From Gentiana macrophylla (Eukaryota > Streptophyta > Magnoliopsida > Gentianales > Gentianaceae): a stretch of DNA of 64,000 nt. The notes under the pieces were generated by a model. It saw nothing but the letters and a program-made list of their open reading frames with translations. It had not been told where the DNA came from and searched no databases. Positions within the stretch are counted from its first letter, which is position 1. Each line of letters starts with the position of its first letter. Shown here piece after piece: positions 1 to 64,000 of the stretch. The translations under genes and the position numbers were made by a program. The DNA lies in NCBI GenBank assembly GCA_026214975.1, contig CM047810.1, forward strand, positions 90,140,560 through 90,204,559, read 5' to 3'.

Positions 1-1769
1 GAACTAGAAGGACCAGTTCTAAAACCTTCATAGAAGATCCACCAGAACTGGAATTGAGAACACTTCCTTTAAATCTTAAGTATGCTTTTCGGAAAATAAT
101 AATCTACTTCCGATTATTATTTCGTCAACCTTAACTGAGCTACAAGAAGATCAATTACTAAGAATGTTAAGAAATCATAAGAAAGCATTTGGATGGATGA
201 GTGAGATATTCAAGGAATTAGCCCCGAGATATGCGCTCATAAAATTATTCTAAATGAGGAGCTAAACCTTGTATTCAGCCACAACGCCGCCTCAACCCAA
301 ATTTGCAAACTATTGTTAAGAAAGAGGTTATTAAGCTATTGGAAATGGCGATAATCTTTCCCATATCTGATAGTGAATGGGTGAGTCCAACTCAAGTGGT
401 ACCAAAGAAAGGAGGTTTCACGGTAAAGGAAAATGATAAAAATGAATGGATTCCGACAAGGGAAATTACAGGATATCGAATGTGTATTGATTTTCGAAAA
501 CTGAATGATCATACTAAGAAAGATCATCATCCACTTCCATTCATAGTGCAAATGTTGGAACGCTTAAGTGGACATAAGTATTACTGTTTCTTAGATGGTT
601 ATTCAGGATATTTACAAATATTCATTGCAAAGTTATGAGATAGAGAAAAGACTACTTTCACTTGTCCCTATGGAACTTTTGCTTATAAACGAATGCCCTT
701 TGGCTTATGTAATGCACCAGCTACATTTCAGAGATGTATGATGGCTATATTTTCTGACATGGTCGAGAAGTTTTTAGAAATTTTTATGGACGACTTTAGT
801 GTATACGGAGATTCCTTCGATGAATGTTTATTGCACTTAGAACGAGTGTTACAACGCTGTGAAGATACCAATTTAGTTTTAAACTGGGAAAAATGTCACT
901 TAATGGTATCAGAAGGAATTGTTCTAGGTCATAGAATCTCTGAAATGGGTATTGAAGTGGACAAAGCTAAAGTCGAAGTAATTGAAAAATTACCTCCACC
1001 AGTGAATCTAAGAACTCTAAGAGGATTTCTTGGACATGCTGGATTTTATAGAAGATTTATTGCAGACTTTTCGAAGATAGCAAAGCCTTTAAGCCATTTG
1101 CTTGAAAAGGTAGTACCATTTAATTTTGATGATAAATAATGTATGGAAGCCTTTAAGACCCTAAAAGCGAAGTTGACTCATTTTTGATTCTCGTATCACC
1201 AGATCGGGATTTACCGCTTGAAATTATGTGTGATGCGAGTGATTTAGTTTGTAGAGAGTGTTTTAGGTCAAAGATATAACAAAGTACTCAAAGCAATCTA
1301 TTATGCATCTCACACGTTAAATGCAGCTCAACTAAATTACGCAACTACAGAAAAAGAAATGTTGGCTGTAATTTTTTCCTTAGATACGTTTAGATCATAT
1401 ATTGTTGGTTCTAAGGTTATAATTTATACAGACCATTCAGCTCTGAAATACCTTTTAACTAAGAAATATGCTAAACCTCGTCTTCTTAGATGGATTCTGT
1501 TATTTCAAGAATTTGATATTGAAATTAAAGATAAAAAGAGAAGTGAAAATGTAGTGGCAGATCATCTAAGTAGAATGGAGAAAGATAAGGGAATAGGAAA
1601 TGAAATACGAGATTCCTTTCCAGATGAACAACTTTTTAGAATCGATACTCCCTCAACCATGCAATTATTAAAAAATAGAAAACCATCAAAGGAAAATTCA
1701 CCATGGTTTGGGAATATTGTGAATTACCTTACCTGTAATTACATTCCGTCTCACTGGACTTGGCAGTAG
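1..1769 (+). pseudogene. pol: Element A pol: reverse transcriptase and RNase H, broken
   Basis: RT and RNase H copy the element RNA into DNA in virus-like particles. Bases 1-300 encode the connector after protease (ELEGPVLKSSIEDPP). RT fingers and palm follow, with VSPTQVVPKKGG near 380, MPFGLCNAPATFQRCM from 693 and catalytic FMDD at 783-794. RNase H is seen from about 1330 ([14 protein letters not shown], then [11 protein letters not shown]). In-frame stops occur near 636 and 1137, a frameshifted stretch lies at 1140-1340, and a stop at 1767 follows WQ where related copies read WQQKKK. The stop at 1767 fits a CAG to TAG change. Family assignment is secure; activity is excluded for this copy. 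Confidence 0.92.
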
Positions 1770-1779
1770 AAAAAGAAGT

Positions 1780-2997
1780 TCTTTTATGACTTAAAAATTT
1801 ATTATTGGGAAGAACTAGACCTTTTCCGTAAATGTTCGGATGGGATAATCAGAAAATGTGTGCCTGATAATGAGATTTTAAGTATTTTATCGTTTTGCCA
1901 TGATCGTGAAGGAGGAGGTCATCATGGAGGATGGAAAACTGCTTTCAAAGTTTTACAATGTGGTTTTTATTGGCCTACACTATATAAAGATGCATACAAA
2001 TATGCAAAATCTTGTGAATCATGTCAAAAATGGGGAAATATATCGAAAAAACATGAAATGCCTATGCAACCGATCTTAGAATGTGAGTTATTTGATGTAT
2101 GGGGCATAGATTTCATGGGACCTTTCCCTATATCTTTTGGAAAAAGATTTATTTTAGTAATGGTTGATTATGTTTCGAAATGGGTAGAAGCTGAAGCTCT
2201 TCCCACTAATGATACCAAGGTTGTGCTAAGGTTCCTTAAAAAGAATATATTTACAAGATATGACATTCCAAGGGCTATCATTAGTGATAGAGGATCACAC
2301 TTTTGTAACCGACCATTTACTAAGATAATTGAGAAGTATGGTGTAACTCATAAACTTGGAACACCCTATCATCCGCAAACTAGTGGACAGGTAGAGGTGT
2401 CAAATAGAGAAATCAAAAGGATCGTGGAGAAAACAGTGGACTCAAATCGTAAAAATTGGGCAGAAAGACTAGATGATGCATTATGGGCATACAGAACAGC
2501 CTTTAAAACACCAATTGGTTGTTCCCCTTATAAATTAGTTTTTGGTAAATCTTGTCATCTCCCAGTTGAATTAGAACACCGAGCTTTCTGGGCTATTAAA
2601 TTTCTAAACATTGATCCAAAAGCTGTCGGTGATCATAGATTACTTCAGTTAAATGAACTAGAAGAATTTCGCCTCGATGCTTATGAAAATGCTCGAATCT
2701 ACAAGGATCGTACGGAAGCTTTCCATGACAAGAAAATCTATCGTCGTGAGTTCCATGTAGGTGATCGAGTACTCTTATACAATTCACGTTTAAAGTTATT
2801 TCCAGGTAAACTTAAATCAAGATGGACAGGTCCATATGACATAACTGATGGAAAAACAACTTTCATAGCCAATGGTCATAGGGTAAAGCTTTTTGTGGAA
2901 ACTGAAGGGGTACCAAAGCGTAAGAAATATTATTGCTTAACGACCCTCCAACAGACATTAAGGAGCGTGAATTCTAAACTCAGCCGATTACGGGTAC
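1780..2997 (+). pseudogene. int: Element A pol: integrase, cut by insertion of element I
   Basis: Integrase inserts the cDNA into the genome. An open stretch starts at 1860. It has the N-terminal zinc-binding histidines ([11 protein letters not shown]) and the CESC pair, then catalytic-core landmarks [21 protein letters not shown] and [18 protein letters not shown], consistent with the D,D-35-E triad, and a C-terminal [11 protein letters not shown] motif. The C-terminus drifts from related copies after KLFV. The reading frame runs into the LTR of element I at 2998, so its last residues are not element A protein. It is the longest uninterrupted pol segment of A (about 380 codons). Confidence 0.92.
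2993..2997. repeat. Target-site duplication of element I (left copy)
   Basis: GGTAC at 2993-2997 directly precedes the TG of the left LTR. The same five bases follow the CA of the right LTR at 14834-14838. This fixes both ends of element I. Confidence 0.95.
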
Positions 2998-4625
2998 TGT
3001 TCGGTAAAAACGAGTTTTACAATTTATAACCGAAACACCCCAAGTATAAGGATCGTAGTATAGGATGTTAACGGGTCGTCCTAAGGGAGTGGAATGTTTA
3101 TCGGATCAAAGTGCAATAATTAAATCGATTATGTCACGAATTATTAACTAAACTAGGGTTTATGCTAAAAATAGAGCTAATGAACAGTAACTACGATGAA
3201 CAGTAAAAATGATGATGAACAGTAACTTGGATGAATAGTAAATTTGCAGAAAATTAACAATTAACAACTAGAATTTAAAACAACTAACTTAGCAATCAAC
3301 GATTTATACTAATGATTCGATTTATCAAGTAATTAAAACAACGGCAAGGCAACGGGAATCCACAGATCAACAAACCCAACCCCAACTAGACGGCAAGTAA
3401 AAGATATGATTTTTAGTAATGGTAATGATCTACCACGAATTCGATTAAATTTCTCTAAACGAATTCTAGGGTTCCGCTCTCTTTTTCAAGTAAAACAAAA
3501 CAACATGAAAAACACGATCACGAGATTATTTCTAATACTCTTACTCAATTAACTATAAACGATCTCTCGAATTATAATTAATCGCATCAATTAAAAAGAT
3601 CACAACTTGAACAATATTTTCATATAAATTCAAAGCATAAAAGATGGTTTCATCGATCTCTCGATTCAAATAAAACATAAACGATAAATAACAAATTCTA
3701 ATTGACGAAAAACGATAACTTTACTCACTAAAAGTACGGCTAAAAATCTCTAGTTGGTGTTGATGTTGATCGGTTTCATCCGTTGTCCCACCGCTGACAA
3801 AGCTTAGCCAACAATCATGTTGATGAACATGATCATTGGAATGGAGAGATTCATCCCTAATTAGGCTTTGGTAATTGCGGCTGCTACTCTAAATTGCGTG
3901 TGGAATTATTGATAATAAATTAGGGTTGCAATTGCCGCTGTATTTATAAGGAAATAAGGCGGCTACCCTCAAAGTCGGTGGTGAAAGGGCGTTTGCCATG
4001 ATGGGACGCCCGCCCAGAGCTCTGGACGTTACATGGACGTTCGCTTGAGGTCAAGTCAAGGCTCAGATCAAATTGCTGCTTTGTGAACGCTAGTTCAGCT
4101 GACTCAAACTTCTAAAATTCATATCTTGAGTTGTAGACCTCCAAAAATTATGATCCGAATGTCATAATTAAGCTCTCGGAAAACTCTACAACTTTCATTA
4201 AGGACTCTTCTTCAGAAAACGCCTTTTTGATTAGCCCGTCAGTATTACGAGTATATTACGACATTTTCCAAAGAGTTTCAGCAACAGCATCCAAACTTGT
4301 AACGCTCATATCTCGGGCCTCATAAGTCGGAATGAAGTGATTCAAAATCCTGTAGAATCCTCTCTTCAAGCCCTACAAATCTTCTCTTGAGGTCGAGAGT
4401 CAAATAAGTGTATATCATATCAAGAACTGCATCGGAAGTTCGGCTGCTTGAAAGCTTCATTCCAAGCTTTATCTCCATCTTCCTTCCATTTCACTTCTCT
4501 TCCATGCAAAACCTCATCATTTAATCCTCTTGCATGCCAAAATATGTATCTATAACATAGGAAAATATACCAAAGCGTAACACAATCCCAAAATAACATA
4601 AAAACCATAAAATTAGTCGTAAACA
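2998..4625 (-). repeat. 3' LTR of element I
   Basis: 1628 bp starting TGTTCGGTAAAAACG and ending GTCGTAAACA on the + strand. It is nearly identical to 13067-14833 but lacks about 147 bp found there at 14664-14810. On the minus strand a TATA box (TTATAAATAC, about 3950-3960) lies just downstream of a GC-rich block (3961-4045). A module with CTCTACAACTTTCATTAAGG at about 4180-4200 recurs in the LTRs of element B. Confidence 0.95.
3950..4045 (-). promoter_or_regulatory. Predicted LTR promoter of element I: GC-rich block plus TATA
   Basis: In minus-strand reading, GC-rich words (GGACGTC-like, GGGCGTTT) in an AT-rich LTR are followed by TTATAAATAC. The equivalent in the other LTR is at about 14013-14110. 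The arrangement matches the four other gypsy LTR families here. Start-site use is inferred. Confidence 0.6.
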
Positions 4626-4664
4626 ACTCCCCCACACTTAAACTTTTGTTCGTCCCGAACAAAA
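4626..4664 (-). promoter_or_regulatory. 3' polypurine tract and hairpin of element I
   Basis: Next to the 3' LTR the minus strand reads AAGTGTGGGGGAGT, the expected plus-strand primer. Upstream of it (4644-4664) is a 9-bp perfect stem, TTTTGTTCG / CGAACAAAA, closing a GGA loop. See the finding on PPT hairpins. Confidence 0.85.
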
Positions 4665-5670
4665 CAATCAAAACTAGCTCACTTTATATGTAATCCAAAT
4701 AGATTCCTAACTCACGTAACAAAATATACAACAACTATAGCAAGTAATACCAACATAGAGATAGATTCGGTGCATGTGTGACAAGCCCTTTTCAATCTCC
4801 ACAATCCTTTCAAACAAATATCTTTTCAAACAATTTAATGACTATCCTAGGTATAGCGAAGAATTGCTCCACACAAAGTCTTCCCGAGCACTCAGTAGGA
4901 TAATCCCTACAACATATCTTTCAGTTTATACTAGGTATAAGATTAACGATAACCAAGTCTTTAATTTAATTTTTATACGCAGATTAGAATGAGCTCGTAC
5001 CCGTCATAGTAGAATAGGATGTTTCATGATAACACCCTACCTTACTCAAATCATAAGGTAGCTTCTTCTAACTGTCGTGAGCTTTTAGTCATCATAGTGG
5101 TATAGGACATTTCGAGATAATACCCTACCTCACTCCAATCATCGACTAGCTTCCGACATACCATTTAATCATGTGATTACATAGAGATTTCTGGCTGGCA
5201 GTGGTAAAAATTATTTTTCTAGTAAACACAGACCACTGAGCATAACACCTCAAGTAAACAATTGATTACTATTTCAAAGACTTAAGTTACGTTTCACTTA
5301 TCACATTCAAACCGTCAGATATTCACAGTACACGTTCTGAACTTAGGTGTCACTTCACTGTTACTATTAAGAACAAATCTCTCTAAGATAAATCACTAAA
5401 ATAATGAAAAGATACAGTTCAAAAGTTTTTGCTTCAATATCAAAGGCTTTCGTGAGTGTGAAATGAATACTATCTCAAATCAGTAAAAACATGCTATAAT
5501 TATCTCTCAAAGTCACATAAAATCATCGTCAGGAAACTACAACTAGCAAGCATTTGTTCCAATTACATGCTCAAGATTTACAATTATCCAAGTGTAAAAT
5601 TTTTAAAATTTCACCATTTATCAAAGATCACAAATATTTACTCATACTGTCGAAAATAAAGCATGAATTG
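4665..5670 (-). other. Non-coding segment between the two PPTs of element I
   Basis: About 1 kb of AT-rich DNA without a convincing ORF. It contains two diverged copies (about 5003-5060 and 5090-5155) of a block with the core GACATTTCG(A/T)GATAATACCC. The same block occurs twice in the matching segment of element B (41876-42005). Short ORFs here have no recognisable product. Confidence 0.7.
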
Positions 5671-5711
5671 CACCCCCCCACACTTAATTCACATTATGTC
5701 CTCAGAATGTG
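5671..5711 (-). promoter_or_regulatory. Internal (second) polypurine tract of element I
   Basis: The minus strand reads AATTAAGTGTGGGGGGGTG, preceded at 5690-5711 by CACATT-c-TG AGGA CA-t-AATGTG, a hairpin with one mismatch and an AGGA loop. It copies the layout of the 3' PPT about 1.05 kb away. Use as a second plus-strand primer is inferred. Confidence 0.65.
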
Positions 5712-6268
5712 CAAATAAAAGAAAAGAGCACTTAGCTGGTTCCAACGATGGTTGTCGGGCTGTAGGTTGGCAGTGGTCAGGCCGGAGCATGAATAAACCG
5801 CTGCACTCGTATGAAGAAATGTACGACGACACTAAAAGTAAAAGCTTGCAAACCCGCTCAAAAGTATACGCAACACTCGACATATAACGAGAATAATCTC
5901 GGGTAGACGGGTATATGAGTAAACAGTATGCACACAAAAATAAGCAAATGAAGCAACCAACAAATAGGACAAGGATAACCAACACAAAACACTCAGGTTT
6001 TATTCCTAATAAAATAAAAGCTTAACTAAAAGAAATACTTAAAAGACTAGTCGCCTCCCAGAGCGCGCTTCTTTCATGTCATTAGCTTGACACAGATTTC
6101 AAAGTCAACCGGATCGGGCCACTTGGGTTTGAGGCTAGCCACTTCTCCGTTAGAATCGAATGACTAGAACGAAAATGGTTTTCGCCACAACAACAAGTCA
6201 AGTGCGTGAGAAGATCATGAAATTTTCTCTCAGCATAACACCGACTCTTTTCTTCTTGTTCTTGTTTC

Positions 6269-7568
6269 TCAGATTCGGTGAGGTATGCTAACAAAGCTCG
6301 GAGAGGGATGCAGGATAGGGGTAATAATGTCATCATCCACTCCAAAGAAGTCGGATGGAATCTCTTCACAAATAAACGACTCAACCGTGTCATTTCTCTT
6401 TTGAAAGTATAGTACTTCAGGCTTTTCCTTAGGTTGCCCAAAGTACTTCTTGAGTCTTTGACCATTGACCTTAAAAGGTTGATCACCATACCCGTTTAAC
6501 GTGATCGCTCCACTCGGATGGACATCAAGAATCTCAAAGGGCCAGACCATCTAGATTTAAGCTTACCCGCAAAAAGATGGAGCCTGGTGTTATAAAGCAA
6601 AGCCATATCACCCACTTTGAATTCTCGATCCTTGATCTTGGCATCGTGGAGTATCTTAGTTCTCTCCTTACTGATTCTTGCATTCTCATATGCTCTGAGT
6701 CTAAATTCATCGAGCTCGTTTAATTGCAATAATCTCTCTCCCCACAGAGTCGGCTATCGAAATTCAAGAATTTAATAGCCCAAGAAGCTCTGTGCTCAAG
6801 CTCGACCGGGAGATGGCAAGCTTTGCCATAGACCATTTGGAAGGGTGACGTGCCCATCGGGGTCTTAAACGCGTGCGATAAGCCCAAAGCGCGTCATCCA
6901 ACTTTAGACTCAGCTGGATCTATTTGAGTTCACGGTCTTTTCTAAAATCCTTTTAAGGCTCGGTTGCTTATCTCGACTTGGCCACTTGTTTGGGGATGAT
7001 ATGGTGTACCGATTTTATGTCTCACACCATATTTTTCAAGAACTTTATCAAAGCGCGCGTTGCAAAAATGAGTACCTTCATCACTAATGAGGGCTCCAGG
7101 ACGACTAAATCTGGTGAAGATATTCTTTGTAAGAATTTCTTCACAACTTTGTGATCATTAGTTGGGGTGGCTATTGCCTCCACCCACTTGGAGACGTAGT
7201 CTACACAGCAGACGAGAATGTATTTATTTCCACCACGACGATGGAAAGGGCCCATGAAATCAATTCCCCACACGTCGAAGACTTCGTGATTCCGAATGGG
7301 TCTAAGTGGCATTTCCATCCTATTACTCTCGCCTCCCAATTCTCTGGCACCTATCGCAACCTTTACAAAAGGCTTCGCATCCTTAAAAGAGTCGGCCAAG
7401 AGAATCCGGCTTGGAGGATTTTTGCAATCTGTCTTGGGTGCTCCGTGAGTGTCCTCTCGTGGGACCACTATGACATTGCTCGAGAATATCCCATTGCTCA
7501 TGTTCCGGAACACACCTTCTAAGCAACCCATCTTTACAAACCCCGAACAAATAAGGATCCTCCCACAC
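6269..7568 (-). pseudogene. int: Element I integrase, frameshifted
   Basis: Pieces in several minus-strand frames make one integrase. 7568-7383 holds the zinc-binding region, 7531-7022 the core ([19 protein letters not shown]), 6729-6496 the connector [19 protein letters not shown] and [10 protein letters not shown], and 6550-6269 an Athila-type C-terminus with FKVNGQRLKKYFG. Several frameshifts split it. Translation beyond 6269 toward 6082 does not resemble integrase. No accessory ORF follows before the internal PPT, unlike A, B and E. Confidence 0.88.
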
Positions 7569-7751
7569 GAGATATTTTAGGTCGAGAAAGAACTTCTTCC
7601 TCTCCCCGATACGTCATTTCCTCTAAATGTCCACTTGCTAAATAGTTGACGTAATCGGTGCATACCATGGCCTAACAAGATATCAAGCTTCATCAATTGC
7701 TCATCGGGAAGTCGATGCCTATTTCCTTGTGATTTATGCCACCCTCATTTA

Positions 7752-8189
7752 CTAGACGAGAAAGATGATCACCACAACATTATCACTACCCTTCTTATCT
7801 TTGATCTCAAGGTCAAACTCTTGCAAAATTAGAATCCATCCGAGTAACCTTGGTTTTGCATCCGCTTTGTCCATAAGGTAGCGTAGAGGGCTGCATGGTC
7901 GGTCCAAACGACAACTTGAGACCCTGAAGGTAACTCTAAACTTGTCAATAGCAAAAACGACGGCTAAGAATTCCTTCTCGATCGTAGTGTAATTGCATTG
8001 AGCCGGGTTCAAGGTGCGGCTCGCATAGTAAATGGGCCTCGAACTTTTATCAATTCTTTGACCTAAAGCTGCGCCATGCTGCGTAGTTAGAGGCATCGCA
8101 TAATAATTCAAAAGGCTTAGTCCAAAAAGTGCGATTAAGATAGGGCACTTATGAGCTTTTCCTTCAAGCAATTGAAAGCTTTCTTGCAT
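7752..8189 (-). pseudogene. pol: Element I RNase H, frameshifted
   Basis: Recognised by [40 protein letters not shown] and then [13 protein letters not shown], all standard landmarks of Ty3/gypsy RNase H after RT. The usual TDHSALKYL stretch near 7880 is degraded (RPCSPLRYL), which points to local frameshifts. It lies between RT and integrase as expected. Confidence 0.88.
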
Positions 8190-8971
8190 TTCTCATCAAA
8201 CAAGAACACAACATCATCGTTCGTAAGGTTGGACAGGGGCTTGGCGATGGTGGAAAAGTCCTTAATAAATCTGTCAGAAGCCAACATGACCAAGAAAGCC
8301 GCGTACCTCTTTGACAGTTTTGGTACGACATTTTCTCAATGGCTTCCACTTTGGCCTTATCAACTTGAATACCAGTGCCGGACACCTTGTGTCCCAGAAC
8401 GATCCCCTCATCAACTAGAAAATGACATTTCTCCCAGTTAAGCACTAAATTCTTTTCAACACAGCGTTGAAGTACCATATCTAGATTCGCCAAGATCTCA
8501 TCGGTTATCGCCATAGACTGAGAAGTCATCCATGAAGACTTCCATACATTTCTCCACAAGTCCATCAAAAATGGCAAGCATACACCTTTGAAAAGTCGCA
8601 GGTGCATTGCATAAGCCAAAGGGCATTCTGCGGAACGCAAAAGTGCCTGATGGACACGTAAACGTAGTCTTCTCCTGGTCATTAGGGTCGATGGCTATCT
8701 GGAAGTAACCAGAATATCCATCGAGGAAACAATAATACTTGTGACCACTCAGTCTTTCAATAAGCTGGTCAATGAAGGGTAAGGGGAAATGGTCTTTGGC
8801 GGTGACTTCATTCAATCTGCGATAGTCAATGCGCACTCTTATAGCCAATACAAGGCGTAAAGCTATCTCTTCCCCCTTTTCATTCTTTTCAACGGTGATA
8901 CCTCCCTTCTTTGGCACAACTTGGGTGGGGCTAACCCACTCACTATCGGCAATTGCATAGATGATTCCCAT
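8164..8971 (-). pseudogene. pol: Element I reverse transcriptase, frameshifted
   Basis: 8971-8498 contains SEWVSPTQVVPKKGG, the YCFLDGYSGYFQIAI region, MPFGLCNAPATFQRCM and catalytic FMDDFSVYG. 8682-8164 continues in another frame with NWEKCHFLVDEGIVLGHKV. FMDDFSVYG marks the Athila-type lineage rather than chromoviruses, which have FIDD as in element D. Confidence 0.92.
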
Positions 8972-10083
8972 GTCTAACCACTTTATAACTTCCTTCTTGA
9001 CAACCTCCGCAGATATGCGGATTCAACCTTCACGAGGTTGTCTTACTTTCTTAGCTCCTTCCTCCGCTCGGATTTTATGCATGCACACATCGGGCCGATT
9101 CCTCCGATATCACCCACTTGCCATCCGAACGCGAGGATATTCTTTTCAAGCACTTTTATCGCCAGTGCTTCTTGCTCGGGCTCGAGTTTTGAAGAGATGA
9201 TCAGGGTAACTTATCACCATCCTTAAGAAAAATGTACTTAAGGTGTTGAGGAAGCGGTTTAAGCTCCAAGTCGTAGGTGGTTGCTCAATACTAGATTTTA
9301 AAGGGCCACCTTTTTCCTTTTGGGCTTGAAGTGGTTGTGATGAGAACACCTCATCCTCCCGAGGCATAACCCTGTAAAGATCTTGGATAACATCATCTAT
9401 GGGATTCTTCACAAGACTGCTTCCTCCTTCCGATGCTTGATCATCTTTCTCAAATCTTCATCTTCTAGCTCCTCCGCTAGTCTGCTCCCAATCATCAACC
9501 TCCCAATGAGTAGCTTCTCTCCGTAAATCCACTTCATCCCAACTACCCATCGGGCTTCCTCTTCCAGGGTTAAAGTCATTCGATGCAGCTCTTTTAAATC
9601 ATCGCTCATTCTTTGGGAAATTCCATGTTTCTTTCTCATTGACAAGCTCGGTGTGAGCAAGTCGTGAAGAAGACTCGTCGAGACTACGGCCTGTAATGAA
9701 CTAGAAGATGGTCCAGAGTCACTTGATCTTCAATGTTTATAACTTCGAAAACACTATATCTCGTCACGCCTCTTGACTTCCTCGATTTGGCATCTTCTTC
9801 GCCCTCATAAATTGCTTCAATGAACGAGATTTCTTCACTCAAAGTGTTCTCTAGACTTTTCCCTTGTGTAAAGGTAACAGATGTATCATCAACTCTAAGT
9901 GTAATCGACCCTTACAGTGAAATCAATGAGGCGGCAGAGGTGTCTAAAAAGGTCCGGCCTAGAATTAGAGGCATCTCTCCATCCGGTGGGTAGTCTAAGA
10001 TAACCTGGTCGGTAGGAAAACCAAATGTTCAACATAGAGAAGAACATTAGTGACACAACCGGTGGCTGATCGGCTTGATCGGT

Positions 10084-10638
10084 CTACCATCCGAAGAGAA
10101 ATAGGCGCCTCCGCATTCTTTTGTCTAAACCGAGCTTTTTGCAGACGCTCAATGGCATCACATTTATAGAGGCCCCTGAGTCGCATAAGACATTCTGGAA
10201 CTTGTGGCCTTCAATCTCACAGGAGATTGAAGGTCTTCCGGGGTCACCTCGCTTAATAGCAACTTTTTGTGAGACCATGGAACATTCTTCTCTTAAAACT
10301 TCTTCTGCCATCCCTTGAAGCTTCTTCTTGCTTCCACAAACTTCTTTAAGATACTTAGAGCACTTGGGCATTTCAGCCAATACCTCAGCTAGGGGTATAC
10401 TCACTTTGGTGTCTCTAAGCATCCTCCTCACTCCGTCATATTGTCTGTCAAGACTGAGGGTATTCTCTTTCCTCTTTGGTGGATAAGGAAGGGCTTTATC
10501 ATTGTCAGGGGAACAGCCACCTGACTTTTTTATGGCCTCGTCTTCCTTATCCTTCCATCTCACAAACTTTTCCTCTCTCCTCTTTGTCGTGGGAACACCA
10601 CTGAATTTTCCTCGAATCGTAATCATCCTCATCCCCAA
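10084..10638 (-). pseudogene. pr: Element I gag-pol junction and aspartic protease
   Basis: The segment ends with GRPSISCEIEGHKF, then CDSGASINVMPLSVCKKLGL. DSGAS is the active-site motif of retrotransposon aspartic proteases. Downstream the frame is lost. 8975-10083 (minus strand) should hold the protease C-terminus and RT N-terminus but has only broken frames (pieces at 9146-9412 and 9409-9660). Confidence 0.85.
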
Positions 10639-10639
10639 G

Positions 10640-12178
10640 AACCGTCGCCATTAAGCTCCTCCTCACTTTGTTGGTTTCTTGAAGATAAGATTTGATTGCC
10701 CCTCCGAACTTATTAAGTCGGGGGAGGGTCGCTGCGCTTCCGACACCTTTCCGGGTCCCGCCGCTTACCACTTCTCAAGGTAACTTCATTCAACTCTTGG
10801 TCTCCATACTCCCATTGAGGTGTGATGGCAAAGTGCAAACATTGATATCTACTTTTGATTTCTCTCGGTATAACTTGGAAGTTTACCGTGGGGTCGCTTG
10901 CTTTGTCGGTTCCGCCATCCCGCCCGACTGTCTCTCTATTGCCTTGACACTAGTGGACAAGGTCTTCACCATATCTACTAGCTCATCAAACTTATGTTGA
11001 GGGACACATGAGGTGGTATGATTTTGATGTTGGCTTTGATTCCAACCACCTTGAGGTCTTTGGGAGTTGGGATTATGAGCTTGATTAACCACCCGTGAGG
11101 TGGTCTTTGATAACCTGGTTGAAAGAAGGGTTAGAATTGGATGGGCCAGGTGGTGCATTGGGACGTTGAAATCCGAGAATAATTCCGGTTCCGATTGGAG
11201 TTTCGGAAGGTCCGGTTGAAATTCACTTCCTCGCAATTTCATCTCCCGCTGCATTCCCGTGTAGTTCACATCCGTCGCCCTTGTTGTCTTTGCATTTGTA
11301 AAGTGGCTAGTCGCTTGCTAATTGCTTCCATTTGAGCAACTAACACCTTAGTCTCGTAATTGCTTGCAGCAGATTCTTTCTTATTAACATTGGTTTTCCT
11401 TGGAGTTGACCACATGTTATTCTTGGCTATGGTTTGGCTACCTCAGTAGCAAGATCATCACCTCCCCTGTAGGAAGGATCCATGGGCGAGTTGAATCAAG
11501 GAAATCTCTATTGGGTTGAGTAACACCGATAGAATAATTCTAGTAGCTCATGTCCATTTGTATCCATGGTTGGGGCACTTCCTCATCTACTGATTTAATC
11601 TCTCCCATGCTTTCCCACACTCTCACCATCAAGTTGTTCAAATGTGGCTATCTCCTTTTCATGTCCATGATTGTCCCCTGGTGAGACAAACTTGAGCAAA
11701 GGCTCTTTTGACATCATTCCAAGAGCGGAGAGAATGATGGGCTGTAGATTTAAACCAACGGTTCGCTTCACCCTTGAGAGCAAACGGGAAGAGTTTTAAC
11801 TTGACAATCTCAGAATCAACACCAGGATAGTGGCCTGCTTCACAGATTTGAACGAAAGTGGACAAGAAGTCATGAGGATCCTCGTCAGCAGTGCCATGAA
11901 AGGAACTATTCTCGACCCATCCTACCACTCCATTTTTCGGATCGAAATTAACTTGCCCCATTTACGAGAGGCGAATGGGTCTATGCCCTTCCAGGAAGTC
12001 TTGGTCAAGATAGGGAGCATAGGGGTCTTGGTTTAACTGGTTTAGCTGGTTTTGACGGAATTGTTGAAACTGATTATTTATGCCAGCTTGTTGATTCTGT
12101 TGTTGCTGTATTGCCTGCATCTGTTGAAGGATCGATTCATCGGGCTCGAGGGTCTGCATTCGGGACTTCGTTAGCCAT
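10640..12178 (-). pseudogene. gag: Element I gag, frameshifted
   Basis: A start at 12178 gives MANEVPNADPRAR, then a frameshift leads into a Gln/Asn-rich N-terminus (about 12159-11962). The capsid-like domain is at 11961-11659: HGTADEDPHDFLSTFVQICE, KLKLFPFALKGEANRWF and SWNDVKRAF, typical of the plant retrotransposon gag family. 11269-10883 is Gln/Asn-rich with KFDELVDMVKTLSTS. I could not see an intact zinc knuckle. Confidence 0.85.
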
Positions 12179-12610
12179 GATGTCTGGATTGGGAAAGAGC
12201 TTTCTCCTGATAATAGATCGCTCAGGCTCGGGATTAAAGATAAGAGGTCCCTTCTTGCTCCTGGTTTGCATAAATCAGAAGAGCAAAATGGAAAGAAATC
12301 AACCTTAGGGTTGATGAGAACGAAATGTAGAGGAAATTAGAGGGTTTAGAAAGAGAGAAGAGAAAAGAAGTGTCAATTGAAGAGAGTGAATCGGCGTTCG
12401 AGATGAGTGAACGCTGCTCGTTGAGGAAATTCTCGAAGTGGACGCTCATTCAGATCATCGAACCGGCGCTCGTAAGATGATTGGGAGAAACGGGCGTTTA
12501 GAGGTCGGACGGCGTTTGGTAGTTCAGACGCTGTCTCGATCGCCTTAAACGATGCAGAGAAGAAGATTTTTAGAATGCACGGGCGCTCGAAAGGATGGAC
12601 GCCCGTTTAG
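12179..12610 (-). promoter_or_regulatory. Element I leader with GC-rich motif block
   Basis: In AT-rich leader DNA between PBS and gag, 12380-12605 is rich in CG-containing words. It includes ACGGGCGTTTAG-like and GGACGCCCGTTTAG-like copies (near 12493 and 12597). The same words occur in the GC block of this element's LTRs and, as an array, in the LTRs of chromovirus D. Function unknown. Confidence 0.55.
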
Positions 12611-13042
12611 AAACTCAAAACGAAACATATAAAGAAAAGAATAGCAGAAAGAAAATAAAACCTAAAATAGTAATAATTAAGGCAACAAATTTATACGATC
12701 TAAAATCTAAGGCAAATCTAAGCTAAATCTAAGGCTGCTAAAATCTAAGTTCTAAAGAAAAATCTAAGGCTAAATGTAAAATATGAAAATTAAAATTAAC
12801 AGGTGAATACGAAAAATAGAAAAATAAAAAGAAGAAAAACTTATGAAAGATCTAAAATCTAAACTATAAAAATTATGATAAAATAAAGGTCTAATAAAAA
12901 TCTATGGCAAAGTCTAAAGTCATAAAAAAAATAACATAAAAAAAAACTAAAAATAAAAATGTAACTATTAGATTATCACCTAAAAGAGATTAGCATCGAT
13001 ACAAAAAATTGCACCTAGAAGAATCCGACAACCGTTACCGAC
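12611..13042 (-). other. Element I untranslated leader, AT-rich
   Basis: Low-complexity A-rich sequence with short repeats of the type TCTAAGGCTAAAT. No ORF or structured RNA was recognised. It lies between the PBS and the GC-rich leader block. Confidence 0.6.
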
Positions 13043-13060
13043 TCCCCGGCAACGGCGCCA
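13043..13060 (-). promoter_or_regulatory. Primer-binding site of element I (tRNA-Asp)
   Basis: The + strand reads TCCCCGGCAACGGCGCCA, the 3' end of plant nuclear tRNA-Asp including CCA. The minus strand is therefore an 18-base perfect PBS, 6 bases from the LTR end. tRNA-Asp priming is usual for Athila-type elements. Confidence 0.95.
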
Positions 13061-13066
13061 AAAACT

Positions 13067-14833
13067 TGTTCGGTAAAAACGAGGTTTACAATTTATAACC
13101 GAAACACCCCAAGTATAAGGATCGTAGTATAGGATGTTAACGGGTCGTCCTAAGGGAGTGGAATGTTTATCGGATCAAAGTGCAATAATTAAATCGATTA
13201 TGTCACGAATTATTAACTAAACTAGGGTTTATGCTAAAAATAGAGCTAATGAACAGTAACTACGATGAACAGTAAAAACGATGATGAACAGTAACTTGGA
13301 TGAATAGTAAATTTGCAGAAAATTAACAATTAACAACTAGAATTTAAAACAACTAACTTAGCAATCAACGATTTATACTAATGATTCGATTTATCAAGTA
13401 ATTAAAACAACGGCAAGGCAACGGGAATCCACCGATCAACAAACCCAACTCCAACTAGACGGCAAGTAAAAGATATGATTTTTAGTAATGATCTACCACT
13501 TAATTCGATTAAATTTCTCTAAACGAATTCTAGGGTTCCGCTCTCTTTTCAAGTAAAACAAAACAACATGAAAAACACGATCACGAGATTATTTCTAATA
13601 CTTTACTCAATTAACTATAAACGATCTCTCGAATTATAATTAATCGCATCAATTAAAAAGATCACAACTTGAACAATATTTTCATATAAATTCAAAGCAT
13701 AAAAGATGGTTTCATCGATCTCTCGATTCAAATAAAACATAAACGATAAATAACAAATTCTAATTGACGAAAAACGATAACTTTACTCACTAAAAGTACG
13801 GCTAAAAATCTCTCTAGTTGGTGTTGATGTTGATCGGTTTCATCCGTTGTCCCACCGCGATGTGCTTAGCCAACAATCATGTTGATGAACATGATCATTG
13901 GAATGGAGAGATTCATCCCTAATTAGGCTTTGGTAATTGCGGCTGCTACTCTAAATTGCGTGTGGAATTATTGATAATAAATTAGGGTTGCAATTGCCGC
14001 TGTATTTATAAGGAAATAAGGCGGCTACCCTCAAAGTCGGTGGTGAACGGGCGTTTGCCATGATGGACGCCCGTCCAGGAGCTTCTGGACGCTACATGGA
14101 CGTTCGTTTGAGGTCAAGTCAAGGCTCAGATCAAATTGTCGCTTTGTGAACGCTAGTTCAGCGACTCAAACTTCTAAAATTCATATCTTGAGTTGTAGAC
14201 CTCCAAAAATTATGATCCGAATGTCATAATTAAGCTCTCGGAAAACTCTACAACTTTCATTAAGGACTCTTCTTCAGAAAACACCTTTTTGATTAGCCCG
14301 TCGTATTACGAGTATATTACGACATTTTCCAGTAGTTTCAGCAACAGCATCCAAACTTGTAACGCTCATATCTCGGGCCTCATAAGTCGGAATGAAGTGA
14401 TTCAAAATCCTGTAGAATCCTCTCTTCAAGCCCTACAAATCTTCTCTTGAGGTCGAGAGTCAAATCAGTGTATATCATATCAAGAACTGCATCGGAAGTT
14501 CGGCTGCTTGAAAGCTTCATTCCAAGCTTTATCTCCATCTTCCTTCCATTTCACTTCTCTTCCATGCAAAACCTCATCATTTAATCCTCTTGCATGCCAA
14601 AATATGTATCTATAACATAGGAAAATATACCAAAGCGTAACACAATCCCAAAATAACATAAAATCACAATTTAAGCACATAAATCGTTACATTTTGCAAT
14701 TTATTATCTTTATCTTTAAACATCATTTGCTCAGTTTATCCTTTTGGCGAGTGATTTTCTATAAAAATCACTAAAACACGGGAGATAATGTTACGAAATA
14801 ACTCGATAAAAACCATAAAATTAGTCGTAAACA
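13067..14833 (-). repeat. 5' LTR of element I
   Basis: 1767 bp, TG...CA, with the TSD copy GGTAC at 14834-14838. It retains the 147-bp segment (14664-14810) missing from the other LTR. Most remaining differences from the other copy are small indels or changes at CTG/CAG and CG sites. Predicted TATA about 14000-14010, GC block about 14013-14110. Confidence 0.95.
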
Positions 14834-14913
14834 GGTACTATCTTTTTAATTCTCTTTTTAATATGCAATTTAATTAGTTTCGTCTTTTACCGGATAGACG
14901 TTAAAGAACTGGA

Positions 14914-15336
14914 ATGCCTTTTATAGATAGAATAGAAGTTTTTATTTTACTTTTAAATTTAGGTTTAGATAAAGATGTTGCCTTTAGAATAGAAGCCTTA
15001 GTTTTTAATTTAAACAAGGAGCTGATAAGCGAAATCAGAGAAAGAAATCTTTGTAATGGAAAATCGAGAAGTGCTATAAAGAGAAGGGCAAGATTTCTAA
15101 TGAGATGTAGAATATGTGGAAAAAGTGAACATAATGGAAAATGTGGAGACAGCACAACCAAATCACAGGATGAATGTTTGAAGGTAATTAAGATGGGAAC
15201 GACTAGGTGGTTATCCGAAAATCCCGATGGACAACAAAGAGAGAATTCAAACGCATCATTTCTCGGAATTAGGTTGATGGACCGTTATTATAGAAATCTT
15301 GAAGATTTAAGAATGGTAGGAGTAGAATTAGATTAA
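14914..15336 (+). CDS. Zinc-finger-like accessory ORF of element A, after integrase
   Basis: 140 codons, open from ATG to stop. Near residues 70-80 is CRICGKSEHNGKC, pattern C-x2-C-x4-H-x3-C, one residue shorter than a classical retroviral zinc knuckle. Further conserved parts are LGLDKDVAF, CNGKSRSAIKRRA and RWLSENPDGQQRENSNASF. Related copies sit at the same place in E (61345-61734) and, decayed, in B (46622-47028). A basic stretch before the finger suggests nucleic-acid binding. I do not recognise a named family. It is the only intact accessory ORF of A. Confidence 0.8.
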   Translation: MPFIDRIEVFILLLNLGLDKDVAFRIEALVFNLNKELISEIRERNLCNGKSRSAIKRRARFLMRCRICGKSEHNGKCGDSTTKSQDECLKVIKMGTTRWLSENPDGQQRENSNASFLGIRLMDRYYRNLEDLRMVGVELD

Positions 15337-15704
15337 GTTTTATGTTTTTCAAAAAAAAAAAAGAAGAATCAAGTAATTACTAACGATTCGAGTCGATAAG
15401 AGTTCGGTTCGATTCGTTAGCTTTATAACCTAAAAAATCACAATTCTATCATCTTCATCTTCTTCATTTTTTTCAAGAGCAAAAGCCGCCCCACCCCTTT
15501 TCACCTCTTCAAAAATTTCATCACTTTTCACCATTTTTTCTATCACAAACTACTTAATTAATCATCTTATCTTCCATTACACTACATAAAATCATCACCA
15601 TTGCATAAAAGGATAGATTTTGCAAGCAAAGCTCCTCTTTTCAACACATTCCGGCGACCACCATACATTCCGGCAACTATCTACTTTTTCTAGCTTTATA
15701 CGGT

Positions 15705-15756
<52 letters not shown>

Positions 15757-15885
15757 ATCATTTCAATTTTTATTAAGCTTTTTAGTTTTATAAATTTTAT
15801 TTTTGAATATTTTGGTCTAAGTACTTATTGGTTTTTGTTGTTTGTTGTTGATTTTTGTTGTTATTTTGTCATACCATTATCGTAG
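15337..15885 (+). promoter_or_regulatory. ORF1 leader of element A, with predicted 5'-UTR intron
   Basis: No ORF. A CG-bearing patch at 15380-15416 (TTCGA-like words) precedes TTTATAACC. Then comes a pyrimidine-rich leader resembling that of B. A predicted intron spans 15703-15885: donor G|GTAACAAT, an AT repeat at 15709-15754, a T-rich stretch and acceptor CGTAG directly before the ATG at 15886. Element B has the same architecture at 45766-45916. Confidence 0.55.
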
Positions 15886-17399
15886 ATGGCCTCATCATCT
15901 AGGAAAACCTCTAAGAAAAGAAAGCCAGATAACCCTGTTGTAGTACCGGTTCATGAACCGCGCCCTTAAACGAACTCAAGAAGAAGCCGTTTCTTTTGAG
16001 AAAACCGCTAGTGATGAAGCTAAGAATGCCTATAATGGATATTTTAGTAAGTGCGGGGTTACTTTAGAACATGGTATTGATTTTGACTGTTTAGGAGAAG
16101 AAGTGAGAAAAATCTTTCAAGATAGGGAGTGGATGGAAATTGCAATGGAACGCACTGATAAGATAAATGTTACAATGGTAGCCGAGTTCTATTATGTTTT
16201 GTCTACTTATGATAAGGCTACTCTTGAAGAACTGGAATATATCCCTCTTAGGACGGTTAATGTCACTTTCAATCCTGTTATGATTAATAATATGTATGGT
16301 TTACCTGAGATATTTGATGATGATGATTATCATGCTGTTTGGAATTTAGACCAACCTCCTGGACTACTGGCTAAATCATATGAAGCTCAGGCTGCCTTTG
16401 ATTCCACAGCAGTATGGAAAGATAATAGATTTCCTTATGGACGTTGTATAAGAGACATAAGGGCTATTAAGCAATTTATAGGACTTAATGTTAATCCTTC
16501 GGCTCATTTATGTGCTTATGGTCGTGAAGATGTTGTTTTAGCCTGGGCTATGGTTAATGACATTCCAATAAATCTGGGGAAACTAATCTTTACCAAGGCA
16601 TGTGATTTTGTTAAGAATAGACCTCGAGGGGGACGTTTTCCGTTCCCTAATCTTATTTCTGCCTTGTGTGATCTTCTTGAAGTGCCAAAATTACCCTCAG
16701 ATAGGATTATGTCACCTTATGCTCCACTTATCGGTCAAAAACTAACTGCCTTGCCTGCTGGTACAATCAATTACAATAATCCCAATCGCCAGCAGCAGCC
16801 GCCACCACCACCTACTACTAGACCACCACCAGCGTTTCCTAGATCTTCCAGACAGCCACTCCAGAGCCATAATAGCCTGATATTAGATATGATGCAAAGA
16901 TATCATTCGAGCCTGAGCTCGATCTTGATGCCAACATAGCCTTAGCTGCAGAAAAGAATAGAGAGTGGCAGGAAAATTTAAGGATTGGTCAGCAAGGTCT
17001 GAGAGATTATGTCGGAAGTCTGAACCCATCTTATCCTGACACATTCCCACGGTGTCAGTCTAAGCCTTCACTATGCCTATTTGGATTCCACCTATTCCAC
17101 CTCCGGTTATTTATCAGATTATACTCCGTCATCTCTAGGACGAGGAGGTATGTTTACTGAGTTCAAGAGAGATATCCATGGGCATGGGAGGAGTCACTTC
17201 AGTTGCAGATGTTACAGCTGGTCTCAGTTCGATTGGATTGGAAGGTTCAGTGACAATGACGACTAGGCAGACTCAGGCTACATTTCAAGCATCTACTTCA
17301 GCAGATCCACAACAGTTCAACTATGATTTCAGTTCGACTCAGTCTCTAGGGTCTGAATTTACTTCTAGACCTATTTGGATCATTGTCGCGGCAAGATGA
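15886..17399 (+). pseudogene. Accessory ORF1 of element A (plant transposon-protein-like), frameshifted
   Basis: The ATG at 15886 follows the predicted intron and gives MASSSRKTSKKRKPD, where KKRK resembles a nuclear localisation signal. A frameshift near 15950 leads into the long frame 15953-16939. That frame contains NVTMVAEFYYVLS, a W-rich middle, and AIKQFIGLNVNP...AMVNDIPINLGKLIF...FPNLISALCDLL, then a Pro/Gln-rich tail. Another shift leads to 17178-17399 (VADVTAGLSSIGLE), matched in B. The fold pattern resembles the plant family databases call putative plant transposon protein; this is from memory. It is paralogous to ORF2. Function unknown. Confidence 0.75.
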
Positions 17400-17674
17400 C
17401 TCATCTTTTGACGATCATCATCGATTACAACCCGTATGATTGACTTTTATTATCTTTTACATTTGCCTTGATGTATGACGGTATACTATGGTTTGTTTTT
17501 TTTGTTTTAGACTGTTTGATGCACTCTGTGGTTAGTGCACTTCGTAGTTTTACGTTTTTTTCGTTGTTTCTATTTTATTAGCCCTTTTCCCCCACGTTTT
17601 AGATAAAAATGCATATCTACACACTGAAAGAACCTGATAGAACATCCTGAAATGAAAAAATCTCGATCAGGCAT

Positions 17675-17779
17675 CAGAGCACCGGCCCGCGCTGTACTTG
17701 ACCGGCCCGAGCGGTGCTCTGTGTACCGCCAACCTTCTTCAGGTTGTTTCCTATCTGATTCTATCATTTCTATAAATGG
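17675..17779 (+). promoter_or_regulatory. Internal promoter-like module before ORF2 of element A
   Basis: CAGAGCACC (17675-17683) and GGTGCTCTG (17713-17721) are perfect 9-bp inverted arms around two CCGGCCCG words. A TATA box, TTCTATAAATGG (17768-17779), follows, and the ORF2 start is at 17853. The CCGGCCCGAGC word also occurs upstream of the TATA box in this element's LTR (20634-20645). Element B has an equivalent module. Confidence 0.6.
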
Positions 17780-17852
17780 AAACAGATGCATCATTCCTCA
17801 ATTGCTAATTCACTGAATAAAGCTTCTTGTTTTCTTATAAAGACCGTATAAA

Positions 17853-18739
17853 ATGTCTGATCATTCATCCGTTAATAGTTACTCTCCTCCTCATACCCCA
17901 AATTCTGTGCTTCCAAATCCCGAATATTATTATCCGACTTTTCACCCAATACCTTATAATTATATGAATGACTCAACTCCAAATCCTTTTATCAGTAATT
18001 TCAATCAGTCACCGGTACTGATTGAAAAGGGTTTAAATTTTCGGAAAGTGGATCATTGGGCGTTCATACGGATGCAAGGTGATGGGTGGGAACATTTTTG
18101 TCGTATGCCAAGAGGAAGTGTTAACGTTACGTTGGTTAGAGAATTTTATTCTATGTTGTCAAAAGCTACCACGGTCGGAACAACACCGGCTGTTACAGTT
18201 AGAGGTGTTGTTGTTCCTTTCACATCTATTATCATAAATAGTGTTTTTCATATACCACCAGTCCAAACGTCACCTACTAGTCATTTTGAGTATCATTGGA
18301 GACTTGATACTGCTGCTGGATTCATTAACAAACGGGAGGAATCTTACCAAGTCATATTCTCATAGTATAATAATAATCACGATATTTCCACAGCTGCCTT
18401 ACTTCCCTATCTTAGAACGTGGAAACGTTTCATCAATTCCCGAGTATACCCTACTGCTGATTTTTCAGAGATCAGTGATGATGAAATGTTGTTGTTATAT
18501 GCCATCGCTTGTGGAGCTGTTATAGATTGGGGAGTCTTAATTCAAAAGGCTGCTGTGAGTTTTGCCTTTGGGAGACGACCAAACCGTCAGCCAATGCCTT
18601 TTTCATGGTTGATATCCCGAATTTGTACTCATTTGGCTAGGGTCCGAGAAAGAGCGACAGATGAAATCTTCCCGCCGCCTTCCTCAGTTGGGCTATTACT
18701 ATCGGTATCCCGGAGGTTCATCAAGTGAAGAAAATTAGA
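17853..18739 (+). pseudogene. Accessory ORF2 of element A, one in-frame stop and a late frameshift
   Basis: It starts MSDHSSVNSYSPPHTPN. The core has NVTLVREFYSMLS, VRGVVVPFTSIIINSVF, then after a TAG at 18363-18365 ALLPYLRTWKRFINSRVYP, LLLYAIACGAVIDWGVLIQ and MPFSWLISRICTHL. The two halves share one frame. Near the end a shift is needed to reach the C-terminus ending SSSEEN. Homologues are B 42903-43731 and the C-terminal half in E at 34813-35160. It has the same block order as ORF1, so the two look like an ancient duplication. No signal peptide or membrane segment was seen. Confidence 0.78.
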
Positions 18740-20307
18740 TGTTTTATGACGAAGAAGTAAGTTGAGTTAAGTAAGAGTAAGTTAGTTTAAGAAAGAATGA
18801 ATTAACTTAGTTTTAGCTTTTTCTAGTTTAAAGTAATGTTTTAGTAGTTAACTTGTACTTTTTTAATTTTGTAAAATATTTGTGTGTTGTTTTACTATGT
18901 TTTGCCTTTATGCTATATTATATAAACGCTCAAATCATGTATGACACGTAAAATATTTAATCGTTATAAAATTCATTTTATTTTCTAAACCAAATGTTTA
19001 TTACCCATTAGACATCGGGACGATGCCAATTTAAGTAAGTGGGGGAGTAGAGATTGGTTAGTAAATAAATTGAATTTAATATATCAAATGCTTAAACACT
19101 TAGTTTAATTATTCTTAAGGAAATAAACGAAATAATATATAATTATTATAATATGGATAGTATATTTGGATAGAATAATTTTTTTTTAACTAAGTAAAGT
19201 AATCTCGATATATTATTTCTATATTATTTATATCTATTTTAGATTTTTATCAAGATTTTAAGTATGTATACCTAGATAAATAGTATGAAATATTATTTTT
19301 TTGAAATTAGACAAAAGTTACTTATAATTATAATAAAATTTTAGAATGATTTTCTTTTCAAGACAAGTATGAATTTGGAATCGGATTAGGAATGATGAGA
19401 TTTTTGGCATTACTTTGACTAACTATGGCCAAATAAGCCTACCCGAACGTAATTTTCAATTTTTGTCCCCACCTCAGCCTTGTAGAGTGATCAAGACCTC
19501 ACTCGAAATTAGTCATTATGATTAACTAGATATAACCGACCCTTAACTTAAAATGGTCTACATTTCCTTGAAATCCCGCAAGTTTAGTATGTGCTTATGG
19601 ATAGCGGTGACGACATCGAAATTCAATAGTGGTATATGCTGAGATTGGAATAAATATTATTCGGAAGGCAATCTTTTATCAAATATTGTTATTCTCTAGA
19701 AAAAGAAAAAGTTGGAATAGTTAGGTGCGTTGATGTATTCGTTCTCACCTCATGACGCTTGAAAGATAGTCGATTCTGGCAATGAGTTCGGATATGTTAG
19801 TATTCTAAAAATAAAAAATAAAAAAAAACAAGGGAAAAATGAAAAAATATGGTTATTAGAATTAAATTTTGAAAACAGTGTCAGGATGTTACTGATCAAG
19901 ATATCTTTGATCAAAAGTTGAAGGTGTAAGTACGTACGGCTTGCTTCAATTTCTTTTGATTTTCCTTTGTTATCCTTTCGATTTGCCAAACACCCTGAGC
20001 CTGAACGTTATAAGCCATTTTGCCAACTACTTGACTTAGTCATTGATTCCGAAATTTCATATAGTGGCGATTACAAAGTTATTCTAAGTATTTTATTTTA
20101 TATTTATTAAGTAATTCATGTAGAATTTCATTTAGATAATATTTTATAACTAATTTATTAAGTTATACACATTTTATATCTTTTTAATAATCTTAGATAG
20201 ATAAAATTAATATAATTATAATATTGACAGCATACGTTACTAAGTTAGAAATTTAGTCTAGAAGAACTATATTATTGGCATTATAACATTTTATATATTA
20301 TCGCTTA
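18740..20307 (+). other. 3' non-coding region of element A
   Basis: AT-rich, no credible ORF. It is recognisably homologous to 33304-34812 (E) and 41266-42902 (B), for example in the stretch with TCTACATTTCCTTG near 19557. Contains the internal PPT at 19013-19052. Confidence 0.75.
19013..19052 (+). promoter_or_regulatory. Internal polypurine tract and hairpin of element A
   Basis: CATCG GGA CGATG (19013-19025) forms a 5-bp stem with a GGA loop, followed by AAGTAAGTGGGGGAGTAGAG. It lies about 1.3 kb upstream of the 3' PPT and is matched in B and E. Confidence 0.65.
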
Positions 20308-20346
20308 TTTTGCTCGAGGACGATCAAAAGCTAAGTGGGGAGTAGT
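20308..20346 (+). promoter_or_regulatory. 3' polypurine tract and hairpin of element A
   Basis: TTTTG-c-TCG AGGA CGA-t-CAAAA (20308-20329) is a hairpin with one C/T mismatch. AAGTGGGGAGTAGT follows and ends where the 3' LTR begins. Confidence 0.85.
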
Positions 20347-20614
20347 TGATGTATGATAAAAATATAACTATATTATATGACTTTTTATATCGTATTTACG
20401 ATAATATCGTATAAATTCTATAAAAATATATCTAAAAACTCATAAAAATCTAAATCATTATAAATATATATTATCGTTATAATTTTAGTAAAACTTATAG
20501 TTTTTGTGGTCGTAATATCTTGTGGCTCGTGTTTTTGGTGTTTTGAGTGCGTGTGATGAAAAATCAAGAATTAAGATCAAATAAAGAGAAAACCGAAGAC
20601 GGATATTTTTCAAA

Positions 20615-20766
20615 GTCCGCCCGAACCAAGAAGACCGGCCCGAGCCGGAATCTCTCTCGCAATCAAAGACATGGACTCTCGACACCAAAGAAATGCAGAT
20701 CGTTTGACCGCCCGCGCGCGGTGCATGCCTGCTTGCCGCCGCCTCTTTGCTGAGCCTATAAATACA
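20615..20766 (+). promoter_or_regulatory. Predicted LTR promoter of element A
   Basis: A CG-rich block (GTCCGCCCG, ACCGGCCCGAGCCGG, CCGCCCGCGCGCGG, CCGCCGCC) ends just before CCTATAAATA (20756-20765). GTACCAATATATAT follows and opens a long TA repeat. Same order as in B and E. Confidence 0.65.
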
Positions 20767-20794
20767 AACTCATATGCAGGTTGTTGAGAGTGTA

Positions 20795-20926
<132 letters not shown>

Positions 20927-22068
20927 ATCTTAATCTAGTTTCTAGTTATGTAAATACCGTAAAAGGCATTCTCATTGAAATAATAATGTAGTATAAGTCT
21001 CGTGTAATACTTAGAAGGATTATCAAGGCTCGTTGTTGCTAAAGGAGTTGTTATTTCCAGAGAATACGGCTCTGACGCTACAATTGTAATCTGGTAACTT
21101 TTTAATGTATTTATGTTTGTTTATTTATATTAGTATCTATATATTAGTTATAATGATATTAGGCTAACTCTATATCTAGCCAAGATAAGAAATTGAATTA
21201 GTTTTATATTTTTAGGGAAATAGATGATGACTATGTTAAAATTGAATTAAAATCGATTATAATGAATTTCTTTCTATTTGCGCTTAATGAAAAGTTAAAA
21301 TTGAATTAGCTACTCGATTTAACAAGAATCGTAACCTAATGATGAACTGACCAGAGAAGTTAGGATACGCGATCATGAATAGAAAGACCGGAGGGTAAAA
21401 ATGGCCGCCTGACAACGGAATCCTATTTTCTACGGCAGATTTGTCCTAGAAAAACAAATCTTATTGAAAATTGGACTCAAGATATTATCACGTTAAAATC
21501 ACCTGTTTAATTGAGCAATACACAAAATACCGGCCGTATGACAAAACGGAGTTCCCGAGCTTGAGGATGACATTGGACAGAGGACTTTTGACGTATGACA
21601 ATTTCATACGCTCATGTGAGGAGGAGTTGTCTAGCTTAGGAGTACACCGGTTTATATATAATTGATTAACCTTAAAATAAGGAAAGATCAAGCATATATA
21701 TTTCTACTAAAAAGAGATACTGATTCCGTGACATATTCTTGGCTAGTTTTTAATAATATTACTAGTATTTATATCCTATATATTGTATTGGTACCTATAT
21801 ATATTTATATCTATATATATCTGTTTTAGTTTTATGCATTTAATTACTGTTTTAATTTTATTTACTGTTTTACGGTTACTAAAAAGGAAAAGGAAAAACT
21901 GCGACTTAGATTGAGTTAATAACAGCTTCTTGGTGATTAACCACACTCTGAATTACCACACGTTTCCCTGAGGATACGACACCTGACTCACCATATTACG
22001 CTACAATTTGACCCGGTACACTGCCGGTTAAGGATTGTAATAGCACTAGTAAAGGTCTTGTCAGTCGG

Positions 22069-22337
22069 CTGTGAAGACAGCATATGGATCCCCAGGTTGC
22101 AGAATGAATCAGCTCCGGCGACCGGAGGAGTGAAGAAGCCCAACAGATTCCGTCCCTGGAACAGCTGCTCTCTGGGGGAGCAGATGTCTCTTCGTCTTTG
22201 AATTTGAGCATTTTTTTTTGTCTCGTTTCCATTTTAATTTATTTCTGGTTTTGGAATTTCTTCTAGCGGATTAGGATTAGTAGATGGTACAGATTGAAGC
22301 AGTTATGGATAATCAAACATGCTTCTGAACCAACAAT
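22069..22337. other. Unassigned sequence between element A and lectin-kinase remnant
   Basis: I see no supported gene. A 78-codon minus-strand ORF (21996-22232) overlaps the LTR end and has no recognisable domain. Confidence 0.5.
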
Positions 22338-23136
22338 TTGTACATTTCTAGCTCAAATTTGGACGATGGAACTGGTGAATTGGTTGATGTGGAACTTGAC
22401 ACGATTCAAAGCAACGAGTTCTTTGACATCAACGATAACCATGTGGGGATTGATATCAACGGATTGATATCAAAGAAGGCGGCCCCAGCTGGCTATTATA
22501 GTGATTCCAATGGTTCATTTCGGAATATGACTTTAATTTGCCGAAAAACAATGCAAGCTTGGGTTGATTACGACGGCATGGCTAAGCAAATGAATGTTAC
22601 TTTAGCTCCGGTCAACGTTGCAATACCGGTAAAGTCTTTGTTATCTTATTCATATGATCTTTCATCGGTAATAAATCAAACTATGTATGTCGGGTTTTCA
22701 TCATCTACCGGGTCGGTTCTGACATCCCATTTTGTTCTCGGGTGGAGTTTCAAAATGAATGGTGTGGCGGATCCGATCAATCTCTATAATCTTCCTAAGC
22801 TTCCCTGGCTTGGACCAAAGCCAAAATCAAAGCTTTTAACAATTGGGTTGATGTTTCAAAAAAAAAACAATTGGGTTGCCTATAATCTTGATTACTTCGT
22901 ATTCTATTATTATAGCAGCAGCAATTTATCATATAAGAAGAAAGAGGAAATATGCAGACGCACTTGAAGATTGGGAGCTTGATTACGGACCTCACAGATT
23001 CACATGGGAGGGAAATGAAAGTCACATAAGCAGAAATGTTTGGATAGGCAGAGTTTCCAGTTGGAATTGGAATGATGATTCTCCTTACGTGTTCATTTCA
23101 GTCGATTCTGTAGGTAATTTGGGCACAGAGATGTAG
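22338..23136 (+). pseudogene. L-type lectin receptor kinase remnant (lectin domain, TM, no kinase)
   Basis: Residues from LVDVELDTIQSNEFFDINDNH to SHFVLGWSFKMNG match the C-terminal half of a legume-lectin domain of plant L-type lectin receptor kinases, which act at the plasma membrane. The N-terminal part and signal peptide are absent or unreadable before 22338. A frameshift at the A-run near 22858-22868 separates this from a hydrophobic segment (PIILITSYSIIIAAAIYHI) and a basic juxtamembrane part ending EDWELDYGPHRF, which normally leads into the kinase. The kinase is missing; the tail after about 23005 is unrelated. This is the only host-gene trace in the window. Confidence 0.88.
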
Positions 23137-24000
23137 TTAAATGTGTTCATCTATTTGGACTATCTCTTGTTAGCTACCTGATAATACGTGATTAATGTGA
23201 AAAGAGAAATGCACACCATGTATGTTTATAAAGGAAGAAACATGTTCTTTGAGTGAAGCATTTTACCAGTTGAGCCTCTCATTCATTATCATATTGTGAA
23301 TAGTAGTTGTGCTTTGGTGAAATGTGTTGCTCTGTTGGGAGAAAACTTAGAATTTCTTTGCATTGTAACTTGGAATTTATGGGTTGCACTTACTCATATC
23401 GAGACGATAACAATATCGTGATCAATATCGAGATCGATGATCGATAATTTGCCTTCTGCTAATGTTTGAATGGCAATCGGCAATCAGAGGACCAAAAGAT
23501 AGGTAATTTTGATATGTATTTTGATTTCCTTTTTATTTGATGGGAATAACTTAAATTTTCCAAGAACACTCTGTAAACAAATACACACAAAACAAACAAA
23601 CTGAAAATGGAGAAACATAGTCCAAGCAATGTGCTTGTCTGAATTCACCATTTCATTCTTGAACTTATCACCTACTAACATTACAGGTCCTCAAGCATGA
23701 ACTTATAAGTATTTACCTCTATCAAATTGATGGAAGCATTCAGTAAAGTTGGCAATGCCCTTGAGCCTAAATATGCATCTCCATCAATTGACAAATGCTC
23801 ATACCGTACTTCGATTTTCGGAATATCAATTCCAACCCTGTTCACAATTCAAAAATTTAATAACATTGGATTAAAGATATTCTATTCTAAAAAACAAGTT
23901 TTCTCTTTATCTTACCTATCAGTCTCTCATTTTCAGGTTATGGACTAGTCCATGTTTCACTCTATGTTTGGCAGTTGTCATTGTGACATTTCTTTTGGTC
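23137..24000. other. Intergenic, nothing recognised
   Basis: AT-rich sequence without a supported ORF or repeat family. Short ORFs at 23484-23681 and 23727-23948 show no domain. Confidence 0.6.
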
Positions 24001-24535
24001 TATACAATTAAATATAGCAAATACAATTAAATATAGCAAATGATACTGTTAGTGATATTGTATGCCTTATATGAGCCTTATATGCGCCAGATATGATATT
24101 TGTGTCCCTTGATTAAGCCTTAAATGAGCCTTATATGAACCAGATATGTGTATTAAAGTAGTCACTTGAATTAAGCCTTAAATGATACTGATACTGATAC
24201 TGATATTGTGTTAGTGTAAATGCTGCGATTAAATTCGGCTTTCAAATACGTCATCGAAAAGGTATCAAATGAGGTATCAAAATGAAGATAAAAAAAATAT
24301 GAACTTTGGTGAAACAATTTTGATTATTGGTGTTCTAAATCAAAAGTTACGGTCGTTTATAAGAAAAACGCTCCGGTTAATACAAATATTTTTTCGGCTT
24401 TCAAAATTTACGTCGGAAGGGTATTGTATTTGGGCTCAAATTAAAGAGCAAAAAAAATATGAATTTTGGTGAAAAAATTTCGATGATCGGAGTTGTAAAT
24501 CAAAAGTTACGGATGTTTGAAAAAAAAAATGCAGG
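24001..24535. repeat. Diverged tandem duplication plus short iterations
   Basis: About 24240-24375 and 24398-24530 are two diverged copies sharing a TACGTC(A/G)(T/G) start, AAAAAAATATGAA(C/T)TTTGGTG, and AAATCAAAAGTTACGG. Upstream, GCCTTA(A/T)ATGAGCCTTATATG and similar words iterate (24063-24185), then GATACT repeats. No coding potential. Confidence 0.7.
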
Positions 24536-26520
24536 TGATTCATATAATTTATACTGAAGCACTTGAACTTATACGCGCGTCCCTTGTATAAAGGGGTAAT
24601 TTTGTCCATCTGAAATTGTTTGTCATTTTTGCAACTAAAAAAAATTTGTGTCATATTTATTCATTTTGTAATTTTTTTTTTATCCTTTTCCTTCAATCTC
24701 TCTAAACAAAAACACTTTTTTATATTTATTTTTATATTGTAGTTTTTAGCAAGCTATTATTTATGTTTTTTATTCTCGATAGATAAAACCATTATTAAAT
24801 GACTGTTACCTTTTGTGGAATGTTCTCAAATAAGGTTAAGTACTTTTAGTCCTTTTAAAATAAGCAATGACACGAGCAACTTCGTTATAGTAGTTAGAGA
24901 CAAGGAGACTACATATTTGATGGAGTGTTCCAAGACTTTAATTATTAATAAAAACGGAAGCTCATGACATGATTAAATCATTTGAAATAAGTTTCAATGA
25001 ATTAATCACATATTGGATACGACGATATCCAATGGGTCATTTTGTCATATGATGACAGTTAATTCAAACATTAGATGCGTTGAATGTGAGTGATCACGAC
25101 AAATTTTGGAAAGGTTGTTTTCAAAATTGTAAGATTTAAGTATCGGCTTAATTCTTTAACTATTGCTTGAAGGTTAATTAAATAGTTCATGTTTTGAATA
25201 TGATTCAAAAGGTTAAATAAACTATCTAACAAACTTTAGATTTTCTTTATAAAAAAGAATTAAAGACACGACTCTTGTGATTTTTCTTGAGTCTTGCGAA
25301 GACTAAGCTAAGAAATATTTACAAGTGCTTAAAGGATTAAAAAAAAAATTAAGGCATGTGCTTGAGTAAGAGAACTTATCGAAGTCTCTATTCTAAGCAA
25401 GTAAGTTGAGATAAATCTATCTAAGCTCAAGTCAACTCTTAGATATATGATATCTTATGAGTATGATAGAATTAGAAAGATACAGAATATTCTAAGTGAA
25501 GCAACGTTGCAGCATTTACAATATAATATTCTGAGTCTAGTAAACTGATAAAGGAACTAAATAAATGTTATTGTGTTCTGGTTCTTATGAGGAACACGAG
25601 TTCAGTAATTTGTTAGGATTTAGTAGACAAATTCAATTGTTAGAAATAAATGTTATTCCAATAAAGTTGGATAGTCATCGAATCTAACATACTAGATTAG
25701 TGTCACTATATAAACGATATAGGTGATGAAATCTCAACCAAATATTTGTATGACTGTTATCCTTGATATTTTGTGGTTGTTCTAGATGTAGACTCTCTGG
25801 AAGATGAACGTGTAATCAAATGTCATTATGATGACTTCTGAACCATGTGATCATGAATCATGTGGGTAATACGTATCTTATCTAAAGATGACTAAAATAC
25901 CATTTTATGAAAATGTATAAATTCTAGAAAATTGCCTAAAGCCTAAACATACTGATGTTTGTTGGCTTGTGAATGCCACAAATAATATTATTGTTTATTA
26001 CTCTTTTTGACTGTTTTAAAAATAGTCGAACCCTACTAGTGAAGTACGAATTTTGGAAAGTCCGAAAGGTTCGGACTAGTATGAAAATGAGATTGGTAAA
26101 CAATTTAGGAATTAATCTTCAATTGAATTGAAGTAATTAATACATACAGGGTGTTTCAGAAGTTGTCTGAAAGCGAATCAGATTCTCCCTTGAAGGACAC
26201 CATTTTTGGGATACACAATTAGATTGTGTCTCTAAAATGGAAATAGTAATTTATATGATTAAGATGCAAAGTAAGCCTTGCAAAGTATCCCTTACCTGTT
26301 TTGGGATAATTCCCTTATACGAAACATATACTTAACCAAGTTCCAAAAATAAGGTTGAATGAATTTCATATCAGATATGGAAGAAGATGACATCGAATCC
26401 ATCTTAACTGATGATTTAGGGTTGTGCTTCTAGCGAGCAGGCAATGTCTGAAAGGCTTGGAGCTTAGTATGACATTTGCAACTTTGTGGAATATCTTAGC
26501 AAGTACGCTAGATATTATTT
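24536..26520. other. Decayed, unassigned DNA upstream of copia fragment H
   Basis: No intact ORF. It may be the LTR, gag and integrase of fragment H, because it leads into its linker without a visible junction, but I could not identify an LTR end or PBS. Confidence 0.4.
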
Positions 26521-26529
26521 ACTTACCCA

Positions 26530-26997
26530 CGGAGCAAAAGTGTTTGTCTTCAAACATGCTATCTTCTAGAGGAAGTGTTCTTCCAAAAGAAACAGTGGGA
26601 GTAAATGAGATCTCAAAGGAAGTTTGAGAACCACAAGGAGATATTCAAGCACTGGAACATGAGCAGGCGCCACATAGTGATGGGGTGCAAGACACTGCTC
26701 AATGCACACAAGTACTCTATGAGTCTACAGATGACCACATGCCTGAAGGGGCTATTGGTATGTTCATCTTGAAGAATGAAGATCTCGTGACTTATGCAAG
26801 AATGCTTGGAAGGCAAGATTAACAGATATGGCTTGGAGCCATAGAATCTGAAGAAGATTCCATGTACTACGAATGGGTTATGAACCTAGTCTATCTAACC
26901 TGAAGGGAGTGTCTCTGAAAGGTGTAGTGGGTCTTTATGAAAGACTAACATGGATAGCAATACAATTACTAGCTAAGCTGAGTTGATGGCTAAAGGC
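26530..26997 (+). pseudogene. Ty1/copia fragment H: integrase-RT linker and RT start
   Basis: Broken frames read KVFVFKHAIF, the usual copia piece before the linker, then AIESEEDSMYYEWVMNLVYL, then KTNMDSNTITS and AELMAKGCW. These are the first landmarks of a copia RT domain, in the right order. Many stops. The sequence ends abruptly near 26998, where unrelated sequence begins. Confidence 0.8.
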
Positions 26998-27803
26998 TGT
27001 TGGATCGAGAACGCGCAAACAATACTCTTGAGGGGGTGAATAGAGTATTATGGTCTTTTAAAAATTCTTTAACCACTTTCAAAAATACTTATGCAGTTAA
27101 AAACAATTAGAGTGGTTATTCAGAAATCGGAGTATACTTAACTTAGTTCAGTTAACGAAACTAAGCGGAAGATCTAGTTTCGATTAACAATAAGAACCTA
27201 AGTTAACTTCAGTTGAAGATTTTCTAAACAGGTTGAACATAATGGAAGGTTCAAACACTTGACCAAAATCAGAACAACAAGCTTGTAGTTACAGATTTTA
27301 AGTGTTACCCTAAAGCATGAATTTCTAAGTGTTCAAACAATGCAAGAACAGAGTTGCAGATTTAGTTTTAGTCTTGTTTAAGCCTAAGCATGCAATTCTA
27401 AGGTGTGTCAACAAGGTAATAAACTACCTAAAGCACATATCTGTGATCTACTAGAGATCACACCCACACACAAAGGTTTTTCACTGGAGGTTGCTTGAGT
27501 CTTATACAAATTACAAAAACAAAAGGGAGATAAAAATACAACACTTTTACTGTTAAAGTGTTACTAACCGGATAACCAAATTAGTGTTAGTCTTGAGTGA
27601 AGCCACACTCCTACTACCAGTAAGATGTCCTAAATCCTTAATAACATTACTTTACAGATTTCTACAAAACACACTCACCACAGGAGTAACACTCACCAAA
27701 GGAGTACTTACCAAGAATCTGGACCCAGATTCTTGAACTCGAATTCAGCTCCGTGAATTCATGACCCAGATTCAGCTCCGTGAAACACTATCTCATCATG
27801 ACC
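26998..27803. other. Unidentified segment, possible LTR-like DNA
   Basis: Begins TGTTGGATCGAGAACGCG and continues into CTTGAGGGGGTGAATAGAG, directly after the truncated copia RT. No ORF. It contains repeated CAGCTCCGTGAA words near 27745-27785. It could be part of another retroelement; I found no partner copy in the window. Confidence 0.35.
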
Positions 27804-28104
27804 TGATGATGTTTATAGAATTATAAACAGAAAGTAAAATGCGGAATTATTATTGATGAATTGAAAGTTACAAGTTGGATTACAATTTAGCTGATCATGG
27901 GTTATTTATAACTACCTACACCTCATGAATCAGTTACAAACAATTACTACAAACTATAACTGAATAACCGCTTTCTATATTACATTATACTAGACTACTC
28001 AGTAGGCTGTTGTCCTCATACTGTCAGAAGGTTGCTGTGCCTTTATCAGTATAGTGTATTAGCTAACTGCACTCAGCATTCCCTTCAGCCTCTATACTGT
28101 AACA
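27804..28104 (-). repeat. 3' LTR of copia element G (left edge approximate)
   Basis: On the minus strand the RNase H of G is followed by a purine tract (complement of CCCCCCTCAAGCTGAG) and then TGTTACAGTATAGAGG, the expected LTR start at 28104. The other end lies near one of several TGATG words at 27804-27810. Roughly 300 bp. Confidence 0.55.
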
Positions 28105-28686
28105 CCCCCCTCAAGCTGAGAGTGGTATATGAACAGCTTGCACTCAGCATCCCCTTCAGCTACTTGAACTCTCGAAGGTCTTTGAAATTCCTAATTTGTC
28201 TAGTATATAGGAGAAAATAGGTGCATCCAAGGCCTTGGTGAGAATATCAGCTAGTTGTTCTTTTGTGTTTACTGGAAGAAGTTTAACAAGTCTTTATTTG
28301 ACTTTGTCTCTCACAACATGGCAGTCAAATTCAATATGTTTTATTCTTTCATGAAAGACTGGGTTATGAGCAATGTGCATTGCACTGGCATTGTCACAAA
28401 ATAACACAAAGAGTAAATCGACTGGAACTCGCAAGTCTGTAGTATATAAATCAGCCATTGGATTTAACAAACTGCATTTTCCATAGCCCTGTACTCAGCC
28501 TCTGATGAGCTTCTAGCTATAGTTGTTTGTTTCTTGGCCTTCCAAGAGATTGGAGCATCTCCTAGAAACATCATATAGCCTAATACTGATCTTGTTGTTT
28601 CAAGACAACCAGCCCAATCACTGTCTGTAGAACCTTTAAGTACAAGATTGTTGTCTATTGGGAATAAGATTCCTTGACTAGGATTA
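28105..28686 (-). pseudogene. Ty1/copia element G: RNase H end, cut by element F
   Basis: The minus strand reads STDSDWAGC, then [20 protein letters not shown] and [16 protein letters not shown], landmarks of copia RNase H. Later segments continue in broken frames toward LADILTKALD-like coding near 28230. It begins abruptly at 28686, where the LTR of F is inserted, so the 5' part of G should lie beyond the right edge of the window. Confidence 0.85.
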
Positions 28687-30529
28687 TGTTAGATGTAATA
28701 TCGTCAGATCAATCATAGATTGACCCGATTACGCAGCGGAAGTATCGGATCTAGATCTAAATGAAACAAAGAACATAAATTAAAGATCTAAACCTACAAG
28801 GGGGTTTAGGATTTTACCTTTTTATGGTGCTTAACTCCAAGAACAAAAGGCTCCAAGAACACGTGATTGAGCAGCCACCGTCTTCCAACGTGTGTCTCCC
28901 AGCAACACCAAGTGGATGGTGTTTCCCGCCGCCGGACCTCCTTGATATGCTACCGGAATAATCCCGAAGATTATTCCGACTCGAAACCCGAAGAAAGAAG
29001 CCGAAAATTCTAAGCTCTTTCTTCCCAATATGGCATGTTATAATGTGTGTCAAAAGGCTTGGAAGAACTCTCTTTATATAGGAGAGTAAAACTTAACCTC
29101 CAAGGATTAAATAATTAAGAGATAATTGATACAATAATCCTTTATTCCAAATAAAAGATAAATAAAATGATTATCCCAAACAAATTAAGATAAATCATAT
29201 TAATATCTAATATTCCATGAATTATCAATTAACAAATAAAAGATAAATCACATATTAAATAATTATCCAAGAAAACTAATTTCCCAATAATTAAATAATA
29301 TCATAAAAATGCGCCATATGCAAACCCCAAAAAGTTTACTCGCATTTTACTATATTTGACCAATTAAGTCAAAAAGGTCAACACACTAATTTGGGCCGAG
29401 TCCACGAAAAATGTATTTTCCGTGTATTTAATTATTTAGTCCAACTAAACAATTAATCCACATATCAAATTAAATAGCCCAATCCACTATTTAATTATAA
29501 TTGAGGTGAAACCACGAGAAATCCAATTATACTATTTCGGGAGCCACGTCGGGGACCATGGACCCATATTCGATGATTTACAATAAATTAAATAAAATTA
29601 TTAAATCAGACGAGAATAATTATATCCAACCTATTAATTCTGGGATTACACCACCATAAACCCGAAACTGAACTCTATCGAATATAGATAACTTACACTC
29701 AATTTATGAGTCGAAAGCGTCCACTGATATAATCATTACATACGGATAAATCCTCCATAGACTGTTCACTTCGATTCGGGATATTTCCGTAAACCCTTCT
29801 CGAAACATATTATCCTTATTTACCATTAACCCCCTAGTAATCAATTAGTTCATAACCAATATAATATGAACTCGGCCGATCGATCAGTTTCTAGGGTCAA
29901 CAAATAAGGGAACTGTCTGTCTACTTCCCGAGGGAAGGAATGGATTCCATATCTGTGATAACACAGACTACTCACTCATTCTAGAATAGAGCCAACGAGA
30001 AGTGTTGGACCACATACTACGAGTGATCCTTACTAACACATCAAACTCTACCCCAGTCTAAGCGTTAAATGCAGTGATCACCTCAGATTGAGATTAATCC
30101 ATATATGATCATCTTGTGATTCGATAAGACTTCTCGATTACGGAATTATATCGAGAACTCAAATCAAATCGGTCCGATTTCTATATGATTATCATCATAT
30201 ATAAATGCCCCACTAGGTACCCTATTACCGACAGTCCGAATAAGACTATCACACCTAAAGTGTTCTGGGCGCATTATTAGCAAATTAATCTAAAGACCCG
30301 TACTCCGATTAATAAACGCTACGGACTAAGTTAATTTTAAGTATATTTCACAAACTCAATCCTCGTGTGTATAGCCATACACTGAGTTGTGATTACATAA
30401 TCAATATACTTAGGGTTTTCTGTAGTGTATTAATATTGGCAATAAATGCGAATAAATAAGATGAAATAAATTCTGTCATTTATTTAAATAAAACAATTAC
30501 AAATTGTCTTTCGGGCATAAAACCTAACA
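28687..30529 (-). repeat. 3' LTR of copia element F
   Basis: 1843 bp, bounded on the + strand by TGTTAGATGTAATATCG and GCATAAAACCTAACA. The right end abuts a purine tract on the minus strand (AAGTGAGAGAT) after the F coding region. The 5 bases to its left, GATTA (28682-28686), are the predicted TSD. Short ORFs inside it are not genes. The second LTR is outside the window. Confidence 0.82.
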
Positions 30530-30616
30530 ATCTCTCACTTGCACGAAAGCCAAGTGGATTAATTGTTTTAGTGCACACCCTATATCTATATTACAACAAT
30601 ACAACTCCCACTTGCT
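30530..30616 (-). promoter_or_regulatory. 3' untranslated end and polypurine tract of copia F
   Basis: Between the F stop codon and its 3' LTR. The minus strand ends with GTGCAAGTGAGAGAT next to the LTR start TGTTAGG. It has none of the GGA-loop hairpins seen at the gypsy PPTs. Confidence 0.65.
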
Positions 30617-31756
30617 CTAAAGCAAATAAGTCATGTCCCTTATACCAATAGTTTCCAAGTGCCGGTTGAAGACTTCTAGCGGCAATGTCTTGGTGAATGG
30701 ATCAACAGGGTTGTCAGCAGAGGCGATTTTCTTGACGGAAATGTCACCTCTTTAGACTATCTCTCTGATTAAATGGTACTTTCACTCGATATGCTTCGAC
30801 TTGCGGTGGCTACGGGGTTCCTTCGAATTTGATACAGCCCCATTGTTGTCACAATAGAGAGTGATCGGATCGTTGTGATTTGGAGAGACCCCTAAACCAC
30901 TCAGGAACTTTCTGAGCCAAACTGCTTCCTTAGTCGCCTCAGAGGCCGCTATGTATTCGACTTCCATAGTAGAATCAGCCATCTTTGGATTGCTTGACGC
31001 TTCTCCAAATGACTACATCACCCACCAATGGTAAACTCGAGCTGAGGTAGATTTGAAATCATCTCTGTCGATTGGAAGTCGAGTCGAGTGTACTACTGCA
31101 CATCCAGTTTGCACCCGAATATACCAGCATATAATTCCTAGTCCTCTTTAAGTACTTTAAGAGGTTCTTTACCGCAATCCAATGTTCATTGCCTGGATTC
31201 GACTGATAACGACTGACGAGTCCAACGCCATAACAGATGTCACGTCTAGTGCACAGCATAGCGTACATTAGACTACCTACAGCCGAAGCATAAGGCACTC
31301 TTCCCATAGCCTCTGTTTCCGTAGGATTCTGAGGACTCTGAGTCTTAGAGAGATGGACGCCGTGACGAGTTGGTGGGTAACCCTTCTTTGCGTCCGTCAT
31401 GCTATATCTAGCCATCACCTTATCAATGTAAGTGGCTTGAGAAAGAGCTAACATCCTGTTCTTACGATCCCGTAGTAATTGGATCCCGAGAACATAATTC
31501 GCCTCTCCCAAATTTTGACGTCCGACAACATCCCCTTATCGTTTCCAATCAGGAGAATGTCATCTACGTACAACACTAGAAACGCAACCTTATCCTTAAT
31601 GACTTTCTTGTATACACAAGGTTCATCAGGATTTTGTTCGAAATCATATGACTTAATGGTGTCATCAAATCTATGATTCTAAGACCGAGATGCTTGCTTC
31701 AACCTATAAATGGATCTCAGCAACTTGCACACTTTGTGCTCTTGGCCTTGTGATCT
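30617..31756 (-). pseudogene. pol: Ty1/copia element F: RT C-terminal part and RNase H, cut by element E
   Basis: From the cut edge the minus strand reads GQEHKVCKLLRSIYRLKQAS, catalytic YVDD (31559-31570), then LGIQLLRDRKNRMLALSQAT and SKTQSPQNP. RNase H follows (30982-30782: STMEVEYIAASEATKEAVWL, LYCDNNGA), then a C-terminus with NPVDPFTKTLP and a stop at 30617. Frameshifts and a stop near 30755 disable it. The upstream RT, integrase and gag should lie right of the window. Confidence 0.9.
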
Positions 31757-31959
31757 TGGCTTAAACTGTATGTCCAATCTTACCGGCAGTGTACCGGATC
31801 AAATTGTAGTTTAGTCTGGTGAATCAAGGTCGTATCCCTCAGGGAAATGAAAATATGATTCAAAATGTGGTTAAACACCAATTAGCTGTTATTATCTCAA
31901 TCTAAGTCGCAATCCTCACCATATAGGGTTATGATATTAATGCAATAACTTAGATATAT

Positions 31960-32014
<55 letters not shown>

Positions 32015-33264
32015 AATATAATAAATACTAATATAGATAGTTATATAATAAGAAGAACTAACTAAGACAATATTATTGAACCATGATCTCTTTTAGTTTA
32101 ATGGATGTGATTGAACTTCCTGTTTTAAGGTGTAATTGATTATGTGAAACGGTATATTCCTCAGCTAACAAATTCCCTCATACGAGTGCACAAATTTGTT
32201 CTATGCCTCCTCCTTGGTAAAACCTCGATTAAACCTAATGATTTGACATGATAATCTCTCGAGTATAAATATTCTGTCCCTGGATAAGAAAGAGGGTTCC
32301 GTTTGTCAGACGGCCAATTTTACCTTCCAGTCTTTTCTACTTTTCTCATATCCTAACGTCTCAGTCGAGTTCATGATTAGGTTATGTCTCTGTCCATACT
32401 GGTTAATTACGTCAATATGGGCTGTCAATTTGTTCAAGTAGAAAAAGATTCATCATATTCAATTTTTAATCAAATTTTAACATAGTCATCATCCATTTCT
32501 CTAAAAGATCAACATAGCTCAATTACATGTCTTGGCTAGTTGTATAATTAGCCTATAATCATTATTAATATTAATATAAAGATACTTATATAAACAACAA
32601 ACATAATAACATTAGAATATTACCGATTACAGTTGTTGAAGTGGGCTTTTTCCTCTGAATGTAACAACAACTATGAATTCAACAATCTTCGATAATTACT
32701 CTAAATATTACAACGATACTAATACTACTTTTTATGGCAGAATGCCTACTGAAATAATATTTACAGAGAGTAGATAAGATAATATATATATAGATAGAGA
32801 TATATATATTGGTACGGTTTTTTTCCTTCATAAATGAGGGCTATTTATAGGCAGAGTATTCGTCGGCGGCGACGCTGAGATGATCAGCGTCGCGCGGATT
32901 AATCGAATTTGAGTACTCCTTGTCAGACGCATGTGAAGTAACATGATTTAATCATCACCTAATCCGGCATGAACCGGCTCCTTCCGGCCTGCGCCGGATT
33001 TGACAAATATCAGCCACTTGATCAGATTTTTATATTTTTCGATTCCGATTCTTCTACTTTGTATCACATAATACCTGCATAATTCAAAAACAACAAAACC
33101 ACAGGTAAATCTGATAACAAAATTTATAAATTATATTACGATATTTATTTGTAACTATTTAGATTTTTTATAAGTTATTAATACTTTTTAAGATATTTAG
33201 ATAAAATTAATAATAATATGTATAAAATGTTTATAAATTTTAGTTATAAAGTTAACATATATCA
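31757..33264 (-). repeat. 3' LTR of element E
   Basis: 1508 bp, TGGCTTAAAC to ACATATATCA. It shares with A and B the 15-mer CCGGCAGTGTACCGG (31783-31797), an AT repeat (31952-32012), TATA plus GC block (32841-33000) and GTACCAATATATAT near 32800. The right edge is fixed by the PPT. Confidence 0.85.
32841..33000 (-). promoter_or_regulatory. Predicted LTR promoter of element E
   Basis: On the minus strand GC-rich DNA is followed by CTATAAATAG (32841-32850). The block includes a GACGCTGA / TCAGCGTC inverted repeat (about 32868-32889) and four CCGG words at 32961-33000. The four-CCGG pattern recurs at 61142-61181 inside the same element. Confidence 0.65.
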
Positions 33265-33303
33265 ACTACTCCCCACTTAGCTTTTGATCGTCATCGAGCA
33301 AAA
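33265..33303 (-). promoter_or_regulatory. 3' polypurine tract and hairpin of element E
   Basis: Minus strand: TTTTG-c-TCG ATGA CGA-t-CAAAA (33282-33303), then AAGTGGGGAGTAGT at the LTR edge. The loop differs from A and B by one base while the stem is conserved. Confidence 0.85.
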
Positions 33304-34812
33304 TAAGCGATAATTTATAAAATTACAATGAAAATAATATAATTGTTTAGATTAGGTTATTAATTTAGTAAAGTACTCTGTTAATATTATAATCATATTA
33401 TTTTTGTCTTTCTTAAAAAAATAAAAAGTGTGTATAGCTTATAAAATTAATTATCAAACATTATTTAGGTGAAATTTTCCATGCTTTACTTAATAAATAT
33501 AAAATATTTTTAGAAATACTTCCAATCGCCACTAATGAATATCCGGAATCGAAAACTAGGTCAAGTAGTTGGCAAAGTGGCTTGTAATGTTCAGGCTCAG
33601 GGTGTTGGCTAATCAAAAGGATAAAAAGGGAAAATCAAAAGAGAAAGAGCAAGTCGTACGTACTTATACCTTCAATCTTTTGATCACAAATATCTTGATC
33701 GGTAACATCCTGATACTGTTTAATAAGCTTGCACCATTGCCCTCAATAACTTTTATTTCACATATATACAAATGGTTCCTAGTTTATTGGTTGGAACTTT
33801 TTTTTTTATTTTTTTTTATTTTTTTTAAACAACAAACATAATAGATAATGACCTCAAATTGATAATGTACCAATCTCAACTCGTGCCATATAATGTGCCG
33901 ATTCTTAGTTCTGATGTCGTCGCTGCTATTCATAAGTACATATTAAACTTGCGAGATGCCAAGGGAATGTAGACCAAACTAGGCTAAGGGTCGGTTATAA
34001 TGCGGTTTAAATACGATGGCTAGTTCGAGTGGGGTCTCGCCACTCTTACAAGGCTGAGATGGGGACAAAAATGGAAATTATGTTTGGGTAGGCCATTTGG
34101 CTATAGTTAAGTCAAAGTTATGCCAAAAATTGTCATCCCTAATCCGATTCCAGACTCATAATTTTGTCTTGAAAGAAAAATTTTCTAAAACATTAATTTA
34201 TAAATATAAGTATACTTGTCTAATTCCATAAAAAAAAAACTTATTTGATAAAAAATTCTTAGTTATGCATACTTAGAATCTTATTAAGATAGGCATATAT
34301 AATATAATTATAATATATCGAGTTTACTCTACTTAATTAGAAACTCATTCTTCCCAAAAATATTACCTTTATTGTAATAATTATATATTATCATGTTTAT
34401 TTTCTAAAGGATAATTAAACTAAGTGTTAAGTGTTTGATATAATAATTTCATTTTATTTATTAACCTAACTCTACTCCCTACTGACGAACTGTCATCGTC
34501 CCGATGATAAGTGAGTGAAAAAGTTGGGTAGAAAATAAAAGGAATTTTTAATTAAGGTAATAACGAGTTTGTCTATGAATTAGTCGTTTAGAAAGGAAAA
34601 TAACACAGAATATCATAACTTTTTAGAAAAAACAAACATTAATATTACGCAAGATATGAAGACATAGTTAAACAAAGTTACGACTCAAAGTAAATTTTTA
34701 GACTAAAACAACTTAAAAGAAACTTAAAAACTTAAAAGTTAAAACATCTTATTGCATCAACTAAACCAAGCAACACTATCTCCTGCCATTGCACACAGAT
34801 TAAATTACTCCT
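33304..34812 (-). other. 3' non-coding region of element E
   Basis: AT-rich and homologous to the same region of A and B. Holds an internal PPT at 34470-34507, where the minus strand has TCATCG GGA CGATGA (34493-34507), then GTAGGGAGTAGAG. A 90-codon ORF at 33569 on the + strand is antisense low-complexity sequence. Confidence 0.7.
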
Positions 34813-35160
34813 CTATTCTTCTGCTGTAGATGAACCACGTGGTACATATACTGGGAGCAAACCTAGATGAGGTTGACGAGAAGGAAAAATCTCATCCGAT
34901 GCAGATTCTGGAACTCCAGCAAAACGGACACAGATCCTAGAGATCAACCACGCATAAGGCATCGGTTGACGAAAATTTCGTCTACCGAGTGCAAAGTTGA
35001 TTGCCGTCTTGTGGATTAGGACTCCCCAGTCAATAATAGCTCCAATCGTAATAGCATAAAGCAGCAACATCTCATCATCAGAAACCTTTGAAAAATCCAG
35101 AGTTGGAAAAACTCGTGAATTTATAAAATGTTTCCAGGTTCGAAGATGAGGAAGCAGGGC
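34813..35160 (-). pseudogene. C-terminal half of accessory ORF2 of element E
   Basis: Open from the D insertion to its stop: ALLPHLRTWKHFINSRVFP, LLLYAITIGAIIDWGVLIH, MPYAWLISRICVRF and a Gly-Leu-Leu-Pro-Val tail, aligned with ORF2 of A and B. The N-terminal half is absent. Past the D target site (61056-61110) only a short homologous stretch remains before a deletion junction. Confidence 0.85.
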
Positions 35161-35165
35161 TGAAG
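35161..35165. repeat. Target-site duplication of element D (left copy)
   Basis: TGAAG at 35161-35165, repeated at 61051-61055 just after the right LTR. Defines the D insertion in ORF2 of element E. Confidence 0.93.
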
Positions 35166-37317
35166 TGTAACGCCCCGTTCCCGGACACCGAGTCCTTATC
35201 CGGAAAAGGAACGTTCGGCATGTATAAAATAAAAATAAATTCACTTTATACGTAAGCCTCTACTACGTCGTATCAGAAATAAGCAAACGGAAGCAAAAGA
35301 TTCGGGTATAAAAAAAAATTCCAATATCCAAGAATAGAAATGAAATCTAAAGAGGGAAATGTAATTTATTACATCCAAGGAAAATACGAAATCCAAACGT
35401 AATGTACGATATTCTCAAAAGGAACGTAACGATACTACAAGTCTCAAAAGACCAAAAGTCTAAACCGTCTAATAAATGAATAGCCAAAAAAAATAATGAA
35501 AAGTCTTCAATGAGGCGTCTTCAAACGTCATCATCGAACTCCTCCTCGTAAACGTTATCTACCTGTTCGTCTTCTCATCCCCAAACACATAGAAAAACAT
35601 GCATTTGAGGTAAGTACAACGTACTTAATAAGAAAGAGAAGCTATGACAACAATTATAATTTATAAGGAAAAGATATTTAAAAGTTTCGTTGTTTAAGTT
35701 TGACCAACTCAATCTAGGGTTCATCTCATGTCCATCAACATGAATTGACTAAACATTTCTACTTAACTTATCTATGTTACAACCGCACTCAAGGGCACTA
35801 CGCCTGATGTATATCCACCAGGAGATATCGATTGCAACATATTAGTGGATCACACCAATATCCACGGAGGCTAGACTAGGTAGGCTCCGATAGTACGCAC
35901 ATCTCAGCGGAGTCCCTCCTTACTTAGGGTTTTTTTGACCTACGGAGTTCTTCCACCTTCAGAGGTAGGCATACATCGCGATATAGACTGGTGCCTGTCC
36001 AAGATAGACATGTTGTTTAATCTTTTACTAGTCAAGTACGTATTTATTAGGATGGTTAACTAGCCACCTAAGTGTTTTCAATTAATCTCTCTCACATTAA
36101 CCACTCTCTCCCTAGACCACTAGACATTAACAATACCTAGCAATTACACAGACAGTGATGAATACTAATTCATCAAAGCACAAGCCTATCATGCTCTTCC
36201 GACGGATCCAAACTTCAACTCCCTTTAAGAGTACATTCGGTGTTTTAACTGAATGAATCAGAAGCTCAATTCAGGCTTGCTCAAGTTTATACAGTGTTAA
36301 CATATCACGTTTAAAGGTGTAGAAATGATAAAACGTACTTATAAGGCGGAACAACAACCAAACGCCCGTTTAAAGACATGGACGCCCGTCTGGAACCTAC
36401 TGGACGCCCGTCCAAGACTGGACGCCCTCCATTTTCCCCAGACGCTTGTCCACCCTAAGACTGCTACAACCTGAATGTAAAATAACACCTCAGACGCCCG
36501 TCCAGAGAAACCAGACGCCCGTCCACTAGACCCCAAACGCCCGTCTGCCAAAAACAGCTACATCATGAATAAAAAATCTCACCTCAGACGCCCGTCTGCC
36601 TATTGCAAACGCCCGTCTGAGCCTCTAGGGTCTCGGACGCCCGTCTGACTAATCCAGACGCCCGTCCGCCTGGGTTTTTCCCAAAACGCTAAAACCGTCA
36701 AAACTCGATTTCTGAACCAATTCTAACCTAATTAACATCATTTTCAGCACAGTAAAACGTAGTGAACATATCTAATCATCCCAAGAATACCTATGATCCT
36801 TGATCAATGAAAAACACATCTTTCTAGCATCTACACATCTTAAAACATAATCTAAACCTTACGAATCGTAACCGAAATCATAGGAAGCGTTTCTTTCCTA
36901 ATTGTAGCCACAAACCAGGTTCAAACAGCCTTGAAAGTCTATAGCTCTTCCCACAAAACTGATATCCACACGATGTGCTCCTCACAACGGTTCTAATCTC
37001 TGATCTGAAAACGGTCAAGCTTTGCTTCAGTTAATTGAAAAACACCTCTAGCCTTTTTTTTCTTCTCAAAGCCGCAGAGAAGGAGATGAAAACTGAAATT
37101 TCGATTTGTGTTTAGGTTATGGGATTAAAGTGTGTTAATTTTCCTTAAATACCAATTCCCAAAATTCAGAATAATCCTTTAATTATATACACATATACTC
37201 GAAAATTGTGTATAATTAATTAATAAAATACTTAACTCCAATAAAAGAAAAGAAATAATAATATTTCATTTTCGTAAAATGACACGTCTGCCCTTTCCCG
37301 AAAATCAGAATATTACA
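35166..37317 (-). repeat. 3' LTR of element D
   Basis: 2152 bp, TGTAACGCCCC to GAATATTACA. Contains the GC motif array at 36360-36665, followed in minus reading by TTATAAGTA (about 36335-36345). Differences from the 5' LTR cluster at CTG/CAG and in the array. Confidence 0.93.
36360..36665 (-). repeat. Array of GACGCCCGTC-type motifs in D LTR
   Basis: Ten exact ACGCCCGT copies plus two variants, irregularly spaced by 15-45 bases, within AT-rich LTR. The other LTR has a degraded array at 60088-60392. The array ends about 15 bases upstream of a TATA-like TTATAAGTA on the minus strand, so it may be promoter-proximal. The ORF across it is not a gene. Confidence 0.8.
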
Positions 37318-37354
37318 TTCCTCCCCCCTTAAAAGGAGTTTCGTCCTCGAAACT
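37318..37354 (-). promoter_or_regulatory. 3' polypurine tract and hairpin of element D
   Basis: Minus strand: AGTTTCG AGGA CGAAACT (37337-37354), a 7-bp perfect stem overlapping the pol stop codon, then AAGGGGGGAGGAA up to the LTR. The loop is the same AGGA as in the Athila-type elements, but the outer stem sequence differs. Confidence 0.88.
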
Positions 37355-39062
37355 AGAACATACCTGGTAAATCCACGAACTCTTGGAATTCACTGATCAT
37401 ATCATCTTCAACTTCCCAAGTTGCCTCCTCGGGTGAATGATTACTCCACTAAACCAAAACCAAGGGAATCATCCGCCTCTTGATCATCTTTTCCTTCCGG
37501 TCCAAAATCTTGATCGGTCTCTCATCATAAGCAAGATTGTCTTGTAGGATTTCCGGATCAATTGTAGTTTCGACATCATTCCTTGTCAGACACTTCTTCA
37601 ACATCGAAACGTGGAACACACTATGGACCCTTGACATCGATTCCGGTAACTTAAGCTTGTAAGCTAGCGGTCCAATTCTTTCCAGAATTTCAAAAGGTCC
37701 AACATACCTTGGACTTAGCTTTCCCTTTTGTCCAAAGCGTTTCACTCCCTTCATCGGTGAAGCTCGTAGATACACTCTATCACCGACTTCAAACTCAAGC
37801 GGTCTTCTCCTAACGTCTGCCCAACTTTTCTGCCTGTCTTGAGCTGCCTTCAGATTCTTCTTAACCAACTGAACCCTTTCCTTAGCTTGTTCAACCATTT
37901 CCGGCCCTGTAATCTATCTTTCCCCGACTTCATCCCAAAACAACGGTGTTCTACATCTTCTTCCATACAACGCTTCAAACGGTGGCATGCCTATACTTGC
38001 ATGATAACTATTATTGTAGGCAAACTCTGCTACCGGTAGATAATCATCCCATGATCCACCTACTTCCAATACACAAGCTCTTAACATGTCCTCGAGTGTT
38101 TGGATGGTCCTCTCAGACTGTCCATCTGTCTGAGGATGAAAGGCCGTACTTAAGTCCAACTTGGTTCCAAAAGCTTCTTGCAAACTCTTCCAAAACCGAC
38201 TGACAAATCGACTATCTCGATCCGAGACTATAGAGATAGGAACCCCATGTAACTTCACTATATTATCCAAGTATAGTGTCGTCATCTTCTTCAAAGGCAT
38301 ATCAACCTTATACGGTAAGAAATGGGCAGATTTGGTCAATCTATCCACAATTACCCAAATCGCATCATGACCGCCTCTCGTCTTAGGTAACCCGGTGATG
38401 AAGTCCATCGTAATCTTATCCCACTTCCATTCAGGGATATCCAAGGGCTTGAGCATTCCTCCTGGTCTTCTATGCTCTGCCTTCACTTTCTGACAAATGT
38501 CACACTCTGCCACGAACTTGGCTATTTCTACCTTCATCGAAGGCCACCAAAACTTCTCCTTCAAGTCTCGGTACAACTTGGTAGCACCTGGATGAACTGC
38601 AAAAGCAATCCTATGTGCCTCTTCCATGACCCTCTGTCTCAAGTTGCCAACATTAGGCACACACAAACGATCCTGGTACCAAAGGTTTCCATTCTTATCC
38701 AAGACGTAACCCACCGTAGGCTTTTCTCTAGCAACTCGCTTCAAATCAACCAAGGCTGGGTCGTCATCTTGCTTTTCCCGAATGTCATCCATCAACTCAG
38801 ATCTTGCTAACAACGGCGCCACGAACTGTCGTTCCTCAATCTGATCAAACCTGCTGATTTCCAGTCCATCTAACTTTTCTGCCACATCTTCGACGCTTGA
38901 AACTGCAGACAAAGGTTTCCTGCTTAAAGCATCTGCCACTACATTGGCTTTGCCTGGATGGTACTGAATATCCAAATCATAGTCCTTCACGAACTCTAGC
39001 CACCTTTTCTGTCTCATGTTCAGATTCTCTTGTGTGAAGAAATACTTTAAACTCTTGTGGTC
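37353..39062 (-). pseudogene. int: Element D integrase and chromodomain, with RNase H end
   Basis: 39017-37914 covers the end of RNase H ([18 protein letters not shown]), the zinc-binding region ([34 protein letters not shown]), and the core ([40 protein letters not shown]). A stop near 37914 separates it from 37898-37449, with the connector and GPFEILERIGPLAYKLKLP. The chromodomain follows but begins V-stop-WSNHSPEEATWEVEDD: CAG has become TAG at about 37449. The frame then runs to 37353. Chromodomains bind modified histones and can steer integration. Confidence 0.93.
39058..39062. repeat. Target-site duplication of element B (left copy)
   Basis: TGGTC at 39058-39062 and again at 55496-55500. 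Marks insertion of B within the RNase H coding region of D. Confidence 0.95.
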
Positions 39063-41225
39063 TGACGGACCTTTTCTAGGCTATACAGATCCTAACCGGC
39101 AGTGTACCGGGTCAAATTGTGGTGCTAGTATGATGAGTCAGGTGTCGAATCCTCAGGGAACTTGGTAATTTCTTTTACGTGTGGTTAAACACCAAAGAGT
39201 CATATTATTAACTCGATCTAAATCGCAATTTTATCACACAGATCACTACTATTCTAGTTAACATAAAATAAATACGTAATTTAAAAGTTATTCTAATATA
39301 ATATATATAGATATATAAATATATATAGATGTACATAAATTGCAAAATATATATATAGATATAAATATATAGGTACCAATATATTAGACAAATAATTTTA
39401 GAGAACTGGCCAAAACTTATATAATTGGTTTATACGATCTTTTCGATTAATTGAAATGTGTTCGATCTCTCCTTTTATTTTAGGTTCAATTGAGTAAGTG
39501 AAACGGTGCACTCCTGAGGTGAACAATTCCTTCTCACACGAGCGTATGAAATTGTCATATGTCCATTGTCATCAGTCCAAGGTCCACAACTGTTACGGTA
39601 AACTAATTAATCTGAACAGGTCCCGAGTACAAATCTACCTTTAGATAAAAAGGAGTCATTCCGTTCGTCAAACGGTCAATTTTATTTTAAAGGCTCCGGT
39701 TGTCAAAGCCGGACGATTCAACTTTCGGTTTAAGTTTCAATTAAAGCGATGATTTAACATTATTACGATCTCGAGTACAAATTATAATAAAATTCATTTC
39801 TCCCAAAACAAATTTACCCCCGGGTAGGAAATCGGATTCCGTTATCACGTTGTTCACACGGCCAATTTTACCCTCCGGTTTTTCTATCTTTTATTTCATA
39901 TCCTGACTACGAGGCGTCAATTCATAATTAGATTATGAATTCCTCAGATCTATTAAATATGTCAATACGAATACGATCAAAATAGAAAAAGATTCAATTA
40001 ACTCAATTTTAGTCATTTTAACTTAACAACATTTCTTTAACGAAAAGATCGAAATAAAACCGATTACATAGTTTTGGCCAGTATTATATTTAGCCTAAAA
40101 ACATTATAACAATGAAAAATACAAAAACAAACATAAATACTTAAGAAAAGTTACCCGAATACGGCAGTTGATTCAGAAATCGTATCTTCCGGACATTACA
40201 ACTTCTTTAGCAAAACCGACTTCCGAGATTTTCTCGAGCATTACAACGATACTAAAACTACATTATTACGGCGTAAGGCCTTATTTACAACTACTACTAA
40301 AAATTAAAAAGAAAAGAAAAGGAAAGAAAGAGAGGAGATATGTATATATATATGAGATGTATATATATATTTGGTACATCGACTCTGTTTCTGCTGCTGC
40401 TCTTTATATAGGCAAATTGGCAAAGGCCGGACCGGTCCGGTATTAGGCCGGCTCGGTCCGGACTAATGATGATCCCCACTAACTTGATCAGTCCAGCATG
40501 TGCGGTGGAGATATTATTTTTTATATATAATTATTAAACTTCTAAAATTCATATCTCGAGTTCTGGACTTCCAAAAATTGCAAACGAAATGCCAAAATTA
40601 AGATCTCGAGAAACTCTACAACTTTCATGAAGGACTCTTCTCCAGATAACGCTTTTTTGATGACCTCGTGTTCCTCCGAAGCTTTTACGGGATTTTTTCT
40701 TAATCCAAGTCGATTAGCCACTTGATCCTTTGTTTAAGTTCTAGACCTCCAATCTTCATAATTTAAATTGCATTGGAACACTCTCGGAAAAATCTACAAC
40801 TTTCGTTAAGAACACTTTTCGAAAATATCATTTTGATGAGCCATTCGTTTGTCGAAGATATTTCTCTATTATTACTTATCCAGATTGGTTGGCCACTTAT
40901 CCACTTAAGCTATTCAATTGACCATTTAAACTTGTGGCACTCTCTAAATCATTCCAGAGATATGATTAAACTTCAATATATTGATTCTCGGGGTCTTGGT
41001 TTATAAATCTGCAATAAAATACCACAAATACCCACGTAAATCTGACACGACACTCCGATTTACTAAAATCGGAACAAAATTACAACTTTTTATTATTATT
41101 ATTACTAAATACTCTAAATTATAAAGACTAACATTTTATACCATAATTTCATATATTTTATATAGAATTCGTTGATAAAACATAATAATATAACGTAATT
41201 TTAATCATATAAAAATAATACATCA
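39063..41225 (-). repeat. 3' LTR of element B
   Basis: 2163 bp, TGACGGACC to ATACATCA on the + strand. Contains CCGGCAGTGTACCGG (39096-39110), an imperfect internal duplication (about 39618-39715 and 39768-39885), GGTACCAATATAT (39371-39383), TATA and GC palindrome (40401-40461), and a twice-occurring ACTCTACAACTTTC / AATCTACAACTTTC module (about 40550-40850). ORFs inside are not genes. Confidence 0.95.
40401..40461 (-). promoter_or_regulatory. Predicted LTR promoter of element B
   Basis: On the minus strand the 14-bp perfect palindrome CCGGACCGGTCCGG (40427-40440), with a second half-block GGCCGGCTCGGTCCGG, lies just upstream of CTATATAAAGA (40401-40411). Then come a GCAGCAGCAG run and GTACCAAATATATA. 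The other LTR has the same at 54674-54735. Confidence 0.7.
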
Positions 41226-41265
41226 AATTACTCCCCACTTAGCTTTTGATCGTCCTCGAGCAAAA
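41226..41265 (-). promoter_or_regulatory. 3' polypurine tract and hairpin of element B
   Basis: Minus strand TTTTG-c-TCG AGGA CGA-t-CAAAA (41244-41265), then AAGTGGGGAGTAATT next to the LTR. Confidence 0.87.
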
Positions 41266-41653
41266 ATAAGCGGTAATAAAAGATAGTATAATTTTTCAGA
41301 TTATAATATACTTTGTCAATATTATAAATATATTATCTATCTTAATTTAAAATCTTAAGAAGACAGAAAGAGTATATAACTGAAATAACTTAAACATTAA
41401 ATATTATTTAGATAAAATTATATATGTAATACTTAAGAAGTATAAATAAAATATCAGAATTATTTTTAATCGCAACTATTATGAAATTCTGGAATCGGAA
41501 ATTTCAGTAAAGTAGTTGACAAAAATGGCTTATAGAGTTTAGGTTCAAGATGTTGGTTAATCGGAAAAAAGGAAATCAAAAAGAGAAAGAGGTAAAGTAA
41601 ATGCGTCATACATCTTCATATTTTTGAAAAAACATATTCTTAGCATCTTTTTT

Positions 41654-41692
<39 letters not shown>

Positions 41693-42902
41693 TTAAGAAC
41701 TAAAAGCGTGAGTGTGTGTAGAAAATCAAACTTACAGGCATTGCTTCATCAAGATTGATCGGAGTACTACTCTTTCGATCGAAAATTACAAGTCCGGTTT
41801 CCTTAAACTTGTAATAATTCCTGAGATCTTATGATTCAACTTTTCCTCTTTCATTTTATCTTGTGCCTTCATTCCCAGCAATAGGACATTTCGTGATAAT
41901 ACCCTAGCTGGACTACTATCATCAGGCAATCGGGAGCTTAATTACCTCATATAGTGATATAGGACATTTCGTGATAATACCCTACTCACTCCAATCATTG
42001 GTAGCTACAACCGATTTGTTCTTTTATTTTTAAGTTGTTAATCACGAGATAAGGAAGATACACGATATTTGATTAATTCATTGTAAATATGGTGCTTCGT
42101 TCTTAATTTTTTATAGAATATTAATATATCCGAACTTATTACCAAAATCGGCTATGTTGCAAGTGTCATGAGGTAAGATCGAATATACTACTACTTATCT
42201 AATTTTTCCAATCTCAGCATATACCAAAATTTAGCTTTTATGTCACCATCTCTTTTTATAAAGAATGCATACAAACTTGCGGTATTTCAAGGAAATGTAG
42301 ACCAAAATAGCTAAAGCTCGGTTATTTAATCACAATTGACAATTTGAGTGAGGTCTTGATCACTCTAATCAAGGCCGAGGTAGGTTATTTGGCTATAGTT
42401 ATATTTTTGTGGTGCCAAAATCAATAAACTTAATCCAATTCCAAATTCATAATTCAGTATTGAAAATGATTCTAAAAATTTTACTTATAAATATCAATCA
42501 TACTTATATAATTTTATAAAAACAATATCTAATATTAATTACTCAATTATATAAACTTAAAATCTTATTAAAATCTAAATTAGACATATAATATAATTAT
42601 TATTTTTGACTATTTTTCGAAAAAATTTAATGAATTTTCTAACCTAACTCTACTCCCCACTTACGAAGTGGCATCGTCCCGATGTTCAATAAGTAGTAAA
42701 GAAGTAGGTTCGAAAATAAAATTAAAATTATCTATTAACGTTATTTTTCTAATTTTATTTTAGCGTATTAAAACAAACTTAAAAAACTAAGACATATATA
42801 TTAAACAAGATACATTATTACAAACTAAACTAAAGAACTTCAAACTTAACTTAATTTAACTTATTAAAACTTAAATATTACTAACAAACCACTAACAATT
42901 CT
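41266..42902 (-). other. 3' non-coding region of element B, with internal PPT
   Basis: No gene. The internal PPT is at 42648-42684: CATCG GGA CGATG (42672-42684), then AAGTGGGGAGTAGAG on the minus strand. A T-run lies at 41658-41687. Two copies (41880-41915, 41955-42000) of a block containing GACATTTCGTGATAATACCC are shared with element I. Confidence 0.75.
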
Positions 42903-43731
42903 CTAGATGGTGGATGAACATCCCGGTGTATCAACCGGTAGCAATCCAAACCGACTATCTACAGGCGGAAAAATCTCATCCGTCTCCAGCTCTTCTACTC
43001 CATTCAGAAGAATACACAAACGTGATATCATCCATGAATTAGGCATAGGTTTCCCCCTACTACCTCTCGTAATCGCAAACTCCAACACTGTCCTTTGAAT
43101 CAATATACCCCAATCAACAAATACACCGAATGCCAAAGCAAAAAGTAGAAGCATTTCATTCTCATTAAACTTCCAAAATCCAGGTGGGATAAACTCGAGA
43201 ATTTATAAAATGCTTCCACGCCTTTAGATGTGGAAGTAAAGCTCGTGTTGACATGTCGTGATTTGTATCAAAAAGCGGGAACAGACATTGGAAAGACTCG
43301 TGTACTTTATTCAAATGATTAGAGGGATTTTGTAGTCCCCATTGCATTTCAAAATGTGGCATAGTAACTGGTGGAATTTCAAAAATTTGGTTGATGATAG
43401 ATGAAGAGAAGGGAACAGCCACTCCTCTTACCAGAACAATCTGTGTGATATCGATCATAGATGTCGTCATCAGCGCAGAATAAAATTCTCGCACTATCGA
43501 GACATTTACCCGTCCTCTCGGTGTACTGACAAATTTTTTCCAACCGAAACTCCTAATGAGAGTTTTACCCCACTGATCAATTTTATCAAAATTCAAACCT
43601 TTCTCCAATAGGATTGGAGAATTAGCAAAACGAGGGTGTAAATTTATACTCTCATTAGAAGCTTGCGATTCCGGATGATCCGGTGTATTAGGCTCGTAAG
43701 AATTTACAGACGGTGAGGAGTGGTTCGACAT
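42903..43731 (-). pseudogene. Accessory ORF2 of element B, one frameshift
   Basis: The chosen start at 43731 (MSNHSSPSVNSYEPNTPDHP) matches the A start MSDHSSVNSY; an in-frame upstream extension lacks homology. Core: NVSIVREFYSALM, VRGVAVPFSSSIINQIF, ALLPHLKAWKHFINSRVYP. After a shift near 43170 it continues LLLFALAFGVFVDWGILIQ, MPNSWMISRLCILL and a Gly-Leu-Leu-Pro-Val tail. Its own TATA box lies about 90 bases upstream. Most similar to ORF2 of A; function unknown. Confidence 0.8.
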
Positions 43732-43817
43732 TTTTAAAGCTTGATAAAAAATAAAATTACAGTTGGAAGTAGATAGGCAGTGAAAGAAATGGTATCCTTT
43801 CCTCATTCCCTGGCCTC

Positions 43818-43930
43818 CTTTATATAGATAGAAAGTAATACATACGTGGATGAGCAGAGGCAGACTCAAAAAATGAGTCATCTTTGTTTCCCTTCACGGA
43901 TCGGGCCGAGTATAGGCCGGACCGGTCCGG
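43818..43930 (-). promoter_or_regulatory. Internal promoter-like module before ORF2 of element B
   Basis: The palindrome CCGGACCGGTCCGG (43917-43930) is identical to the LTR palindrome of B. It is followed by CTATATAAAG (43818-43827) and then ATG at 43731. It parallels the A module at 17675-17779. Confidence 0.65.
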
Positions 43931-44322
43931 CCTCATCTCGCTTTTCTTGAGGGCAGAGGTGAAAGTCAATTTGAACTTTGGTTATTTTTACTTCACGTGC
44001 CTATTACTAACTCTTTCCTCGAAGATACGTTGTAAAAGTTAATTTAACTTGATACGAACGGATAAAACGACACATTATATTTTTGTAAAATGACGTAGTA
44101 ATTATACGAAAATTATTTTTGGTTTTTTTTTTATAGTTTTATAAAAACTAAACCGATTTAAAATGCAAACCAAATTTTTATAAAATCGATTGTAACATCA
44201 AACTAAACGAAAAATGAAAACAAACCAATATTTAAATGACAAAAGTCGAATGCAATGAAATGTGTAGTAAACATGTTTAATCAATCATTAAAATTCAATC
44301 TTCATCATAATCTTCCTCCGGA
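43931..44322 (-). other. ORF1-ORF2 spacer of element B
   Basis: AT-rich spacer between the end of ORF1 and the internal promoter of ORF2. No ORF or repeat was recognised. Confidence 0.55.
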
Positions 44323-45764
44323 TCAACTTGAAAACTCGAACTCGAAACGATCGAGAAGTCGATGGATGAGTGAAGTCGTGGTCTGGATCGAACTATCAAG
44401 ACCCATCGAACTCATGCCAGACGTGACATGTGCAAACTCGGTGAATCCTCCCCAACTCGACATCATTTGGTCTTCAACACACTGTCGAAAATACACTGTC
44501 CCACTAGATTGGCTTCCAAAAGGATATGACGATGGATGAAAGCTCGATTGTGGTGGAATAGGTGTTTCCCATCGTGGTAAGGTATACGGATCAGGATCGA
44601 CAAGGTGGATAGGCGGGATCATCAAAGTAGGATTACGAAGCAACCGCTGCTCGTTCCTTCTTAAACCTCTACGAATATCATCACACCTGCGCTTAGTACT
44701 CTCAAATGAATAAAGCCACATTGGCTTGACCACGCGCAACATCATCACTAAAGATTGAAACATGTCATATGTGATAGTGTTGGAGAAAGGAGTTTGTTGA
44801 GGCCGACTAGAAAAAGATGGAAAAGAAGAAGATGTAAAGCCGGTGGGTGGGTGAGTTTGACGTCTTCTAAGCAAAGAGCTAATACTACCATCCGGAAGAC
44901 TAGTCAAACTAGGTCCAATCGATTTCCATCACCAGAGATAACTTGTCATTAGGCGGAATGGTACTCCTAACCTACGACATAAATCGAGATAAAACAAGGG
45001 AAGTATAGATGACTCCTCAGTGCAGCGATGACAATACTTTCAAAAATTCTTTTAAACATGACCTTTCCAACATCCACTCTAACATCATTTACCATTGCCC
45101 AAGCGATACATACATCTTCCTTTCCAAAAGCGGTATGTTTACTAGAAGGATAGAGATTATGGCTAATAAATCTTTTAATTGCCCTTAAACCTCTAAAAGC
45201 AGTTCCGTAATTAAACCGATTTTCAACCCACACCGCTGGTCGGGTCAAAAACAGCGATCACAGGCTCTCGGCGATCTGCTTCAAAACTAGCAGGATCATC
45301 TAAATTATAAACTACCCTGTAATCCTCCTCATCAGAAAAACCTCAACTCCTAAGATTGCATTAATGACGGCAGGTTAAAAGGAATATTTACGGCTCGTAA
45401 AGTGGTACAGATTTCTCGACCGAGTAAGTCGTTCTTCCGATAATGTAGATAAAACCGAATAAAACTCAGCTACTATAGTCGTGTTAATCTCCCCTTCCCT
45501 TCTGGCTACTAAATCTAACCACTGACGCCTTCTAAAGATATTCTTGACTTCATCACCTAAGTCATCCAAGTCTAATCCTTTTTCAACCAGAACATCACAC
45601 TTACTATAAATTTTCTTATATGCTTTCTTAGCCTCGGGTGATGCGGTTGTTTCAAAACTTACAGCTTCTTCCTCAGGTGATAAAATTACTGTGCCTACGA
45701 CAGGAGTTGAAATTGGAATTTTTGATTTTCTCTTTTTAGAGACTCTAGTACTCGACTCAGCCAT
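44323..45764 (-). pseudogene. Accessory ORF1 of element B, frameshifted
   Basis: The start at 45764 (MAESSTRVSKKRKSK) directly follows the predicted intron; KKRK is shared with A and resembles a nuclear localisation signal. It contains EEEAVSFETTASPEAKKAY and NTTIVAEFYSVLS. After a shift at 45375 come 45248-44967 (GLRAIKRFISHNLYPSS, AWAMVNDVRVDVGKVMF) and 44907-44323, with a Pro/Ser-rich part and TSGMSSMGLDSS matching A. Together about 480 codons in the original. Same gene as ORF1 of A. Confidence 0.75.
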
Positions 45765-45765
45765 T

Positions 45766-45916
45766 CTACGATATTGGTAATGCCAATCAACAAAAACAAC
45801 AACAAAAACAGCAAAAAATAATAATGTCACAACACACTCAAAAATCAAAACAGTTGAAATTAATCTAAAAATTTATGAAAAATACGAAATTGACAACTAA
45901 ATAAACTAGATTATAC
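45766..45916 (-). other. Predicted 5'-UTR intron of ORF1 in element B
   Basis: Minus-strand donor AAG|GTATAATC at 45916 and acceptor ATATCGTAG at 45766, one base before the ATG. T-rich, 151 bases. The matching A intron is 183 bases (15703-15885). Position and splice signals are conserved while the body diverges. Confidence 0.55.
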
Positions 45917-46621
45917 CTTATAGTGTAGAAAACGTTGAAAAGTAGGGCCGGAAAGTGCTAAAGTCGCCGGAATGAATGGAGCTTGTTTTTGACCCTTTTG
46001 ATTTTTTTCAATTTTGTGTAGAAGAGAAGAGATGAAAAGAGGAAGAAATCAAGTAGTGGTAGTGTGAGAGGTGAATTTTTGTGGAAGAATTGAAAAAAAA
46101 TTCGAGTGGTGGGGTTTGGTGTGCAAAGTCTTAATTTGTTGGAAGAATTAGGGAAGAAGAAGAAGAAAAAGAGGTCCCCGTCTTTTTTATGATTTTCGAA
46201 CCCGGACCGGTCCGGTATTAAGGCCGGATCGGTCCGTGAACAAATTTTTCTATTTTTTTTTCGATTTTTTTATGATTTTTGAATAAAACTTATACAATTT
46301 CTAATAAAACTTAATTAAAGTCTTAAAATAAGTTTATAAAATTTTCTTAAAATAAAATTTGAAGGAACTTTTATAATTTTATAACAATTTATAAAAATTT
46401 AATAAAATCTTTATAACACTTTAATAAAAAGCTTATAAAAATTTAATAAATTTATATCAACTTTTATAAAACGTTTAAATTAAAACTAAAAAAAAAACAA
46501 CTTTTATAAAATTTTTATAAAACTCCTCAAATTTTCATAAAGATCCAATTTTATAAAATTTTCTGAAGTTATGCGAGAATTTTATAAAATAAAATAAAAT
46601 AAAAGACTAAAACTTAAGGGT
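45917..46621 (-). promoter_or_regulatory. ORF1 upstream region of element B with GC block
   Basis: 46202-46236 repeats the LTR motif pair: CCGGACCGGTCCGG (46202-46215) and GGCCGGATCGGTCCG. A weak TATA-like ATCATAAAAAAG lies at about 46180-46192 and then a pyrimidine-rich leader runs to the intron. 46240-46621 is T/A-rich low-complexity sequence without an ORF. Confidence 0.5.
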
Positions 46622-47028
46622 TCACGATTCTTCGATTTCTAAATCTTCCAAAGTTCGATATAACGCTCAATCAACCTAACTCCTAAAAACGAGGCATTTG
46701 AATTATCTCTCGAATTCCATCGGGATTTTCGGATAACCACCTAATCGTTCCTTCCTAACAATATTCAAACACTCATCCACAGGATTTTGTTGTGTTTTTC
46801 CCACAGCGTCAACATGTTCACTTTTTCCACTGATTCTCGCATCTCATTAGAAACTTTGCCCTTCTTTTATCGCACTTCTTGATGTTCCATTACATACTTC
46901 TCTTAATCTGATCTCTCTCAACAATTTCTTGTTTTGTTCAAAAACTAAAGCTTCTATAGAAAACGCGACATCTTTATCAAGGCCTAATTTCAAAAGTAAA
47001 ATAAAACTCTATTCTATCTAAAAGACAT
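46622..47028 (-). pseudogene. Decayed zinc-finger-like accessory ORF of element B
   Basis: ATG at 47028 and stop at 46622 align along their length with the intact ORFs of A and E (LDKDVAFSIEALVFEQNKKL, CNGTSRSAIK, DECLNIV). Stops follow the ATG and a shift destroys the cysteine/histidine finger, so this copy encodes no protein. Confidence 0.82.
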
Positions 47029-47179
47029 CCAGTTCTTTTTACGCCTATCCGGTAAAAGATTTAAAAGAGTTTAAACATAATTAAAATTACAGAAAAGTAA
47101 AGATAGATAGAACCTGGTTTTGGCCGATTCGGTTTCTCGCTTTTGATTTTTCATTTTTCCTCTGCTTTTCGGTTTGTCG

Positions 47180-48420
47180 GGGATCAATCAAGTAGCATTA
47201 TTTCTTCTTTCGGTGTGATTCCTTCTCCTCCACAAATAACTTTACTCTGTGGCCATTGGCTATAAAAGTTGTATTTCCATCGATTAGTCCAATGACTCCA
47301 GCTTTGTAAACCCGTGTTACTTTAAATGGACTGCCCATCTTGATTTAAGCTTACTCGGAAACAACTTTAAACGTGAATTGTACAAAAGCACTCGATCACC
47401 TACATGGAACTCACGCTTAAAGATTCTCTTATCATGGAAAGACTTCGTATGCGTTCTTGTAGATTCGAAGCGTTTTCATAAGAATCGAGACGAAATTCTT
47501 CTAGTTCTGTCAATTGAAGCAATCTATGATCACCGACTGACCTTAGGATCGAAATTTAGAAATCTAATAGCCCGTAAGGCTCGGTGTTCTAACTCAACCA
47601 GGAGATGACATGACTTACCAAAGACTAGCTTATAGGAGAACAACCAATTGGTGTTTTAAAAGCTGTTCTGTACGCCCATAACGCATCATCTAATTTAATT
47701 GCCCAGTTTTTACGATTTGAATCAACTGTTTTTTCCACGATTCTTTTGATCTCTCTATTTGACACCTCTACCGACTTTGGTTTGCGGATGATAGGGTGTT
47801 CTAGTTTATGTGTTACACCATATTTCTCAACTAACTTAGTAAATGGTCTATTACAAAAGTGTGAACCTCTATCGCTAATGATCGCCCTCGGAATGCCATA
47901 TCTAGTGAATATGTTCTTTTTAAGGAATCGTATGACAACCTTGGTATCATTAGTGGGAAGAGCTTGACTTTCTACCCATTTTGAAACATAATCTACCATT
48001 ACAAGAATAAATCTTTTTCCAAACGATATAGGAAAAGGTCCCATGAAATCTATACCCCAAACATCAAATAACTCACATTCTAAAATAGGTTGCATAGGCA
48101 TTTCATGTTTTTAGATACATTTCCCATTTTTGACAAGATTCACAAGATTTAACATATTTATAAGCATCTTTATATAGTGTAGGCCAATAAAAACCACATT
48201 GTAAAACTTTAAAAGCAGCTTTTCCATCCTCCATGATGTCCTCCCGCCTCACGATCATGACAAAACGATAAAATACTTAAAATTTCATTATCAGGCACAC
48301 ACATTTTACGATTATCCCATCCGAACATTTACGGAAAAGGTCCGGTTCCTCCCGGTAATAAAATTTTAAGTCGTAAAAAATTTCTTTTTCTGTTGCCAAG
48401 TCCAATGAGACGGAATATAA
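47180..48420 (-). pseudogene. int: Element B integrase, frameshifted
   Basis: The zinc-binding region is broken (48120-48300). The core is open at 48101-47625: [33 protein letters not shown], then a damaged HPQTSGQ region ([19 protein letters not shown]). The connector and C-terminus (47610-47190) show KLKSRW-like and [11 protein letters not shown] segments in shifted frames. Close to the integrases of A and E. Confidence 0.88.
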
Positions 48421-48990
48421 TCACAGGAAGTAATTAATGATATCTCCAAACCAAGGTGAGATTTCCTTAGAGGGAATTCTATTTTTTAATAATTGCATGG
48501 TTGAAGGAGTATCTATTCTAAATAGTTGTTCATCAGGAAATGAATCTTTAATTTCATTCCCTATCTCTTCCTCAGTCTCCATTCTACTTAGATGATCTGC
48601 TACTACATTTTCACTTCCTTTTTTATCTTTAATTTCAATATCAAATTCTTGAAGTAGGAGAATCCATCTAAGAAGACGTGGTTTCGCATCCTTCTTACTC
48701 AGTAAATACTTCAGAGCTGAATGGTCTGTGTAGACTATTACCTTAGAACCAACAATATACGATCTAAACTTATCTAAGGCAAAAATCACAGCCAACAGTT
48801 CCTTTTCTGTAGTTGCATAATTAAGCTGATCTGAGCTGCGTTTAATGTATGGGATGCATAGTAAATAGCTTTGAGAATTCTATTATACCTTTGACCTAAA
48901 ACAGCTCCTACAGGCTAAATCACTAGCATCACACATAATTTCAAAAGGTAAATTCCATCTGGTGCTACCAATACTGGTGCAGTAATCAAC
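48421..48990 (-). pseudogene. pol: Element B RNase H
   Basis: 48795-48421 reads [40 protein letters not shown] and [13 protein letters not shown], then a spacer toward integrase. The upstream part (48796-48990) is in another frame. Confidence 0.9.
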
Positions 48991-49970
48991 TTCGCTTTCA
49001 GGGTCTTAAATGCTTCCATACATTTACTATCAAAGTTAAAAGGTACTTCTTTTTCAAGTAAATGACTTAGAGGCTTTGCTATCTTTGAAAAATCTGCAAT
49101 AAATCTCCTATAAAATCCTGCATGTCCAAGAAATCCTCTTAGAGTCCTTAGATTAAGCGGTGGCGGTAATTTTTCAATCACCTCGACTTTAGCTTTATCA
49201 ACTTCAATTCCTATTTGAGAGATTCTATGACCTAAAACAATTCCTTACGATACCATTAAATGACATTTTTCCCGGTTTAGAACTAAATTGGTATCCTCAC
49301 AACGTTGTAAAACTCTTTCTAAGTGCGACAAACATTTACCAAAAGAATCTCCATAAACACTAAAGTCGTCCATAAAAATTTCTAAGAATTTCTCAACCAT
49401 ATCGTAAAATATAGACATCATACATCTTTGAAACGAGCGGGAGCATTACATAAACCAAACGGCATTCTTTTATACGCAAAAGTTCCATAAGGACATGTGA
49501 AAGTAGTCTTTTCCCTATCTCCTTTGCAATGAAGATCACGTAAATAACCTCGAATAACCATCTAAGAAACAAGAATACTTATGACCACTTAAACGTTCCA
49601 ACATTTGAACTATGAATGGAAGTGGATGATGATCTTTCTTAGTATGATCATTTAGTTTTCTAAAATCAATGCACATTCGATAACCTGTAATTTCTCTTGT
49701 TGGAATCCATTCATTTCTATCATTTTCTTTCACTGTGAAACCTCCTTTCTTTGGTACAACTTGAGTTGGACTCACCCATTCACTATCTGATATAGGAAAG
49801 ATTATCCCCATTTCTAATAGCTTAATGACCTCTTTCTTAACGATTAACTGTAAATTCGGGTTGAGGCGGCGTTGCGGTTGAATACAAGGTTTAGCATCCT
49901 CTTTCAGAATTATCTTATGAACACAAATCTCGAGGGCTAATACCTCGAATATCGGCAATTGTCCATCCAA
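48915..49970 (-). pseudogene. pol: Element B reverse transcriptase, frameshifted
   Basis: 49970-49536 has the N-terminal part (QPQRRLNPNLQLIVKKEVIK, SEWVSPTQVVPKKGG). The middle, with the FMDDFSVYG-coding stretch near 49365, is frameshifted. 49181-48915 gives LNLRTLRGFLGHAGFYRRF and the thumb/connection region. Confidence 0.9.
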
Positions 49971-50101
49971 AAGCTTTCTTATGCTTTCTTAACATTCTTA
50001 TTAATTGATCTTCTTCTTCGCTCGGTTAAAGTAGATGAAATAATAATCGGTAATAGATTATCGGTTTCTAGAAAAGCATATTTGATTTAAAGGTAACGGT
50101 T

Positions 50102-50850
50102 TCAATTCAGATTCTTTGGCGGATCTTCTATTGATGATTTAAGAACCGGTCCTTCTAGTTCTAACTCCAAATACTTATGCCATGGTGGCTTAAAAGTAAA
50201 GCTTCCTTTATCTAGAGAAAGGATTATCTCTTTCATTTCAATGTCTTCCTCGTCTTCTTTATAGATAGACAGAGTTAAGCATTCTTCTAACCTGTCTTCA
50301 AAAGTTGGTAACTGATTATCATAGACAGAATGAATATCTTCTATAAAAGAACATGATTCTGATGATGTATATGGATGGTTCATAGCTTTAAAAATATTGA
50401 AAGCAACTTCATCTTCATTGACTCTCAAAATTAACTCTCCTTTATGAACATCGATTAAAGTTCTTCCTGTAGCTAGAAATGGACGACCTAGAATAAGAGC
50501 GCTGAATATCCTTCTTCCATTTCCATAACTACAAAATCTCTTTGGAAAATAGAATTTGTCTACTTTAACCAAGACATCCTTAATCATTCCTTTAGGTACT
50601 TAATCGATCTATCTCGCCATTTGCATGAGTCATTTCGATCTTAGTAAGCTTTCCTATGCCTAGCTTTTATAATCCTCATAAGACATGAGATTTATACTAG
50701 CTCCAAGATCACATAAGACTTTCTTAAAAAGAAATCCTCCAATTTCACATGGAATCGTAAAACTTCCAGGATCTTTTCGGTTTAGGTGGTAACTTATCTT
50801 TGCTGAAGTGCAGAACATTCTTCATTTAGGCATATATTCTCATATTCCTC
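50102..50850 (-). pseudogene. pr: Element B protease region and connector
   Basis: 50587-50102 reads IKDVLVKVDKFYFPK, ILGRPFLATGRTLIDVHKGE and a long acidic connector ending ELEGPVLKSSIEDPP. ILGRPFLAT is the C-terminal protease motif. The catalytic Asp region (near 50690-50750) is visible only in broken frames. Confidence 0.82.
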
Positions 50851-51238
50851 TAATTTTTCTTATTTGATAGTATCTCTTTTTGAAACTTTCCATAGGCGGG
50901 TATATTAATCAGAGCTTCAATAATTGGGATATTAACATGAAGATGACGAAAAGTATCAAGGAAGCGAGCATACTTCTTATCGAGTTTTGCCTTTTGATTT
51001 GATCTTTAGGAGGGTAGGGTAAAGATTCTAAATCTATAACCTTTGGCTCCTTAGTCAATTTCTCTTTCCTTTTCCTTAAACCTTTGAGTATTACTTAGTC
51101 GCCATGTTTGAGTTCTTGAATTTTTTTAAATTGTTCCACTGAATCAATCTCTACTTGATTTTTTCGGTTCTTCCTGTTTCTCATTTATTCTAACATGTTC
51201 CTTGAATAAATTCCTTAAATCTTTATCCATAGGGTCTT

Positions 51239-53138
51239 TCAAAATCCTAGGATTTTTACCCAATTTTCACCTTCATTTTCGTGTTCCAAACTTCTATTCC
51301 TTTTCAAGAAATTATCTATAATTTCTTCTTCCTCGTCAGTGAATTCATCTTTATCTTTAGTTTCATCATTCTTTCCATCTAAATCATTTTCTACTTCATT
51401 ATTCCCAAAGTTTTCTACTCCATTGCTTCCACTAAGCTTCCTACTTCTCGTAACCACAACATTTACCTCTCTTGGGTTTCTATCAGTGTTGCTTGGTAAT
51501 CCTCCTGGGGGTCTACTCTGTTGTTTACGTTCACCTTCCCTACTCAAATGATCTTCCATATTCCTCAATGAGGCTTCTATTGTTCTCATTCGGTATCATG
51601 TCCACTCATAGATGTTTTTATTGTACTCATATCTTTAGTGACTGTACCAATAGAAGTCATCATTGTTTCCATATTCTTAGCTTGAGTAGATACTACACCC
51701 ATCATATTTTCCATTAGTTTTTCCCATTTTTCAACTCCTTCTGCAGGTTGAGTTGAACTACGAGTTCTTGGTATACTTTGAGTGGTATGTTGAGGATAGG
51801 ATCTTGGTAATGATTGTAAATTTCGATTAGATGTATTTTCTTGATAAACTTGGTTATTATTCCTATATGGAATTTGGATATGGCGGTTGTCTGGCTTACT
51901 AGGGTTTCGGACCATCGATAAGTAGGATGATCTCTTCTAATAGCATTAAAGCGAGTTTGAGTATGCATTGTTCAAATTCTATCTTCTTTGAAGAAAACTC
52001 ACCTCCTCTCTTGAATATCCTGTTGGTTCTTCACTCCCTAACGCCATATTATCATGACTTGAGTATTCATTTGGTGTACTATTTTACGAATTTTGGTTCT
52101 TATTACGTTGTAAACCATCAAATTTCCTACTCAAATTCTCCAAGTGTGCTAGAACTTCCGTATTAGGCGTGCATTCTCCTGCAAAAGCTACTTTTACGGT
52201 GCTAGAACCGGTTTCCACATTCCGTTATTTTTGGAAATCTTTCTATAGCATCGTGAAGCTGTTTGAGCTTCACTCATCATTAACGAACCACCACATGCAT
52301 GATCTACATCCGCACGTGAGTCTTTTCTCAATTTCGGCGAGAAGAGTTGAATTTGCATATCTAAGGAATAACCATGATCGGGACACGCTCTTAACAATTT
52401 TTTAAACCTTTCCCACGCATTCCCAAGCGTTTCTTCAGATCCTTGTCTAAAGTTAGCAACCTCGACTTTTAATTCCAAATTCCGTCCAGGAGTGAAATAT
52501 TGTTTCAGAAATTCAGTTTGAATCTCCTCCCAACTAGTAAGTGAATGATGTGGAAGAGACATAAACCAATCTCGGGCTCGTCCTTTTAAAGAAAAAGGAA
52601 ACATAGTCATTCTCGTTAATTCCTTATGAGCACCTTGACTTTTGGTCAGTATTGCACAGATTCTTCAAAAGATAGAGATGATGATGTGGATCTTCATCAT
52701 CCTCTCCTAGGAATTGGGCTCTTGCGTCAATTAAACCAAAAAGATGAGACTTAATTTCGAAATTATTCGCTCCTTCATTAGGTAAAAGGATGGGATTATT
52801 AGTCTGGTTTCTTCTTACGGTTTGATCACATATAGGTCTCGGGTTTGGTGGATTATTACGATTATTCTGGTTCCGATTTTGATTATTTCTATTATTATTA
52901 TTATTATTATTATTAGGGTTAACAGGGTTTTGTCCATGCCCTAGAGCATGTTCCACCCACTTGTTCGGTGTTTCATCACCGATTTGACCATTCTCGTATT
53001 TCTGTTTGAAGATGATTCTTGGTCAGGATTTCCCTGACTAGTATGACCGCGTTTACTCTCTACTCTTAACTGCCTTTCGTAAGTGTTTATGTCAGACTTA
53101 TAAGGAACGAGAGGGGCCTTACCACTTCTAGTCATCAA
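51239..53138 (-). pseudogene. gag: Element B gag, frameshifted
   Basis: Start at 53138 (MMTRSGKAPLVPYKSD), about 180 bases after the PBS. 52956-52624 has an Asn-rich run and NFEIKSHLFGLIDARAQFLG. 52610-52194 is the capsid-like domain: FPFSLKGRARDWFMSLPHHS, SWEEIQTEFLKQYF, and FRQGSEETLGNAWERFKKLL. 51968-51239 is a hydrophilic C-terminal part (TVTKDMSTIKTSM, acidic EEEEIIDNFLKRN). At least three frameshifts. Confidence 0.88.
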
Positions 53139-53317
53139 CTAACGAAAATAGAAAATAACACAAAATTGATAGTAGTAAAAATTGGTAATTTTCCTAAAAG
53201 GTAACAACCAACGAAAAATAAAATAGAAATGAGATAAGAAAAGTGTTGACTTATTCTCGAGAATTTTAAGCTAATACAAGTAGTAACCATAGACACATAA
53301 AAAGAAATTAGCGTCGT

Positions 53318-53335
53318 TCCCCGACAACGGCGCCA
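53318..53335 (-). promoter_or_regulatory. Primer-binding site of element B (tRNA-Asp, one mismatch)
   Basis: The + strand reads TCCCCGACAACGGCGCCA, the tRNA-Asp 3' end with one change (GGC to GAC) relative to the PBS of element I. It lies 6 bases from the LTR end at 53342. Confidence 0.93.
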
Positions 53336-53341
53336 GAAAGC

Positions 53342-55495
53342 TGACGGACCTTTTCTAGGCTATACAGATCCTAACCGGCAGTGTACCGGGTCAAATTGTG
53401 GTGCTAGTATGATGAGTCAGGTGTCGAATCCTCAGGGAACTTGGTAATTTCTTTTACGTGTGGTTAAACACCAAAGAGCTGTTATTAACTCGATCTAAAT
53501 CGCAATTTTATCACACAGATCACTACTATTCTAGTTAACATAAAATAAATACGTAATTTAAAAGTTATTCTAATATAATATATATAGATATATAAATATA
53601 TATAGATGTACATAAATTGCAAAATATATATATAGATATAAATATATAGGTACCAATATATTAGACAAATAATTTTAGAGAAGCTGGCCAAAACTTATAT
53701 AATTGGTTTATACGATCTTTTCGATTAATTGAAATGTGTTCGATCTCTCCTTTTATTTTAGGTTCAATTGAGTAAGTGAAGCGGTGCACTCTCGAGGTGA
53801 ACAATTCCTTCTCACGGCGTATGAAATTGTCATATGTCCATTGTCATCAGTCCAAGGTCCACAAATCATTACGGTAAACTAATTAATCTGAATAGGTCCC
53901 AGTACAAATCTACCTTTAGATAAAAGGAGTCATTCCGTTCGTCAAGCGGTCAATTTTATTTTAAAGGCTCCGGTTGTCAAAGCCGGACGATTCAACTTTC
54001 GGTTTAAGTTTCAATTAAAGCGATGATTTAACATTATTACGATCTCGAGTACAAATTATAATAAAATTCATTTCTCCCAAAACAAATTTACCCCGGGTAG
54101 GAAATCGGATTCCGTTATCACGTTATTCACACGGCCAATTTTACCCTCGGTTTTTCTATCTTTTATTTCATATCCACGACTACGAGGCGCCAATTCATAA
54201 TTAGATTATGAATTCCTCGAGATCTATTAAATATGTCAATACGAATACGATCAAAATAGAAAAAGATTCAATTAACTCAATTTTAGTCATTTTAACTTAA
54301 CAACATTTCTTTAACTAAAAGATCGAAATAAAACCGATTACATAGTTTTGGCGAGTATTATATTTAGCCTAAAAACATTATAACAATGAAAAATACAAAA
54401 ATAAACATAAATACTTAAGAAAAGTTACCGAATACGGCGGTTGATTCGTAAATCGTATCTTCCGGACATTACAACTTCTTTAGCAAAACCGACTTCCGAG
54501 ATTTTCTCGAGCATTACAACGATACTAAAACTACATTATTACGGCGTAAGGCCTTATTTACAACTACTACTAAAAATTAAAAAGAAAAGAAAAGGAAAGA
54601 AAGAGAGGAGATATGTATATATATATGAGATGTATATATATATTTGGTACATCGACTCTGTTTCTGCTGCTGCTCTTTATATAGGCAAATTGGCAAAGGC
54701 CGGACCGGTCCGGTATTAGGCCGGCTCGGTCGGACTAATGATGATCCACTAACTTGATCGATCCGGCATATGCGGTGGAGATATTATTTTTATATATAAT
54801 TATTAAACTTCTAAAATTCATATCTCGAGTTCTGGACTTCCAAAAATTGCAAACGAAATGCCAAAATTAAGATCTCGAGAAACTCTACAACTTTCATGAA
54901 GGACTCTTCTCCAGATAACGCTTTTTTGATGACCTCGTGTTCCTCCGAAGCTTTTACGGGATTTTTTCTTAATCCAAGTCGATTAGCCACTTGATCACTG
55001 TTTAAGTTCTAGACCTCCAATCTTCATAATTTAAATTGCATTGGAACACTCTCGGAAAAATCTACAACTTTCGTTAAGAACACTTTTTCTGAAAATATCA
55101 TTTTGATGAGCCATTCGTTTGTCGAAGATATTTCTCTATTATTACTTATCCAGATTGGTTGGCCACTTATCCACTTAAGCTATTCAATTGACCATTTAAA
55201 CTTGTGGCACTCTCTAAATCATTCCAGAGATATGATTAAACTTCAATATATTGATTCTCGGGGTCTTGGTTTATAAATCTGCAATAAAATACCACAAATA
55301 CCCACGTAAATCTGACACGACACTCCGATTTACTAAAATCGGTACAAAATTACAACTTTTTATTATTATTATTACTAAATACTCTAAATTATAAAGACTA
55401 ACATTTTATACCATAATTTCATATATTTTATATAGAATTCGTTGATAAAACATAATAATATAACGTAATTTTAATCATATAAAAATAATACATCA
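53342..55495 (-). repeat. 5' LTR of element B
   Basis: About 2154 bp, nearly identical to 39063-41225. Most differences are at CAG/CTG or CG sites. The TSD copy TGGTC is at 55496-55500. Contains TATA and the GC palindrome (54674-54735, palindrome at 54700-54713). Confidence 0.95.
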
Positions 55496-55857
55496 TGGTC
55501 GGTGAAGATCCTTGCCTTAACTCCATACAGGTAGTGCCTCCAAGTCTTTAATGCAAACACTACCGCTGCCAATTCTAGATCATGGGTCGGGTAGTTCTTC
55601 TCATGCACCTTCAACTGCCTAGATGCATAAGCAATCACTTTTCCCCCTTGCATCAACACACAACCTAAACCCTGTCCCGAAGCATCTGTGTAGACATCGT
55701 AGTTATCAAAAATCTCCGGAACTGCCAACACTGGGGCTGTAGTCAACTTATTTTTCAACGTCTGAAAAGCCATTTCACACTCTCTAGTCCATTCAAACTT
55801 CACATTCTTCTGTGTAAGCTTGGTGAGTGGAGTAGCTATCTTTGAAAAGTCTTGCAC
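55496..55857 (-). pseudogene. pol: Element D RNase H, N-terminal part, cut by element B
   Basis: Reads [40 protein letters not shown] and [20 protein letters not shown], then TDH at the cut. The other half resumes at 39062. The TSD restores the expected order TDH...LKYFFTQ. Confidence 0.93.
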
Positions 55858-56463
55858 AAACTTCCTATAGTAGAGCGACCAAACCAGAAAGCTCCTTATT
55901 CAGGCTGTAGTAGGTTTAGGCCAATTCTCAACTGCCTCAATCTTTGCTGGATCAACTTGGATGCCATCTCCAGAAATGACATGTCCCAAGAAGCTGACTT
56001 GTTTTAACCAAAAGTCGCACTTAGAGAACTTAGCAAACAATTGGTTCTTCTTCAAGGTATCTAACACAATCCTTAAGTGTTCTTCATGTTCTTTCTCATC
56101 CTTAGAGTACACTAGGATGTCGTCTATGAACACTATCACAAACTTGTCCAAGTATGGCATGAAAACACGCTGCATCAAATCCATAAATGCATATGGAGCA
56201 TTAGTGAGTCCAAAAGGCATAACCAAGAACTCATAATGTCCATACCTCGTACTAAAAGCCGTCTTCGGTATATCTGCCACCTTGATCTTCAACTGATGAT
56301 ATCCGGACCTAAGATCAATCTTAGAGAACACTTTTTTTCCTTGCAACTGATTGAACAGATCATCTATCCTCGGCAAAGGATACTTATTCTTGATGGTAAG
56401 ATTATTCAACGCTCTGTAGTCGATGCACATCCTCATGCTACCATCTTTCTTCTTCACGAACAA
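55858..56463 (-). pseudogene. pol: Element D reverse transcriptase
   Basis: Open from 56463 to 55900: [47 protein letters not shown] and catalytic FIDDILVYS (about 56130-56104), then [20 protein letters not shown]. This is typical chromovirus RT. A shift near 55880 separates it from RNase H. Confidence 0.94.
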
Positions 56464-56542
56464 AAGCAGGGGCTCCCAGAAATCTTGGGCTGCTGAATTA
56501 TGTTCCTCTCAAGCATGTCCTTAAGTTGAGCCTTCAACTCCT

Positions 56543-57170
56543 TTAATTCAGCCGGTGCCATCCTATAGGGTGCCTTAGCAGCTCGGTGCGCTCCGGTACC
56601 AACTTGATCTCAAACTCGATTTCCCTATCCGGCATATTTCCGGTAACTCTTCCGAAACACTTCAGGTACTCTCTCACTACCGGAGTTTCTTCTAGCTTAG
56701 GCTTCACTTGTTCCACATCCACTGCGCACAACAAGTAGCCTTCACAACCCTTCTGACAAGCTCTGATTGCCTTAACCGCCGAAATTATCGGATGTCGCTT
56801 CTTACTCGGCTTGTACACATTCCCTTGATACGTCTTATCTGATTTCCCGGGAACTTTAAAGGTCACTTTCTTCTCTCTACAATCCAAGTGGACAAAATTC
56901 TCGGATAGCCAATCTATCCCAAGAATCACATCAAAGTCTGAAAAGTCTAAAACCGTGAAGTCGCTCTTGCATCGATAAGATCCAACTCGAACTTCCACTT
57001 GAGGTATCATCCTAGTTACCTTTGTTACCTTCCCTAATGGGGTAGTTATCTCCAAAGTGTTTCGAAGGGTTCGAGGTAAACTCAACTTAGCTACCTTGGT
57101 CGACACAAAAGTGTTAGGCGCCCCGTATCGAACAAAGCCACGACCACTAGGTTATCTAGCATTATCGCAT
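56543..57170 (-). pseudogene. pr: Element D aspartic protease and RT N-terminus
   Basis: ALFDTG is readable at about 57121-57140 (DTG at 57121-57129), then a frameshift. 57106-56543 continues LPRTLRNTLEITTPLGKV, DFSDFDVILGIDWLSENF and the linker to RT. ILGIDWL is the usual C-terminal protease motif of this clade. Confidence 0.88.
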
Positions 57171-57389
57171 TACTAGGATGCATATTTATTCATTTAAATA
57201 AAATTACGAGCATGACTAAGCGTGCCATAAAACTATCTTAATAAAATAAAATAACAAATGAGGTACACGAGATAACATCGTCTTACAGTTCGCATCTCAG
57301 CATCGGTTGCAAAAACTCGAACCGGTCGGCTTGGGCGCCTCTACCGTTTCCTCGGCTCATACTCCTTTACTCCCCTTATTGGTACATTC

Positions 57390-58797
57390 TCAGAAAAGTG
57401 CCCGGTTCTCCATAAAAGTAGCAACCGCCCGAACTAGCTCTGCACTCTCTGAATGATTCCGGTTGCACTTGGAACACAAAGGTGCACTGCTTGGGGACTT
57501 AGTTGCCGGAGGAGCTGTTGTCTTCTTAGCATTCTGTTGTGGGGCTCCTCGGTGATTACCCTGACTCGTCCCAAAGTTCCGCTTGTTTCCAATCACTACT
57601 GTGGCCTTCTTCCTGAAGGTCTCAACCTCCAAGGCTTTATATTCAGCATTTCCGCCATGTTCCTTGCTGTAAACCCCAACATGCCGGACTGTATCTCATG
57701 TGCTAATCCTTCCTTATACAGTGCCATCTACCTTTCTTCCACTTTCATGAGCTCGGGATAGAATCGTCCCAACTCATTAAACTTATTGGTATACTGAGAT
57801 ACCGTCAGATGCATACCACCTTGATTTCAAAAGCGACTCGCCTTATCTGCCTGTACTGTTGCCGGGAAGTACTCATTATAGAACATAACCTTGAAAGCTT
57901 CCCAGTCGGTCACCTTGCCATTACTGCTCTGAATCGCATCTATCCAAGCTTCTGATGCGCCCAAAAGAAAACTAAGCGCCGGTTGTGCCATCTCGGTCTC
58001 GAGCACATGAATGTTCTACATGCCTTCTCGAAGCTCCTTATCCACTCCTCGGCCTTTGAATGTTCAACGTTTCCGTAGAAGTTCTCAACCCGATTCCTTC
58101 TCAATCTTGTATACCACTCCACAACCGGTGCTTGTTCAAATGCGGGTCTCACGGGTGGATAAACCGGAGGGTAACCAAAAGGTACTTGCTGCTGATACTG
58201 CTGTTGCTGAGGGTAAGTGGGATTTACTTGAGGTTCAGGCTGAAAAGGGTAGCATCCTTGATGGTAATTCTGATGTTGCTGAGGGGTTGGCTGAGGTTGC
58301 TGAAGACCAAAGGGTGGATAACCAAATCCTTGCTGATGGTCGAACCGCGGTGAAAGTGGTACAGTAGGTCGAGGGGTATGACCTGCAGGAGATGGGTAGA
58401 AGGTCTGTTGTTGTTGATGAAACACCAATGGTGAGGGGCGGCTCATTGGTGGAGGGTAAACGCTAACTGGTGGAGGGTAAACACTGACTGGTGGAGGATA
58501 AAAGGTTTGCTGGTGCGGAGGGTAACTTACCGGTGGCGGTCCAAATCCTGTGGGAACATCACCCACCAAGGAAAACTGAACTGAACTCCCCACGTGCCAT
58601 CGTGGAGGTTGCTCCTGATGTGGTCTCGGTGACAGACCCTGCTGAGACCTTGGGGTGGGTGTCGCAGTACGGGGTGGTGGTGTTAAACTCCGTTTGCGGT
58701 GGAGGAATCGCCTCACAACACCGCCTCCTACGACCGGTGTTGGACTTTCCGTCGAACTCTTGAAGTCTCTCGCCCCGCTCCGCTTCGTGAACACCAT
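57390..58797 (-). pseudogene. gag: Element D gag, frameshifted
   Basis: Start at 58797 (MVFTKRSGARDFKSS). A long Pro/Gln-rich N-terminus with tandem YPPPVSVYPPPVS units leads to the capsid-like domain (FYGNVEHSKAEEWIRSFEK at about 58085-58030). The domain continues after a shift at about 57950 in broken frames (EAWIDAIQ, NEYFPATV). 57632-57390 has a remnant zinc knuckle, CSKCNRNHSES. + strand ORFs over this region are antisense shadows. Confidence 0.85.
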
Positions 58798-58896
58798 CCA
58801 CGATGATCAAAGAAAACGAGAAAGTTACTAAAAGGTCTAAAGAAAACTTATCTTAAAAGAAAGAAGCCTAAAAGGCGCTTCTCTACGATACCAAGC
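58798..58896 (-). promoter_or_regulatory. Primer-binding site and short leader of element D
   Basis: Minus strand TGGTATCGTAGAGAAGC begins at 58893, three bases from the LTR edge. It resembles the initiator tRNA-Met PBS (TGGTATCAGAGC) with changes after the seventh base. The leader to gag is under 80 bases. Confidence 0.7.
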
Positions 58897-61050
58897 TATA
58901 ACGCCCGTTCGGACACGAGTCCTTATCCGGAAAAGGAACATTCGCACGTATAAAATAAAAATAAATTCACTTTATATCGTAAGCCTACTACTACGTCGAC
59001 GTCGAAATAAGCAAACGGAAGCAAAAGACTCGGGTATAAAAAAAAATTCCAATATCCAAGAATAGAAATGAAATCTAAAGAGGGAAATGTAATTTATTAC
59101 ATCCAAGGAAAATATGAAATCCAAACGTAATGTACGATATTCTCAAAAGGAACGTAACGATACTACAAGTCTCAAAAGACCAAAAGTCTAAACCGTCTAA
59201 TAAATGAATAGCTAAAAAAAATAATGAAAAGTCTTCAATGAGGCGTCTTCAAGCGTCATCATCGAACTCCTCTAAAGAAGCGTTATCTACACTGTTCGTC
59301 TTCTCATCCCCAAACACATAGAAAAACATGCATTTGAGGTAAGTACAACGTACTTAATATGAAAGAGAAGCTATGACAACAATTATAATTTATAAGGAAA
59401 AGATATTTAAAAGTTTCGTTGTTTAAGTTTGACCAACTCAATCTAGGGTTCATCTCATGTCCATCAACATGAATTGACTAAACGTTTCTACTTAACTTAT
59501 CTATGTTACAACCGCACTCAAGGGCACTACGCCTGATGTATATCCACCAGGAGATATCGATTGCAACATATTAGTGGATCACACCAATATCCACGGAGGC
59601 TAGACTAGGTAGGCTCCGATAGTACGCACATCTTAGCGGAGTCCTTCCGTACTTAGGGTTTTTTTGACCTACGGAGTTCTTCCACCTTCAGAGGTAGGCA
59701 TACATCGCGATATAGACTGGTGCCTGTCCAAGAGAGACATGTTTTTTAATCTTTTACTAGTCAAGTACATATTTATTAGGATGGTTAACTAGCCACCTAA
59801 GTGTTTTCAATTAATCTCCCTCACATTAACCACTCTCTCCCTAGACCACTAGACATTAACAATACCTAGCAATTACACAGACAGTGATGAATACTAATTC
59901 ATCAAAGCACAAGCCTATCATGCTCTTCCGACGGATCCGAACTTCAACTCCCTTTAAGAGTACATTCGGTGTTTTAACTGAACGAATCAGAAGCTCAATT
60001 CAGGCTTGCTCAAGTTTATACGATGTTAACATATCACGTTTAAAGGTGTAGAAATGATAAAACGTACTTATAAGGTGAACAACAACCAAGCGCCCGTTTA
60101 AAGACATGGGCGCCCGTCTGGAACCTCATGGGCGCCCGTCTAAGGCGGGCGCCCGTTCATTTTCCCCAAACGCTCGTCCACCCCTAAGATCTGCTACAAC
60201 TGAATGTAAAATAACACCTCAGGCGCCCGTCTCAGAGAAACCAGGCGCCCGTCCACTAGACCCCAAGCGCCCGTGCGCAAAAGCGGCTACATCTCGAATA
60301 AAAATCTCACCTCAGGCGCCCGTGCGCCTATTGCAAACGCCCGTCACGAGCCTCTAGGGTCTCGGACGCCCGTCGACTAATCCAGGCGCCCGTCCGCAGG
60401 TTTTTCCCAAAGCGCTAAAACCGTCAAAACTCGATTTACGAACCAATTCTAACCTAATTAACATCGTTTTCAAAGACGAAGAAAGCGTAGTGAACATATC
60501 TAATCATCCCAAGAATACCTATGATCCTTGATCAATGAAAAACACATCTTTCTAGCATCACACATCTTAAAACATAATCTAAACCTTACGAATCGTAATC
60601 GAAATCATAGGAAGCGTTTCTTACCTAATTTTAGCCACAAACCAGGTTCAAAGCATGCCTTGAAAGTCTGCAGCTCTTCCCACTGGCCCGATATCCACAC
60701 GATGTGCTCCTCACAACGGTTCCAATCTCTACTACGATCCAAAGCGGTCAAGCTTTGCTTGATTAATTGAAAAACACCTCTAGCCCTTTTTTTTTCTTCT
60801 CAAAGCCTTGAGAGAAGAGATGATGGCGAAATTTACGATTGTGTTTAGGTTATGGGATTAAAGTGTGTTAATTTTCCTTAAATACCAATTCCCAAAATTC
60901 AGAATAATCCTTTAATTATATACACATATACTCGAAAATTGTGTATAATTAATTAATAAAATACTTAACTCCAATAAAAGAAAAGAAATAATAATATTTT
61001 GTTTTCGCAAAATGACACGTCTGCCCTTTCCCGAAAATCAGAATATTACA
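58897..61050 (-). repeat. 5' LTR of element D
   Basis: About 2154 bp, TATAACGCCCG to GAATATTACA; the terminal TG has become TA. The GC array at 60088-60392 is more degraded than in the other LTR. TSD copy TGAAG at 61051-61055. Confidence 0.93.
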
Positions 61051-61055
61051 TGAAG

Positions 61056-61344
61056 TGGACACATCACGATCACGGTTGTAATTTGGAAAGGGAATTTGAA
61101 AAGCTTCGGCACACTTACCTGGTAGGGTTATGTGTAATTAAATCCGGCGTAGGCCGGTTATATCCGGTCTGCGCCGGAGTATTAAATTTTTTTTTTTAAA
61201 GTTATATCATACATATATAATTATTTATAAATTTTTTTATAAAATATCATATAGTTTATAAAATTCCTTTAAAACATCTTATATATATAAATTTTTAAAA
61301 CTTTCGATAATTATGTCGAATCGAAACTTCTTATCCTTAGATCC
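61056..61344 (-). other. Element E remnant: GC block and deletion junction
   Basis: Joins the ORF2 remnant of E to its zinc-finger ORF. 61142-61181 carries four CCGG words in the order and spacing of the E LTR block (32961-33000). ORF1, the internal promoter and the first half of ORF2 seen in A and B are absent. Confidence 0.65.
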
Positions 61345-61734
61345 TCATATCGTTCTCTCATATCGTTCTCTCAACCTTTCTCCAAGAAATGATGCATTTG
61401 AATTTTCTCTTTGATCTCCATCGGGATTTTCGGATAACCACCTAATCGTTCCCTTTTTAATGACATTCAAACACTCATCCTGGGATTTGGTTGTGTTTCC
61501 CGAACATTTTCCATTGTGTTCACTCTTTCCACAGATTCTACACCTCAGTAGGAACTTTGCCCTTCTTTTCATTGCACTTCTTGATTGTCCATTGCATACT
61601 GCTTTCGCTCTAGCTTCGTTCAACAACTTCTTATTTGTTTCAAAAGCTAAATTTTCTTTTTTAAACGCGACATCTTTATCAAGACCTAATTTTATAAGTA
61701 ACAGAAGAACTCCCATTCTATCTAAAAAAGACAT
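61345..61734 (-). CDS. Zinc-finger-like accessory ORF of element E
   Basis: 129 codons, intact from ATG to stop. CRICGKSEHNGKC (C-x2-C-x4-H-x3-C) is identical to that of element A. Conserved flanks: LGLDKDVAF, CNGQSRSAMKRRAKFLLR, RWLSENPDGDQRENSNASF. It lies between integrase and the accessory region, as in A and B. Two of three copies remaining open in otherwise dead elements may reflect short length or late selection. No named family recognised. Confidence 0.8.
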   Translation of the reverse strand: MSFLDRMGVLLLLIKLGLDKDVAFKKENLAFETNKKLLNEARAKAVCNGQSRSAMKRRAKFLLRCRICGKSEHNGKCSGNTTKSQDECLNVIKKGTIRWLSENPDGDQRENSNASFLGERLRERYERTI

Positions 61735-61865
61735 CCAGTTCTTTAATGTCTATCCGGTAAAAGACTAAACTAATTAAAATGCATTTAAAATAAGAAAGAT
61801 TGTACTTGTAATCAGCTAAGTTTGTAGTTGATAGCAAAACTTCTCTTTTTAATCTGTTGGAGAAT

Positions 61866-63205
61866 TCATTTAAGGTACATAACCTCTCTTGTTAGAGGTG
61901 TTCCTTCTTCTTTTACGAATAATTTCACTCTGTGGCCATTGGCTATAAAAGTTGTATTCCCATCAGTTAATTCTACAGCTCCTGACTTGTAGATCTTTGT
62001 TACGTCATAAGGACCTGTCCATCTTGATTTAAGCTTACCTGGAAACCACTTCAAACGTGAATTATATAAGAGTACTCGATCACCTACAAGGAACTCACGA
62101 TGATAGATTCTCTTATCATGGAAAGATTTCGTGCGTTCCTTGTAAAGTCGAGCATTTTCATAAGCATCGAGACGAAACTCATCCAGTTCTGTTAACTGAA
62201 GTAATCTATGATCACCAACAGCCTTAGGATCAAATTTAGAAATTTAATAGCCCAAAAGGCTCGGTGTTCTAATTCAACAGGGAGATGACAAGATTTACCA
62301 AAAACTAATTTATAAGGAGAACAACCAATTGGTGTTTTAAAGGCTGTTTTGTACGCCCATAATACATCATCGAGTCTTTCTGCTCAGTTTTTACGGTTTG
62401 AATCAATAGTTTTTTCAATGATCCTTTTTATTTCCCTATTAGATACTTCTACCTATCCACTTGTTTGCGGATGATATGGTGCACCAAGTTTATGTTTTAC
62501 ACCATATTTCTCAATTATTTTTGTAAATGGACGGTTGCAAAAATGTGACCCTCGGTCACTAATGATAGCCCTAGGAGTGCCAAATCTCGTGAATATATTC
62601 TTTTTAAGGAATTTTAGCGCTACACTGGAATCATTAGTGGGAAGAGCTTCAGCTTCTACCCATTTGGATACATAATCAACCATTACTAAGATGAACTTCT
62701 TACCAAATGACGGAGGAAAAGGTCCCATAAAATCAATACCCCAAACATCAAACAATTCACACTCCAATATAGGTTGGAGAGGCATCTCGTGTTTTTTAGA
62801 AATGTTCCCCCATTTTTGGCATGATTCACAAAACCGTGCATAGTGGTGTGCATCTTTATATAGTGTAGGCCAATAAAAACCATATTGCAAAACTTTGTAA
62901 GCAGTTTTCCACCCTCCATGGTGGCCTCCAGCCTCACGATCATGGCAAAAGGATAAGATACTTAAAATCTCGTTATCGGGCACGCACTTCCTAATTATGC
63001 CATCCGAACACTTTCGAAAAAGATCCGGTTTTTCCCAATAGTAAAATTTTAAATCATAAAAGAACTTCTTTTTCTGTTGCCATGTCCAATGAGATGGAAT
63101 ATACTCACAGGTGAAGTAATTGACAATATTACCGAACCATGGTGAGCTCTCCTTGGATAAATTACTAGCTTTAATAAGTTGCATTCTTGGAGGGGCATCA
63201 ACCAT
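61866..63205 (-). pseudogene. int: Element E integrase
   Basis: 63205-62453 is open: zinc-binding [11 protein letters not shown] and CESCQKWGN, core [18 protein letters not shown] and [15 protein letters not shown], then HPQTSG followed by a TAG at about 62450 where related copies read Q (CAG to TAG). The C-terminal part continues in broken frames to 62054-61866 ([31 protein letters not shown]) and a stop at 61866. Confidence 0.92.
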
Positions 63206-63218
63206 GAGGAGCTGTTCA

Positions 63219-63640
63219 TCACGGCCCGAATCTCGATCTCTGTCTCCTTCCTTCTTCTTCGATAAACTCCATACGACTCAAATGGTGCGCTACTACATTC
63301 TCACTACCCTTTTTATCTTTAATTTCAATGTCAAACTCCTGAAGTAACAGAATCCATCTAAGAAGACGAGGCTTCGCATCCTTCATACTTAACAAGTATT
63401 TTAATGCTGAATGATCGGTGTTCACAATGACTTAAGAACCAATGAGATAGGATTGAAATTTGTCCAAAGCAAATATTACAGCAAGTAGCTCCTTTTCTGT
63501 TGTGGCATAGTTAAGCTGGGCTGCGTTTAAAGTATGGGATGCATAGTAGATTGCCTTAAGTACTTTGTTATGGCGTTGACCTAGAACAGCTCCGACTGCC
63601 AGATCACTCGCATCGCACATAAGTTCAAATGGTCAGTTCC
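63219..63640 (-). pseudogene. pol: Element E RNase H
   Basis: 63620-63432 reads MCDASDLAVGAVLGQRHNKV and [20 protein letters not shown]. After a stop at about 63430 it continues [20 protein letters not shown] and [13 protein letters not shown]. It is in line with integrase downstream and RT upstream. Confidence 0.92.
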
Positions 63641-64000
63641 AATCTGGTGCTACTAGCACTGGTGCGGTTACCAACCGTGCCTTCAAAGCTTCAAATGCTT
63701 CCATACATTTATCATTAAACTTAAATGGTACTTATTTTTCAAGCAAATGACTGAGAGGTTTCGCTATGCGTGAAAAATCTGCAATAAATCTTCTATAGAA
63801 ACCAGCATGTCCAAGAAATCCTCTCAGAGTTTTCAGATTTAGTGGTGGAGGTAACTTTTTAATTACTTCGATTTTGGCTTTATCTACCTCAATACCTTCT
63901 TCAGAAATTCTATGACCTAAAACAATACCATCTGATACCATTAGATGGCACTTCTCCCAGTTTAGAACTAAGTTTGTGTCTTCACAGCGTTTTAGTACAC
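63641..64000 (-). pseudogene. pol: Element E reverse transcriptase, C-terminal part, continues past window
   Basis: 64000-63732 includes NWEKCHLMVSDGIVLGHRIS, then EVDKAKIEVIKKLPPPLNLK and TLRGFLGHAGFYRRFIADF. A stop at about 63731 follows LLEK. The catalytic motif and N-terminus should lie right of 64000. Confidence 0.9.

Follow-up and report, generated by a model that had tools for sequence, protein, structure and literature searches.

A small purine-loop hairpin precedes polypurine tracts of plant Ty3/gypsy elements and may be part of the plus-strand primer module

A small hairpin, typically with a GGA-type purine loop, lies just upstream of the polypurine tracts (PPTs) of five Ty3/gypsy elements in a 64,000-nucleotide stretch of Gentiana macrophylla DNA (the window), and recurs at a nearly constant distance from the 3' LTR in most of the elements surveyed elsewhere. 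Judging from these sequence patterns, we give roughly an even chance to the hairpin belonging, as a conserved cis-acting component, to the plus-strand primer module in many plant Ty3/gypsy elements, at least in chromoviruses like element D and in the Athila group.

Nine hairpins are present in the window, and inspection of the whole window bears out both the positions and the pairing that an earlier, sequence-only reading had given them (Table 1). The core proposed there, stem-TCG-(A)GGA-CGA-stem or a close form, stands as CG-(A)GGA-CG in seven of the nine, the deviants being I2 (TG-AGGA-CA) and E1 (loop ATGA). The nine do not count as independent cases: a single homologous site accounts for A1, E2 and B2, and a second for A2, E1 and B1, whose identical arms leave one C/T mismatch in the stem, so that the window holds five types. 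The four Athila-type elements (I, A, E and B) have two hairpin-plus-PPT modules each, one at the 3' LTR and the other 1.0–1.4 kb upstream of that LTR; a purine-rich tract abuts the TG-starting LTR at the 3' LTR copies, and the internal copies have no following LTR. The extra PPTs of the L112/L113 family also have their own hairpin. In the chromovirus D, the first bases of the hairpin overlap a pol-frame TAG.

Table 1. Hairpins and associated tracts in the window
Feature	Positions	Strand	Structure or sequence	Context
I1 hairpin	4644..4664	-	TTTTGTTCG-GGA-CGAACAAAA	3' LTR of Athila-type element I; stem to LTR start 18 nt
Spacer and PPT of element I	4626..4643	-	AAGTGTGGGGGAGT	then LTR start TG
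I2 hairpin	5690..5711	-	CACATTCTG-AGGA-CATAATGTG, one mismatch	internal; PPT-like AAGTGTGGGGGGG
A1 hairpin	19013..19025	+	CATCG-GGA-CGATG	internal; with AAGTGGGGGAG
A2 hairpin	20308..20329	+	TTTTGCTCG-AGGA-CGATCAAAA, one C/T mismatch	3' LTR of element A
E1 hairpin	33282..33303	-	arms as in A2, loop ATGA	3' LTR of element E
E2 hairpin	34493..34507	-	TCATCG-GGA-CGATGA	internal; PPT degenerate (GTAGGGAG)
D hairpin	37337..37354	-	AGTTTCG-AGGA-CGAAACT	chromovirus; 19 nt to LTR start
B1 hairpin	41244..41265	-	identical to A2	3' LTR of element B
B2 hairpin	42672..42684	-	CATCG-GGA-CGATG	internal; with AAGTGGGGAG

The window was scanned for loops of GGA, AGGA or GGGA closed by at least five net Watson-Crick pairs, a loop definition that E1 (ATGA) falls outside. 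Twelve hairpins fit, eight of them from the sequence-only reading and four without a link to a PPT. A strict G-run pattern flags six of these eight; it misses I1, whose tract AAGTGTGGGGGAG is a misfit, and E2, whose tract is degenerate. Shuffled windows (n = 30) held a mean of 4.5 such hairpins each but a mean of only 0.03 that were then followed by a PPT-like G-run, and the combination of hairpin and PPT-like run is thus not explained by chance.

A survey of 81 elements, five from the window and 76 from elsewhere, used an LTR-anchored test, a stem of at least six net pairs in the 60 nt preceding the 3' LTR; in fetched loci the LTR start was set by the TG after the PPT, and I, D and B each showed both LTRs. 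Such a stem is present in 71 of the 81 elements, versus 3.5 expected from shuffles. Among the 71 hairpin-bearing elements, 65 have a loop that is all-purine on the sense strand and usually ends in GGA, and in these 65 purine-loop cases the loop lies 24–27 nt from the LTR in 64 and the stem base 17–20 nt from it in 63. When the five window elements are removed, together with L090 and L102 (both chosen on a seen hairpin), hairpins remain in 64 of 74 elements, with a purine loop in 59 of the 64 and the 24–27 nt distance in 58 of those 59. Twenty matches to the I-type PPT were chosen regardless of hairpins, and a hairpin or a substituted copy of it is visible in all 20, 18 of them reaching the threshold. 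The PPT+TG pattern of element I itself occurs 6947 times in the genome, versus 3 for a reversed control.

PPT recognition, packaging and RNA 3' processing had all been put forward as roles, and it is the first that the sequence patterns support: we favor it over the other two because of the 24–27 nt loop-to-LTR geometry and the duplication of the hairpin along with PPTs. Retroviral nucleocapsid binds exposed G in loops, and the sense-strand purine loop of the 65 elements would also suit a packaging or dimerisation signal that binds Gag/nucleocapsid through its unpaired GGA and sits beside the PPT by coincidence; we consider this doubtful, since neither the 24–27 nt distance nor the hairpins at extra PPTs would be expected of such a signal.

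The proposal that stems covary around a constant loop holds in the wider set. Among 22 family-level rows, chosen for a visible hairpin and with relatedness left in, seven of seven pairs change on both sides and pairing is kept in 94.8% of stem cells. In a MAFFT alignment the 3-nt loops received their gap beyond the loop itself, and an N was put in the loop instead. The covariation score of 0.815 was reached by none of 500 shuffles, a figure that applies to rows picked for the hairpin and including kin; the count of pair types is, taken by itself, unremarkable (reached in 68 of 500 shuffles). Covariation was also found by permutation on 23 rows. The 146 paired cells of the 22 rows include 48 double changes, no one-sided change and no G-U pair, and so lack the G-U tolerance expected of an RNA structure; own-genome copies outside these rows (L117, L123, L135 and L141) do have G-U through substitution.

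RNA folding energies of seven test stretches were not clearly lower than those of shuffles (z -2.03 to +0.22), and the minimum-energy RNA fold of A2 is another fold rather than the hairpin; with DNA parameters, three of three tested stretches fold into the hairpin. These DNA folds, and paired cells with 48 double changes but neither G-U nor one-sided change, are what a DNA-level or both-strand structure would give, either a dyad that a protein recognizes or hairpins in both strands. We regard this as unlikely, because the loop lacks symmetry and consists mostly of purines when read in element orientation, and a symmetric dyad site needs neither property. A more specific proposal, to which we give a low probability, is that pairing of the palindrome is required in both strands, which would account for the absence of G-U pairs: during copying of the RNA, the RNA and new minus strand would each fold, truncating the RNA/DNA hybrid to a segment of about 17–20 bp that ends at U3. 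Plant chromoviruses and Athila elements would then have this structural ruler for the primer in common.

As part of the primer module more generally, the hairpin would act during minus-strand synthesis by defining the stretch out of which the primer is cleaved. It could hold reverse transcriptase just beyond the PPT, with its RNase H near the PPT/U3 junction, or it could confine the RNA/DNA hybrid to one defined stretch some 17–20 bp long; Gag nucleocapsid or reverse transcriptase may make contact with the purine loop. Besides the RNA folding energies above and the tracts and loci that lack a hairpin (below), two points count against the primer role: the polymerase and RNase H sites of yeast Ty3 reverse transcriptase are placed about 13 bp apart in the account drawn on here (PMC5371799), which differs from the 17–20 nt seen here, and the conserved loop is not explained by simple pausing.

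Chromovirus polyproteins read the hairpin, in their pol tails, in three frames, which indicates that the nucleic acid is kept and not a peptide; a codon feasibility check has no null and is not counted as proof. Conservation of a C-terminal peptide, with the hairpin as its side effect, is rejected on the three frames, and chance pairing in AT-rich sequence, for which the background of 4.5 hairpins per shuffled window speaks, is set against 71 of 81 elements where 3.5 were expected and against the covariation, so that we hold either origin to be extremely improbable. The overlap of the D hairpin with the pol-frame stop codon would fit an RNA element for another step, such as translation termination, RNA 3' processing or export, but this is very unlikely, given that Athila internal copies lie over 1 kb away from the LTR and that in some chromovirus relatives the reading frame continues through the hairpin.

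Presumed relatives from other plants also carry the hairpin. Among contaminant loci, all eight with a match of at least 43% to the plant chromovirus protein P0063 and with sequence extending to a PPT (L071–L076, L078 and L086) have one, with several different stems, and in the Athila-type relative L188 the single detected GGA-loop hairpin precedes a PPT-like tract, one further PPT-like tract having no hairpin. Ten more distant gypsy loci lack it (L079, L080, L093, L096, L098, L099, L101, L105, L107 and L110), and the hairpin is therefore not a universal feature, and PPTs can function in its absence; L090, L102 and L103 (the same place as L106), about equally distant, have it. A scan of all of L081–L110 in element orientation, with some loci also inspected by eye, bore out these absences. 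In genome contigs a DNA pattern search turned up no relatives, and an alignment search with 19 proteins gave at least 10 loci. In viral contigs the hairpin-core-plus-PPT pattern has 70 matches, three with a stem of at least six pairs, by chance; none of the 70 has tblastn similarity to the five pol or env-like window pieces tried, and integrase searches of these contigs found no relatives.

In the literature searched we found no description of a hairpin upstream of the PPT in Ty3/gypsy elements; publications already cover extra PPTs as well as an inverted repeat of different construction at copia PPTs. Sirevirus and other Ty1/copia elements have an inverted repeat at the PPT/3' LTR junction, proposed to aid in forming the correct PPT primer (Bousios et al. 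2010, PMC2829016). As described there, it resembles the hairpin in being precisely placed at the PPT and in occurring in elements with multiple PPTs, but its left arm borders the PPT, its right arm lies inside the 3' LTR with the PPT in the loop, and upstream PPTs have no repeat, whereas in these Ty3/gypsy elements both arms are upstream of the PPT, the right arm being nearest to it and followed by a short spacer, the loop is 3–4 nt, and internal PPTs have a hairpin. The second PPTs of the Athila elements and L112/L113, in the linker or at the pol stop codon, recall the extra PPT of Athila4/Calypso (Wright and Voytas 2002, as cited in PMC2829016) and the PPTa of the beet chromovirus Bongo3 (PMC3605345), a paper whose main text does not contain the words hairpin, stem-loop, inverted repeat or palindrome. 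The U-box/T-box of retroviruses and Ty1 (as described in PMC10085805) is likewise a cis signal a short way ahead of the PPT and matters for plus-strand priming, but is presented there as T-rich sequence with no hairpin; here, T-runs occur in D (CCTTTT) and L071 (CTTTT), and the Athila spacers are less T-rich. Stem-loops at the PPT in Sire and HIV are noted by Benachenhou et al. (2013, PMC3601003), who urge that other LTR elements be searched systematically; the PPT is exposed in the loop in their description, and in the present elements it is outside the hairpin.

For the question of how plant Ty3/gypsy reverse transcriptase picks its PPT, such a hairpin, kept at a nearly constant distance and present in highly abundant plant elements, offers a cis signal that lends itself to direct testing. 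In annotation, it would also be of use for locating internal PPTs and the boundaries of 3' LTRs.

The window, part of a 1.79 Gb plant genome, consists of nested LTR elements, and we read the Athila-type element I as lying inside Athila-type A, and Athila-type B inside the chromovirus D, itself inside Athila-type E (1-64000); the clade names and the nesting are interpretations of protein domains and LTR matches. The nine hairpins that the sequence-only reading had placed upstream of polypurine tracts (PPTs) are all present as described, and eight of them are among the twelve window hairpins with a GGA, AGGA or GGGA loop and at least 5 net pairs; 30 shuffled windows held a mean of 4.5 such hairpins, and a mean of 0.03 followed by a PPT-like run. 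The hairpins of A, E and B correspond to one another at two homologous sites, so the window alone provides five hairpin types, not nine. A hairpin, a short spacer and a PPT form a module that every Athila-type element carries twice, next to the 3' LTR and again 1.0-1.4 kb upstream. In D, the hairpin shares bases with a pol-frame TAG ahead of the PPT and LTR, and another stop lies earlier in that frame. In D and two chromoviruses outside the window (L072 and L076), a second small stem can form between the C/T-rich spacer and the PPT itself.

Searching with 19 plant chromovirus protein fragments matched at least ten contigs in bacterial assemblies. The contigs of L071-L078 and L086 are filed as bacterial genomes, yet encode plant-like Ty3/gypsy pol, and such contigs are apparently plant contamination. 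The hairpin is just upstream of the PPT in each of L071, L072, L073, L074, L075, L076 and L078, with L073 and L074 having one hairpin in common; L077 stops before this position, and the more distant L079 and L080 have no hairpin. The same assemblies were searched again and further loci examined in element orientation, with the hairpin present in L090, L102 and L103, a PPT-like tract without it in L093, L096, L098, L099, L107 and L110, and no hairpin seen by eye in L101 and L105. The L086 hairpin is GATTTTG-GGGA-CAAAATC. The distant gypsy group L093, L096, L098 and L099 shares the PPT-like GGGAGGATAATGTCA and has no such hairpin. One bin titled Trichormus holds these eight hairpin-less loci together with L078, L090, L102 and L103; a symbiont of this genus lives in the fern Azolla, and the loci may be fern elements, other sources being possible. 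An Athila-type relative from a contaminated assembly (L188; integrase 56% identical) has a single detected GGA-loop hairpin in 4449 bases, directly ahead of a PPT-like tract, and another such tract without one.

From the window's own genome we examined 50 chromovirus loci (30 from one cut and 20 of the remaining 39 rows) and 20 loci, all on one contig, among the listed matches to a PPT+TG pattern modelled on element I, which has 6947 matches in this genome versus 3 for the reversed control. A chromovirus family of 15 loci has two tandem hairpin and PPT modules at a distance of about 57 nt, with substitutions in the second hairpin of some loci. The frequency of the hairpin was determined in 81 elements: five from the window, eight contaminants (L071, L072, L073, L075, L076, L078, L090 and L102), 48 own-genome chromoviruses and the 20 I-type loci. 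Left out were L120 and L150 (LTR start not located), L074 (hairpin identical to that of L073) and the later finds L086, L103 and L188, and the ten hairpin-less distant loci (L079, L080 and the eight of the Trichormus bin) lie outside this set. In the comparison with shuffled sequence proposed by the sequence-only reading, a stem with 6 or more net pairs lies within 60 nt upstream of the LTR in 71 of the 81 versus 3.5 expected, and in 64/74 without the window elements and L090 and L102, the last two having been entered after their hairpin had been seen. The loop is all-purine in 65 of the 71 (AGGA 43, GGA 17, AGA 2, GGGA 1, AGGG 1, AGAG 1), with the stem base 17-20 nt from the LTR in 63 of these and the loop 24-27 nt from it in 64; a few families account for many of the rows, and the 65 have 21 distinct arm pairs. 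The other six are the 3' LTR hairpin of E, L137, and L128, L148, L149 and L151, where another upstream hairpin scored equal or better. Eight of the ten misses have the same hairpin with 1-2 substitutions (L116, L117, L119, L123, L135, L141, L169 and L174), and L122 and L142 have it in more altered form.

The covarying stem, also claimed from sequence alone, is recovered in 22 aligned family-level rows (omitting both B hairpins, the 3' LTR hairpin of E, L074 and further own-genome copies): each of the seven pairs has changes in both arms, the share of paired cells is 94.8% versus 61.5% in shuffles, and the covariation score is 0.815 versus 0.180, in rows chosen because the hairpin was seen and with controls that leave their relatedness in. 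The covariation is lost when the register is slid. Further pair types (17 versus 14.5) are not unusual (68/500 shuffles). Permutation of 23 rows agrees for paired cells and double changes (0/5000) and is weaker for pair types (353/5000; 25/5000 for the 13 chromovirus rows alone). No G-U pairs occur among 146 paired cells.

Coding sequence crosses the hairpin in more than one frame. The end of the chromodomain could be recognised in 78 of 159 proteins, and 42 have tails of 6 residues or more, with patterns xEDE/xGDE (21, at least 14 from Gossypium), RGR-type (6), SRT/SGT-type (3) or none (12); P0124 (FRDEN), counted as RGR-type, probably belongs to the first frame. The last 40 residues of 20 further proteins, 15 of them from Paspalum, include NL(E/G/R)D(E/K) in 14, EARGRAS in two and neither in four. 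That the same nucleotides are read in three frames argues that selection acts on the nucleic acid.

A long inverted repeat with arms 69-71% alike spans the interval from one PPT module to the other in A, E and B. The linkers of I and B have a repeated block around TATTATCNCGAAATGTCCTAT (94% identity between I and B over 49 bp), a sequence with 3 matches in the window versus 0.01 expected, and apart from this block show no match to each other at E 1e-4.

Features associated with the hairpin and PPT modules
Feature	Element	First copy or arm	Second copy or arm
Inverted repeat	A	19121-19338	20093-20310
Inverted repeat	E	34256-34442	33258-33444
Inverted repeat	B	42459-42606	41318-41470
TATTATCNCGAAATGTCCTAT block	I	4990-5065	5078-5153
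TATTATCNCGAAATGTCCTAT block	B	41881-41909	41951-41998
Spacer pairing with PPT	D	37318-37354	
Tandem modules	L112-L119, L121, L123, L124, L129, L130, L136, L139		

Earlier papers describe an inverted repeat around the PPT of copia elements (PMC2829016), which differs in build from the hairpin here, and extra PPTs in Athila4/Calypso (as cited in PMC2829016) and Bongo3 (PMC3605345); a 2013 paper called for systematic searches of PPT stem-loops (PMC3601003). A search of open-licence PMC papers and their listings did not find the hairpin in Ty3/gypsy elements, and it may already have been published elsewhere.

RNA folding of seven stretches places the hairpin within the minimum-energy fold in six, the exception being the 3' LTR module of A, with energies at z -2.03 to +0.22 relative to shuffles, and DNA folding of three stretches includes it in all three (z -4.74 to -2.25). 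Given these results and the absence of G-U pairs, we keep open a version of the hairpin that would act as DNA or on both strands. In HIV-1 reverse transcriptase the polymerase and RNase H sites are 17-18 bp apart, similar to the 17-20 nt spacing seen here. The spacing does not fit yeast Ty3 reverse transcriptase, in which the two sites are about 13 bp apart (PMC5371799). Because of its distance to U3 and its duplication with the PPTs, we link the hairpin to plus-strand priming, in which it might hold reverse transcriptase, limit the hybrid or bind Gag.
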